From Trebouxia sp. TZW2008 (Eukaryota; Chlorophyta; Trebouxiophyceae; Trebouxiales; Trebouxiaceae): a stretch of DNA of 64,000 nucleotides. The notes under the pieces are model-generated. The model saw only the letters and a list, made by a program, of their open reading frames with translations. It had not been told where the DNA came from and ran no database searches. The DNA lies in contig BDIU01000167.1 in assembly GCA_002118135.1 (NCBI GenBank), positions 124,536-188,535 on the forward strand. Reading direction: 5' to 3'. Every line of letters starts with the position of its first letter. Within the stretch, counting starts at the first letter, position 1. Both the position numbers and the translations under genes were made by a program. Shown here piece after piece: positions 1 to 64,000 of this stretch.

Positions 1-318
1 CTTTCTGTGTTGTTGGTGCGTGGAGAAGCAGCAGACTGGGCGCTACAGATTCCATGCATGAAGTGCTCAGCATCTTTGCGCTGAGGACAAATGTTCTGCA
101 TTGAATATGCTTGCAAGCTGCTGGAAGCTGTGTGAGCGCTGATAGGCTGCACATGCTCCCTAAGTCTTGCTCCAACATCTACATCCAATTGTACGCGACG
201 GCTTGTTTTGCGTGCGCAAAGGCAACAGAGTGGAACACTGACAAACAGGTGCCAATGATCAGTCAGCACCTGGAGGCAATGCTTGGAGAAGCATCCTCTC
301 TTTTGTGGCCAGGCAAGG
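1..318. other. Window edge, no gene seen
   Basis: I see no supportable gene. Reading frames that cross into position 319 and beyond on the plus strand are antisense to a serine-rich minus-strand exon and are not counted. Confidence 0.5.
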
Positions 319-1264
319 TCAGCTTGCCTTTTGCAAAGCTTCTGCTGCTTCCGGATCTATCTCATACTCAGCCAAAAGATCATCCAGCTCATCCAGCTCA
401 TCAGATGAATTACCACTGCTGCTGCTGCTACTGCTACTGCTACTGCTGCTGTTGCTTGGCGATTGTGCTGGCAATGCTTGTGCTTGTGCTTGTTGTCTGC
501 TGCTGTGCGCCATTGCTTCACAGCAAGAGGCAATAGCCACAGATGCGCAAAGGCCGCCTAGAATGGCTGCACAACTGACCCAGGACAGCAATTCTGACAT
601 CAAGGGATCCTGATCGAAACTCAGATCGGATTGCCCATCAGGAAGCGCAGTTGATGATACCCAATTCTGTGGGAGGAATTTCTGTAGTGCAAGAGCAGTT
701 GAGCAGTCAGGCCCTGATTGATGCCGTGATGCCTATAAAGCAGATGGAGCAATTAGCTGACAGATTGAGGAGAGCATGGGTTACTCAAAGACGTACATTG
801 GCAATAATGAAGGGTGACAGGTAAATCACTCTTGAAGTGAGCAAGCAAGCAATGTACACCTTTTGCTGAGGCCTTGCAGCACCCTTGGCTGCTCCTGTAT
901 CTGAGCTGCGCTTTCTTTTTTGCCCTGCTCTGGGTTGACTTGTTGGATTCTGCTGCACGGTGGCAGGCTGAGATTGTGCTGAATGAGCCTGGCGGAGCGC
1001 CGTTGCAATTTGATGCTCCGCTTGATCTCTCATTGGCGCGTGTGCTGGAGTTCACAAAGCTGCATGCTTAAGCAGCACTGTTGCTGAGTCAGCTGGGGTG
1101 CTGGCAACTTGCTGAACAAACATGCTGTTGTTGTTTGAGTTTAGCAGTCGTGCCGCAAGGCTGCAATCTGGACATTGCATGTGGCCCCCGACGCTTAGTG
1201 CGCGGGCGATTGCTACTGGAAAGCAGTCTAAAAAACTGTTAGTTGCATGCGAGCGTTTCACCAT
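319..1264 (-). CDS. Hypothetical Ser-rich protein with acidic C-terminus
   Basis: Not recognised. The best exon is 732-319, entered at a tatag acceptor and open for 137 codons to a stop. It holds a short hydrophobic stretch (LLSWVSCAAILGG), a run of about 12 serines and an acidic tail (SDELDELDDLLAEYEIDP). Upstream on the same strand, an ATG at 1264 opens 70 codons with a CPDC motif and closes at a TGA (1052-1054). The same frame resumes with an ATG at 1033, followed by a Gln-rich stretch and a basic KRKR motif that could be a nuclear signal. I could not find a splice joining these parts in phase, so they may belong to one spliced gene or to two. The ATG at 1264 faces the SPCS1 gene, so the two may share a short divergent promoter. 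Confidence 0.4.
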
Positions 1265-1320
1265 GCCCCGTCGACGTGCAGTATTCGTTGCATGCTAGTC
1301 TGCATGAACTTGTTCAGGTC

Positions 1321-1578
1321 ATGGACTATGCTGGCCAGAAATTAGCTGAGCAGATCAACTTTTATATATTGACCCTGTTTGCCATCTTAGCCTTCGGTGC
1401 AGGCTATGCTGCAGGCAGCTTCGCTTTGTTGGTGAAGATCTACACTTCAGGCTTGCTACTAGATGCAGCTCTTGTAGTACCGGATTGGCCGTGGCTCAAT
1501 AAACAACCGCTGGAATGGTTGCCCCCCTTCGAAGATCAAAGCACGAAAATTGGGGAGGTGAAGGGCAAAGCAAGCTGA
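1321..1578 (+). CDS. SPCS1: Signal peptidase complex subunit 1 (SPC12 family)
   Basis: A single-exon gene of 85 residues, close to the usual 90-100 of the family. It is a small, non-catalytic ER-membrane subunit of signal peptidase. The protein starts MDYAGQKLAEQ, close to the MDWQGQKLAEQ start I know from plant and animal members. Two membrane segments follow (about residues 14-33 and 38-53), separated by a short turn, then the conserved tail VPDWPWLNKQPLEWLPP. The start is the ATG at 1321; the frame is open further upstream from 1243, but the family start matches the internal methionine. A TGTAA element at 1636-1640 lies about 60 bases past the stop and could be the algal polyadenylation signal (inference). 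The tail ends in a lysine-rich stretch, as in relatives. Confidence 0.9.
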   Translation: MDYAGQKLAEQINFYILTLFAILAFGAGYAAGSFALLVKIYTSGLLLDAALVVPDWPWLNKQPLEWLPPFEDQSTKIGEVKGKAS

Positions 1579-1800
1579 AGCTTTTGACACAGACAATAAT
1601 CTGATGCAGAGGACGCTGCTCCAAGATGTGCAGCTTGTAACATCTTGCACTGAAACTGCTTCAATCGACAATGGACAGTGCTTCACCTACGCTATTGACC
1701 CAGGGTACAAGCCAAGTATACTTCGCTGAGTTTGCTGCTATGACAATCTATGAGGCGCCTCAGGCCTGCGCTGCTGATGTATTTACATTGAATCATGAAC

Positions 1801-4800
1801 CTAGAGCACATTACGCCTTCGTATACCGTCATTGCGGATACTGCCAGGCTTGACAGTAATGTCAGTGTTGGGCACAGACGTAAACATGCGGATGCTATTT
1901 GAAATACCTGCACAGCACAGCATCCAATTATGAATGTAGTCTGGATCAAGGTACAATGGCAAGTACGTGCAAGTTGTAAATTAGCATGTTTCAGACCAAT
2001 TATTGTGCAATGCATAGAACCACATCAGCACATGCACTCAATGTGAACAAGTCAGCTGGATGAGCATGCTTTACCTGCATGATACGATGGGATGTACATC
2101 TTTTCTGCTGCTGAGTCCAAATGGTCAGGACTGTGTGTCAAGAAGTTTGACTGTATTGATTTGGTAGACGCTATGTCAGATGCATCATCCTCTGGTATTG
2201 GCTCAGGCATATCCTCTTCAAACACGTCTGTGTAGGCTTCAGATGCCTCTGATGGCACCTGCTCAGGATCTATATCACCTGCGTCAAGTGCATGAGTGTG
2301 TCAAGACCAACATACGTCATCTACAATGCACAATCAAACAATCTTTACGTTTGAGCTTCTGTCCAAGACTCGCTTGCAAACTGGCATGCAAGCTTGGTCA
2401 TCAAATGAGCCATAGACTAGCAAATGGCTGACTGCTATTGGTATGGCAGAGTTTGATGTCTTAGTGCTGCTGCACTTCTAGATATGTCTACTGCTGCCTG
2501 TTTCTGCAATCAACCTTCATACCTGTTGCTGGTAGACTTCCGCCAGCATGTCCAGCCAACGCCTCTTGCTCTAGTGTGACATCCTGTTGGGAGCCTGAAA
2601 AGTGATCAAGAGCATAAGGATCCCCTTGCTGTTGATCTGCTGTCAAATGCACCAACTGATCAGGTGCTGTACCACTGCTTGGCTGTGGCACCTCCTGCTG
2701 CTGTGCATCAGCCTGACTGCTAGCGCTTGTCTCCTCCTGTGGCATTGAGAAGCTTTGCACTTCTGCTGGAGCCTGCCACGGGACTTGCGCTTGCTTGATG
2801 CGACCCATGACTTCTTCCCGTGTCTTTGCAAAGCTTCCCACTTCTGCTTGAGCCTGCAAAGGGGCTTGCATGTGCCCAGGGTGACACGTGACGTGTGTCT
2901 GCAGCTGTGAGTTGTCTTTCACCTCAGCTTGTGCCAGTGAAGGAGTCTGCAATGTGGCTTGCAGCTGCCCAGGTTGACTCATGACCTCTGCATGCAGCTG
3001 TGAAAAGTCTCGCACGATAGCACTGCTGGTGCTACTTGTGCAATCTGGGCTGCCACTGCTGCTGCTGCTGCTGCCTGACTCACTCCATTGTGGTTGTGCC
3101 CTCATCAGGTGTGCTAACCCACTAGCTGCACTATTAGCAAAAGATGCTACTGATGACGCATCTGATCTGCCTACTGCTTCATGCTTGCCCTCGGCATCTG
3201 CAGTCTTGACTGCCTCTGTTCTGCTGACTGCGTCTGCATGATCTGATATGCCCTTGGGCCCTACAGCACCTGCCACAGCTGCGGCGCTGGGTCCACAGCT
3301 GTGATTAGTGCCTTCATCTGCAGCAATGTGACTGTTGCCATACTGCTGATCAGGCTGATGCCACTGTAGAGGGCCATTAGCTACCCAAGTGCCCTGCCCT
3401 TGCATAGCTGGCCTGTCATAGTGCCTGTTAGAAGTGTCTTCTTCTACATGTGATGATGACCAGTGCCTGTTTGGCAGATGCCCACACGGGTAGTCTCTTT
3501 CCAACTCGGCCTCAGCTGTCAGTGACATAGCTGTTGGTGACACCCTCTCAGCAGCAGCGGCTGCCAAGTATCTGAGTGGGATTCTGTTGCCTTGACTCTT
3601 GACAGCCGCCATAGCATTGCTTGCAAAGCTTACATGCTGCGGCTGAGCCTGATCCGCTAAGTCACCGGAGCCTTGTTGGTGCTGTGCTGCAGCAGATGCA
3701 TGCAGCTCTTCTGATGCCATCCAGGGATACTGCACTGGCCTGTTGTGAGCTGTGTGACTTGTCAATGGCAACTCATGACCTGAATGAAGGGCTGAGCCAT
3801 TGTCGCCATTTTGCTTGGCAGTAGCAGTGTGGCTTGTGCTGTCACGAGCGTCCCCGCTGGAACTATAGCCTTGACCTGAGGATTGACTGTGACTGTCACC
3901 AGCATGATCATCAGCAACACTTGCTGCAGCATGCTGAATGAGGTCTGTGATAGACAGCTCATTTGTGCCTTCAAACCCAGCTTGTCTGCCGTCATCTGCT
4001 GCATTGTCAGCTGCTGACACTGGGCCCCCCTCAGCATTGTGCATTTTCACCACACTCTGGTCTGTATCAGAAACGCCTTTCTGGCCACAGTCTGTCTCTG
4101 ATTGCTGTGAGTGCTCTGAGTCCTGCCTGACAGCTGAAGCAGGTTCTTGCTCACTTCCTGACACAACTCCATTCTGTGCTTCAGCCAGTCTGTCCCCAGT
4201 ATCAGCAGTTGCTGCTATGGTGTCACTTGCAGCAGTGTCAATTGTGTCTGAAACGCCAGCAGGGAATATCTCCTCAGCATCTGAATGTGTATCAGCTTCA
4301 GGCTGTGCATGGCAGTGATCCGTTGCCTGTGAGCGCTCCAAGAAGACTGACGATGCTTGGGAGTGAGACTGCACTTGCTTGACTGGGCGCTGTGCAAGCT
4401 GGCTGTCATGCGCCGCTGCATGGGTGTCATCAGTTGAGGTGTACTGCCCCATGTGCAAGTGCCGGCGGGCGTTTCTTGCTAAAGTCTGCTGGCGGGCTAG
4501 AATGAGAGCCGGGCTGCCTGCATTGCAGCAATTCTTGTGCAAAGAGTCTGAGTTGTGTTTGTAATGTAAGACGTTACATTTAGTTCCAAAACCACTATGT
4601 TCATGCCAGATGCACAAAGGACGCAAGACACACATCATGGATCACGCAGCACGCCATGCAAGGCAAAGCAAAGCAAAGTAGGACTGAATGACTGCGTGAC
4701 TTAACAGTAGCATCACATACCTGGGGCTGGTCGGTGCTGCCCTGCTAGCTGCTCCTGCAGCTTCTTCTGCCTACCATATGTGCTTTCCACAGCAGCTTTC

Positions 4801-6755
4801 CAGGCTCCTGTACCCTTCCTGTTCATCAGCTGGGCTGTTTGTGATTCACACCCTGGGCCTGCCTCTGGCTTGCTGTTGTGCTGTTGTGAGTCTGGCTTGC
4901 TGCCATCAGCCTTCTTTGAGCCTGCAGGACAACTTTGGTGTGATGAGTCCTGTCAAAGGTAATTACTTATGGTAATGACGCTGTTAACATGCATTTCAAA
5001 CATGGCACAGAATTCGGTCCATGCAAAAGTTGGCGACAACACTAATTGGAATGCATCATGCAATGGCGCATGACCTCAACACATTTATCAGGCTCGTTCT
5101 GAATAATGGTGTTTTCATGTTGCAGCTGGTCACCAGCAGCGTGCATGGCTGCTGTCATTAAGTCCTGCATGTTGCATTGCAGTCGACGCATACACTCACA
5201 TATGCTTCAGAGGGTTTGAGGCAATTCATCACACCTTTGTGGCCATCAGGGGCTGATGCAGATACTGCACTGGGCTGAGCCTCATGGAGTCCACGCCTGT
5301 GACTGAGGCCCTGACCATGGATCATACTGTGAGCCTTCCTCTTCTTCTTGTGAGGGGCACCAGCAGTGACAGGCGCTGACTGCTTTGGCTGTTCTGACTT
5401 GAGCAGGTGCTCTTTGACTTGACCAATCTCTGTCATTGCTTCTTGCAGCATCTGAAGCATGGCTGCCAGTGACAGTCCAGGCATGACCTGGACCAAATGC
5501 ATCAGCGTACAAGATAATATGAGAACAAGAAATTCTTTCATTTTAGCAAAGGTGCTAGGTGTGTGTGGCACAACTTATCAGCTTGGCGCATGCCATATTG
5601 ATTGCACATGATTTATGATTGCTCCCCACGCAGATGCATCCTGCAATGTTGCAGCCTGGGCAGAAGCAGGGTATTGATGCTTGCAAAAAGGCATTGGAAG
5701 CCAAAGTATCTGGCCACAGCATCATGACTTGACTGCTGACAGTTTAGCTCACTGTGAAGTCCAATGTGTGATATGTTAGTGCCATGCTTAGTGAGTGCGT
5801 TAGTGCTGACACTGCAACTTGCACCAGCATTTGGCCCAGTTGAGGCACCAACCAATCATTGCATGCACTCCGTGGATGAATGCAAATCATTGAGAATCAT
5901 ACAATGCTGGTGTCGAAGTCAAGTTGATAGACACTCTACATGTTGGATGCAGCATGTGTCTTTGGAGAGCATACCCAAGCCGCTGCATTTCCACTAGCAA
6001 GCCTGTCTGAGTCTGGCCTCTTTCCAGCTGCTGGCACGTCATCTTGAGCCATTGCGGACTGATATTCCAATTGCTGCATACTATTAGCTCTCTCCCCTTG
6101 CTGCATAGCTGTATCAGCAACATCTGGCAGTGCTGCTGACGAAACAGTGGCAGCTTGACCAGCCCCTGGTGCTGTGCGTGCCTGAGGTGCCTGTGATGAC
6201 TTTTGCACCAATTGCTGTTCCTGCTGCTGCTGCCGCTGCTGCTGCTGCTGCTGCTGTTCCTGCTGCTGCTGTTCCTGCTGCTGCTGTTCCTGTTGCTGAT
6301 GCAAGCAAGCAGCAGCATGCTGAACAGGTTCAGACTGATGCACATTGGCTTGCTGCAAACTTGGCGCTGCCTGGTTCTGACCATGAACATCGCAAACATG
6401 GGTTGGCTGTTTGTGTCTAGGGTCAGCAGGATCGGGCAGGGTTAGCGGAAGCAGGCAGGCTGGGCAGTAGCTGTCTAGGCCAGCAGTTGCCGCACGCAGC
6501 ATGTGATGGCAGTGACTCAATGCCCTTGATTGCCTGCAGTTCACACTCAATGCTTGTGCCTTGTGAAGTCACGTCTAAGGGCAATACTTGTCTAAGCCAG
6601 CTGTTGCCATGCGTAGCATGGGATGGCAGTGACTTGACGCCCTGGACTGCCTGCACCTGACACCAACCGCTTATGCCTGGTGTTCTGGTGACTCGAGTGC
6701 CTCGACTTTGATCCTGCTGAGGAACAGGCTGTGACAGAGCCACAGAAGACACGAG
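1801..6755 (-). CDS. Large low-complexity nuclear-type protein, unrecognised (5' end not found)
   Basis: Not recognised. A phase-consistent exon chain runs down the minus strand: part of 6755-5975 (poly-Gln, ending at a gtatgc donor), 5487-5200, 4949-4721, 4517-2515, 2258-2075 and 1907-1801 (stop CTA on plus). Exon 5487-5200 has a helical segment (MLQMLQEAMTEIGQ) and a KKKRK nuclear-localisation-like motif. Exon 4949-4721 ends in a charged helix (YGRQKKLQEQLAGQ). Exon 4517-2515 adds 667 residues of Ser/Gln/Ala-rich, probably disordered sequence with repeated TSSASSxV-like and Gln-Ala stretches. The last exons are acidic (DVFEEDMPEPIPEDD) and end in a basic tail. Two 26-residue repeats lie at 6423-6640. 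I infer a nuclear scaffold or regulator but see no diagnostic domain. The first exon and start codon were not located. Confidence 0.5.
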
Positions 6756-7184
6756 CTGCAGCAAACAGAAAGTAGGAGAGATTTCAATCCTGTTGTGGTC
6801 TTGCAAGCATGGCATTGCAATTGCCTTGCAGAACAGCCAACGCTTCAGCTCCAGACAGCAGCATGTATGCTGAATTACAAGTGCGCTGAAAACACAAAAG
6901 CGACTGCTGCAGCCATCCTGGTGAGATTGCACTCATGTTGTGTATGTGGGCTGTGTGTGACCGCTGCAACAGCAACCAGATAGTCACCTGAGCCTGGAGA
7001 CTGGCCTCATGCGGTGCTGTGATGCTGGAGACCTTGACCTAGCCGCCTGCGTGTGCATACCATGTGGAATTGACAATGCTTGGAGTCAGTAATGTCACTT
7101 GTTTGTAGTCTTGCCCAGGGTTTGTATTTCTATTGACATGAGGTCATGACAGGATAAAAATATAACTTGTAAAGCATGCACTGA

Positions 7185-8880
7185 TCAGCTCTTCTTGAGG
7201 TCAATGATTTTGTGCTGTAAGCCTTTGGCAAATGCAATGTCAGCTTGTTCACATGCTTCCATTATCAGCTGCATGCCAGATGGCAGCATGAGCGGCTCAT
7301 TCCCACCACGGTGCATTGAATAGGAGTGTCAAGCTACGTTGACAGCAATTAACCAGGCAAGCTTGATGGGCATACCAGGCATTGGTGCACATAACACAAC
7401 CTTGGCTTATCAGTGTCCCAGCACCCGTTGAGTCCAATCATACACTCAAATCCTTGCAACTAGGTCTTGTAAATCTAGACCAAAAGACAGAAGTGTCAAG
7501 CCATCATACCTTGTGGCCACAGTGTCCCGTCAGACTCTGTTGCAATGACACATGTGCCCCTGGGCACATCTGACTATGCTGGCCTATCACAGCCCCTTCA
7601 ATATGTGATCCCGCCTGTTGCTGACCCTTGCCCAGTTGCCAGCCATCAAAATCAATGCCTGAGCTGCTTCCAGGATGAGGTACTGCAGTCGCTGGGCACC
7701 ATGAGTCAAAGTCATCAATCTCGTCACCATCGTCAGCCTGCACTACGGCTTGCTTCATGGCTGCAGTATCAGTCCCTGCACTGCAATTGTGATTGCTGCC
7801 CCTGTCATCAGCAGTATGAGCTTGCGTCAAAGCTGTGGTTTCTATCTCTGCACTGTGGTCTTCATGCCTGCCTCTGTCATCGGCATTGCCAGCTGAGCTC
7901 GTGTCTGCAGCATCCAATTCTGCACTGGGTATGGCAGCAGGCAGACTGGCATGGTTCTCAGCTGTGCCATGCTGAGACCGCAGCACAAAAGAACCTTGCG
8001 CCTTGACACCAGCTCTAGACTGTGCATGCTGCTGCAGTTGCTGCTGGCTGCTCTGAGATGGCAACATTTGCTGATTTGCAGCGCCTGAGTCTGAAGCAGG
8101 GGCAGCGACATGTATGTGGATAGTCGGCTGGGAGATGTTGATGACATGTGCTGATGGCGCAATGGACTGGTGGGCAGGTTGCAGCAGGTTTAGTGATGGT
8201 GAGCTAGGGGGGTGGGTATGAAGTTGAGGAGCTGGTAGCGCATCAGCCGCTGCTGTCTCTCTCTGCACTGAAACAGAATGCTGGGTCAAGTCTGTCCCTT
8301 CAGCTGGCAAACTGACCGTGTCAGGACCTGAGCTTGTTCCTTGCGCCTGATGAGCATGGTCAACAAAGTGTGTCGGTTGTGCTGGCTGTTGCTGGCTGCT
8401 GCTGCTGTCAACAGCAGCAACAGGCAAAGCACCTAGACTGGCAGCTTGCACTGCTCTGACTGAGGGCTCGGAAACCAGCTGTTGGGTTCCTACCAGAGAC
8501 CTGTCAAGATCAGACTGCCCCTCATGTGTGTCAGTCTGCACTGCAGCACAGATGCTCTCTGCACGGCTTACAGCAGCTCCCATTGCTGTTGCTACTGCTT
8601 CCACAGTACAAGCTCCCATGATGCTAGTGTCTGCATTACTGTCTGGTTGTGCAGTTGCAGCCTCAGACTGGCACTCTGCAGTCTGGCTATTTGCACCAGG
8701 CTTGTGCGCAGTTGACAGGCAGTCACCAATTCCTGCCGCTGCAAGAATGCCGCCCTGACTATCTGCCTCAGGCTTGCGCACACTTGCCAGGCAGTCAACT
8801 ATCCTAGCAGCTGCAAGGACGCTGCCAATCTGCTTCCCTGCAGGGCTGATGAGTGGCAAAGGCTGCACTCTGTCACAGCA

Positions 8881-8914
<34 letters not shown>

Positions 8915-10082
8915 ATGTTGTTACCATCTGTGTCCTCAATGCTGAGAGGCAGGGTTGCCACTGCCAGCAATCCTGGGGACCCTTTGGCTGTGGGACCAAG
9001 GAACAGCAGACACAAGGGGGACTGCAGAACAACAGAGCCTGTTAGCTATCGACCAATTCAAGCTGTTTGGCTTCTGCACTACTCAGGAAATCCAAGCAGC
9101 ACAGTCCAGCCCATGGCCTGCTTTGCCAATGTACATTTGCCTGTTTTTGACTTGAGGCCACCCAACCAGCTGTGCTAGTCGATACCTCAAACATGAGCTG
9201 TTAGACAAATGTCAGACAGCAAAAAGGATTGAGCACCCAGCATACACAGATTGCCCACAGAACTGACAGTTTATACAGAGAGCGCAACCCTTGTGCAGAG
9301 ACGGGAGTGCTGTATTGTGAAACAGAGGCATGAAAGCACATGCTGATTATGCTGGCACAGCAACAAGTTGGTCTCTGCAAATCAGCAAGCAGATGAGAGC
9401 AAGCAAGAAACGCTGTTGCAAATTTACCTCAGCAAGCTTCTGGGAAAGTGTGCCATGGTCAGCAGTGAAGGTACAGCTCTTGCCAGCACTGAACACCATC
9501 TCAGTGTCATGCTGTGTAAGGTTAGCCTGCAAATTGACAGTGGTCCTGTAGATAGTTGGCAGCTGTTTGAAAGGTTGTATCTGTTACTAGGCAGCAGCAG
9601 CACATGGGATGATGTTGCATCAACACGCCAAGCTGTAACGTTGAGATGCAGCTCAAGATCAGATGAACTGGAATGAAAGGTGACGGCACCGTGACCAGCA
9701 GGCTCTGTGTTTGGTTGCATCACATGAGAGGCGGCAGGTGCAGCACAGCCGGCGCTTATGATCGCATCAACCAAGTCTCTGTCAGCAACATGAATGCCAC
9801 TGCAAATGCAGACAAGCAATACGCATGAAGAGAAGCACAGCTGGTGCTGGATTTGGCATGCCACAGTGCCTAGTTGGGTCTGATGGACTTCCAGTCAGCA
9901 TGAGGACAGGGCAAACGTTGCTCAATAGCGCAAACTCAAAGAGGGGCAGTCACACCTTGGAAGCGCCAGGGTTTGATGGTAGCAATGTCAGAAGCGGATA
10001 CTGCAGAAGCTTGACAGCGATGGCGCCCGCTGCAAACTTTGTTGTCAGCAAGTTGGAAACTGCCTGCACTGAGGAGGGTCAT
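7185..10082 (-). CDS. Unrecognised protein with poly-Ser and DFD-W motifs
   Basis: Not recognised. Three exons agree in phase: 9526-9428 (33 codons, containing TQHDTEMVFSAGKSCTFTAD), 9021-7510 (504 codons) and 7268-7185 (ends IIDLKKS, stop). Upstream, a frame at about 9803-9590 (HVADRDLVDAIISAG) probably belongs to it, and an ATG at 10082 could open a first exon with a transit-peptide-like composition; neither junction is resolved. The segment before the poly-Ser run (GLLAVATLPLSIED) reads like a beta-rich domain. The rest of the big exon is low-complexity and ends in paired acidic-aromatic motifs (DDFDSW, DFDGW), which in other proteins act as adaptor-binding peptides. Function unknown. Confidence 0.45.
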
Positions 10083-10753
10083 GTTGAATAGCTTGATGCT
10101 GCAACCCACTATCATAACTATTTTGACTCATACCTGCGATCGCAAGGCGTCTCTATCGTGTATTACAGACTGCACAAAGACCTGCAGCCAAGGGCTCGAT
10201 TGACAATCGGTTGATTTGACCGGGTAAGCATGTTATGGCGTTGTTGCCTCACCTCAAACCTATACATCAAGCCGTGCCTGACTCGGAATCTCGAACGCAG
10301 CCTGTGTGAAAACATGCATCGCTAACACGCTACAACGCTAGAGTGCAACGCGAAGGAGCGTTATGGATTCTGTCAGAGGTGATGAGCCATGCCATGATTA
10401 TTTAGAGATGTTTCGATATGTCATAGACTGCCTGAACTTCATGGACATATAACCATTGCCACTATGTAGCACATGCGATCAGCGTTGTTGGCTGGCTAAA
10501 GCATGCAAAATTGGACAGCAAACTGGTCCAGGACAGCAAAAGCTGTGACATTTGCGTGTTGGCATAGCAAGCTGCAACAGCAGACGCTGCCACACTGTGG
10601 CTGGAATGCAGCTTCCTCATTGAGGCACAATTGTTGAGACTGTATTGCTTGCATGTGTGACATGTACACTCGGCTGGCAAGTGTCCTGATTGCCTGTCAA
10701 ATTGTGCTTTATGTCGCAAGTCAATTGACAGCAAACTCAGAAGATGCACAGGA
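10083..10753. other. Intergenic, nothing recognised
   Basis: The region separates the unrecognised minus-strand gene from the 3' end of RRP42. It should hold the promoter of the former and the 3' untranslated region of the latter. No conserved frame or repeat array was seen. Confidence 0.5.
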
Positions 10754-12540
10754 TCAACTGTCTACATTCATGTTGCTTGACTGCAGGTAGCTGTCAAAAA
10801 CTGCAATGACTTCTGGCCCTAGCCTCTGCGCCTTGTTCATCATTTCCTGTATCAGCACAGCTGAGTAAGTTCATGACATGGATCCCCAGAGAAGGCGATG
10901 TAGCATTTACTGCAAACTTGTGAACAAAGACAGATACCTTACCTGCAAAATACCAGGATTTATGCCTGAGGACCCTTGCTGGGTTGCTGCAGAGATGCGT
11001 CCTTTGTGATTGACCGCCACTTGCAACGCAGCACCGCTGCAGAGCTCCTCCTCTGCTGTCAGATCAACTGCCAATGCTGTCCCCACCTGCAACATGACAC
11101 TGTTCATGACTGAAATAACTGCTGGTGCCTGCCGTACCTACTTTGTTTGCCTTCCCTCCTTTTACTCAATGTTAGAAGTACATGCAATACGACAGAGCGG
11201 CGTGTCAGGATCCCATTCCCTGAGGAGATTAGGTGATGCCATTCAGTTGTCAATGGCACTGGCACGAACCTGAAATTGTTGTGCTGAACGAACCCAGCAT
11301 TGATGCAGGACAGCTGTCATGTATGATGAGGAGCAAATTAAAATGACAGGAGTCATCATGTATGGCCTCATGGTAGAGACCAGCCGCCAAAATCGATACC
11401 AAGACTTACTCAAGTAATATCTATGTCCGCATGATGGCCATTGTTACCTGATGTACAGTAAGGGTGATAGGCACATTGCTGATGTCCAGTTTGACTGCGT
11501 CATCTTCCAGCAACTCCAGCTCAGGTTCGTCATTTGGGTCTTCAGCTGCTTGGACCTCGACCGACGGAATTGCAGTGTCTGCAAGGGCAGCCTGCATGCA
11601 ACTGTATGTGCATTGCGGTCTTGGTCATTATGCACTTCAAATGCGCTGAAGGTGGCACCAGCATTTAGGCATACTCACCCTGGTTGCTATGCTTAGAGCG
11701 TCCAGAACGTTGCCATCCATGTTCAGAACCAGTGCATCCACAAACAGCAGCCAGCATGTCTTGCCGCTGGTGATACACAGTTTTGTCAAGTCCAGACCGC
11801 CACCTACACCCATACATAGTTGGTTGATGTCCCAAAACGTGACTCGCAACCGATTTACGCCCCAGCAAACAAGTCGACCAATATGAGTAGATCTGAAGCT
11901 GACTGCAGCTGAGATTGTTCCAAGCCAAACACAGTTTATTGTTCTGCCAGGCTTCACTGAAGTACCCCAGCATTGCAGATTGTGAGTTCAGGCATTGTAC
12001 CTCTGCTGGTAGAGCCAGCCTGCATGCTGCGCTCCAAGCTGTGGGCGTACATTGCACCCAGCTCATCTCCTCCTCTGCCCTGGAAGTTCAGAATGACACA
12101 CAGCTCACAGTGAATCAGCATCACCCAGGTCTGTTTGACTGAAGTCAAAGCTTTAAGTGCATGCAGCGTGAGGACTGTTTGCTGTACCTGAAACTGCGGA
12201 TCCGCGCAGGCTGAGCACTCGACCGCAAAGAAGATGTTGCCGCAGTCTGGTCTGTCAGGTGTGGGTGTGCCAAGTTCTGCCTGTTTGGAGTCAACATTGG
12301 ATTACGGCTTTCAAGATGTCTGTTTATACCAGAAGTTCACGCAAACTAAGGACATGCACGGACCTTGACTGCTACAAGCACGTCTGTGAGACCTAATTTG
12401 AGCCTAGCAGATCCGCCGGCTTGCACGAGCTTGCCCGTCTCGAGTACAATCGATCGAAGCTCGTCCCTGCTTCGGCCGTCACCTCTGATGTTCAGCTGAA
12501 AGCCTTCACGGATGTATACAAGCTCCTCCTGACTACTCAT
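10754..12540 (-). CDS. RRP42: Exosome complex subunit RRP42 (EXOSC7), RNase PH-like
   Basis: A complete 7-exon gene encoding 284 residues (human EXOSC7 has about 291). Exons on the minus strand: 12540-12364, 12280-12188, 12079-12001, 11803-11679, 11591-11448, 11086-10943, 10846-10754. All junctions are GT-AG and in phase. RRP42 is one of six RNase PH-fold subunits of the exosome ring, which degrades and trims RNA 3' ends in nucleus and cytoplasm; in eukaryotes the ring is normally catalytically inert. Recognisable blocks, in order: YIREGFQLNIRGDGRSRDE, LETGKLVQAGGSARLKLG, AELGTPTPDRPDCG, GRGGDELG, KTCWLLFVDALVLNMDGN, NHKGRISAATQQG, and a C-terminal helix with EMMNKAQRLGPEVIAVFD. An acidic insert (EDPNDEPELELLEDD) precedes the core beta strands. 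It is head-to-head with the first PLAC8 gene. Its introns are short and free of exon copies. Confidence 0.95.
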
Positions 12541-12956
12541 ACGACGCGCAATTAGATTCTGGCCATGCTGGCCGTGACAAATGAGTACCGCAATGCGCTC
12601 AGCTCAGCACAGGACGGCATGGTCAGGGCCCTGTTAGTCATGCACAGCCTTACTCATGGCATTTGGTGTCGGAAGTGTGTGAATGATCATTTTCCCGGCG
12701 GTTCGGGATCCCAAAAGACATCCAACAGATGAGATCCTGATGCACATTAGCTAACATTTGCAATGCATCGGAAGTTGTCTGGGTCTGACAGAGGCGACGG
12801 AAGCCAACAGTAGCAAGGTTTTGTCACAAGATCAGATTGGGACTTCTAGGCAGTCGACATACAATAGCGTGCAGTGCAAATCGCAAAAGCACACGAACGC
12901 CGCTCTGGTGCTTTACTGCTGCACTGCAAGCGTTTGGAGGCTGATCACCTGTAAGC
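12541..12956. promoter_or_regulatory. Divergent intergenic region RRP42 / PLAC8-1
   Basis: About 416 bases separate two head-to-head start codons (RRP42 at 12540 minus, PLAC8-1 at 12957 plus). By position this must hold both promoters and 5' untranslated regions. I see no clear TATA box or repeated operator. Confidence 0.4.
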
Positions 12957-14627
12957 ATGGCAACCGGGCCTGGAGCGGCGTACCCAAACCAAGAGGGGTT
13001 GATGCAGGCAGGTTTCAGCGTCTTGTTCCCGCTGACTTCGCGTCGCAAAGTTCAATTGCGCAGCCACCTGTGCACCTGTGATCGCTTGCGTCTGACCCCG
13101 CTCGTGCGGCAGCCTTGAAGCTGCGTTGCCGGCTACATGCAATCCTGTCGCTTTTAAGTGACGTCTCTTGTGTATGCAGCCAACCCAGATGTACAATAAC
13201 ACAGGCTTCTCGACGGATCTGTGCAGCTGGTGCGCAGAACCAGGCGGTTGCGGGCTGTGCCTCTGCGCAAGCTGTTGTAGCTGTGTGCAATACGGAAGAA
13301 ATGTTGAAAAGCTTGGTGAAGGGGTACGCTCAACCTTGCCCTTGATGCATGTGCTCAGACGGCACGTGCTGCCTTGTGCACACTACCTATAGCCCATAGC
13401 GGCAGCAGTTATCTTTATTGCAACAGCACAGCTGCCAGACCACCGACTGCTCAATGACTGCGCCTGTGTCAGAAGGCTTCGTAGGCTGCCTCTATCAACA
13501 CAGCTCCCACTGTGGTGCCTAATGACATAGAATTTTCTTTCTGTTTTGATTCGAGTAGCTGATTTGATGTTGCTGCAGGCAACCTGTGGTGGCAGCTGCT
13601 GTGGCGGGGGTTGGTTCTACTGCCTCATGGCGTCACTGGGTCTGCAGTGCATTCCACAGCTCATCACCAGAGGAGAGGTCAGGAGGATGAATGGACTGCC
13701 GGTAAGCGATAGAGGGGCTCCAATGCATTTAGAACAGGAGACAAAAGTCAACGCTTCCGGCGTATCTTTGGCTGCAATGATGACATCGCCTTGTGTGTCA
13801 ATCTTGTGATTGAGTTTGAAACAGCTTATAGCACTCCACACATTGGAAATGATGTTTGCAGTGTTGCTGAATCTGCTGTCTGCATGCCAAGCAATTTTCA
13901 TCAAGTGCAAGCTCAATACGCTCAGTTTTGGTGATGTCTGCTCTCCCGCACCCTGTTGGTGCTCCACACTTCCTGACCACATTAACAGCAATATGTGTGA
14001 TGCTGCTGAGTTTGCTGTCTGCATGGCAAGCAATCTTCACTTGGATGCGGTGAGGTTTAACAATGTGTGCCCTGCTGCAGCCTGCGGGTGTTTCAGACTT
14101 CCTAACCACATGGTGCTGTGCGGCATGCGACCTGTGCCAAGTTTCACGTGAGATTGACCTGCGACGGGGTAAGCTTGACATTTCTTTCTGCATTCTGCAT
14201 CAAAGCTGTTGTTTGCAATGCACGATGACTGCTGCACCGCTATACACGATGCCGCCCTGAGCAATCTGTCTTTGCTGTATCTCTGTTGTATTTTTCATGT
14301 GCCCCATGCACTCTTTGTAGCTGTGCACATTTTGACATGATTCAAAGACAAGACGTAAGGCATGGCTAAGGCCGCTGCTTGTACTTAACTCTGGGATGAC
14401 TGATGTTCACATAATGCATGTAGCTCTTTGTTTCATGCCGTCGTGTGCAAGCGTTGTGGTCTGCAAAGGTTGCAAGCTGTACCAGTTGCACAAAAGCGCC
14501 TGCAAGTGTTGTGCTTACGCAATCTGACTTGGCTGTCTGGTTTGCAGCAGGCTCAGCTCCAAGCAGTCAGGTAGCTTATACCACTGCTCCCCAGCCCCAG
14601 ACAATGACAAGCGCACAGAAGTACTGA
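12957..14627 (+). CDS. PLAC8-family cysteine-rich protein, copy 1
   Basis: Five exons: 12957-13007, 13180-13323, 13579-13701, 14081-14168 and 14548-14627, about 161 residues. PLAC8 proteins (plant cadmium resistance / fruit-weight types, animal PLAC8) are small membrane-associated Cys-rich proteins linked to metal or calcium transport and cell-size control. Visible are the entry motif FSTDLCSWCAEPGGCG, a CCSCVQYGRN block, a Gly/Cys stretch GGSCCGGGWFYC continuing into a hydrophobic helix, and the closing FLTTWCCAACDLCQVSREI. The first intron appears to use a GC donor (CAG|gcaggt); if rejected, the protein could start at the ATG at 13189. The last acceptor could be 3 bases further on. The second copy is 1.4 kb downstream. 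The Pro/Gln-rich tail (TAPQPQTM) is shared with it. Confidence 0.85.
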
Positions 14628-14871
14628 GTAAATTCTGCAACAACATTTGTATGCAAGATGAGAGGTTTGATGAAAAGCCGTATCTCACCGAGCTGTACAG
14701 AGGCAAAGTCAAGCGTACTATGTAACATCAGGACATTACAAGAGACAAGGTGTAAGAGACCTTGGTCACAAAGGAATCACATCAGTGTGTTGATACGGTC
14801 TGGGATGGTATTAACATTTGGCAAGGATGGTGACTGGCCTCCCATGCAAGCATTACTCATTGTTTACAGGA

Positions 14872-14920
14872 CAGAGACCATTGTGTGACTTGATGCTGTC
14901 AAGTCACACAATGGTCTCTG
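14872..14920. other. Perfect 22-bp inverted repeat with 5-nt loop
   Basis: Positions 14872-14893 are the exact reverse complement of 14899-14920, separated by tgctg. The flanking bases do not pair, so the stem is exactly 22 bp. It lies in the gap between the PLAC8 copies and in no exon. It could be a small-RNA foldback, a terminator-like or cruciform structure, or the scar of a small palindromic insertion. Confidence 0.7.
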
Positions 14921-15960
14921 CTTATATAGCACTCTTGCAAGCACTAAAGCTAGCACTGTTGCAGTTATGCACTCCAAGGACTCCTGTTGTACAAAGTACA
15001 GATCATTGCTTACACTACATCACTGTCCTTCTTACCGCTTGCAAAGGACAATGCTGCAGCTGAATGGACTTCATTGCCGAATATGGTTGGTGTTATTTTG
15101 TATGAAGGCTGTAATCTACAGACATCCTGGTCTCAATTTGAGATGCAACACATGCATTGAATTTGATGGTTTGCAGTCTGCATGATGCAACTTGCATTGC
15201 GGCAGTTGCCTCTCTGGATCCTCATGCCTGCGCACAACTTTGCCAAGACTCACGAGAAAGTTGCTGAGCTTGCGTACAATGCTGCAATTCACCAACCATC
15301 AAGCTATCTGCATTCATCGTCTGCGAACGGTATGCATTGCGCAATTGCTCTTCATTGCAAACCCAACAGTAAATGCTTGTTGAGGCAAATGTTGGCGTAA
15401 GTGCATTTTTGCTAAACTTGGACAGTGCATTGACCGCTGAGCTGCATTCCCATGATGGTATAAGCTGCTGCTGACTTTTCACAACGTTGACACTGAGACC
15501 CATTTGACCAAAATGCCAATGCTTAACTTATTCGTCTTCGTTCATGGTAGTCAGTGATGGTGAGTGGACAGATTACGCGTAATCTCCGCGGCTCACACAT
15601 CTATGGAGCTGTAGCTGCACAGGATCTTCAACATTCAGCTTGTGAAAAGTGGAATAGTTATAGTCCAGCTGGACACACATTGTCAGAGGTCTGCTGCACA
15701 ATGGCAATGCATGTCTGCACGAAAACCTTCACCAATCAGAGCCACGGCAGCTGCATAAAAGTGCTGGCTGCTGATCACTGTCATGCATTTCGCAGGCATT
15801 ATCTAAGCTCGCAGTTTAGATTGACATTTCTCTCAGATTTTGATGCGCTTTCATGGCGCCAATCTGGCTCAAAAGACGACCAGTTGAGAATGCCACGGGC
15901 CTCACATAGGCAAGCAAAGCTTCCCTGTGCCAGCTGCAAGTCACAGAGGGGCTGAAGTAA

Positions 15961-15992
15961 GGTATAGCGTCAGCTTGGCTGCTGACGCTACC
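15961..15992 (+). promoter_or_regulatory. Hairpin just upstream of PLAC8-2 start codon
   Basis: A 9-bp perfect stem (agcgtcagc / gctgacgct) with a six-base loop, extended by ggt/acc across a 2-base bulge. It ends 18 bases before the ATG at 16011 and so probably lies in the 5' untranslated region, where it could modulate translation. This role is inference. Confidence 0.4.
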
Positions 15993-16010
15993 GTGACTGG
16001 GCTGCCAAGC

Positions 16011-17572
16011 ATGGATCCTAGACAACAGCAGATGTACCCCAATCAGCAAGGCCTGGTGCAGGTGATGCTTGTGTCCGCATGGAAGCACGTACCAGGACAC
16101 CTCTGATCTAGCCTTTCTTTCCTGGAAACACGCTTTGATCTTGCTGCAGAATACGCAAGCTTACAACACGGCATCTAACGGTCAATTCTCGACGGACCTG
16201 TGCAGCTGGTGCGCAGAGCCTGGCGGTTGCGGCTTGTGTGAGTGTCCGCGCAATGTGTTCCGAACACGTCACCGGTCTCACTCTGACATTTGCCCCAGCA
16301 ACTCTGCTGTTTGTATAGTGATCAGGCCAACCTTCAGATCATTCAAGATTTGAAACAGCTTATCATTCCAGCACATTTTTGCAGGTTTCTGCAGTGCCTG
16401 CTGCTGCTGCATCCAGTACGGACGCAATGTGGAAAAGCTTGGACCTCAGGTTGGGTCCAAAAGATTCCTGTTGCTCTTGTCTTTTGCTTTTCAAGTGTAT
16501 GTCACCTACTAGATTTGTCGCATGACTTCTTGTCTTCCAGCACATCCTGCACTGGTGTCATTTCATCGCCAGATTGCCAGTGTGGCTGTCATGTGTCAAT
16601 GATCTGTTGGCAGCATTTACTTCACATGACAGATCTAATATCACCAGCATGTTTGCATTGCTGCAGGCCACTTGTGGCGGCAACTGCTGTGGTGGAGGTT
16701 GGTTGTTCTGCCTCATGGCATCACTGGGTCTTCAGTGCATTCCCCAGCTCATCACAAGGGGTGAGGTCAGGAGGGCATATGGAATGCCGGTAGGGTATTA
16801 TTTCTTCACACCGACTGCTTTAATAATCAAGAAGACTGCTCTTATATTGACGCATCCTTAGTCAGGGATAGCACTGCAGTCAAGTGGCAGGTTTTCGATT
16901 GCCTCTGGTTCACATTCAAAATGTCCTTATTTTGAGCGCGTTTGTATGGAGAAATTGTATGCCTGTTTGCATGCAGCACAAATGGTTCACTGCTGAGAGG
17001 TTTGACCAGTCACTCACGGTTTACCTGAAGATTCAACAAGCTTGCTTTTGAGGGAGATGCATGGTCCGCATGATGTCTTTTGTGTTACCACAAAACGTGC
17101 TGAGTGAAGAGCTTGATCGTGTGTGCAGCCTTCTGGGTTCTCTGACTTCATGACAGCATGGTGCTGTGGATCATGTGACCTGTGCCAGGTGTCCAGGGAA
17201 CTTGACATCAGGCGTGGTAAGCTGCAACAGCTGTTGTCTCGTATATTGTTTTATTCAGCATTTGTGAAAATCACGGCTTAGCAACACTTTTTTGTCAATT
17301 AATGCTTGCAACAACTGCCCAATTGGAAACGCAGAGGCTTGACCTACCACAAGCAAATCATGACTTGCCATTTACTTGCTAGCTTTGTATACAGACCACT
17401 GTGTGCCATCGTTTTGTGCTGTGTTGTGATGCATGTCTGTAATGCGTTGAATGTGTTTATTTCAAACAGTCAGCATGAGATGTGCACTGTAGGAACCCCA
17501 GGAGCAAATTTTGGAACCAACTACCCCACTGCTGCTCCCCAAACTCAGACCATGAACACACAGCAGTACTGA
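16011..17572 (+). CDS. PLAC8-family cysteine-rich protein, copy 2
   Basis: Six exons, all in phase: 16011-16061, 16150-16237, 16385-16449, 16667-16789, 17129-17216 and 17493-17572, giving 164 residues. It is a clear tandem paralogue of the gene at 12957. It shares FSTDLCSWCAEPGGCGLC, the CIQYGRNVEKLG block, the exon ATCGGNCCGGGWLFCLMAS, the exon with DFMTAWCCGSCDLCQVSRE, and the tail TAAPQTQTMNTQQY. The N-terminal exon is Gln/Pro-rich (MDPRQQQMYPNQ). It has one intron (16238-16384) that copy 1 lacks, splitting the PLAC8 entry motif from the next Cys block. Membrane association and a role in metal handling or size control follow from the family, not from this sequence. Confidence 0.88.
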
Positions 17573-18059
17573 AGACAGTTTCTCCTCTGCTGTGAAGTGA
17601 TTTTGCCATATCTCAAGAGTCTAAATACTGGAGCTGCTAGTCCATCGCATGCAACTTGCAAGCGAATGCACAATTGTGCAAAAGCATTTGTGACTTGAGA
17701 TGCCTGATGCAAAACATGGCTTCCACAATCCAATCAAATGTGTTGTTTGAGCTTGCATCCATTTGACAGCAGCGTTTTTGGCTGAACGTTACAAAGCACC
17801 ACTTGTGTGTCACAACATTGCTGCTGTACGAATCCCTCAATCGTTTTGCAGTGTGGCAGTAAATGTGCTGTGAGCATGACACTCCCGAGCAAACGGTGCA
17901 GGACCTTGTCAGGCATGCCCTGCAAACAGCCAGTGGCTCTCTGTATAGGATTGCATTTACATGCAGCATGGACCACGAGAGAGAGAGGATTTTACAAGTT
18001 TTGGCCAGCCTGATTAGGCTGATCTTGTGCTGAAGTAACTGCCACTTCAGCATCAACCC
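17573..18059. other. Intergenic, nothing recognised
   Basis: The region between PLAC8 copy 2 and the 3' end of the LINE remnant. It is AT-richer than the exons. I see no gene. Confidence 0.4.
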
Positions 18060-20655
18060 TCAAACTTGAAGTCGCTTCAGGCAAGCTAGAACAAAGTCAA
18101 GGACAGCCCAAGTGTCTGGCTGCGCAAAAAAGGTGCGCATGTCTGTGATGTCAGCAGCAAAAAGCTGCGCATACTTGACTCTGAAAGGCTGCATAGCAGC
18201 ACACTCAAAAACCACATGCAATTCATCACCCAAGCTCTGCACACCACAAAGGGGGCAGTATCTGTCTGGCCTAGACACACCACGACGCCGGCCCTCAGTA
18301 ACAGGCAAACTAGCAGCCCCTAACTTGAAGGCCAAAAGTTTCTGCATACGACTTGCAGCTGTGGGAAAGTGACAACACCTAAACTTGGTGTCACCAGGCC
18401 AAAACCAGTTGGTGTATGTACACTGCGCAACCCCCAATGATGGAGCTGATCAAGGGTCAAGGAAAACAGGAGGTGGCAACTTGAGTGACAGCTCCAAAGT
18501 GGAGACAACACTGTCAACATCAATAGTAGGCAACACACTGTAGCAGGAGGGCATGGCATGGCCCAAATGTCTGAGAGCAGCACCCAATGACCTACAGAAA
18601 TTGGGTACTTTGAAACGCACCGCGTCTTGTAGATTGTCCAACAACATCGTTTGATGAAAGCTGCCATGTGGTGCAAGAGCAAGCTTATTCCAAAAGCGCA
18701 AGGTGTGGCGCAGCCAGTAAACCCTCAAAGTCTGCAGGCCTAATTCCCAAGCGAAGCTGGGCACATAACGCGGTAGCCCACACACCCTACGCAAGTAAAA
18801 CTCATAAAGGCGTTGCAGATCTGCACGGGCAGCGTTTGCAGCAGCAACTTGAGTGCTGTGCATGCCCCACACTTCACACCCATAATGCACTGTAGGAACC
18901 AAAATAGTCTGCAAAAGGCGTAACTTGATGTTGATAGTGTTACCACAGCCAAACTGAGCATGTTTCATCTGCTCTACAGCCCAAGCACTGGCCATCTTGG
19001 CTTTAAGAGGCGTGATTAAGCACTGAACCAAGCCACTTTTGTGAAATTGCAGGCCCAGATACCTAAAAGAAGATACACGCTGAACTGGTTGGCCATTGCA
19101 GAGAAATGAAGGCAGTGAAGGGTCATTAAATCATAACTTTGGGTTTTTCAGGACTGATTGTCATCTGAACCGTAGCACAATAGGACTGCATAGAAGCAAG
19201 TAAAGCCTGTACATGCCAAGGCGTGCAAGCCAAAAGACAAACATCATCTGCATATTTGAAATCTGTGACGCGCCAAGCTTGTACGCGCACACCAGCGTCA
19301 GGAACATTGTCCTGAAGGTGTCTGAAGGTGTTGGTGTAGCCCATCTATGAACAGACCAAAGAGTGTAGCGCTGAGAGGACAGCCTTGTTTGAGGCCAACA
19401 GAAGGGCGCTGACTGTCACCATATGCCCCAGCCACGCGCACTGCCATAAAGCACCCAGCATACAATGACTTGATTGCCGACAACATGTTGCCAAATATGC
19501 CAAGGCGCTCCAACACGCGCCACACCAAGTGCCATTGAACTTTATCATAGGCGGCCTTCAGATCCACAAAACAGAGGTACAGAGGTAAGCCAGCATGTCT
19601 TTGCTTGTCCATAATATGTTGTAGAGCAAAGGCCTGATGGGTTGTGCCCAACTCTGGTCTGAAGGCAGACTGAGTGGGGGATCGGAAGCCACAACCCTCT
19701 GTGTGTTTGACCAGGCGTCAGTTGACAATGTAAGTGTATAGCCGATATAATGGCTCCCCTACAGCAATGGGTCTGTAGTTGGCTGTGTCTGTGGTATCGC
19801 CCCTTTTATGAATAGGCGTCACAAGGGAAGTGCGCCAAGCCTCCGGAATGCAGCCTGTTGTGAAGGCTGTGTTGAGCACTGCTGCCAAGGTTGGCGCCAG
19901 TAAGTGTGCTGGCATTCGTGTGTTCTCTGACACAGGGTGCTTGCCATAGCGTAGCAGCTCAGACGTGTAGCCCAACAGTGCCCCAGCTTTGCCATTGTTG
20001 AGGCGACGCAAGCCAGCCTCAATTTCTTCTGTGCTGAATGTTAGATTCAACTCCACTGCAGCTGGAGTGTCTGCTGATAGATGTGGCTGTGGGACATCAT
20101 GTGCCTGTTGGGCTGCTGGCGCTATAAGATCTGCCAAATATGCATCCCAGGCTGCAGGGTGCCGCAGCTGTTCTGGAAGAAGGGAAGTTGGAAGGCGTGC
20201 TTGTTGCCAGAATTTGCAAGGGTCTGTCTTGAGCAACTGACAAAATTGCTGCAGTTGCTGTTGATCATACTGACGCCGTTTGCTCCTGAGCAGAGCCTGA
20301 TATTGGCGCTGCAGTGCTCGAAGCTGTGGTGTGTGGGGAACAAGCCTGCTGGCAGTCCGCAGCTGCTGCCGTAGCTGCCTACAGTCATCAGTGTACCAAG
20401 GAAACCTGGATAAGCCTGGCTGATATGCTGAAGTAGCCCCTGACTGTCGCATCTCAGCCTATTGGGCTGCCCTGCTGATATCAGCCTGTTGTAGCTGCTG
20501 TGACGCCGCCAGAGCAGCCGATTGCTGAAGAAGTCCTGAACAAAACTCGCTTTCCAAGGCATCAGCTGGCTCACACGCGAGTACTCGCCGGGTCCAATGC
20601 TGACGCATTGCTGAGTAGACCGCATCAAGCGTTTCAACAACGCTCGGCGTTCAGA
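18060..20655 (-). mobile_element. Decayed non-LTR retrotransposon (LINE), 5'-truncated
   Basis: Reading down the minus strand, pieces of one ORF2-type protein lie in shifting frames: 20650-20452 (a TAG separates it from the next piece), 20452-19718 with a pre-RT helical region and the motif NYRPIAVGEPLYRLYT, 19651-19298 with reverse transcriptase blocks (FVDLKAAYDKVQW, GLKQGCPLSATLFGLFIDGL), 19344-19126 with the catalytic core FKYADDVCLL, 19031-18450 with the thumb region, and 18437-18060 with a Cys/His motif (CPLCGVQSLGDELHVVFEC) typical of LINE C-termini. At least four frameshifts or stops make it inactive. No endonuclease domain is visible, so the copy is 5'-truncated, as usual for LINEs. 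Its 5' edge lies about 40 bases from the SEC14-like start codon on the opposite strand. Confidence 0.9.
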
Positions 20656-20693
20656 CATCGCTGCGCATGTTATAGCTGCATGCCGGTCTCAGA

Positions 20694-22891
20694 ATGCCTG
20701 CAGTCTCAAAAATCAAGCTTGTTATTGGAGCTGCGGCTTCGGCAGGTCTTGTAGCGACTGCGGCGGCATTATACACTTCTGGATCAGCGTCAGCACCTAC
20801 TGGAGATCGTCCCGCGGAGCAGCAGGCCGCGCTGCCTGCAGGTCTACTTGCCCCTGTGAAATTCAAGGTACACAAGGAGACACCTGCTTGCCGCAAAAGT
20901 CATGCTCATCACGGTCATAAACTTTTTTGCTGTGCTGCAGCTACCTTCAAGGCAGTCAGATGGCAGCTTCCCCCCTAGCTTGTATGGCTGGGCTGCTGAT
21001 GTTCACTCCAGAATGTCAGGCGCCCTTGAGGACGTGGGAGGTACGACAGTGTGATCATCTTGCGTGCAGTCATACTAGGCAGTGCAGATGTCAGATGCCT
21101 TGTGTGTGCAGACGAGGCACAGTCTAACAGTCAGTCACAGAAAAGTTCTGCAGCATCCACTCCCTGCACCAGCGGACGCAAGTCTGCTCACCAAGTAGCA
21201 GCTGAGCACCAGCAGGAAGTTAAAGTGATACAAGATCTGCTGAAGCAGAAAGGGCTTCACACTTTGCCACAAAGGCTCAATTGTAGCGATGCTGAGCTCA
21301 TAAGGTGCTGAACTGCAGCGAGCATCAAGCAGCGTTCCTTTTGCATTGTGTCACTCCCAACATGCATAACATGGAGTTCAGGCATGACATCACTAATGGC
21401 ATTGATGCTCTGCAGATATGCAATTGCTGCCGGGGCCTTCAGGGCAGATTCCGAGCAAGAAAGGTGAGTGCCATTGCTTCTTTGAATTGCACCCACAATC
21501 AGGAACGTGGACATCAAATTGTGGGCATAGTTGTGACCGATGGCAAACTCTACAACATGCAGGTCATGCTGTGATTGTTGTTGTGTCTGTCGCACTGGAA
21601 AGATGGGTATTGAATGATTGAATGCTGACGACAGGTCAAGGGCATTACAAAGAGCAGCAGCATCAATAGAAGCCACAGCCAGCTGGCTCAAAAGTCATCA
21701 CTTCCTGTCCAGAGAAGACATGCAACCATACAAGAATCTGGTGAGCATCCATAGCATATGCTCCCTCCGCCTGTCTCCTATTTACACCCTGGTCATCATC
21801 AGCTCAAGTCACAACAATATGCTGTGCCTGTGGCATTATTACAATGCGATTGCTGTTCAGGTTTGGTGGGAAGACCTAGATGCTCAGAATAGACCCATAC
21901 TCATGGTGCGGCTTGGCCGTGGTCTCAATGAATGCAAAAGCAAAGCTGAAGCTGATGTGGTGGCTGAGGTCATTGTGAGCCAGGTGCGGGCATCTGCACA
22001 ATCTGGCAACATCATCATCGTAACAACAGTTTTGAGAGTACATACATGCTGGCTGTGTGCCGCACAAGCCCTGTCTCGCTAGCCTTGCCTGTTTTGGCAA
22101 AATGCAGCTGCTGCTGTCCTTCTTGTAATATGTCACAAAGGCAACAGAGGGGTACGCTGTGCAGATCAACTATGGCGTGGTAAACTTCATGAACGATGAG
22201 CAAGGGCCAGAAAAGCTTGTTGTCATTCTGGACTGCCGAGGAGCGACTGCCCTACAGGTGCATAAGTTATTACACTGGGGCATCATGTCATACATTCTCT
22301 GCCTGATTCGCTCGTCACACAGTGTTGCTGCAAGTTGAAATGCCAGCACATTCGAGCTCATGTCTGATCTGCATCTGCTTGTCCATGCTAGCACATGCAA
22401 ATGCACCCACATCAAATACAGCAACACTGTTTTACATATGTTTTGGACAGCTGTGTTGCCTTTGTGTGCCATGCATTACTGAACATGTAGCTGCTGATCA
22501 TGTTCATACATTTCTGTGTATTGACACGCAAGGATGTGTCATCAGTATGAAACGCTGATGCGCCTCTCACTCGCAATCCGCCTACTCACCACAACCGACT
22601 ACAAGGAACGTAAACAAGCAAAGCAGATGTGACAATCACTGGCAGTATGCATGCTGCCTGCAGGCTAGCAAGCTGGTACGACTGATGAAGAGTGTAGCAG
22701 TCACTCTGAATCAGCATTTCCCCTCCAGGCTTCATCAGCTATTTTTTGTGGAACCGCCAGCAGTCATGAAATGGCCCATTCAGGCAGCCAAGCCCTTACT
22801 ACATGCTGACACAGGCAACAAAATAAAAGTCTGCCCCTTGACAGACCCCGAGCTCCCTGTAAATTTGAACAACATACCAAACGCATGGTGA
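20694..22891 (+). CDS. SEC14-like CRAL-TRIO lipid-transfer protein, membrane-anchored
   Basis: A complete 8-exon gene encoding 359 residues: 20694-20867, 20941-21040, 21112-21304, 21416-21463, 21635-21740, 21861-21983, 22150-22257 and 22664-22891, all in phase. SEC14 proteins move phosphatidylinositol and other lipids between membranes. The N-terminus carries a hydrophobic segment (LVIGAAASAGLVATAAALYT), an anchor or targeting signal, then a polar linker. The CRAL-TRIO-N helix region (ATASWLKSHHFLSREDM) follows. The lipid-binding domain shows PILMVRLGRGLNE, YAVQINYGVVNFMNDE, KLVVILDCRGAT, a conserved helix LVRLMKSVAVTLNQHFPSRL and FFVEPPAVMKWPIQAAKPLL. The acceptor of exon 7 is a GAG, chosen for frame. 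The gene is compact, with no exon-copy arrays. A LINE remnant ends about 40 bases before the ATG. Confidence 0.93.
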
Positions 22892-24095
22892 CGCAAGTAA
22901 GGAGGAAACAGAAGTTCATGCTGTTAGGTGTCATAACTGGAGCCTCTGTCTATAGCGCAGAGAGCGCCCTGGGTTTAGATGTGTATTTTAGTCAGAGCCA
23001 TTTCGATGGCTGAGAAGAAAAGTTTCAATGCTACATTATTGACGCATGCCCTCCTTGGATCCTGCTTTAGCAATTTGCCCTTGTCTGCTGCACATTGTGA
23101 TTTGTGATTACAACTTGCAGTTGTAGACTGGCAGCCTGCTGTGTTCTGTCAAGGCTCCGATCGCAACTGCCTTGTTTTAAGGTGGTATAGCAGGTATTTT
23201 AAAGTACTTTGGCTGCCCAGCTTTCAGCACAGTAATAGTCTGTACAGGATAGTGTTTTAGTCAGTCAATAGTATGATGCACTGGACACGACTTATTCAAT
23301 GCCTTCAGGCAAAATGCATGCTGTGTTAAGCTTGCACCTTCAGTGAGCTATCGCTCTCCCTTCAGTGAGCCCTCCCTGCGTTATGCGCCAGAAGATTTCA
23401 GCTTGCTGACATGTCCAATGCTTGTTGCCCTGCATTGGACAGAGATTCAGCAATGGTATATACCGAAAAGGCTGAGGTTTTGGCCTGCTGCAGACCAGCG
23501 GATGCAAGTGCATATCTGATATTTGAATGTTCGGTGTGTGCAAACGGCTACTGCTTTTAGATGACCAAGCAAGGGAGTGACTTTTCGGTTTGGCTTTACA
23601 TGTGGTACGCGTGTGGTAAGGTCAAAATTCAATTGCTGCAGTATGAACTCGGAGCATTGCAACTTGATCTTCACATATACAGGGTGTTCACAGCTTCACA
23701 GCCACAATGTACACAATCAACTAAAGGGGAATGAGGAACAGAGCAGACAAACTGGGAGCATTGGCTCTGAAAACAGCCAGACAGAAGCAAAGCAAGCTAC
23801 ATTGGGTTAAGTCACCAAATGAGCGAGTTGGGCGTCATTGCATGTCTTTTGACCAGACTACTGGGTTCAAGTGGGAATCACAAACATGGCCAGGAACCAC
23901 TTTTGGCAGCCACCTGCAATCACACTGCACTGCTCACTCAGGCAGCAATAGTCGATTGTTTATAATGCTGCGTGCCATGATGATGTTTAGAAAGCAAGCT
24001 GTACATGTAGCGATCTTGCTGGTCATTGGTGCAGCCAGCAAACAGTGAAAGCGGTGCAAGGGTCATACGTTGTCTGCCATGCCAGGCAGATGCTT
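22892..24095. other. Convergent intergenic region
   Basis: Lies between the 3' ends of the SEC14-like and dioxygenase genes. The first few hundred bases should be the 3' untranslated region of the SEC14 gene. I see no other gene, tRNA or repeat array. Confidence 0.5.
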
Positions 24096-26655
24096 TCATC
24101 TGCAATGCGCAGATAAGCTGTGATCAGGTTCAAGCTCAGCAAGCAGCCAGCATGTCATGCATTCCGGATGAAGTATGGCATGCTTCAAAATGTAGCGTGT
24201 ACAGTTGCAAAGTAGCAGCAGGCCCAGCGTGGTAGACATGGACAGCTGACCTGTCATGGTCCAGTCTCTGGTTGTGATTAATGGGCTCTGCCATCAGCAT
24301 GTCCTTGTCCATGAAGATGATGGTGAACACTTCTCTTGGTGCATCAGTCTGATTGCCAGACGCTTGGTGGAATGTCCAACCAGAATGAAAGCTGACTTCG
24401 CCTGCAGCACAAATCATAGCGTTGCCTGTTGTTGCCCAGTCAAATGTTCATAAAAGGGTTGCGGGAAGGTCCACCAGAATGCAAGCTGACTTTGCCTGCA
24501 GCGCAAAACGCAATGTCATTTATGATTGGTGACGATCTTGCTTGCCAGGGCTACTACTAGTCAAGCCTCTGGGTATGACTGCTGATGCCATAAGCTTCTG
24601 CTGTCTGTTCTGATTTGAATTGCACACTCAGCACGCAGAGAGCGAGCACGCAGCTGATGTAACAAAGCAGCCCTGGCATGAATGACTGATGACAATGGCA
24701 ACAAGAGTAGGCGCACAGCTGCTGCAACAGGGCAAACCTCGCGCTTAGAAAGCACGCTGACGATATCGTCGACAGTGAGCAACCGACTGATGAGACAGAT
24801 TGTCCCTAGCTGAACCAGCTGACGAATGATGTCACTGAGACAAAGCACACAGCTGATGTAAGATAACGTACCTAGCTCGAAGGGCTTGTTGACAATGTCA
24901 AAGCCGCCCTTCTTGACTTTGGCATCAATCTGCTTGTGAGCCTCTCCTCCAATGCCCAGATCCCTGTCAAGTGACATGACGTTTGCTTTGAATCACAACT
25001 GACTTGCCATGTACTGCAGCCACTTTCAGGATGATAGCTGATGCAGATGGCTGGGGTGGATAGCAACAAGCATGACACAACACAAGCTTAAAACATTGGC
25101 ATGTTAGGTTACAGCAAAGACAAGAATGTATGTGCTTTGCGATGAATCAATCAGTACTGGATATACAAAGTTATCTATTGGCATTTAAAAGATCCAGTAC
25201 CAGTGCATGAGGTGCTGATACAACTATATCATCGACACATGTGGTGACAATACCTTCCAAGATCATGTCTGTGGCTTCCTGAAGCAAACTGCAGGGGTCC
25301 CATATCCGCTGGCACAGCCTGCAAATTCACACTGCATATTGAAATCCATCTCATAAGTCTTGTTCAGGCTGTATGCAGAGGCAACACGATGTTTTGCTGC
25401 ACATATGTGCAATCAAGCCAGAGCCTGTCTGATGACAACCAACGTCTTCTCAATATAGCTAGAAAGAGGTGCAGAAAACATCTGCACCACTTGAATGCAT
25501 GCTGTAAGTATGCTTGCTTGACATGGTCTCAATTGTGCCATCACATACCTGTAGAGGGACCCAAGCTGTGAGAATCTTGTCAGTTTGCAGTGGCCAATAG
25601 TAGCCATCACAGTGCCAAGGCGTGTACCCACCGCCAGGCTCTTTGTTCAACGCCTGGTCATGGTAGATCCTTACACCATCCACCTGTGCAGTTGTTTGTG
25701 CAAGTCAGCATGGCCAGTTGCACGTCCTGTGTTTTGTCAATCTGCCATGGCTGGTCATAATAGATCCTAACACTATGCAGCTGTGCAACTTCTCATACAT
25801 GTCAGCAAGGCCTATCAAATGTTCCATATGTTGTGAACGCGCCATGGCTGGTCATGGTAAACTCTCACACCATCCACTTGTGCAGTTCCTTATGCATGTC
25901 AGCAAGGCCAGCTGAATGATGTGAAGATTGCATGGCTGATCATGATAAATCCTTGAAAGATCCAGCTGGGCAATCTTTTCTACATGTCAGCATGGCCAGT
26001 TGAAGGTTACCATGTTGTGAATGGTGCATGGCAGGTCATGGTGAGCCACTTGCGGTTGACAGGTGAAGGGCTTACCCCCATTAGCTCAGAAGCTATGCGC
26101 CCCAGCTTGCGGCCAAAGGCAAACTGTTTGACAGGCTCGCTCTGTGTCCAAAGATTCATGATCTGCACTGTGGCAAGTGTATAGGTTCCAGCTTGTGGCG
26201 ATGCATTAAGAGGCACATACAGGCATGAGTGGTACCACAAGTTGTACAAGCAATACCTGGGTGAAGGCTTTCTGGTAATCCGAGTCCTCTTCTATGGGCG
26301 TCTTGTCTGCATTTGCTACTTCCAGGGACAGTGTAGGATGGTAGTGTGCCAAAGTGGTGGCATCAAACACCTTAGGCAGCCGGACAAAACCAGTGTTTCT
26401 GTAATTCGTGACCTGGTCTGGCCGTAGCTGATAGGGAGAGTGTATGTCGACGCTTGTCTGCTCATGCTGTCTTGTTACTGTAGCGCTGCACGCCGTTGAA
26501 GGCCTGACCGCGCGAAGACGCCCGTGTCTGAAGCGGTGATAGCGCGCAAGCACTGACCTTGACGGCTGACTCAAGCTCTTTGCATCCCGAACGACATGGC
26601 TCCCGCCAAGCTTGCCACTAGTGTGGCTCAACGACGAGACTGTCATCTGCGACAT
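24096..26655 (-). CDS. Phytanoyl-CoA dioxygenase (PhyH)-like Fe(II)/2-oxoglutarate oxygenase
   Basis: Exons on the minus strand: 26655-26257, 26162-26076, 25683-25549, 25318-25254, 24963-24872, 24401-24251, then 24099-24096 (stop), about 310 residues. PhyH enzymes hydroxylate substrates with Fe(II), 2-oxoglutarate and O2. The N-terminus is Ser/Arg-rich and without acidic residues, like a plastid transit peptide. The fold begins at NYRNTGFVRLPKVFD. The iron ligands are His and Asp of WHCDGYYWP and the distal His in FHSGWTFHQASGNQT; the Arg of PREVFTIIF should bind 2-oxoglutarate. Exon 4 has the usual MGPLQFASGSHRHDLG. The first in-frame triplet after the last splice is TGA, followed by KHLPGM, where relatives carry a Trp-Leu-Pro-Gly-like end; this may be a recent nonsense change. 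Without the last splice the frame ends at 24136. Intron 2 holds degenerate copies of the start of exon 3. Confidence 0.9.
25740..26060 (-). repeat. Degenerate exon-3 edge copies in PhyH intron 2
   Basis: Three or four copies, spaced about 80-105 bases, of the acceptor plus the first codons of exon 3 (the VDGVRIYHDQ segment). The copy around 25855-25890 still reads VDGVRVYHDQP. Others have lost frame. All are upstream of the intact exon in transcript direction. Confidence 0.75.
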
Positions 26656-27600
26656 GTTGAGATCTGAGCTGCTAATCTCAGCGCGTGTTCAAGTTCAGGC
26701 GCGTTCTGCTGCACAGTCGAGCGCTCAGATATCTTGGCCATCGCCCAGCCGTCTGCGGAAGTTCGGAGCCCCAGAGGAGCTCTCTTACGTTAACGTCAAG
26801 CAGGTCAACGTTCAAGCTGCGGACAGGGAAGAATGTGCGAAGCCTTTCACGCATCATATTCTGGAGCTGCAATAGAAGCTGACAGGAGGGAAAACTCAAA
26901 GGTCACTTGCATAAGTATCTTGGGCAAGGAGTGTCTGCAGACATTAACCAATGCCGAAGTCAACGCATATGGATAGGCCAGGGGACTCAAAGGTGACTTG
27001 AACGTATCTGCTACACCACTGGTGTACTCACAGCGAGTACTCACACCAAAGCTGATGCATATGCCGCACAACTGCGCACAGAGTATAGGTGCAAGAGTTT
27101 GAGAGGCTTGGCTCTGCAGCAAGAAATGCAGGTGGTATCGATGCATGCATGTAAAGGCCTGCGTGCCCTCTCAACAACATGTGCACCGTGGCACTCTTGT
27201 GTACTCTGCGTAGCCTTTGTAAGAGCAAAGGCATGCATCTTTCATGGTTTTGCAAATTTGAGCAGCGGTCACCTGTTAACAGCATTCTGTTCGTTGAACA
27301 ATTGCAAACACCAGTCAGCAGCAATCTTGACCAGCCTGGCTTACAAGGCCTGCCTGCAGTGCAAACGCCGGTAGACAAATTTACTTACACGCATATGCAT
27401 GCCTCCAGGAAATTTGTTGATGAAGCGATCATCGGATGCAGAAAGTGTTTGGCATCAATCCGTCAGCACCAATCGCACACAGTCCTTGCCGCTCTCACTC
27501 TTGCATTTTGCTGTGCAAACAGGCAAAGCCTCAAAATTGGGCTGTGCGCATCCGGGACACCCTGGCCAGCAAAAACATGCATGCTGGGCAGAAGAAGTAT
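26656..27600. other. Intergenic upstream of the dioxygenase gene
   Basis: By position this contains the dioxygenase promoter. Several short frames exist on both strands but none shows family conservation or splice consistency. No repeat array was seen. Confidence 0.4.
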
Positions 27601-27672
27601 GGGGACAAGAGAGAATCGAACTCCCGACCTCTCGCACCCAAAGCGAGAATCATACCACTAGACCATTGTCCC
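27601..27672 (-). tRNA. tRNA-Pro (anticodon UGG), no intron
   Basis: The reverse strand folds as a cloverleaf: acceptor GGGACAA / TTGTCCC, a D arm containing the A-box-like GGTCTAGTGGTATGATT, an anticodon stem CTCGC / GCGAG closing the loop TTTGGGT with anticodon TGG, a T arm GGGAG / CTCTC around TTCGATT (B box GGGAGTTCGATTC), and discriminator C. CCA is not encoded, as expected for a nuclear tRNA. It lies alone between two protein genes. Confidence 0.95.
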
Positions 27673-28097
27673 ACAGCAGGTGATGGCGGTCTATCCATTT
27701 TTTGGCATCCAATATCTGTTGTTTTGAGATGCTGTGCTGCGCCTGCTTTGCCATTGTTCAGCTGCTTTTCGTCAGCAAGACGGGAGTTTTTGTCGCGATT
27801 GCCGCGGCAGATCTCGCCTTCACGTAACGTTCCCGTCTAGTGCAGGTGTTCGTGCGCGTTTCTTTGCAAGTCTACGGTTTGTTTGATACACACTGCGCTT
27901 TGACCCAGACGCTGACCTATTCGGCACTTGCTACCCGAACGACTGCTCGGCAACGACCTGCGGGGTCGAGCCCCATGGCGAGCTGCGCGCATGCGTAATC
28001 ACATGGCATGGTAGATCTCGGGCTCAATTTGCGTCCCTTCCAGACCTAGTGGCGTCTCTGATCCACACTGGATCTCCTGGCTCTGCAGTCAGTGTAG

Positions 28098-31000
28098 ATG
28101 GAAGACTTCGAGGACCTTGTGAGCTCCTGGATGCTTGGCTCTCTTTGCAGACCTACGACAGTTCTCACAGACCTCCATTTGTGCAGGATTTTGCTGCGCT
28201 CGACGCCTTGGAGGCCAACCATTATGCCTCCAAGCACAACAATGCTCCTGGCAATGCCTTTGATCAACAGCCAGCACTGATATATCAGTGTGATTCAACA
28301 AATATTCAGCACACCAACAGAGGCATGCAGATGTCTCACGTGCGCAGCCATGGCGTTGGAAATTCAGCCAGCGCAGCTACCTTCAGCACTAGGCCAGACC
28401 TCAGTATGCAGGAGAGCACAGCTGGTGCAGCTACAGCTCCTTGGTCCAGTGTGGCGCCTGCTGCAGCAACCAGTCTGTCACGGTCAGGAAGCAATCAGCA
28501 TTTGCGCCAGCAACAGCATCAATCCCGACCTTTGGCACAAACCTCAATGCAGGCCTTCATGGCTGCACGCTCAGGTCGAGCTGACACACAGTCAGCTTGG
28601 CCGGATCAAGCTGCACCTGCTTCTGTCCAGCAGCGAGCCCAACATACATTTGCAGCTGGGGCAAATGCAGTTGGGACTGGCTGCATTGATCTCACTGGTG
28701 ATCCACACCCTGCAGCAGCAGCCTTGTCAGTACCAGGCGACATTGCTACCACAACAGCAGTGAGTGCTCAGCAGGCACAGGCCAGCTACGTTAATCGAGA
28801 GCCAGCAGGGATTAATTTCTTTGAAGACGCAGTGGATGTTGATGATGTTGGCACAGATGGCCTCATGGAATGCAGCACCAACCTGCTGAATGCTGGAATC
28901 CGGGTGCATAAGTACAGTATTGCTTTCTGCTGCCAGTCATGCCCTGCATCATGCTGTGTGCCTGCCCTTTGAATGCACATTATGCTGCATCTGGCGCAGC
29001 ACTGAACAAGTGACGTAAGCATTTCCTGTGTGGCCTCTGATGCAGCATCAACCCCAAGATGCTGAGCTGTTGACTGTTGTTATTGCAGGAGCAACGCCAA
29101 GCACTGGGTCTACCCTGCTACAGTCCCTCAGAGGGCATATCAAATAGACATCATCAACACAGCACTCCTGCAGAACACTCTTGTCTGCCTGCCCACCGGG
29201 CTTGGCAAGACTCTCATCGCTGCTGTCATCATGCACAACTTTACCAGATGGTTCCCTGAGGTGAGCTGTGCTTGCTTGTCTTAAAACTTCTTGTGCTGTT
29301 TTTGCCATGTTGTCACTATTGTCAACCTTTCATGAGGGCTCAGATGATCAAACTACGCCTTGGTCCCACTGTTGACACCGTTTCATCACTCGTTCTGATG
29401 ACATGAGCAATGACCCAAGCTCCAGCCAGATCTTCCTCCTGCCTGCTTTATGACTGTGGTGTCACACCTCTGATCACAAATGTGCTGAGACGCGTCAGCT
29501 TACTGAATACTCTTATATCCTCTAAGAATTCACTGTGCACAACAGCTGTTGCAATGCTCCATGCAGGGCAAGGTTGTGTTTGTGGCACCAACCAAGCCTT
29601 TGGTGAATCAGCAGATTGATGCCTGCTATGAGTTCATGGGAGTGTCAAAGGTGGGCACATCAAACAATCACGTGCCATGCAGACCATCTTGCGGTTCCAC
29701 TGCCTTACCCATTGCACTCTTGCCATGCTGAATTGCATGTACACTCTCTCTACCTATTGAGGCTGTTGTTGAAGTGTACACAGACAGTGTGCCAGCACAC
29801 ATGCAATGCCTGCCATGCTGTATCGATGTTGTACTCTCTCTACACATTGAGGCTGTTGTTGAAGTGCACACAGACAATGTGCCAGCACCTGCAATGCCTG
29901 CCATGCTATATCAATGGCTTACTCTCTCTATACATTGCGGCTATTGTCGAGGTGCACACAGACAATGTGCCAGCACATGCAACGTCTGCCATGCCGCATC
30001 AAATGTGTATGTCCTCTATACATTGAGGCCATCGTTGGAGTGCGCACAAACAGTGTGCTAGCACATGCAATGTCCAATTGGTGTGCAGCTTGCGCTCTGA
30101 TGCTTTGCACATTGTCTACTGTGCAAAGATTCTGTTGCTTAGAATGCTCTCAAAGGGTCAACCAGTCTTGCAGAACTGTGTAGAGGGTGCTGCTGCAGTG
30201 TATACTGCCAATGTGCCAGCACACGCAATGCATGATTGTTGTTTGTAGCTTGAGCTAGACATCACTATACCGTTAAGCTGTGCTTGGAGTCTACGGTGCT
30301 GTGCAGTTGTTGCGCTGAACTGTTAATTCAACTGCAGACCTCCATAGAAGAGCTGACTGGCAGCTGTAAAAGGCTAGACAGGCAAGACCTATGGGAGCTG
30401 CCTTACAAGCGCATTTTCTTCTGCACCCCTCAGACATTCCGCAATGATGTTGACAGAGGTATGCTAGTCGACATGCGTTTTGCCTAAGGTCAAACATACT
30501 TCTGTCTGTGAGAGACTTTGCCTGAACAATGCAAGCTGTTACATGCATGAATCAGGTCCTTGCACAATTTGAATAGCAGCAACAGTCCTTCAATCATGCA
30601 ATTGCTGATCTGGCAAGCATTGTTATGGTATATACAATGGAGGGCAAACAACCTCACTGGATAATGCATGCACGGCGGGACAGTAGAAAATGCATATTGT
30701 GGTAATGTGCTCTCAGGCATTTGCCCACACAAGAAGGTTATATGTTTGGTTGTGGACGAGTGCCATAGGGCAAGAGGGCACAATGACGTGGTGATGGCTG
30801 TCAAGAAGATGCGAGAGGACAAGTGCAAGTTCCGGGTGCTGGGCTTGTCAGCTACTCCTGGCGGCAGCAATGAGGCAATCCAGGTAGTATGCACGCCTGT
30901 GCAGAGTAGACCAACTCTTGCGCTTTGCCGTTGCATCAGACGCAGCATGCGTAACTTGCATTTCTCTCAACCCAGATGCCGCTTGCAACAGACTGCACAC

Positions 31001-34000
31001 TTGGATCATGAGTGTGCTTACTCTGACATTTCTCACTGCAACATGGCAAGTTAGCTTGCTCCGTGAGGCACCAGGTTCACAAAAAGTCTTCGTGGCTGAA
31101 TGTGGCGGCGCGCCCCATGCAACTCGCCCAGACATCTACAGGCACTTTCATTGTCTAAAATTCTTACCAATTGAGGGTTTTGCTTGACAGGCTTGCATAC
31201 TGGATTATCCACAAGCATACAGCTGTCGTGCTTAGCGCACCTGGTTGCTCAAGTGTGCATTTCAAAAGCGCATTGTGATTTGCAGGAGGTGGTTGACAAC
31301 CTGATGATCTCAGCCATTCAATTTAGGGCAGAAACAGATCCTGACATACTGCCACATGTCCACCAGCGCTGTGTGGATGAAAGGGTTGTGCAGCCTACCA
31401 GAGAAGTGGACTACTGTAAGCAGACCTTGATCCATGTTCTGCAAGATGTGCTGACCAATCTGGCCAGGATGAAGGTAGGTTTGCACAAAAATGCAGCAAA
31501 ATACAACAGTCAAAGCGTCACAATGTGAGCATCACATTGTGAGCATCTCTCTCATTTTGTCCACGATCTGTATGTGGCCTTCAGTACATGTGCTGTAATG
31601 ATGGGCCGTATGACCAGAGTAAAGTTATATACATACTTACATACATAATAATGCATACCAGTTGGGCTCAAAGACCTTGCTAGGTACGTATAGTCACCAA
31701 GCGACTATCTTTGAGCAACCAAGTCTGTTCACAAGCTGAACCACTTTCAAAGTACTGATCAAAGGTGTCACTGTGTCCACTCTAGCATCAGCAATTGCCT
31801 GAGAATAGGAAGCCTTGCAACTGGCAGAAGAAGCAGTGCTTTCATGCAAAGGACCGTTGAGATGTGTGGGGCAAGTGTCTATGCTGTAGTGTCAATCGCT
31901 GTAGAGGGCTGCTGTACAAACCTGTCGCTGTAGCAGCACATCAGCCTCAATGTGTGGCCTTTGAAATGATGTCAGCTCAATAAGAGTTCAGCAGTTGTTG
32001 GCACAGATTATACATGACCCCTGATCAAGATGTTGTCAAGCAGCCAATTGTAGCATGAAACAAACCAGTTCTTCTTCTTGCTAGCTATGCAGCGACCCAT
32101 CCTATAATCTTTTCATGTTGGTGGGAGCTTAGCATGACACCATGCTTGCGATTGCATTATCGCAGATGTGTTGGCTATGCAGGCATATTTTGGGTCCATG
32201 AATGCTCATAACTGCCAGCGCTTTGGCTTCCTGCAAGCACAGGATAGGTACAAGGAGAGACAAAATGCCAACCCACAGGCCTTCACAGTCTTCAGACAGG
32301 TGTGTCGATGCCACACGCTCCATCACTTAAATATATGACAAGCCTGTAAGTGGACGCTGCGCCCAAACTTATCCCATCAGTTCAAAGTTGGGCACTAGTG
32401 CAAACAGCACAGGACAATGCCATTTGGACAGTGCTCAGAACAGATTAGCACAGCCTGCAATGAACTACCATAAACACTTCTCCTTTTGGCTGCAGTGTGC
32501 CTGCTTACGCAAAGCCTTTGTGGGGCAAATTGACTGCCACATCAAGTTTCACGCATGAATCAAATTGTTTGTTGGCAGGCCATGGTGTTGACTGACTGCC
32601 GGGATCAGCTGGAGTGCTATGGCATTGACACTGCCCTCAAGTATCTGGATGGCAAGCTGACCGAAACTGCTGTTAAAAGACTGCTGGGGGAGAACACCAT
32701 GTTCAATGAGGTCAGTGATGTCTATTGTCTCAGACAGCCTCAGTTCTGAATGTAGGGATCTGTACCTGCTTGATTGCACAAGATATGTCTTGGGTCTTGC
32801 TGTGACTTGCGCACCACATTGCACGCTGCTGACAGATTTCCAAGTCAGCGCTCTAGCTGATTATTGCGCACACTGGCCTGTGTCTTGCCAATTTTGCTGT
32901 GCAGCCTGCAGCAGCATGCCAGTCGTAGAAAGCCCAGCGTGCCCTACTACAAGTGTTGCAGTCAGCTGTCAGAATGCAGATACATGTAGTCTCCACCCCG
33001 TGAAGTTTTATTATGCTTATGACCACTCTGGGTGCCAAAGGACAGTCCTGCAGAAGAGAATATCAGCAGCTGTCCCTGAGGTTCTGCTGCTTGGGAATTT
33101 ACATTCTTCTGCATGAACATTTGTCCTGCTGCAGTTTCACAAGCAGCTGAAGCAGCTGGTAAGCCGTGCAGCTACGCACCCCAAGATGGCAGCTCTGCTG
33201 GAAGTCCTGCTAGAGCACTTCCAGCCAGCTGGCTCAGCGCACCCGACAGCAGCCCACCCACCACCAGACCCCAACATAGCACATGCCTCAGGGGCTGGGT
33301 TTGATGATAGAGGAGCCATCACAGCAGCCGACACTGGCAGAGCAGCTGACACAGCAGCTGGTCCTGGCCAAGCAGCTGGCACAGCAGCGGATGCAGCAGC
33401 TCTGGCAGCAGCTGCACAGGAAGGTGCAGTGCGCACTCCAGGGAAAGGGGAGGCCCCTGCTGAGCAGGCTGGTGGCCATGATGCTGGGCGTGTCATCATC
33501 TTCACCAACAGGAGAGACAGTGTGCAGTCCATTGTGGACATGCTGCGCTCACAGGAGCCCCTCATCACAGCCAGGTTCATTAGCTACTCACAAGATCAGT
33601 CTGTCTGTTCTTGCCAGCCCTCCAGTTCTTGCCAGCGATCCAGATCTTGCATAGCAGAGCTGTGCTGCTTGCATAGCGACAGGAGCAAGTGCTTGTGTGG
33701 TACCTTGGGACCTTGAGCTGCAATGACACACGTTGGTACATATGCCCACTACTTGAGCAAACACAAGCATTTGTTTTGTGAGTTGAAAGCCTGCACCCAC
33801 TCAGCTTATGAACATGGCACAGCATTGCAAATACATGTCAGCCATCACTAGCATGCACAGTCTGACGGATCATGTCCCATAAGGCTACTGTGTCAGGAGA
33901 CTTGGTCTTGTCATAGCAAACTGCATTCCAAACATGCCAGCCATTCACAGCATGCACGCTTCAACTTACTGTTCACCAGAAGCTCTTTTTCTGTCAGGAT

Positions 34001-37000
34001 CTTCATTGGGCAGGCCTCTGGCAAGGGTGTGGGCACAGGCATGAAGCAGTCAGAGCAGAAGAAGGTGCTGTATGACTTCAGGGCTGGAGCCTTCAACACA
34101 CTGGTGGCCACCTGCATTGGTGAAGAGGGTCTGGACATCCCTCAGGCATGCTCGCTAGCCCATCATCAACACATTTCTGCTGCTGACACTAGTGTTGATT
34201 TGCTGTCAGGCAAGGCTAAGGCTTGCCTCTAATGCTTGGCATGCTCTGTTGCCATTGGTGTGCTTCAACAGATGGAACTCACTTTGCCAAGCATCTTGTC
34301 AAGATGTCTAGCGCACGATTTTATTGGGCTCGAGACAGTGCTAAGCAACAACAGGCCTTTTCTTTTGCTCCATTCTCTGCATTCAGAATGTTTGCATCAG
34401 CCCTAGTTTGCAATTCGGCTGTATAGCCTGCCCTTTGTGTCCAACCCTGCTGTGTGACGAGAAGCATGAGCAGCGACTGTGCCCATGTGTGCATGAAGCT
34501 GCCCACCGCAGCAAGGTGGCAAATGCTGTCATGTGCTGCAATTGCAGGTGGATCTGATTGTTTGCTTTGACTCTGATGCCTCGCCCATCCGCAACATCCA
34601 GCGCATGGGCCGCACAGGCCGCCACAAGGCTGGACGCGTTGTCTACATCATGTCCCAAGGCAAAGAGGAAGAAGCCTACAAGCGAGGCTTGCAGGTACAG
34701 CCATTTGGTTGGGACCGCCTTGCACTTGGCAGAAAGTCTGCAGGCCATTGTGTCAACCCTGCAGTTGACACAATTTTTGCATGCCATTATGGGGATGCCT
34801 CTGCTGTTTCTTCAAATCTTGTACTGCACAGTGATCATGCTATCACTTGAAGAAAGGGTGGCTCTTTATGTGCTGCATCATCGAGGCAGGCTAGCTCAGA
34901 AGTCTTGCTGATCAAATCCTGCTGCAACATGAAGCATGCCTTGGCCGGACAGTAACAGTGGTCATCATGTCAGTGTGAAGGCATGTCATTGAGTAACTTC
35001 AGTTGAAAATATGAGGGTTGTGACTGTTGGTATCCACCGAGAATTAGACACAGGAGGAAGTCAATCGTGTTGCTTCAGATGAGCTGAGAGATTATTGCAC
35101 AACATTGTTTTGATCTCAAATTTGTGATTCATAGAGGTGTGCAAGCATGAGTGTGCGGATCGTCCATCAGAAAATTGCATTCTCGACGGGCAGCATTGGC
35201 GTACATCACGGCGGTATGGAATTTGTCGGAAGAAAGCTGCTTGTCAAGCATCAGAGATGTATCAGGCCATGTATGTGAGTGTGTGTGAGTACTGACATGA
35301 TGTTTTGTGGCTGCAGACAAGTGCCAGCCTGCAGAACAAGCTGAGGCGTGGCAACTTCCGCATGCTGGAGCGGCCTCCCCGCATGCTGCCCCGCATGTTC
35401 ACCCCAGTGCAGCTCAACGTGGACTGCTCAGCCAAGACGCCTGTGAAGGAGCCTGAGCCCAAGAAAGGCAGGAAGGGCAAAAGCGGCAAAGCTCAGGGTA
35501 CTGCCAAGGCAACAAGACTGAGCAGTGCAGGCGGAAGAGGTGCTGCAGCAGGTAAGCAAGCTCTAGGGCAAAAGGAGAGGAATGGCATAAGTGACACGTC
35601 AAATATGGCAAGTTGTGTGAAAGGATGCAAAGCAGCTGACTGCCTTGCATGCATATGAAGTGCGCGGGTGAAGGTTCAGCAAGCCTGCTGCATGCCTAGG
35701 CCGTAACATCAAGCTACAATCTCTAAGCAAAAAGCCAAGCACTCCTGTCTTGACGTAATTGCTGAAGCAATGCATTTGGTGGCGCGTTTTGGTTGTGAAG
35801 TCTTCACTTCGTCTCCCAGTTTGAGTTCAACCTTCACCTAGCAGCAAGCAGATACCTGCAGGAGGGTGTGGCAGAGGCAGGGATAAGAAGGCCAAGGCAG
35901 CACCTGCCTCGCCTTCGGCATCTGACAGCCTTGGAGCAGACGGCATCAGCAGCCCAAACCGGCTCAAGTTTCCTTGACCTGGTTCATTTGGACCTGCACA
36001 TGGCAAAGCAATGCCCTGCTGCTCACATGCATGAGTGACAGCAGGCTGTGTGGGCAGGAGTGAAACAAGCAATGAGCCAGCACCCAACTCTTGATCAGGA
36101 TCCGACAGCCTTGATGCAGACGGCGCCAGCAGCCCAAAGGCACAGGGACCCCTATCTGGTTCACTTGGACCTGCTCATGGCAGACCCATGCCACGCTGCT
36201 CACATACATGAATGGCTGCAGGTGGCTGAGGCAGACCTTGTGGGGCCAAGAGTAAGCAAAGCTCAGAGGCAGCGCCTGTCTCTCGCTCAGTCTCTGACAG
36301 CCTGGATGCAGACGCCAACAGCAACGCAAACAGGCACGAGATTGCTTGACATGATTCAGTTCGGACCTGTACATGGCAAAGCAATGCCCTGTTGCTTACA
36401 TGCATGAGTGACTGCAGGTGGCCGCGGCAGAGGTCGTGGAGGCAGGAGTTGGAAAAGCACTGAGGCAGCACCTGTTTCCCGCTCAGGGTCAGACAGCCCC
36501 AATGAAGACGGCAACAGCAGACTGAACAAGCACAAGGATCTCTGGCAAATCAACGCCATGCTGCTCACATGCATGAGTGTCTGCAGGTGGTCGTTGCGGC
36601 AGAGGTCGTGGAGGCAGGGGTAAGAAAAGCTCAGAGGCAGCATCTGTCTCTTGATCAGGATCCGGCAGCCTTGATGTAGACGGCACCGTTAGCCCAGACA
36701 GGCACAAAAATCCCTGGCAATGCTCTGCTGCTCACATGCATTCAGGGCAGCACCTGTCTGGCGCTCAGGATCAGACATAAGAGATCGATGCCATGCTGTT
36801 CATGTACATGTCTACATGCAGGTGGTCGCGGCAGAGGCCGTGGAGGCAGGGGCAAGAAAAGTAATGAGGCAGCACCTGTTTCTCGTTCAGGCTCTGACAG
36901 CCCTGATGCAGACGGCAACAGCAGCCCAAATAGGCACAAAGAATCCTCACCTGATGAGTCTGCTCCAGAGCCAGCAACTGCAACTGCCAGTCCTGATGAC

Positions 37001-40000
37001 CACACTGTTGACAGCCAAGACGATGTGCAAGACCTGCCCCTAGCTGAGCGGCTAGCACAGAGACAGCAGCAGCACAAGGCGGCTGAGAGAGTCAAAGTCA
37101 CAAGGCCCAATTCTGCAGTTGGCATGACTGCACAGTCACCTGGGCCTGCACCAAAGGGCAAATCAGACCTCCGGCCTGGCTCTGCAGAGCAAAAGTCTAT
37201 CGGCAGGTTTAGCGCCTCAGCAGTGCCTGCAGCAATAGGCAAGTCAGACTGCAAGCCTACCTCTGCAGTGCAGAACTTGATAGACAGGTCTGGCCAGTCA
37301 CCAGTGCCTGCGGCAGTAGGCAAGTCAGGCGCTGAGCCTGTTGCTGCTGCCATTCAGCAAGCAGCAGCCCCAAGCTTGGCAGGTGGGCAAACAAACGCTG
37401 CTGCAGTGCCTATGCCCAGCAGCACAGGCAGGGCTTCCTGGGTCAGGCCTCAAGGGCAAGCCCCTGTCACACGCCATCAGGCAGCAGACACAGCTGGTGC
37501 GCAACTGCAGGCCAACAGAGCAGCTGGGGCTTTAGCAACAGATGCAGCTGCTCGAAAGTTGCACAGTGACACAGCAGCTGGGGCTTGGGCTACAGACGCA
37601 GCTGCAACTGCAGATCCCAAGGATTCAGTGGACACAACTCCCGCAGGCTTCAGGGCTCTGGCTACTGTGCCAGCAAAGTCAGCACAGGAAGCTGGTGACC
37701 AACAGCATGCACAGCAGCTTCAGGGAGTGACAATAGCTGCTCCACCAGCTGCAGCTGACTCAGTTGAGCCTGTTGACTCAGCTACGATGCACTTCATGAT
37801 GGACATTGACGTCTGGCCTGATGAGGCGCCCGAGCCAATGACCGGGCAAGCTCCAGCAACAATTGCAGCATCAAGTGAGCCAATAGCTTCTGCTCCTGCC
37901 AATGCCACACGAGCCACTGCTTATGCGGCAGGAAGCAAGCAGCAACAGGCAGCTGCAGAACCCAGAAGCATGCAGGCTTGTGCACCAACTGCAGTTGAGC
38001 ACAGGTCAGCAGCACCTCAGACAGAGATATCTGGCTTCCCTGGGGCTGCTGAGCAAGGAATAGCTTACACCAGTGATAGGCCTGATGTATCTGCACTTGT
38101 GTCAACAGCGCCTCAAACAGAGAGTGCAGGCTTTGCTAGGCCTCCTGAGCACAGAGCAGCTGACAGCAATGGAACACTTGTTGAGCAAAGAGCAGTTGAC
38201 AACAATGGACAGCCTGCTGAGCAAGGAAGTTTGCATGGCAATGCTAGGCCTGCTGCAGTCGCCAGTCCTGGTATGACGTCCCTTGTGCTTGCCAACGAGC
38301 TGGCAGTGCCAGACACACCTCCTTGCAGCACTGCTTCACAGGCAGGCAGCCCACTGGCAGGTACAAGCAACCCCCTTGTAGGGTCAGACATAAATATGTG
38401 TGACATACCAATACTTGGACTCAGGACTGACTGGGTGACTGACTGACTGGCTGACTGACTGGCTGACTGACAGACTGACTGACTGACTGACTGACTGACT
38501 GACTGACTGACAAAACGAGTGACTGTGTGGCACGACTGGCCCCACATAGACTGTATCTTGTCCTTTTCCTTGGAGAGCTCCAAGTGATGAACAAAGCCTT
38601 GCTCCACTTCTCACAAATAAACAGCCAAACATGTTTGGCACACGCATGTTGAACAATCATCACGATGCAGGTGTCAGACCAGCTGCCTCCTGGCTCTCAC
38701 CACTGTTGGCAAGGCACCCAGCAGGGCAGGGCTACCAGTCCAGCCCCTCCTTGTTGGGGCTGCCTCCTGTGCTTTCCACAGCAGCAACACAGGGCCCAGT
38801 GCAAGCAACAGCAGCTGTTCAGCAGCATTCTTTTGAGCCTGGAACACGCATGCAAAGCCATGTCTCACAAAGAGACCAACCTGGGCATTCTGGTGGTGGA
38901 CCAATCAGGCGTGTAAGAGAAGCGGCTGTGACAGCTATGGCACCCGTCCCTCAACAGCAGCAGCAGCAACAGCAGATACCAGGGTTCAAACTACCAGTGC
39001 TTGCACAACAGGCAAGGCATGCCTTGTCTGTTGAGAGGTCGCCACATGCTGCTGAAGCCAGGAGTCCTGTTGACGTGATGGCTGCAGCCACAGGAGTGTT
39101 TGCAGACTGGAACAGTCAGGAAGCAGCAGATGATGCTGATGTTGTTGCATCCAACGCACAGCTGCCCGTTCAGCAGCAAGTCCGAGCTGCTATTGCAGCA
39201 ACCCATTCAGTCCAACAGCCCATGGCATTGCCCATCAAGCTCATAGATGCAGAGCATACTGCATCAAATGCGTTACAGCAGGCTCTTGACATGTCACATG
39301 CTGAAGAAAATGCACAGAAGCTCAATGCTCATCAAGAAGTTGTTCAGAAGCCAACAGCTGATGCCATAACAGATGCACAACAGCTGGATGCTCATGTTCA
39401 ATTAGCTGCACAACAGCAAGAAGAAGATGCCCCAACAGATGCACAGCAGCTAGATGTTGGTGATGATTCTTGCGCAATGGATGAATGTCTTGCTGACAGC
39501 TGGGACTGGCAACCCACTCAAGGCAACCTTGGCTTTCAAAACGCCTTTGGGGCCTCACAACGCTTGGAGCCTGAAGAGACCTGGCCACAGTTCTCATCTT
39601 GGAGGCAGCCAAAACCGCCCACTCCAGCTAAGCTGCCTGCAAGGCAGCACAACACAGGCCAGCAAGCACGCCAGGCAGCGTCCACCAGTGGCATAGATGG
39701 TGAATCCCTACCCACCAGGCGTGTGCCATTCAGCAACAGGCGTGTACCACTGCCAGCGCATCAGCCACAAGCGGTGGCAGCCCACATGGGTGCCGTAGCT
39801 GCACAGCTTGAGAAGCCTGAGGCTCTGCCAGTGCGCGGCAGAGGCTTGCCCACAGCCAGAGGTGTAATAGCGCCTGCTGGTAATGCTCTGAAACCATCAG
39901 CACCTCAGCAGTCAGCCACAGCTGCCTGCAACAAGGCATCTGTCAAGCCACAGAGTGCACTACATACAGAGAGGCGCACAACATCTTGGGCTGATCAGAT

Positions 40001-43000
40001 TGCAAAAAGAGCTGCTGGTGACGCTGCAGATCTGAGTAGAGATGCAACAGCTGCAGCTTCACCTGCTGGCAGAGGCCAGCCAGCTGCTGCCACCTGGCCC
40101 AGTGGCCAGGCTGCCACAGCTGCAGCAGCCGATCAACATACTAGACCCACAGCTGTAGGCAGCAAGGCTACAGCTGCACCAGCTGGCAAAGGGCCCAGTC
40201 CCACAGCTGCAGCCAGCAGGGCCACAGCGGCATCAGCTGGTGAAAGGCCTCTTCCAACAGCTGCAGCCACTGCCACCTCTCCAGCAGCAGCCATCTTTGG
40301 ACCACACGTTGCTGATGGTGTCTCCAGTCAGTCCCATGTGCGCAAGAAGCTGTGCCTGCGTCTAGGACCCAGACAGCCTGACGCTGCACCGTCCAATGCT
40401 GCTGCTGCCTCCAACTTTGGAAGTAGCAATGCTGAGCAAGCCATTCACAGACCCAATCACCTGGCTGCTCCTGCTGCTGCCTCTGGCTTTCAGAGCAGCA
40501 GTGCTGAGCAAGTTGTCGACAGACACAGCAAACTTGCTGCTCCCGCTGCTGCCTCTAGCTTCCAAAGCAGCAGTGCTGCGCAACTTGGTGAAAGGCCTAG
40601 CAATCTCGCTGCTTTGGCTGCTGCATCTGGCATTGGAGGCAGCAGTGCTGCGCCAGCGGGTGATGGAGGAGCACTGGCTGGCCCTGCAGCTGGCAGAAGC
40701 ACCGGTGCTGCTGTCATGGAAAAGTGTGCTCCCTCAAGTGGCAGGCAAGGACTGGAGCAGCATAACATGGGGTCACCGACCAGGCAGATGCCTTCCTCTG
40801 GCTTCCCAGAAGCAGCCACACCATCAGGTCAGCCTGCTGTTATCAACTGGTGCATGCACAGCGGTCGCATTATGCAGCTGATTGCGCTGCAAATGGTTTC
40901 ATCACAGCCGTCTTGCCTCAACAACATTTGAGATTTGGCCCCTCTACTTGTGTAGCCGCATTGCATGCCTGCTTCTTGTGCATTGTCCAACATTCAAGAG
41001 CATGTTGTTGCGCTCCTTGCTTGAATTCACATTTCAGTGAGCTACATGCAAATCAGGGCAGCAAAGATTTGGCCTGTCACCTATGTGCCCAACTTGACTC
41101 ATGAGTAACCACAGCTGGCAGCTTTTGCTGAAGTATTGTATCCATGCAAGAAACCTGTTGCCCAGCCAGTATGACATTGATCAAATGGGATGTAGGTAGA
41201 GCAAAGCTGCATGAGTGCTTGTTACCAGCAACAGCCAGTGTAACATTGATGCAACATGCTGCAGGTAGAGCCAGGTTGCATGGGTGCTTGTCTCCAGCAA
41301 CAGCAGCACGCATGATGCCGCCCCCCTCCACATCACGCCCCCTGCGGTCCCTCCACCAACCCTCAGTTGCCCCACAGACTGCCTCTCACAGTAAATCCAG
41401 TCCTGTTCACACAGCGCTTCTCCAGGCACCATCCTCTCTGAATAGCTGTCACAGCAACCCCAGTCCTGTCCGCGCAGCACATCACCAGGCACAGGCCTTA
41501 CTACATAGCTCTCTTAGTCATCCCAGTCCTGTCACCATAGCTCACCGTCACCCACTGTGTCCATTACATGGATCTCGAAGCAATCCTGCTCCAGTCACCA
41601 CAGCACGGCAAGGAGCGCCATCTTCATCAGCAGTCCCTCAGAGAGAGCAGGATCCTGTCCCAACAGCAGAAAAGCACGTAGCCTGGAACAGTATTGCACT
41701 GCAGCCTGGATCTACACCCCAGCAGCAGTCAAGGAAGAAGAGGCACAGGGCTGCACAGCGGGGACATGTGCTGCTGACGCAGGAGTCACCTGATGCATGT
41801 GATGGAGCAGCGTTGCCTGGTGAGCAAGGCAAAGATCTGGCCTGCAAGCTCAGACATCCCCATGCCCATGCCCTGTGCTGTGTGATTTGCCATACCTGAC
41901 TGGCTTGTACAATTGACAGCAGCAGCAGCAGCCCAGCAAGTTTTCAAGCAATTTGCATCAACTATGAAGGCAGTAAAGCGCAGCTTGGTGTATTACAGCA
42001 TTCAGCTCTTGTCATGGCTTCCTTTGTCGGGACTTCACTGCATTTGCTTGCAATGCCTGAAGCTATCCTGTCTTTGACGCCAGCTTTTGGCATATCGTAG
42101 AACCTGCAGTTTGTCAAAAAGCTTGCTCTGAAAGTAACATTGATGGTTTTATCTACTCAGCTTTTGATAGAATGCTGTTTGGGGTCATACTGCATCATTG
42201 CCTTCAACAACATCATCATTGTTGTCATGATGAGCACAGTCATCCTGATGGGCTTTACTACAGTGTCATTGTCATGCAGGATCAAGTGAGGCAGTTCAGC
42301 AGAGCTCAGCCAAGCAGGCTGGTCCACAACAAGGTCGCCTGAAACGGCTCAAGAGGGCTCACCACACTTCCACAGTCAAGCTGATCGCTCCTGTTGACAT
42401 GCTGAACGAGCCTCGGCAAGCAGGCAATAGCAGAAGAAGGCAGGACGCCAGGCCCCAGCAGTCTACATTCAGCAGAAAGGATCGACGGCGGTGCGTGCTG
42501 CTCTCCTCTTTCTGATCTGCCAGCAAAGAAATGCTCGCTAGGCTGGTTTCCATGGCAGCATGGCTATTGTTGAGGTCTGAGGGCAACCCACTGCCTGTCA
42601 GGTTGCTTCTGATGTGCCCAAAGTCTGATCCTCCGCCCATCATGAAACCAATCTCAAGCAGCCCGCGACTGTCTTGCAACAACCTTGAGCTATCGCGACA
42701 TGACATCCGCAGGTCGACCCACAGATGCAACCCAACATTTTCTTGTTTGACTTGGTCAGCTTGTTGAGAATGCATGCAGTTTCTTTGAGCACCCTCCTGG
42801 TACGAAAACAACAATTACGCAATGGCATGCACCAGCATTGCAAGTGAGTCATGCAAACTGCTGCTCTCCAGGAGATGACTGAGTGAGTCATGGAAACTGC
42901 TGCACTGCAGGAGATGACTAGGTGAGTAGTGCAGGCTGCTGCACTGCAGGAAGAAGAGTGAGCAGGAACAGGTTGCCAATAAAAGCACCAAAAGGAACTG

Positions 43001-45006
43001 TGTGATGCAGACTGCTGCACTGCAGGAGTATCAACACGTGGGAGTGATGCAGACTGCTGCACTGCAGGAGTATCAACACGTGGGAGTGATACAGACTTCT
43101 GCCATGCACGAGAGTTAGAAAGCAAAGTCATGCAGCCTTTTTCCCTGCAGTGGAATGAGTCAGCAAGAGGGACACAGACAGCTGCATTGCAGAAGAAGCA
43201 GTAAGTGTGATGCAGACTGCTGCACCACAGGAGGTTTAGTAAGCGAGACTCATGCAGACGGTTACACTGCAGGAGGATGATTAAGTGATAGTACAGACCT
43301 CTGCACTGCAGGAGGATCTGAGCGTGACGCAGACTGGATTACTGATAGGAGAATGAAGCAGTCTGCTGCATTGCAGGAGGATTGCAGCACTAGTTGACAT
43401 TGAGGCAGAAGCATCAAGTGATGATGAAGAAGAGGACTCCACACAAGGGGATGAGTCACAGATGCCTGAGGAGGATGCAATGTTTGTCAATGATGACAGC
43501 CCGGCCACTGCTAGAAGTCAACCTGAAAGAGGGTGAGCTCTGCAACCTGTCAATGCAGCCTGCAAAAAAGTTTGATAGCAAAATTGCAGCATGTGCACAA
43601 GCAAGAGTATGTTTTCAAATGTTAGCCAGAAAAAGGGTGAGCTCTGCACCCTGAACACAGCCTGTCAACCTGTGTGATAGTCTTGCCAAGGTTTGGCCTG
43701 AAAGAGGGTGAGCTCTGCAACCTGAATGTAGCTTGTCAAACCGCATGATAGTCTTGCCGAGATTCTGCCTGGAAGCCATTGAGCTTGGCAGACAGTGTTC
43801 TAGCTCATTTGCAGCTTTGCAGGCACAAGACGATCAATTTGCATGCGCCCCTGTTGCACACAGCGTTATGCTGGCATGCCTTGTTCACAGGCATCTGATG
43901 TGCAGCTATTGTCCCTCCATGCACGGCACAGCCAATACTTGTGCCAGCTTCCATGTATATAGTCATTGACTGCCACCGAAAAGTTGAGCATCTCCTGTTT
44001 ACAGAATTGCTGCCTGTCCTGCATCACGAGCTTCAGTGCATCCTGCTTCAATGGCTCTCTGTGCTTAGCAAGTCTTATTGATTGGCATCCTGTGACACAA
44101 AGCAGAAGCAATCAGAAGCTTCAGCTGGTGAGCAATTTCTGTTTGACCTGACTGAGCTGGCCGACTGAGCCTCGATTGAGTGAGGTTCGTTTGATTGACT
44201 GACTTGACCGACTGCTAGTTGGCTTGCTTGTAGGCATGATGAGATGCTTGCAGTGTACAACCAACACTTGCTGTTGTCTGGCACTCCAGTCATCAAGTTC
44301 AGAGGCAGGCGGTATCAGCACACGCCCTTGGCTGACACGCCTCACTCACGTGCTAGCTCCTCATACGATTTGGAGGACTCTTTCTTGGCTGAAGGTGTGC
44401 ACAGCAACATTGCTTTACACCTGCCTTAGTTGCAGTTTACTGCTGCATTGCCTGCAAACAGTTGCAACAAAATAATAGTGTTGCAAGAGCGGTGCTAGGC
44501 TCACCTCAGCATGTGTTTGAAGTGACGGCTACAACATCGTTACTTGCCTTGGGTGCTACGGGCAACAAAGTGCCTTTGCTGCAAAGGGACTGCCGATTCA
44601 TGCATGCACAAACCAAGAGCATTTCTGCATGCATGACCAGATCTGTCCGCAATTTAGATGCTGTAGTGCAGCCAGCTACTGCACCGCTGGTGTAATGATC
44701 TTAGTGCCAAGTCAAGGATTTATGATGTGTGGTGATCTTGTGTGCTGCATGAGTGATTTGTGCAGGTCAGACTTGCGCATTAGTGATAACAATTATGTTT
44801 GTCATGCAGAGGAAGATCCCTCTGAAGGGGATTCTGAAGATGTCAGCCAGCACGATGAGGCTTGTGCCATTTGCCACAAAGAGGATGATGCAGACATGCT
44901 GCTTTGCGATGGATGTCCTAAAGTGTTTCATCTGTCCTGTCTTGGTTTGAACAGCATTCCAGAAGGCCAATGGTACTGTGCCGTATGTAATGATGGCCTT
45001 GGGTGA
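28098..45006 (+). CDS. FANCM: FANCM/Mph1-type DNA translocase with C-terminal PHD finger
   Basis: FANCM remodels stalled forks and D-loops and limits crossovers. Exons: (start uncertain)-28911, 29089-29260, 29567-29650, 30338-30458, 30717-30883, 31286-31474, 32183-32299, 32579-32710, 33135-33574, 33998-34145, 34548-34694, 35317-35551, 36822-38360, 38671-40827, 41265-41819, 42280-42490, 43377-43532, 44234-44394, 44810-45006. All phases agree; about 2,300 residues follow exon 1. Motifs: [31 protein letters not shown] (DECH rather than the usual DEAH), [51 protein letters not shown]. An Ala-rich insert interrupts helicase lobe 2 (about 33230-33470). Then come an RGG-like block and more than 1,200 low-complexity residues, the acidic segment [12 protein letters not shown], the conserved-looking [12 protein letters not shown], and a PHD finger (CAIC...CDGC...HLSC...CAVC). 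No ERCC4-type nuclease domain is seen. Exon 1 may start at the ATG at 28098 (MEDFEDL) only if a 32-base intron is removed, or at the in-frame ATG at 28324. The donor at 34146 is GC. Confidence 0.93.
29738..30075. repeat. About 89-bp tandem repeat, four copies, in a FANCM intron
   Basis: Copies begin near 29741, 29832, 29919 and 30008, each with a ctctctac-like start, an 'attgaggctgttgttgaag' core and a 'gtgccagcaca' end. Copies differ by substitutions and small indels. I found no exon edge within it, so it differs from the exon-copy arrays. Confidence 0.8.
35866..36821 (+). repeat. Six degenerate copies of the start of the FANCM RGG exon
   Basis: Copies at about 35867, 36040, 36220, 36416, 36586 and a short one near 36744 precede the intact exon at 36822. 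Each resembles acceptor + [10 protein letters not shown] + [15 protein letters not shown]. The copy at 36416 is nearly open ([20 protein letters not shown]); others carry stops or indels. Spacing is about 160-195 bases, and each unit includes intronic sequence with 'catgctgctcacatgcatgagtg'. Confidence 0.85.
38426..38511. repeat. (GACT)n microsatellite in a FANCM intron
   Basis: About 85 bases of imperfect then perfect gact/ctga tetranucleotide repeat, inside the intron 38361-38670. Confidence 0.9.
42840..43376 (+). repeat. Repeated acceptor-like units before the acidic FANCM exon
   Basis: The segment 'actgctgcactgcaggag' and variants recur at roughly 42850, 42897, 42938, 43008, 43050, 43215, 43265, 43300 and 43360. 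The last is the real acceptor of exon 43377. A 42-base stretch at about 43005-43046 is repeated exactly or nearly so at 43047-43088. Confidence 0.75.
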
Positions 45007-45659
45007 AGACCGGCTTGTGCAGGCTGCTAGTCTTCGTTTGCTCAATGTATGGAAAAGCAGGCAGATGCACTGGCTTGTATTGCATGAGCGTCGTTGTTGC
45101 ATGCATGATTGGCAGCGAATAAAGCTCTAGCATTGTATGCTGATGCGAAAGCAGAGAACAGGCGTCTGGAATGACCTCATTGTCCCTCACAGATCTCATA
45201 CGATCAGGCTGGAAGCACAGCTGCATGTGCGAGGAAATGTCAGCAGCAAAGTATGACAGGATGTATTGAAAGATCATGGCAATCTACACCACTTGGGCAC
45301 TATCAACGCGAGTGAGTTTCTTGGCAATAATGTGTTCGCTGACCATTTTGTGCGTCTAGTCATCACGGCACGCCTAATCTATAAAGCAAGTATTGCTGCC
45401 CATGGTGCGGCTGCTTGTTCACCCTGTACAGAATCATATTGAGAGTGGGCAATATAGAAAAGCAAGCTGCTGTTTCAAGTTTGTCACGCTAGTCTCAAGA
45501 ATTTTCATGCGTACTTGGAGGGAGGGGTAAAACAACATCATTTCATATCCATGCTGTCAAAAACGCCTTTTGATGAGAGCAGAACTTGCAGAGGCAACAT
45601 GAACGCAACCAGTCAAACCCTGACAACTTGGGATCGGTTTGCAGCAGGTCACAAGCAAC
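45007..45659. other. Convergent intergenic region FANCM / LRR gene
   Basis: Holds the two 3' untranslated regions. No further gene is recognisable. Confidence 0.5.
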
Positions 45660-47472
45660 TTAGCACTTCCTGAATTCATGCAGCGCCACATGGTGAAGCT
45701 TACGCCATGGCCAAAAGTTCATAACAAATCTCTGTTCAGCCACTGTGAGCGGATTTGCAGACTTTTGTACAGACCAGGCAGCAGGATCCGCACAGGTCTG
45801 CCACAAGTGCAGCGGGTTGGCCAAGCAGCCTGTCCTGCCCGTGATTTGCTTGTACCAAACATCCATAGTTGCCTCAAGGGTGTGCAAAGCTGGCCATTGC
45901 CCTGAAAACAGTCCCTCCAGGGCGAGCTCCTTCAGGTCATTGCCTTGAATCTGCAAAGTCTCCAATTTGGGCCAATTCCCTTGGGCTAGACACTGCATGC
46001 TGAGTCTGTCCCCTGGTACACCATGCAGCAATAGGTGCCTCAAGTGAGGCCATTTTCCTGTGATGAGGATCTGCACAACCATTGGGTCGAGCTTGTTGTG
46101 TGACAGATCCAGGCTTCTTAGCTTGCCCATGCCAGCCTGCACGATGATCAGCATGGCATGATGGTCTAGGCCAAACCAGCTGGCTGCCAGTGTTAACGAA
46201 GTCAACTGGGGCAGGCGCACAGGCCAAACTTGCCTTTGGAAACTGAGTGGACAGTGTGACATGTCCAGTGACTCCAGGTTTAGCCATGAGTATGTTTGAA
46301 AGAACACAGCATAAAAGTTGAAGAAATCCAGCAGGTTTCTGTTGTCTGCTAGAGTGAGCTTTCGTAGCTTGGGCCAATGGTGACCATGCAGTGTTGGCAC
46401 TGCATCGCGGTTTAGCAGATTGCCGGTCAAGTCCAGCACGTGAAGCATTGGCAGCCCGCACTTGGACAGGCTCCTCAGACCCTCTGCTGTCATGCCAATG
46501 TGCGACAGCTGCAAAGTGTGCAAGGCAGGATATGAAGCGCTGCCAATTTGCTGCAAGGCTGATGTGTGTAGAGAACCTACAATGCTGAGGTGTTGTAGCT
46601 GCTCAAGCCCAGCTGCAACCATGCTTGACACAGCAGCGGTGTTTGTTGCTCTTCTCGACAGACTTGATATGAACTTCTGTTCACTGCTGCAGTGCTGCTG
46701 CAATGATGCTGCTAGTAATAGCTGCTTCAAGTGTAAGGTTTGGGTTCTTATGGCTTGACCTGGGGGGCAAGTCTGATGCTGAATCAACACCACTGATCCA
46801 GCTGTGATGTCAAACATGCAAAGTAATTTGAGGCGAGGCCAAGGCTCAGAGCTCAGCATTGGCGCAGCGTACTGAGTCGAGAATGTGAGGGAAGTGACAT
46901 GTTTGGAAGTCTGTACACAGTGCCCTTTGCTGACTCCGGCTAGAGCTGCTAGTGCTGTTGTAGGCAGCATGTCCAAGATGACCGGCGCTGCCTGTATCAC
47001 ATCCATCAACGCTGCAGAGTTTGCCTGTTGAACTACCCGAACTGCATTGGCTGTATCCTCAAGCTCAAAATCTGCTTCCGCACACAACGTGCGTGGTGTG
47101 GCAGGAGCCTTGCCGTCCCTGCAGGAAATCACAAGCACAGTCAGGGCCACTGCCCAAACTCAAACAGAGTAGTGTATGCAGTGGTGTACAAACACAGGGT
47201 CCAAACATCAGCAGCAGGCACGGCTGATGACTCTTTAGAGATGAGAAGACACGACTGCAAAGATGAGGGTCCTCAGGGAAGACGGTGACCGCCTGGTCTC
47301 TGTACATAGCAGTGGGAGTTCTGACAGGGAAAAGCTGCGGGCATACGTGCGCATTGCCAGTATACCTGGAGTCGCCACTTGCTGAATGTGCCACTAAGCT
47401 GCAGCTCAGCCTACGCCGCTCTGTAGCGACAGCTTCCAGCGTGGTGGAGTCCAACTGATCTCTAGCAGACAT
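45660..47472 (-). CDS. Leucine-rich-repeat protein (RNI/F-box-LRR-like)
   Basis: Two exons on the minus strand, 47472-47366 and 47118-45660, joined in phase (donor AG|gtatac, acceptor tcctgcag|G), give 521 residues. After a short Arg/Ser-rich N-terminus comes a helix (AALMDVIQAAPVILDML) followed by LPTTALAALAGVSKG, which resembles the start of an F-box, though not clearly enough to call one. From about residue 190 to 460 there are at least nine leucine-rich repeats of the type L.LSH.GMTAEGLRSL, WPKLRKLTLADN and MGKLRSLDLSHNKLDP, with the recurring WPxLRxLxL signature. Such proteins are usually substrate-binding or scaffolding modules. The gene is head-to-head with the FtsHi gene, 513 bases apart. 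The exact family is unknown. Confidence 0.82.
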
Positions 47473-47985
47473 ACTTTGGAAATCGCTTCTATAGAGACGC
47501 CTTACTGATGACGAAAGCCGTGCGTGCAGGGGAAAACTGGCAAGGTCGCACGAGATCCTTCGGTGGTCGGCCACCTCGAATGTTGCACTCTCGGGTTCAC
47601 GATTGTCGATGTCGCTGCTGCCTCGACTCTCCAAAGTCTTGACCGGCTGACCAGAACACGCCCTCCGCGCTCTCCATACTCCATCTCTCCGTGTGTCCGT
47701 GCGCCCTGTCTCCGTCGCCCCGTCTCCTCGCAAGTTGTTAGGGTCTCTGTTTCGCCTCGCTCTGCGCTGTGCTAGGGTTTGTGACAGGCAGATTCATCGA
47801 GTACTCATGTCAAGCACGTAGTTGCCGCGGTGCTTGCGACGCATATGCATGCGCATGCGCATGCGTGCTCCTTGCGATTGCCGAACGGCATCGAGGAGGG
47901 TCGACAGGCTGCAAACAGACCGAGCCACGCTTGTGCTCGCGAGCCCTTGACATTCTGCGGTGACACGGTTGCCTTTGCACTTGAC
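47473..47985. promoter_or_regulatory. Divergent promoter region LRR gene / FtsHi gene
   Basis: The 513 bases between two opposed start codons. It is unusually rich in CpG compared with the rest of the window, and around 47842-47868 carries a purine-pyrimidine run (catatgcatgcgcatgcgcatgcg), a likely Z-DNA-prone stretch near the transcription start. No TATA box is evident. Confidence 0.45.
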
Positions 47986-50900
47986 ATGCAGCAGTACACG
48001 CGGCCAACACGCTTCGGCCTGTCTGGCGCACAAGCTGCAGCATTTTGTCGTCATCCCGCCCAGTCATCCACAAACCCGTACTTGTGTCGGAAGCCTGTGC
48101 TCACCAGGCGTCGTAGTGCGCCTGGACGCGTACGCATGGCAGCCAGCAATAACAGGCTTCATGCTGATCCCCCTGCATGCGCAGAAGAGCCAGAGGTATG
48201 GCTCTCAGCGGGAGCCAGTTCGTGTTGCCGGTGACTGCGACAACCACAGCTCGAATGATCGCGCTCTCACTTGTTTAGGCAAGCGTCAACGGGGTGCAAC
48301 GCCGCAGGATCAAGCTAGAGGTGGCATACCATCATCAGCATCCACCCCATCAACGTCTGACAGGTTTGTCTAAAGTGTGAGCCAATCTGTATAACACCAG
48401 GCTGGCATCTGCAGCAAGCGTGCTACTTGCAGGTGCAGCAAGTCTGCGGACCAGATCAAAATGGTGCGTATCAGCACAATCACTCTACGCCAATGCTGCT
48501 CCTGAATGCTTGAGTCAGTGGCATGTCAAGTAAGCTGAATGCCAACGCTGATAGCATGTGTCGTACAGGAAACTGCCATGTTGGCCGGAGCCATCTCTTT
48601 CATGGGACAATTAAGGGAGATCATTCCTCCTCTTTACAAGAAACTCTGGTACAGAATTGAATATATAAACACCTTTCCGATGCTGGAGGCAGATGATCAA
48701 ATCTCCTATGCCCAGTTGCTGAAATTGCTAAAGGCGAAATGGGTCAAGCGCATCAATCTGCTGGCAGACGGCAAACTTGCTATTGTTGAGGTGCGCACTA
48801 CCTCTGCATGAGATCTTGTTGGCCAGCTCACTAAGTCCCCAGGTCATCAACCCAGCTTACTAAGTCCCCAGGTCATCAACTCAGCTTATCAAGTCCCCAG
48901 GTCATCAACTCAGCTTATCAAGTCCCCAGGTCATCAATCAGGCAATCAACTAATCAATGACCTTGCTGCTGCATGACACAGTGCTGGCCAGCTTCATTGG
49001 TCCCTAGGTATTGAGCCTGTTCATTGCATGATCAACGTGGTTCAATGACTTATCTGTTGGCGGTTTTGCCTTGATTTGCAGCGCAAGATAAACAGTCATA
49101 GGGTCATCAAACTGTTTAGTTTTTGAACTGCCAGTATTGTCTAAACACCCCAGAGCTTGTTAGGGGTTGATTAATTGACACTGGCATGACATGTCCATGC
49201 ATACTGCTGCTTTGGCCAGTGACATACAGCAGACATTCAGTGCATGCCATATCGTGGCAGGACCCAAAGGCAAAACCTTAGTCCTGCTACAGCAGGGCTG
49301 AGTGCTGCTTTTTGGCAGGACTGTTCTGTACATGTGCCACTGTGTGTTGGCACAGCAATCAACAGAACCCAGTCAGCTTGTGTCTGCCGCTTGCTGCCTG
49401 AGATGCTCAGCACAAGCTAGCAAGGTGCCCCCGGGAGGTAGCTACCAGCAAACAGCAATCAGCAGATTGTAGCGCAAGCATTAATATCCCGTCATGATCT
49501 GTGCCCATCAGACAACTCCTCAGGGATGAACTCAGCTCAAAACTGCATGGCTGCTCGCAGCAGCATTATATATCTCATGCATGCAAGCCATGCATTTCTG
49601 GGCTGATTGCAGCGGCAATTCATCACTCATGCATGCAAGCCATGTATTTCTGAGCTGATTACAGCAGCAATATATCACTCATGCATGCAAGCCATGCATT
49701 TTTGAGCTGATTGCAGCGGCAACTCATCACTCATGCGTGCAAGCCATGCATTTCTGACCTCATTGCAGCAGCACCTTACCACTCATGTCCAACAACATCC
49801 GCTTGCGTCTCATTACAAAGTCATGCACAGGGAAGGATTGATTGCTGCCGTGCACAATCCGAGTTTAAGGTGTCAGCAGCAAGTGATCTGCCTGTTTGTG
49901 GGCGGGGTTTTTATGTCATCTGTTATTAGTTAAGTCAGCTACTTTAGTTAATCCGACAAGTTATGTTTCTGTTGTACTTCTGTTTCTTTTTGTGTGATAT
50001 GTCTCTCATGTATCCATTACATTTCTTTCATATTGCTGATCTGCTTCTTCTTGCAGGTCCCATTTGAAGAAGAAGATGATTGGATGGAGGAGAATGCAGA
50101 AGCACACGCTTACTTAAAGGATTATGAGAGACTGTATTTTGACCGATTTGACAGATACGATGAGTACGTGTGCCAGCTGCAGCGCTGCATAAAATGTGAT
50201 TGTCACATGTGCCTTGTCTGTGTGTCATGCTCATGCACAGAAATGTTGAGTAGACGAGTTACCAGTGGGCGATGCATGAGCCTTCCATCCCTTGCATCTC
50301 ATCATAATCATTATGTACATGCTTGCCAGTGACCCTTTGCAATGAACACAGAAGCAGAATACCTCCTGTATATCACATGAAACTTGTGTGTGGCCTCACA
50401 TGACACAGTACGAGCCATGCAGGGTCACTTATTCTGTGGAAGAGCCTGAGTGGATGATGGAGCGTAATTATTTTTATGTGGAGCTGCCAGGTATTGTCAT
50501 CGGTTTCAAGTTTGCATTGGGAATCATGGGCACTTGAGGGCTGCATGACTCATGTCACAGCTTGCATGTCGTTCTTTGATAGGGGAACCCTTATAGGCAG
50601 GCCAACTTGACATCTCTCCCTTTTCTATGTTTGCAGTCTTTCAAACTCACTTCTCTGTTGAGTTTGGACCATTTTTCCGCTGCGCCCAAGCCCGTGAGCA
50701 AAGGCAGCTGTTGTTGTACTGCAAGTGTGAACTGTCCTTGCTCGCAGTCAACATCAATGCCTGCACTCCTCTTCACAGCTTGCGCCATCTCTGCAAAGTT
50801 GCATCAAAGCAGCATGAATGCTGTGGGTGCTTCTGGAGCAAAGACATTTCCATCTGTTCCTTTGATTTTGTTCTGTGTTGAACCGAGCCAAGCAGAGTCA

Positions 50901-53900
50901 GTCTAATGTAGCATCTCTGCAATTGCCTGAATGCAGCGCGAATGCTGCTGGATCTTGATGTTAGGCATGTCCATAATTTCCTATGCTGCTGTTACCTTGT
51001 GCTGGTTGGGGACAGAAGATTACTCTTGTGTGTATCTAGTTAGGCCCCCTCAGCCTGTCTAGCATCGCTTTGCATGGAAACGTAACATGACTTGGTGTGC
51101 TCAGGGTGCCGTTGGCAGCGATTGTGTATGCATATTTGTTATATCTGTGGCAAGAGAACGTCTATACACATTCATGATTGCCATGGAGCAATGCACACGG
51201 AGAGGATTGCGGCAACCCACTACAAGATTGACGGCATCTAGGGCTGCTGCTTTCGCTGAAGCTGCAGCGTCTGTGCTGTATATCCAGGAGATCTTTGGGA
51301 GCAGGGGGAACTGATGCGCCTGATCAAGGCGAGCTGGCCACAGCGCACTGCTGACGGCCGAGTTCCGTACCTTAACCAGCTACAACATGACCAGTTTTGC
51401 ATAGAGCTGGCGATTCATGACTGGAAGTCCCCGTAAGCTGCTGCTGCCCATCCACTCTACGCAACTAGCAAGCATCAATTGGAATTTCTGCATCAGTGCA
51501 AGTGTCTACGCCATCTGCTGCGTATATGTCAACTCGCGGACTCAGTCCTTCCCTCACGCACTGAAGCACTCCCTTCCTCCCTGCTCCCCTCACCCACCCA
51601 CTCATTCACTCCCTCACTCACTCCCTCGCTCGGTTGCTCGCTTGCAAGCAGCGTTGTAAGCTGCTGTGGGGCTGTGTATCAGCAGTCATCACATTGCCAG
51701 TGTCAGAAGCCGACAACCCATAACCTTTGCATTGTGCCCAGGTGCTGCGTGTTTGGCTTGTTTCTGTGTCTACCATACCCACACCTGTTTCATGAAACTT
51801 CACACTGAAGAGGGTTGCATTGCCAAGCAGAACTAGGGCAAGCAATTGCAGGTGCCTAATCAGCCACAAATCTGATCTGCTTCAGCCCAGCAATTGCTGA
51901 CATGCATAGGCACACAAATGCATCGCTAGATCACAGAAGGACTATGTAGTCTGGATGAATTGCGGCGTCAAAGTATTGGCAAGCCTTAATCATGATGTAC
52001 TTTGCAAAGTCTCTCGCTGTGGGTACAATGTGCGCACAGCAGGTGCATCTGGTGAATTCACATCTTTGAGATGCTAGTCGATGATGAGTCTTGCCCATAG
52101 GAGGCTTAGATGGCTTGGTCACACGGCACGTATGCCACAGGACAGACTGCCTTATCAGTGTATGTTTGGGCATTTATCAGGCACTCAGGCCAAGGGTAAA
52201 CCCAGAGAGACTTGGCAGTCAACTGTGTACAAGGACCTCTCTGCCCTCCATGTCCAATATAAATGGTTTAGGTTAGCACATGATCGAACTGGTTGGAGAC
52301 AATTGGTTGCTTCTGTAGGTACCTAGATGGGCCTGCTCAGCCTGCCTAGCCCAGGTTTACAATGAATGAATGAATGAATGAATGAGTGAATGAGTGAGTG
52401 AGTGAGTGAGTGAGTGAGTGAGTGAGTGAGTGAGTGAGTGAGTGAGTGAGTGAGTGAGAATGAATGAATGAATGAATGAATGAATGAAGCGTGCTTGCAG
52501 GCTACCCTTACTGAAGATTCTGAAGCCCCTTGTCCTGCCCAGTCTGGTGCTCTTGGCTTTTCAAGTGGTGTTGTGGGTTTTGATCTGGATTGCCAAGAAG
52601 GCTGGGTACCTCACGGAAAGGAAGGATGACAGGAAGGCGATGATGGAAGAGTATGGGAAGCATAAGGCGACAGCGTTTAATGTAGGCAAAGGGAAGTCAC
52701 GTAAGGACACTGGCGTGCGCTACAGCGATGTGGCAGGCCTTGACACGATCAAGCGTGACATTGAGGAGACAATGCAGATGGTCATGCGCGATTTGAAGTA
52801 TAGCAAGATGGGCGCTCAACCCCCCAGAGTGAGCAACCCCCCCCCCTCTCCCCCCCGTCCCATAATGGCACTTGTCTGCTCTCCTGACTGCTTGCATCAG
52901 CGCGAGCATGCAACTCATGTGGTTGAAAATAGACGCACAGATTGTTTGTACTGTCCAGCGTCAGAGGCAAAAGCTTCCTGTACAGGTCTGATGTTGCGTA
53001 GTCGTTGACCCTGTCGATTGCAGCTTTCAACCCTCAACGCTTCTCAAAAGGGGAATGAAGACTTCTTTCATGTAGCCAAGCTGCAAATGACACTCTTGGA
53101 CAGTTCTCCAGTTCACAAATCAACATGTGCTTGGCCATATCAGCTTGCCTTGCTGCCAGCAACTGCAAGTAGGTGATCAGAGGAAGCTCAGCTCACAAAC
53201 TCTGTCATAGGACCAAATATGTGTTCAACGCCTGATACGTCTCTATCTTATCCATCACGGCTGGTTGCTGCCCTGTTGTTTAGGGCAGTCCATTAGAAGG
53301 CTTGCCACAGGCACAGGCAGGACCTGTCACGAGGCGGGTTTGCCCTTCTACAGTGCCAACAGAGCGGACTTTGCAAAAATGCTTCAAAGCTTGGCAGCTC
53401 CCCTTGTGAAATCTTATACTGCCAAAGTCAGATAGAACAAGTAACAAACCCCTGCTGTTCAGGGCATCTTGCTGGAGGGGCCCCCAGGGACAGGCAAAAG
53501 CTACATGGCTTGGGCTATGGCAGGCGAGGCGGGCTTGCCCATCTACAGTGCCGACGGATCTGATTTTGTGGAGATGTCTGCGGGCGCGACCTGTTTGCCA
53601 CACCTCTGCTGAATCAGGCTCTGCTGTTCAGGGCATATTGCTGGTGGGCCCCCTGGGGCCAGGCAACATGTACATAGCTTGGGCTATGGCAGGCGCGGCA
53701 GGCTTGCCCTTCTACAGTACCAACGATTCTGAGGTTGTGGAGATGTTTGAGGGCATGACCTGTCTGCCACACCTCTGCTGAATCAGGCTCTGCTGTTCAG
53801 GGCATATTGCTGGAGGGCCCCCTGGGGCCAGGCAAAACCTACATAGCTCAGGCTGTGGCAGGCGAGGCGGGCTTGCCCTTCTACAGTGCCAATGGAGCTG

Positions 53901-56900
53901 AGTTTGTGTAGTTATTGCGGGCGTGACCTGTTTGCCACACCTCTGCTGAATCAGGCTCTGCTGTTCAGGGCATATTGCTGGAGGGGCCCCCAGGGACAGG
54001 CAAGACCTACATGGCTCGGGCTATGGCAGGCGAGGCGGGCTTGCCCTTCTACAGTGCCAACGGATCTGAGTTTGTAGAGATGTTTGCGGGGGTGGCCGCT
54101 TCCCGCATCAAGGATCTGTTTGCTGCAGCCCGCAAGACCTCCCCCTCCATCATCTTCATAGGTCAGTCTGCATCAATTGCTGCCACATCATGCTCATGGG
54201 GAGTGTCAATTCAATTCTCTGCCAGGAAGAATCTGCGTAGGGTACATACAGCAGAGTCGGACAGGTCAGGTCGCAAGACTTTCCCCTCCATCATCTCCAT
54301 AGGTCAGTCTTCTCCACAAGAAAAGCCATGCCATATTTGCGATTTGATCAACTGCTTCTACTCTCAGAGGCTGCCGCTGCAGGCGTAGACTTTTCGTTTC
54401 TCACCTTTCTCATTGATGACTTTGCAAGACACCCTCCCCCAATCATCTTCAGAGGTCAATTTGCAGCAGCCATGACATCTTGTTCTCACCGAGAATTTGC
54501 AGGAACATTCTCTTGCACACATGAAGTCACACAGTGATTTGCTTGGCTGCAGATGAGAATGACACCATAGGCATGGCCAGGGTCAGAGGCAACGACAGCG
54601 GCAGTGCTGAGAGAGAGTCAGGCCTACTGCAGCTGCTCTCTGAGATGCATACAGTAGCGATTTAAAGTGCTGCAGCAGTGCATGCAAGACACGCAGCCAC
54701 TTAATTTGAAGTGCTTGGCTGCAGATAAGATTGACACAATAGGTACGGCGAGGGGCAAAGCCAATGACAGCAGCGCATCTGAGATTGATGTAAGAAGCAA
54801 ACTGCTGTAGCATTGGGCTGCTTGCAAAGGACACAACCCCTTGACATGACAGTACGAGATGCTTGGCTGCAGATGAAATAGACACAATAGGCATGGCTCG
54901 GGGGAGAGGCGACAACAGTGGCAGTGCTGAGAGGGAGTCAGGTCTACTGCAGCTGCTGACCGAGCTGGACGGCTTCACCAGGGACGACAGGGTGCTGGTC
55001 ATTGGAGCGACCAACCGTGTTACTTCACTGGATGATGCACTGGTGCGGGCGGGCCGCTTTGACCGCAAGCTCTACATGGGCACCCCCACTACCCCCAACA
55101 GGCTCAAGATCCTGCAGGTCAGCTTGCCATGCCATGCCATGCCATGCAATCATTCCCTCGACCCCTCAGTTCTCATGAGACAGCGCTGACGGTCTCCTAC
55201 TCTGAAGCAGTGAACACTCCATTGTATTCATGAGGCTCCAGGCTGCTGCAACAGGTGTCGCATTTTGCATGGTGCTGCATGCTGCTATTCTGTTCATCAA
55301 GATCAGACATCATGCAAAATTTGGCTGTAATGCTGCAGCCTGAAGTCTCAGGCATGCACCTGGCCCATAAGCCCCCAGACCACGGCCAGGCTGTCAAATT
55401 GCGCATCATGTTGCTCTGGACAAATGCATAAATTGCGCTGCTTTTGGCCCAGGCGCATGCAAGGTGCAAATGCATAAACCACGACAGTGTAGACAATTGG
55501 TGCATTTCTCCTGATCATGCCAATCATGAATGACCGCTGTTTGTGTGGCAGGTGCACGCAAGGAGCAAGTTCCTGAATTACAGTAACACATGCACAGTTT
55601 TGCAGTGTCTAACCCTGCTGACTCTGAGACAGTACTGCTGATGTAGCAGCATATCGTATTCTGTTGACGCTGCATCAGTACTGCTTGTGTGGCAGATTCC
55701 TCAAAGGCGAAGGTCAATAGACCATGAATACGTTGCCAGACCTACATCAAGCTTTGCATCATGGGTAATCATGGCAATTTTGAACTAACCCTGATTGTTT
55801 GGCAGGTGCATGCAAGGGGTAAGCCCATAGAACGTGGTAATGATGGCGTGATGCTGAGGCGTGTGGCACATCAGCATGTTGATTGCTCAGGTGCCATGTA
55901 CAATATGTCTGATCCTGCCCGACCCTGACTATGTCATGCGTCTAATCCTGCTGAGTCTGAATAAGTAATGCTTATGTGGCAGGTGCATGCAAGAGGCAAG
56001 CCCATAGACCGCAGTAATGATGATGCAGTGCTGCGCTGTGCGGCCTAGCAGACTGTTGGCCGCCTAGGCGCCATGTGCATTGCGTCTGATTCTGCTGAGT
56101 CTGAATCAGTAATGCTCATGTGGCAGGTGCATGCAAGAGGCAAGCCCATAGACCGCAGCAATGATGATGCGGTGCTGCGGCGTGCGGCACAGAACACTGT
56201 TGGCTACTCAGGTGCTGCGTTGGCCAACCTACTGAACGAGTCAGCCATCCTCATGGTAGGCCTGCCAATTATGTCCATTCATTCTTGATTGCCTTGAATT
56301 CGGCAAATCTCAATCAGGTTGTGTCATGCGCTATCAGACTTTTCGGCGGGGGAAAGCATGTAGTCTCTCTCTGTTAGCTGCCATTCCTGCGTTATGTCTT
56401 GCTGGGTAAAGTTTTGGTGACCTTGCAAAACTGCTCAACAAATCAGCCATCCTCGTGGGAAGGCCTGCCAACTATATCTGTTGCCACTGCAAGATGAGCT
56501 TGCTCAACAAAGCAGCCATTCTGATGGTAGGACTTCCAAGCAGTGAGTCATCATATGTGATACTCGATACGCCATACATCATACGCAATACGCAGTATTA
56601 AAAAAAGATTATCACAGAGACGCAGTGCCAATTGTGAAATGACAACACGTTGAGATCGACTCGTCATATCCAATATGCAAGTATTGTCGAGTATCAGTCA
56701 CTGAGGCAAAGAGTATGTGTTGCACTGGTTCCAAGTATCCCTGTTGCCATTCACACAAGATGTCTTGCTAAGTCAACAATTGCTGAGCTGTCCAACCCAT
56801 GAAGCAGCCATCTCAATGGTAAGCCTGTCAGTCATGTCTGTTTCTTCTTGATTGTCTTTCATGCAAGGTGTCTTGCAGACTTTAGAGTCGCAGTAAGAAG

Positions 56901-59900
56901 CGCTTTTGGTTTCTCACAGGTGCGGGAGAGTAAGGAACAGATCGACCATCCATTAGTACAACAGGCTCAGGCTCTGGCTCTGGACTGGCTAGAGCTTGGT
57001 CTGCTCTCCAACTCTCTGCCAAACGTACAACAAGCAGTAACAAGCCCTTTTGGTGTCTCACGCAGGTGCGGGGGAGTAAGGAGCAGATTGACTATCCATT
57101 GATCCTGGACCGACTGGAGCTTGGTCTGCCCTTTAGACTGCTGCCAAACAGCCCAGCCAAGACACCAGATCACATTTGTACCATTTCATGTCCTTTTGCG
57201 TTTGCTTCCTCATAGGAGTAGAGACCAGATCACCTGTGTCATCCCTCACTTGCTCTTGCTTACACAGAGGTCCAGGAGAGTAAGGAGCAGATTGACTATC
57301 CGTTAGTCCAACAACCAGTAGAGCTTGATCTGCCCTCCAAGCTCCTATCAAACATCTGACAAGCCCTTTTGCTTTCTCACAGGTGCGCAACAGCAAGGAA
57401 CATATTGACTACCCATAAATTTAACAGGCTCTCAACCGGCTTGAGCTTGGTCTGCCTTCCAAGCCGCTGCTGAACAGGCCAGCCAAGACGCCAGATCACT
57501 CTTATGATCTCCTCTTGCTTTTGTGTTCTTATACAAGTTGAAACCAGATCACCTTTGACATGACACAGTTGCTCCTGCTGTCTCACAGGTGCGCGATAGC
57601 AAGGAGCAGATCGACTATCCATTGATTCAACAAGCCCTGGACCGGCTCGAGCTTGGTCTGCCCTCCAAGCCGCTGCCAAACAGCCCTGCCAAGAGGCGTT
57701 TAGCAACAACATTGATGGCTAAGGCTGTCATGATTTCTCTGACTGCTGGCATGTCCGCTGTGGAGGGCGTGACCATGTCCACCAGGGGGGGTCATCTGGG
57801 GCGCATCAGATTTGCACCTAAGGTGAGCTGCTCAGAAGCAATTCCAGCAATGTGATTAGTAACGCTGATGGTTGTCGCCATGCTGACATTGATGGCTAAG
57901 GCTGTCGTTGCTGCCCTTGCCGCTGGCATGTTCCCTGTGGAGGGGGTGACCATGTCCACCAGGGGGGGTCACCTGGGGCGCATCAGATTTGCACCCAAGC
58001 TCAGCTGCTCAGAAGCAACTCCAACAATGTGATTAGTAAGGATGTTGTATGTTGCCATGCTGACATTAATGGCTAGGGCTAAGGCTGTCGTTACTGCCCT
58101 GGCTGCTGGCATGTCCCCTGTGGAGGGGTTGCTCATTACCACCAGGGGGAGGCCCATCTGGGGCGCATCAGGTTTGCACTTAAGGTCAGCTGCTCAGAAG
58201 CAATTCCGACAATGTGATTAGTAAGGATTATGTTTGTTGCCATGCCAGCATAATTGCAAGGTGTTTGTGACACAACTCCTGATTTGTGTCTTACTTATAT
58301 CAAGTGATAAACATTTCAGTACACTGTCGAGCACATGTGCTAGGTGTGTGTGCACAATCCCTGACTCATGACTTATGTAAGGTGCGGCAAGGTAAAGCTG
58401 TTGCTCAAAGTTCTCATCATGAAACAGGTGAAACATGGAAATCTAGGTGTGTCTGCTGGCAGCGTGTCATCATCATGATACAACATTGTATCAGAACAAT
58501 GTATCAGCAGGGGTACCTGATTGCCACATTGTTTTTGGAATCAGGATGCAACTGAGGTGCAACCAGGCAGGCATCATCTTATTGAGCAGGAACGCATCAC
58601 AAACATCATCAATAGTGTGTCATTCACATTATGAGTTGACACAGAGACACCTGATACTGAAAGTGACAGTGACATTGACAGTGATGGTGATAGCGACAGT
58701 TGAGAACTGATTGCACTTTTAGTGTTGCATTTTGAGCACAAGCCGGTGACTGAACTTATATGCCTGTTGCAGAAGATGTGTCCATAGCGGACGCACCTGA
58801 TTGCATCACCTCCACATGTAGCATCCTGAGCTTGATCAGTGCCATTGTGCCATGCAGGACAGGGCTCAAGCTGGGGCACCTGGCAGCAATCCAAGTACAG
58901 GCAGGCAGGAGGCGGTTTGCTGAGCTTGAATGATGACGGCAAAGTCTTGGAGATACAGGATGGAGTGTAAAATTGATGTTTGATGCAGGACTTGACGCAA
59001 TCAGGGGCCAGGTGACGGCAGTTGAGGTACAGGCAGGCAGATGGCAGTCTGCGTGGGCAGAAGCAGTTTGATAAGCTATGTAGGGTACATGCTTAGCTTG
59101 AAGGCACCACATACATGATGGTGTGTGGTACAGGACTCAATGTCAATCCGGGGGGAGTCGGCAGCAGCTGAGGTGCAGGCAAGCAGGAGGCAATCTGCGT
59201 GGGCAGCTGCAGAACCAGTTTGACAAGCTGTGTGGGGTAACCCTGGCTTGAACGCATCACAAACATGATGGTGTGTTGCATAGGACAAGGGCTCAAGGAG
59301 CGACAATTATCTGCAACTGAAGTGCAGGCAGGCAGGCGGCAGTCTGTATCGGCAACCGCATGACCAGTTTGATGAGCTGTGTACGGCGCGCTTTAGTTGA
59401 GTGCAGCAAAATTATGATGGTTTGTTGTACAGGAAAAGGGCTCAAAAAGCGGCAGCTCTTCGCAGCGGAGGTTCAGGAAGGCAGGTGGCGGTAGGCCTGG
59501 GGAGCCGCAGAACGAGTTTGATGACCTGTGTGGGGTGTTGGTGCCCCTGTATGCCTCAAGAGCCACAGAAGAGGTCCTATATGGTCGCCAAGCCATCACC
59601 ATCGGCACCTCAACAACAGTGAGCTTCCTTGCATGGAACGCATTACGCTGCCTATTACTGTCTGCAAGGCATTGACAGTGGTGTCATTGAGCCTCTTTAC
59701 AAGTGTGCTGGTGCCTATGTATGCTTCAAGAGCTGCTGAAGAATTCATGTACGGTCGCTAAGGCACCCTCATTACCCCGGATGGGTACAGGATTTCAGGA
59801 GAAGCGGGTTTACAATCAAATCAGAGAAGTGTAGTTACAATGAGATTAGGGAGCGGCTGTACAATGAAATTACAGAAGCAGATTTACGATGAGGTTAGAG

Positions 59901-62900
59901 AAGCGTGTTACAATGAGAGCAGAAAAGCTTGTAGCCCAAAGGGGTAGTATCCAGACACCAGCCCCTCAGCAATAGTGAGACCCCTTCATTGCATAGGACA
60001 CGTCACTCTCGGGTTGCCTTTTTAGACAGAGGCTCCCATCATGACGCCTAACGGCATAGACGTTTCTTTTCTTACACATCACAATGCCCACCAATCCCTG
60101 CTTGCTCCTTTTGTGCACTGAAAGCCTGCTATGGAGCCTCCTCCCTCAAGTATGCTGGCACCCTTGTGTGCTGAGCCACTCCTATCTTGCATGGGACAGA
60201 TTGGGCAGATCATGATGCACACAACTCTACTTGCCCTTTTCCCTGCATGCCTTGTTCGCCTTCCTGCTACTTGCAGCATCTGGCAATGAAAGTGGTGTTG
60301 TTGAACACCTCTGCATGCATGTGATTCTGCCATTTGGAGGTGCAACTTTCATCCAGAGTCTCAAGCAACATCTGATTATGCAGATGGGACAAGCTCGCAA
60401 CCTAGCAACTTATCTGGTGTCCACTTCCCCAATGTACACATCTGGTTCTGCCAAACTTTTCAAACGTCTAGGCCCGGTCATGTATCCAAGCGCTGTGTTT
60501 GACAATGTGAAAGTGTTGCATAGACAATGTGTGCTTGTGCAGGTGGCACAAGCCGGCAATCTAGCAACTCATTTGGTGTCCAATTCTCTGATGCACCCAG
60601 CCTCCAGTCAACATGAGGTTTGGGAACACTGAAGACAACCCCACAGACAGCTGCCTATGAGCAGGCCCAGCGCCTCATCAGTCTCATTGTCAATGATCCA
60701 GTTGCTGCTCTTCTGCTGAGTCTTAGACAATGTGTGCTTGTGCAGGTGGCACAAGCCGGCAACCTAGCAACTCATTTGGTGTCCAATTCTCTGATGCACC
60801 TAGCCTTCAGCGACACTCCAGTCAAACAAAACATGATGTTTGGGAACACTGAAGACAACCCCACCCCAGACAGCTGCCTATGAGCAGGCCAAGCGCCTTC
60901 TCAGTGTGATTGACAACAATTCAGTTGCTGCTCTCCTGCTGAGTCTCAGACAATGTGTGATTGTGCAGGTGGCACAAGCCGGCAACCTAGCAACTTATTT
61001 GGTATCCAATTCTCTGATGCACCCAGCCTTCAGCGACACTCCAGTCAAACAAAACATGACGTTTGGGAACACTGGAGACGACCCCACCACAGCATACACC
61101 ATTGCCTACCGCACCGAGGCCCTGGTAGTGCGGCTCCAGACAGCTGCCTATGAGCAGGCTAAGCGCCAAATCAGGCTCACAAAGGACGTGATTGAGCAGC
61201 TGACTACTGAGTTGTTGGAGAGCCCAGGCGAGGAACTCGAAGGGGATCGCATTGTGGAAGTGATCAATGCCAACATCACTGATTATGATGAGCGGTGGGT
61301 GTTGGAGCAGCCGCAGGAGGAGGATGATACAGAGCAGGTGAGATTCTTGCCATGCTTGTTGCAACAGCATGCATGCAGTTTCTCACAAGTTCAGGCGGGA
61401 CTTCCGCCACCATTGCCTTGACAGCAGGCAGGTTGACCTTTTACAAGTCTGAATGGTCAACTGTTGGGGTGCCCAGATTGCATGCAACCATGCAGAGCGG
61501 CGTACTGCTGCAATATGTGCTGTAGATGAAGCGCGACTGACATCTTGGTATGTATATCTCCCTCACCTGCTGTGCTGATGCCATCTTAAATTGTCCTTGC
61601 ATATGACTTTGGACACGGTCATTCATTTTGTTCTTTGTATCTACCTAGTAACAGTGTTGATCCCATGAGACATCATCAGAACCTGTGTTCATCTTGAATA
61701 GCATGAAATGATCGTTGTGCCTTTGTTACACAGGGGTCAGCAGTGAGCTTTGATGACTCATTCACCATGGGCAAGGTGGGCTCAGTCTCTATGCGGCAGC
61801 AAGAGCAGCGAGATCCCATGAAGGAGTTGAGGCTGGACAGCGACGACATACAGCAAGCAGCTGAGGTTGTGCTGGGCAGACTGGACATCAGGGAACTCAT
61901 TGGTGGCACTAGTAAAGACAAAGCAGCCAAGGTAAGCTATCCAGTGATTTCCCTGACAAAAGCTTTCAATGTAAGGAGTTTCTCAATGCAAGGACAGCAA
62001 AGATATACAGCAAGCAGCTGAGGTTGTGCTGGGCAGACTGGACATCAGGAAACTCATTGGGGGCATGAGTGAAGACAAAGCAGCTCAGGTAAACTGTACA
62101 GTGCTTTCTCTCACAAAAGCACTCTCACAAAAGCACTCGAACAAGGAGATTTTCAGTGTAAGGACAGCAACGACATACAGCAAGCAGCTGAGGTTTTGCT
62201 GGGCAGACTGGTCATCAGGGAACTCATTGGTGGCACTAGTAAAGACAAAGCAGCTCAGGTAAGCTAACCAGTGATCTCTCTTACAAAATTATTCAGCACA
62301 AGGAGACTCTCAAAGTAATGACAGCAAAGACACACAGCAAGCACCTGAGGCCGTGCTGGGCAGACTGGACATCAGAGAACTCATTGGTAGCGCTAGTACA
62401 GACAAAGCAGATCAGGTAAGCTAATCAGTAATTTCCCCTTTAAAAGCAACTAATATATGGAAACTCTCAGTGTAAAGACAGCAGAGACATGCAGCAAGCA
62501 GCTGAGGCAAGCTGTACATCGATTTCCCCTGAGATGGACGCCCAATGTGATTTTGCTTGATGAAAGGACCAGGCAGTTGCAAATCAATTGCTTCATTCTG
62601 ACTGCAACGTACAGAGACCTCGTTGGTGGCAAGGCTACCAGGGACAAAGCAGCTGAGGTAAGCTATTCAGTAAGCTCTCTTGCAAAAGCACTCAATACAT
62701 GGAGATTTGCAATGTAAGGACAGCAAAGACATACAGCAAGCAGCTGAGGTGGTGCTGGGCACTTTGGACATCAGGGAGCTCATTAGGGGCACTGGCAGGG
62801 ACAAAGCAGCTCAGGTAAGCTGAACCAAGTTCTGCATTATCAAGCACTACTGACTCATTTGCACCAGTCTCTCCCTACAGTCTCGACACATGAAAAGTCC

Positions 62901-63702
62901 TAATAAGAACATTCTTGATTCAATGACAATGCAATTGGGAACCAGTCACTGCATCCTGACGGGAATGGTGTGTGTGAGTAAGGACAGTTTGCTGTATGGA
63001 CAAGTTTTTGGGGACCAAAGCATTTGTTGTGCAATGAAATGACATGCATGAAGATCTGCATTGTTACAGCATTGCTCATGTATGTACAGCCTTGCACATA
63101 CCTCGATGAAGCCAAAACTTAGAAAATTTTGCACCAGCACAGCCAAAGGGTCCGCTGTCAGAAACAAATTAATGGCAATGGGCAAATACAGGTCACTCTT
63201 TACCTGACTTACCTTGCTTGTCAGGTCAATGTTTGCAAGCATAGCCAATTGGCCCGCTGGCAAATACAGGTCGTCATTTCATTCGCTCTAAACCTGTGCT
63301 AGACCGGCTCAGCGGGCCCAGCCAGGTATGTTTCGAAGTAATCAACTGTCTTAGTGAAATAGCATTGGCATTGGCATGGCTTCACCTCTGCTGAGTGAAG
63401 GTATCTTCAGTTCTGGCTGTTTTAGGAGGCACACTGTAGGCCTTCATGATTTGTTCACTCTCGTCTGGTAGATGTCCACGTGCTGACAGGTTGACCAACT
63501 ACTGCAGGTGAAGCAGGATGTACAAGACCAGGAGGAGTTGCAGCGTTTGCTGTCAATACGCAAGTTTGCCAAGGACATGGGCCATGATGTGCCATTCCCA
63601 GATGCGCCTCCACGAGTTCCCCCACTAAATTCAAGTCAAGCATACCCATTGTACTCCTTTATACCAGATACAAACGATCTTAGATACGTGCCAGACTATT
63701 AG
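47986..63702 (+). CDS. Plastid FtsHi-type protein: AAA ATPase with inactive protease domain
   Basis: A 16-exon gene of 988 residues, every junction in phase: 47986-48195, 48279-48363, 48433-48467, 48569-48790, 50057-50167, 50409-50490, 51288-51432, 52501-52828, 53969-54161, 54873-55117, 56127-56255, 57589-57822, 59433-59618, 60969-61337, 61734-61931, 63508-63702. FtsHi proteins are membrane AAA ATPases of the chloroplast envelope; in land plants several serve in the Ycf2-FtsHi import motor. The N-terminus is transit-peptide-like ([16 protein letters not shown]). A membrane segment ([17 protein letters not shown]) precedes the AAA domain: Walker A GPPGTGKT, Walker B IIFIDEID, second region of homology VIGATNR...AGRFDRK. 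At the metalloprotease site, where FtsH has HEAGH after a conserved Ala, this protein reads ATTLMAKAV, so zinc ligands are absent. A long C-terminal extension has acidic (PQEEDDTEQ) and helical segments. The start was chosen from the signal; the frame is also open upstream to 47830. Which FtsHi subgroup is uncertain. Confidence 0.93.
48833..48960. repeat. About 26-bp tandem repeat in an FtsHi intron
   Basis: Four to five copies of 'gtccccaggtcatcaactcagcttatcaa', directly after the exon ending at 48790. Each copy contains an AGGT; no coding copy is visible. Confidence 0.85.
49570..49790. repeat. About 52-bp tandem repeat, four copies
   Basis: The unit contains 'catgcatgcaagccatgcat', then 'tgagctgattgcagc'. 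Copies are at about 49578, 49630, 49682 and 49734, in the same long FtsHi intron. Each copy is rich in self-complementary tgcatgca. Confidence 0.85.
52060..52488 (+). mobile_element. LINE 3' fragment with (TGAA/GTGA)n tail inside an FtsHi intron
   Basis: 52081-52326 encodes the C-terminal end of a LINE ORF2: [38 protein letters not shown] and LAHDRTGW are the classic block after the RT thumb. It ends in a stop, then about 30 bases of 3' sequence, then tgaatgaatg, expanded into about 80 bases of (gtga)n and back to (tgaa)n up to 52488. It is a 5'-truncated insertion in the sense orientation. The tail ends 12 bases before the AG of the next exon at 52501. It is unrelated in sequence to the LINE at 18-20 kb. 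Confidence 0.9.
53281..53968 (+). repeat. Four upstream copies of the FtsHi Walker-A exon edge
   Basis: Degenerate copies near 53281, 53463, 53632 and 53801 precede the intact exon at 53969; spacing is 168-182 bases. Each has the acceptor ctgctgttcag|GGC, codons for [12 protein letters not shown] or a damaged version (GPLGPGN, GPLGPGK), and [13 protein letters not shown]. Each then runs out of the exon at the same place into 'tgtttgccacacctctgctgaatcagg'. The second and third have lost the GxGK lysine or key glycines; the third ends at a TAG. Confidence 0.9.
54553..54872 (+). repeat. Two upstream copies of the FtsHi Walker-B exon edge
   Basis: Copies at about 54553 (reads [19 protein letters not shown]) and 54724 ([19 protein letters not shown]) precede the intact exon at 54873. 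Both keep the acceptor 'cttggctgcag|AT'. Confidence 0.88.
55555..56126 (+). repeat. Three upstream copies of exon 56127 edge
   Basis: A short copy at about 55555 and longer ones at 55806 and 55983 precede the intact exon. They keep tggcag|GTGCATGCAAG, then [14 protein letters not shown]; frames later break. Confidence 0.85.
56420..56545 (+). repeat. Two downstream copies of the 3' edge of exon 56127
   Basis: Copies at about 56430 and 56495 carry the exon end (LLNxSAIL then a GTAGG or GGAAGG donor and 'cctgccaa'). They follow the intact exon ending at 56255. Confidence 0.75.
56918..57588 (+). repeat. Four upstream copies of exon 57589 edge
   Basis: Copies at about 56920, 57065, 57270 and 57382 keep a 'ctcacag|GTGCG' type acceptor and VRxSKEQIDxPL, LELGLxSxxLPN. 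The intact exon at 57589 is the last. Confidence 0.88.
57875..58190 (+). repeat. Two downstream copies of the 3' edge of exon 57589
   Basis: Copies at about 57886 and 58062 carry 'ttgatggctaaggctgtc', [21 protein letters not shown] and, in the first, RFAPK followed by donor-like sequence. Both lie after the intact exon ending at 57822. Confidence 0.88.
58855..59432 (+). repeat. Four upstream copies of exon 59433 edge
   Basis: Copies at about 58857, 58988, 59132 and 59283 share 'acagga...', a Gln/Gly/Arg-rich stretch with 'gcaggcaggcgg' and 'cagtttgatgagctgtgt'. The intact exon follows at 59433. A partial copy of the exon's 3' half ([13 protein letters not shown]) lies downstream at about 59700-59760. 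Confidence 0.85.
60361..60968 (+). repeat. Three upstream copies of exon 60969 edge
   Basis: Copies at about 60385, 60541 and 60745 encode versions of [20 protein letters not shown]. The last two units also carry an AYEQAQR/AYEQAKR segment that occurs later in the intact exon, so the unit had an internal deletion before it multiplied. Confidence 0.85.
61985..62820 (+). repeat. Five downstream copies of the 3' edge of exon 61734
   Basis: Copies near 61993, 62160, 62318, 62470 and 62718 each encode part of [21 protein letters not shown] and most keep a CAG|gtaagc donor. The intact exon is first (61734-61931). One copy (62470) is heavily altered. Confidence 0.9.
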
Positions 63703-64000
63703 GTCATCACCTGACTAGATCTATCTAAATCAGTGTTCAGGACTTCAGGTGATACTGCCAAGTGTTTACGCCACATCAATAAACATTATAAGCAATGCAA
63801 ATCTGTTTACCAAGTTTAAAAACGCTAGATGTGCACCACTCGAATACAGCTCCTAAAAGACTTGCTGACGCAGTCAATGAATTTCGGGGAGTTCTGCATG
63901 TTACATGTCCAATAAAACTGCCTCACCCGTTTTACCAAGGCTTCAGGAGCCAAACAATGCAGGTGATTTGCCTACAATTACGTTGCTTCGCTTCAGAAGA
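63703..64000. other. 3' flank of the FtsHi gene
   Basis: AT-rich sequence after the stop codon, presumably 3' untranslated region. Two AATAAA-like strings occur (caataaacat near 63778, ccaataaaac near 63909). No further gene is seen. Confidence 0.5.

Follow-up and report, generated by a model that had tools for sequence, protein, structure and literature searches.

The window analysed here, a stretch of 64,000 nucleotides of the Trebouxia sp. TZW2008 genome, includes three genes predicted by our gene finder: one on the minus strand at 24.2-26.6 kb, one on the plus strand at 26.7-45 kb and a third after about 48 kb. This makes plausible an earlier note's claim that copies of exon edges affect three genes. 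The third gene, at 52-63 kb, encodes an FtsH-like protein related to Chlamydomonas Fhl1 (PDB 8xqw/8xks, E 6e-102). Its exons G to L were placed by colinear homology to Chlamydomonas Fhl1 and by phase; exon M was placed by colinearity with Fhl1 and phase, its own match not being significant (i-Evalue 7.9). Self-BLAST showed that the duplicated exon-intron junctions described in the note are real direct repeats. Copies were found in the flanking introns for 11 of the 14 edges of these seven consecutive exons, and arrays account for 47% of 8.5 kb of intron in the gene.

Acceptor-side copies lie upstream of the exons starting at 53969, 54873, 56127, 57589, 59433 and 60969, and donor-side copies downstream of those ending at 54161, 56255, 57822, 59618 and 61931, all on the plus strand. 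Exon G (53969..54161), an AAA-domain exon, is preceded by three copies of its 5' part with the acceptor (53452..53968, period ~169) and an additional 55-bp piece (53330-53384), and is followed by two copies of its 3' end with the donor (54272-54310 and 54424-54468, spanning 54272..54468). Two copies of the 5' part and acceptor of exon H (54873..55117) occupy 54540..54755. Exon I (56127..56255) has upstream copies of its 5' part and acceptor across 55450..56060, with AG at 55451, 55550, 55694, 55804 and 55981, and two downstream copies of its 3' part (56425..56858), one of which has lost the donor GT. Exon J (57589..57822) is likewise flanked by upstream copies of its 5' part and acceptor (56912..57491; AG at 56918, 57064, 57268 and 57381) and by two downstream copies of its 3' part (57886..58245), with the donor GT lost in one. 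Upstream copies of the 5' part of exon K (59433..59618) fill 58895..59382 with a period of ~145-149, and its single downstream copy (59705..59765) ends 23 bp before the donor. Thus, among the exons starting at 56127, 57589 and 59433, which had been described as having junction copies on both sides, the first two do and the third lacks a donor in its 3' copy; exon G also has both. Exon L (60969..61337), part of which a known protein matches at 89% identity, has three upstream copies of its 5' part and acceptor (60338..60869), and exon M (61734..61931) has five downstream copies of its 3' part and donor (61992..62821, period ~157). A search on the wrong side of the exons of this gene gave four short matches (26-56 bp) to exonic bases preceding a donor, none of which extends to the donor.

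Arrays also occur elsewhere in the window. A weak minus-strand array of four copies at 25638..26042 (period ~97, copies 65-72% alike) adjoins a predicted minus-strand exon. On the plus strand, an array of period ~180 (35895..36942) lies before and extends into the predicted exon 36822-38360, and another, of period 72, a multiple of three, is entirely exonic (40399..40653). Two arrays, which we assign to neither strand, contain no predicted exon: 29721..30074 (period ~90) and 49550..49787 (period 104, or 52).

The analysis was extended to 24 loci totalling 304 kb, or 0.44% of the 68.5-Mb genome. Seventeen of these loci come from contigs that carry AAA hits, and 14 of the 24 include an AAA exon in whole or in part. 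We identified 98 arrays of local direct repeats covering ~11% of the sampled loci; in the seven loci picked regardless of genes (L009, L010 and L028-L032) mean cover is 12.7%. All 173 matches are direct and lie within 1500 bp, with none inverted or farther apart in the 24 loci. A third-order Markov version of the same loci yielded no pairs, as did 50 kb of E. coli. Two arrays searched against the whole genome gave only short or weak matches elsewhere; these two are therefore local, without the similar copies across the genome that an introner or other mobile element would have. Exons outside the Fhl1-like gene were called with our own HMM, trained on the same 304 kb without transcripts and seeded with hand-fixed splice sites; it recovers 18 of 22 hand-fixed edges, mistakes some copies for exons and under-calls intergenic DNA. 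With these exons, 83 of 392 introns contain an array, and in 34 of the 392 arrays make up half or more of the length, so that the proposal that most introns of large genes are such arrays is overstated and not supported.

The copies look dead, without coding constraint. Their divergence from the exon at the three codon positions is 0.145, 0.127 and 0.227 (110 pairs), which fits a neutral copy next to a constrained exon. Indels in the copies shift the frame in 28 of 34 cases, and units are multiples of three in 11 of 12 entirely exonic arrays against 27 of 86 others, a frame result that depends on exons called by open frame. The codon positions and frameshifts bear out the view of these elements as dead copies of exon edges from local duplication, and argue against translated or alternative exons, as does the presence of a GT donor at just 25 of 77 inner boundaries (background 0.42). 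Stop-free copies are slightly above expectation (58 of 73, versus 50.9; P = 0.04). The copies are also sided. Acceptor-bearing copies had been said always to lie upstream, and donor-bearing ones downstream, of the intact exon; this is so for 112 of 118 junction-spanning hits (95%; hits, not independent events), and the six others make 'always' an overstatement. Geometry forces the copies onto that side.

We suggest, with a probability of roughly 0.6, that local duplications arise nearly at random with respect to splice sites and are filtered by selection, with staggered-break repair as their source and later growth of some arrays and conversion of some edges. The data show local direct copies, their sidedness, their freedom from coding constraint, near-random placement and the limit on unit length; the break-repair source, the growth and the conversion are inferred. 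Small duplications would arise across the genome with little preference for splice sites, and selection would act afterwards. Exonic duplications would persist if a multiple of three, and noncoding ones freely. A junction duplication would persist because one copy remains attached to the exon and still functions, which forces the outward position on the other copy, the one that turns into intron and decays.

Units are 55-196 bp long in 93 of the 98 arrays. This ceiling below 200 bp was unexpected and is sharp, with 15 arrays having units of 177-197 bp and none of 198-218 bp. Opposite-strand nicks up to ~200 bp apart, with overhangs filled in and ends joined, could generate such units, and some arrays may later have grown in register. 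Vaughn and Bennetzen 2014 and Schiml 2016 are reportedly cited for small tandem duplications that arise where breaks have protruding ends. The available parts of two reports (PMC5730883, PMC8355091) offer a precedent in which staggered breaks give rise to small tandem duplications that are short, direct, adjacent and size-limited as here, although the insertions described in PMC8355091 are under 100 bp and units here reach 196 bp. Staggered-break repair is our preferred, unproven, source. Alternatively, replication slippage or unequal exchange, bounded by Okazaki-fragment or nucleosome length, may have produced the arrays. Consistent with this, unit length tops out near 200 bp and some arrays, 61835-62821 among them, are in register, whereas many pairs are out of register and, the copies being old, no breakpoint repeats were demonstrated; we regard this source as a real possibility but lean against it.

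That the copies are exactly what tandem duplication of a junction-spanning segment produces is supported for part of the edges. Alongside the exonic part, 34 of the 63 edges with copies have 20 bp or more of homologous intron, and 25 of 63 have 40 bp or more, which makes a tandem structure with intron included visible for these edges only. At 19 of 63 edges the homology runs less than 20 bp past the junction, and at 10 of 63 it stops inside the exon. Across all 44 spaced pairs, homology between spacer and flank seemed strong (z = 14; 16 of 44 in tandem register), but we dropped it as proof of tandem origin, as it was mostly inflated by further array copies within the compared stretches. Removal of these copies (17 pairs kept, 27 dropped) reduced z to 3.7, with 3 of 17 pairs significant, and we therefore give lower odds to a simple tandem origin. 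Of the 17 clean pairs, with no further array copies in the compared stretches, 14 have a spacer that resembles the flank much less than tandem duplication with neutral decay predicts, and for these a simple model of that kind is rejected. Gaps of 12 bp or less occur in 32 of 71 mixed arrays versus 13 of 15 exon-free arrays, and spaced pairs are thus commoner at exons.

These clean pairs raise the alternative that exon-edge copies were made or renewed from the living exon, by gene conversion or by templated insertion at intron breaks. Copies that we take to be young (such as L012 7755-7867, L031 9486-9598 and L010 7761-7811) match the exon and splice motif and not the flank. Of 26 copies at least 0.86 identical to the exon, 20 lack the flank homology expected from a first simulation. 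However, short local alignments bias exon identity upward and inflate that expectation, intron is included at 34 edges, and two clean pairs (L011 and L030) retain clear flank homology, with a third marginal. As a general explanation we consider this somewhat unlikely. Under our preferred reading of near-random duplication, the living exon may later have converted some of the dead edges; this, or templated insertion, could account for the copies whose homology stops near the splice site and for the pairs that reject simple tandem decay. A more speculative proposal, which we think doubtful, is that in this lineage introns grow by local copying under a hard ~200-bp unit ceiling while living exons re-copy their edges, as far as the splice site, onto dead neighbours; if true, the ceiling would approximate one nucleosome or Okazaki length, and introns would carry continually renewed exon edges acting as decoys, of which some would have functional acceptors.

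Duplication aimed at splice junctions, for example by R-loop- or splicing-linked breaks in transcription, would predict enrichment at exon edges. Arrays touch an exon edge in 65 of 98 cases versus 51.6 under random placement (P = 0.003), a 1.3-fold excess, and arrays without exons reach only half the expected number (15 versus 30.4). Both exceed what we can prove detection bias to explain. (A first placement test, 47 observed versus 47.9 under the null, was replaced; its exon set missed real exons such as 57589-57822.) Acceptors are touched more often than at random (53 of 421, versus 41.2) but donors less often (32 of 420, versus 41.6), which does not amount to the junction-centring beyond chance for which the earlier note had proposed a check. 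The 19 edges where homology stops just past the junction would also suit targeting. Against it, array coverage has no peak at junctions, exon-free and entirely exonic arrays occur, and exon-bearing pairs remain detectable longer: on our reading, junctions appear targeted because the exon-derived half stays recognisable longest, one copy being constrained. Splice sites do not appear to be singled out, and we judge targeting improbable.

Retention of the copies as decoy or recursive splice sites is very unlikely. In the Fhl1-like gene, where candidate decoy acceptors include the AG at 53461, 55804, 57381 and 60541, all 19 acceptor copies keep AG (13.6 expected, P = 0.001), as do 56 of 65 overall (47.4 expected, P = 0.007), but outside that gene the figure is 37 of 46 versus 33.8 (P = 0.17), and donors are kept in 31 of 42 versus 29.8 expected. 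Given the non-significant result outside one gene, we rejected AG retention as proof of selection. An assembly artefact is scarcely credible: identity of pairs of at least 45 bp tops out at 94.1%, and near-identical copies may have been collapsed, but false duplications would be near identical, whereas the copies differ by 6-35% with frameshifts and the pairs are spread over 22 of the 24 loci.

Studies of intron lengthening and of the sources of small duplications usually draw on a handful of recent events, and this genome offers them in bulk. Each junction copy adjoins a constrained exon usable as a clock, and the 200-bp ceiling, together with copies halting at the splice site, sharply constrains the molecular source. 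In the Rogers model of intron gain, as outlined in the available part of PMC3443670, short intragenic tandem duplications also shape introns, there by duplication of an exonic AGGT to give a new intron; here the junctions pre-existed where the unit includes intron, and intron gain is not among our results. The potato RdRp gene, in the accessible portion of PMC4974935, has a tandem duplication that likewise crosses an intron-exon boundary and takes the acceptor along; that was one recent event giving a new spliced intron and a new exon, in contrast to dozens of old events with copies free of coding constraint. The dual-specific splice-site repeats of polyubiquitin UBC, in the excerpt of PMC10809524, are also in-gene tandem arrays with AG/GT, but their units are translated, unlike the unconstrained copies here. 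Introners, like these arrays, shape the intron content of a genome; they are dispersed copies in the available section of PMC9860276, whereas each array here sits in a single place.

We identified one plus-strand gene that runs from near 48.5 kb of the window to 62 kb or beyond; its hand-joined exon translations are colinear with Chlamydomonas Fhl1 (8xqw_A, 8xks_D; E 6e-102), including the AAA domain. Because of this colinear homology, the plus-strand, open-frame exons G (53969-54161), H (54873-55117), I (56127-56255), J (57589-57822), K (59433-59618) and L (60969-61337) are established independently of the repeats. The following plus-strand open frame, exon M (61734-61931), holds the colinear position but its own match is not significant. 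Flanking introns carry copies, that is, duplicated exon edges, for 11 of the 14 edges of exons G-M, and arrays (clusters of local direct repeats) make up 47% of 8.5 kb of intron in eight intervals of this Fhl1-like gene, the end of the last interval being assumed. About 50 bp inside the exon M array (62556-62606) resembles three other contigs (84-91%) and is perhaps a small dispersed repeat.

Local repeats are widespread in the sample, which comprised 24 stretches of 10 kb plus the window (304 kb) from a genome of 68.5 Mb in 527 contigs. Grouping self-BLAST pairs no more than 1500 bp apart gave 98 arrays. In the 24 loci, all 173 matches were direct and near, with none farther or inverted; a third-order Markov control of these loci gave no matches and 50 kb of E. 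coli no pairs. At least one pair was present in 22 of the 24 loci, 11.2% of which is covered by arrays, and two arrays searched against the whole genome found just short or weak matches elsewhere. Arrays occur in 83 of 392 sampled introns (median length 594 bp, vs 339 bp for introns without one) and make up at least half of 34, so the suggestion that most introns of large genes are such arrays fails in this sample. Tandem duplication is accepted as an intron source (PMC3443670), and a single junction-spanning tandem duplication that gave a new intron is described in potato (PMC4974935). Our literature search, which covered few subscription journals, returned no report of a genome with junction-spanning duplications this common.

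The copies differ from their exons by 0.145, 0.127 and 0.227 at codon positions 1, 2 and 3 (110 pairs), as expected where constraint acts on the exon alone, and 28 of 34 indels in 73 copies shift the frame. Both observations bear out the earlier note's description of dead exon edges within introns. In-frame stops are absent from 58 of the 73 copies (50.9 expected, P = 0.04). Relative to expectations set by the dinucleotides at codon positions 1 and 2 in the respective copies, AG is kept at decoy acceptors in 19 of 19 aligned copies of the Fhl1-like gene (window 53461-60744; 13.6 expected) and in 37 of 46 acceptor copies elsewhere (33.8), and GT in 31 of 42 donor copies (29.8). Young copies (86-94% alike) in which exon and splice motif match and the flank does not lie in sampled loci L010 (7540-7811), L031 (9486-9754) and L012 (1978-2246). 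No pair of at least 45 bp exceeds 94.1% identity; either duplication has perhaps ceased, or the assembly may have merged copies that were nearly identical.

Of 63 edges with copies, 25 show homology reaching 40 bp or more into the intron and nine others 20-39 bp; these edges reflect tandem duplication across a pre-existing junction, in agreement with the earlier note. Elsewhere homology ends 0-19 bp past the junction (19 edges) or within the exon (10 edges), and the same explanation does not hold as a simple account. Spacer vs flank homology gave z = 14 over 44 spaced pairs; with other array copies excluded, 17 pairs were left (z = 3.7), three of them individually significant. Simulated tandem duplication with neutral decay, scaled by each pair's exon identity, was rejected in 14 of the 17, a result weakened by the tendency of short local alignments to overstate exon identity, although it should stand for pairs with 50-107 exonic bases. 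An earlier, cruder simulation was rejected for 20 of the 26 youngest copies. Given the 3 of 17 significant and 14 of 17 rejected pairs, we hold a simple tandem origin to be less likely. Renewal of the exon half of old tandem copies through conversion by the living exon would fit, as would templated insertion of exon pieces.

Among 432 exons treated as functional (38 copy-like exons were taken out beforehand), 65 of 68 acceptor-spanning matches lie upstream of the exon and 47 of 50 donor-spanning matches downstream; the proposed side rule survives, though not as 'always'. The rule is no evidence of targeting, because geometry forces it: after duplication across an acceptor the downstream copy alone would remain attached to the exon, and across a donor the upstream copy alone. 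When the same arrays were placed at random, 51.6 touched an exon edge vs 65 observed (P = 0.003). Acceptors were touched in 53 of 421 cases (41.2 at random, P = 0.02), donors in 32 of 420 (41.6, P = 0.03 for so few), and 15 arrays were exon-free (30.4). With the window left out, the corresponding values were 51 of 76 arrays (40.6 at random), 40 of 344 acceptors (32.1), 27 of 344 donors (31.5) and 13 exon-free arrays (23.1). Since exon-bearing pairs remain detectable longer, this mild excess is insufficient for targeting, and with donors below random the idea that duplicated segments sit at splice sites beyond chance is not established; weak targeting may be compatible with the placement data. 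Edge matches cluster by locus (chi2 90 on 24 df; range 0/35 to 9/21 edges). Edges with arrays were frequent in L018 (9/21), L022 (11/33) and L028 (8/26), and there were none among 25-35 edges in L013, L017, L024, L027 and L032.

The smallest offset per array is 55 bp at the low end, and the distribution breaks off abruptly at 196 bp (98 arrays, window plus L009-L032): 93 of 98 fall below 200, with 15 at 177-197 bp and none at 198-218. A looser search (112 arrays) gave the same edge near 200 bp, and the ceiling is not set by the search, because longer units are easier to detect. Median period is 154 in mixed arrays vs 100 in exon-free ones (P = 0.002). Of 12 wholly exonic arrays, 11 have a period that is a multiple of three, a figure that is supporting only as open-frame exon calling favours such periods; among the 86 others, 27 do. 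Published work traces small tandem duplications to breaks that leave overhangs, which are filled in before the ends are joined (PMC8355091, PMC5730883). Such repair of staggered ends, which would yield short tandem duplications, is our preferred source and suits a short, sequence-blind process, with slippage of limited length a close second. Arrays in register, for example 61835-62821, would require a subsequent expansion step.

The window also encodes an SPC12 signal peptidase subunit (1243-1575, plus strand), a PHD finger (44521-45003, plus), leucine-rich repeats (45663-47159, minus) and a tRNA gene (27601-27672, minus). On the minus strand, 18453-20458 holds separate open frames that are probably a retroelement remnant; a reverse transcriptase domain (PF00078) lies in one of them, at 19301-19717. 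Short-period repeats with units of 42, 29 and 4-12 bp lie at 43002-43102, 48823-48937 and 52363-52487; with 92-96% matches they are nearly uniform, unlike the long-unit arrays.
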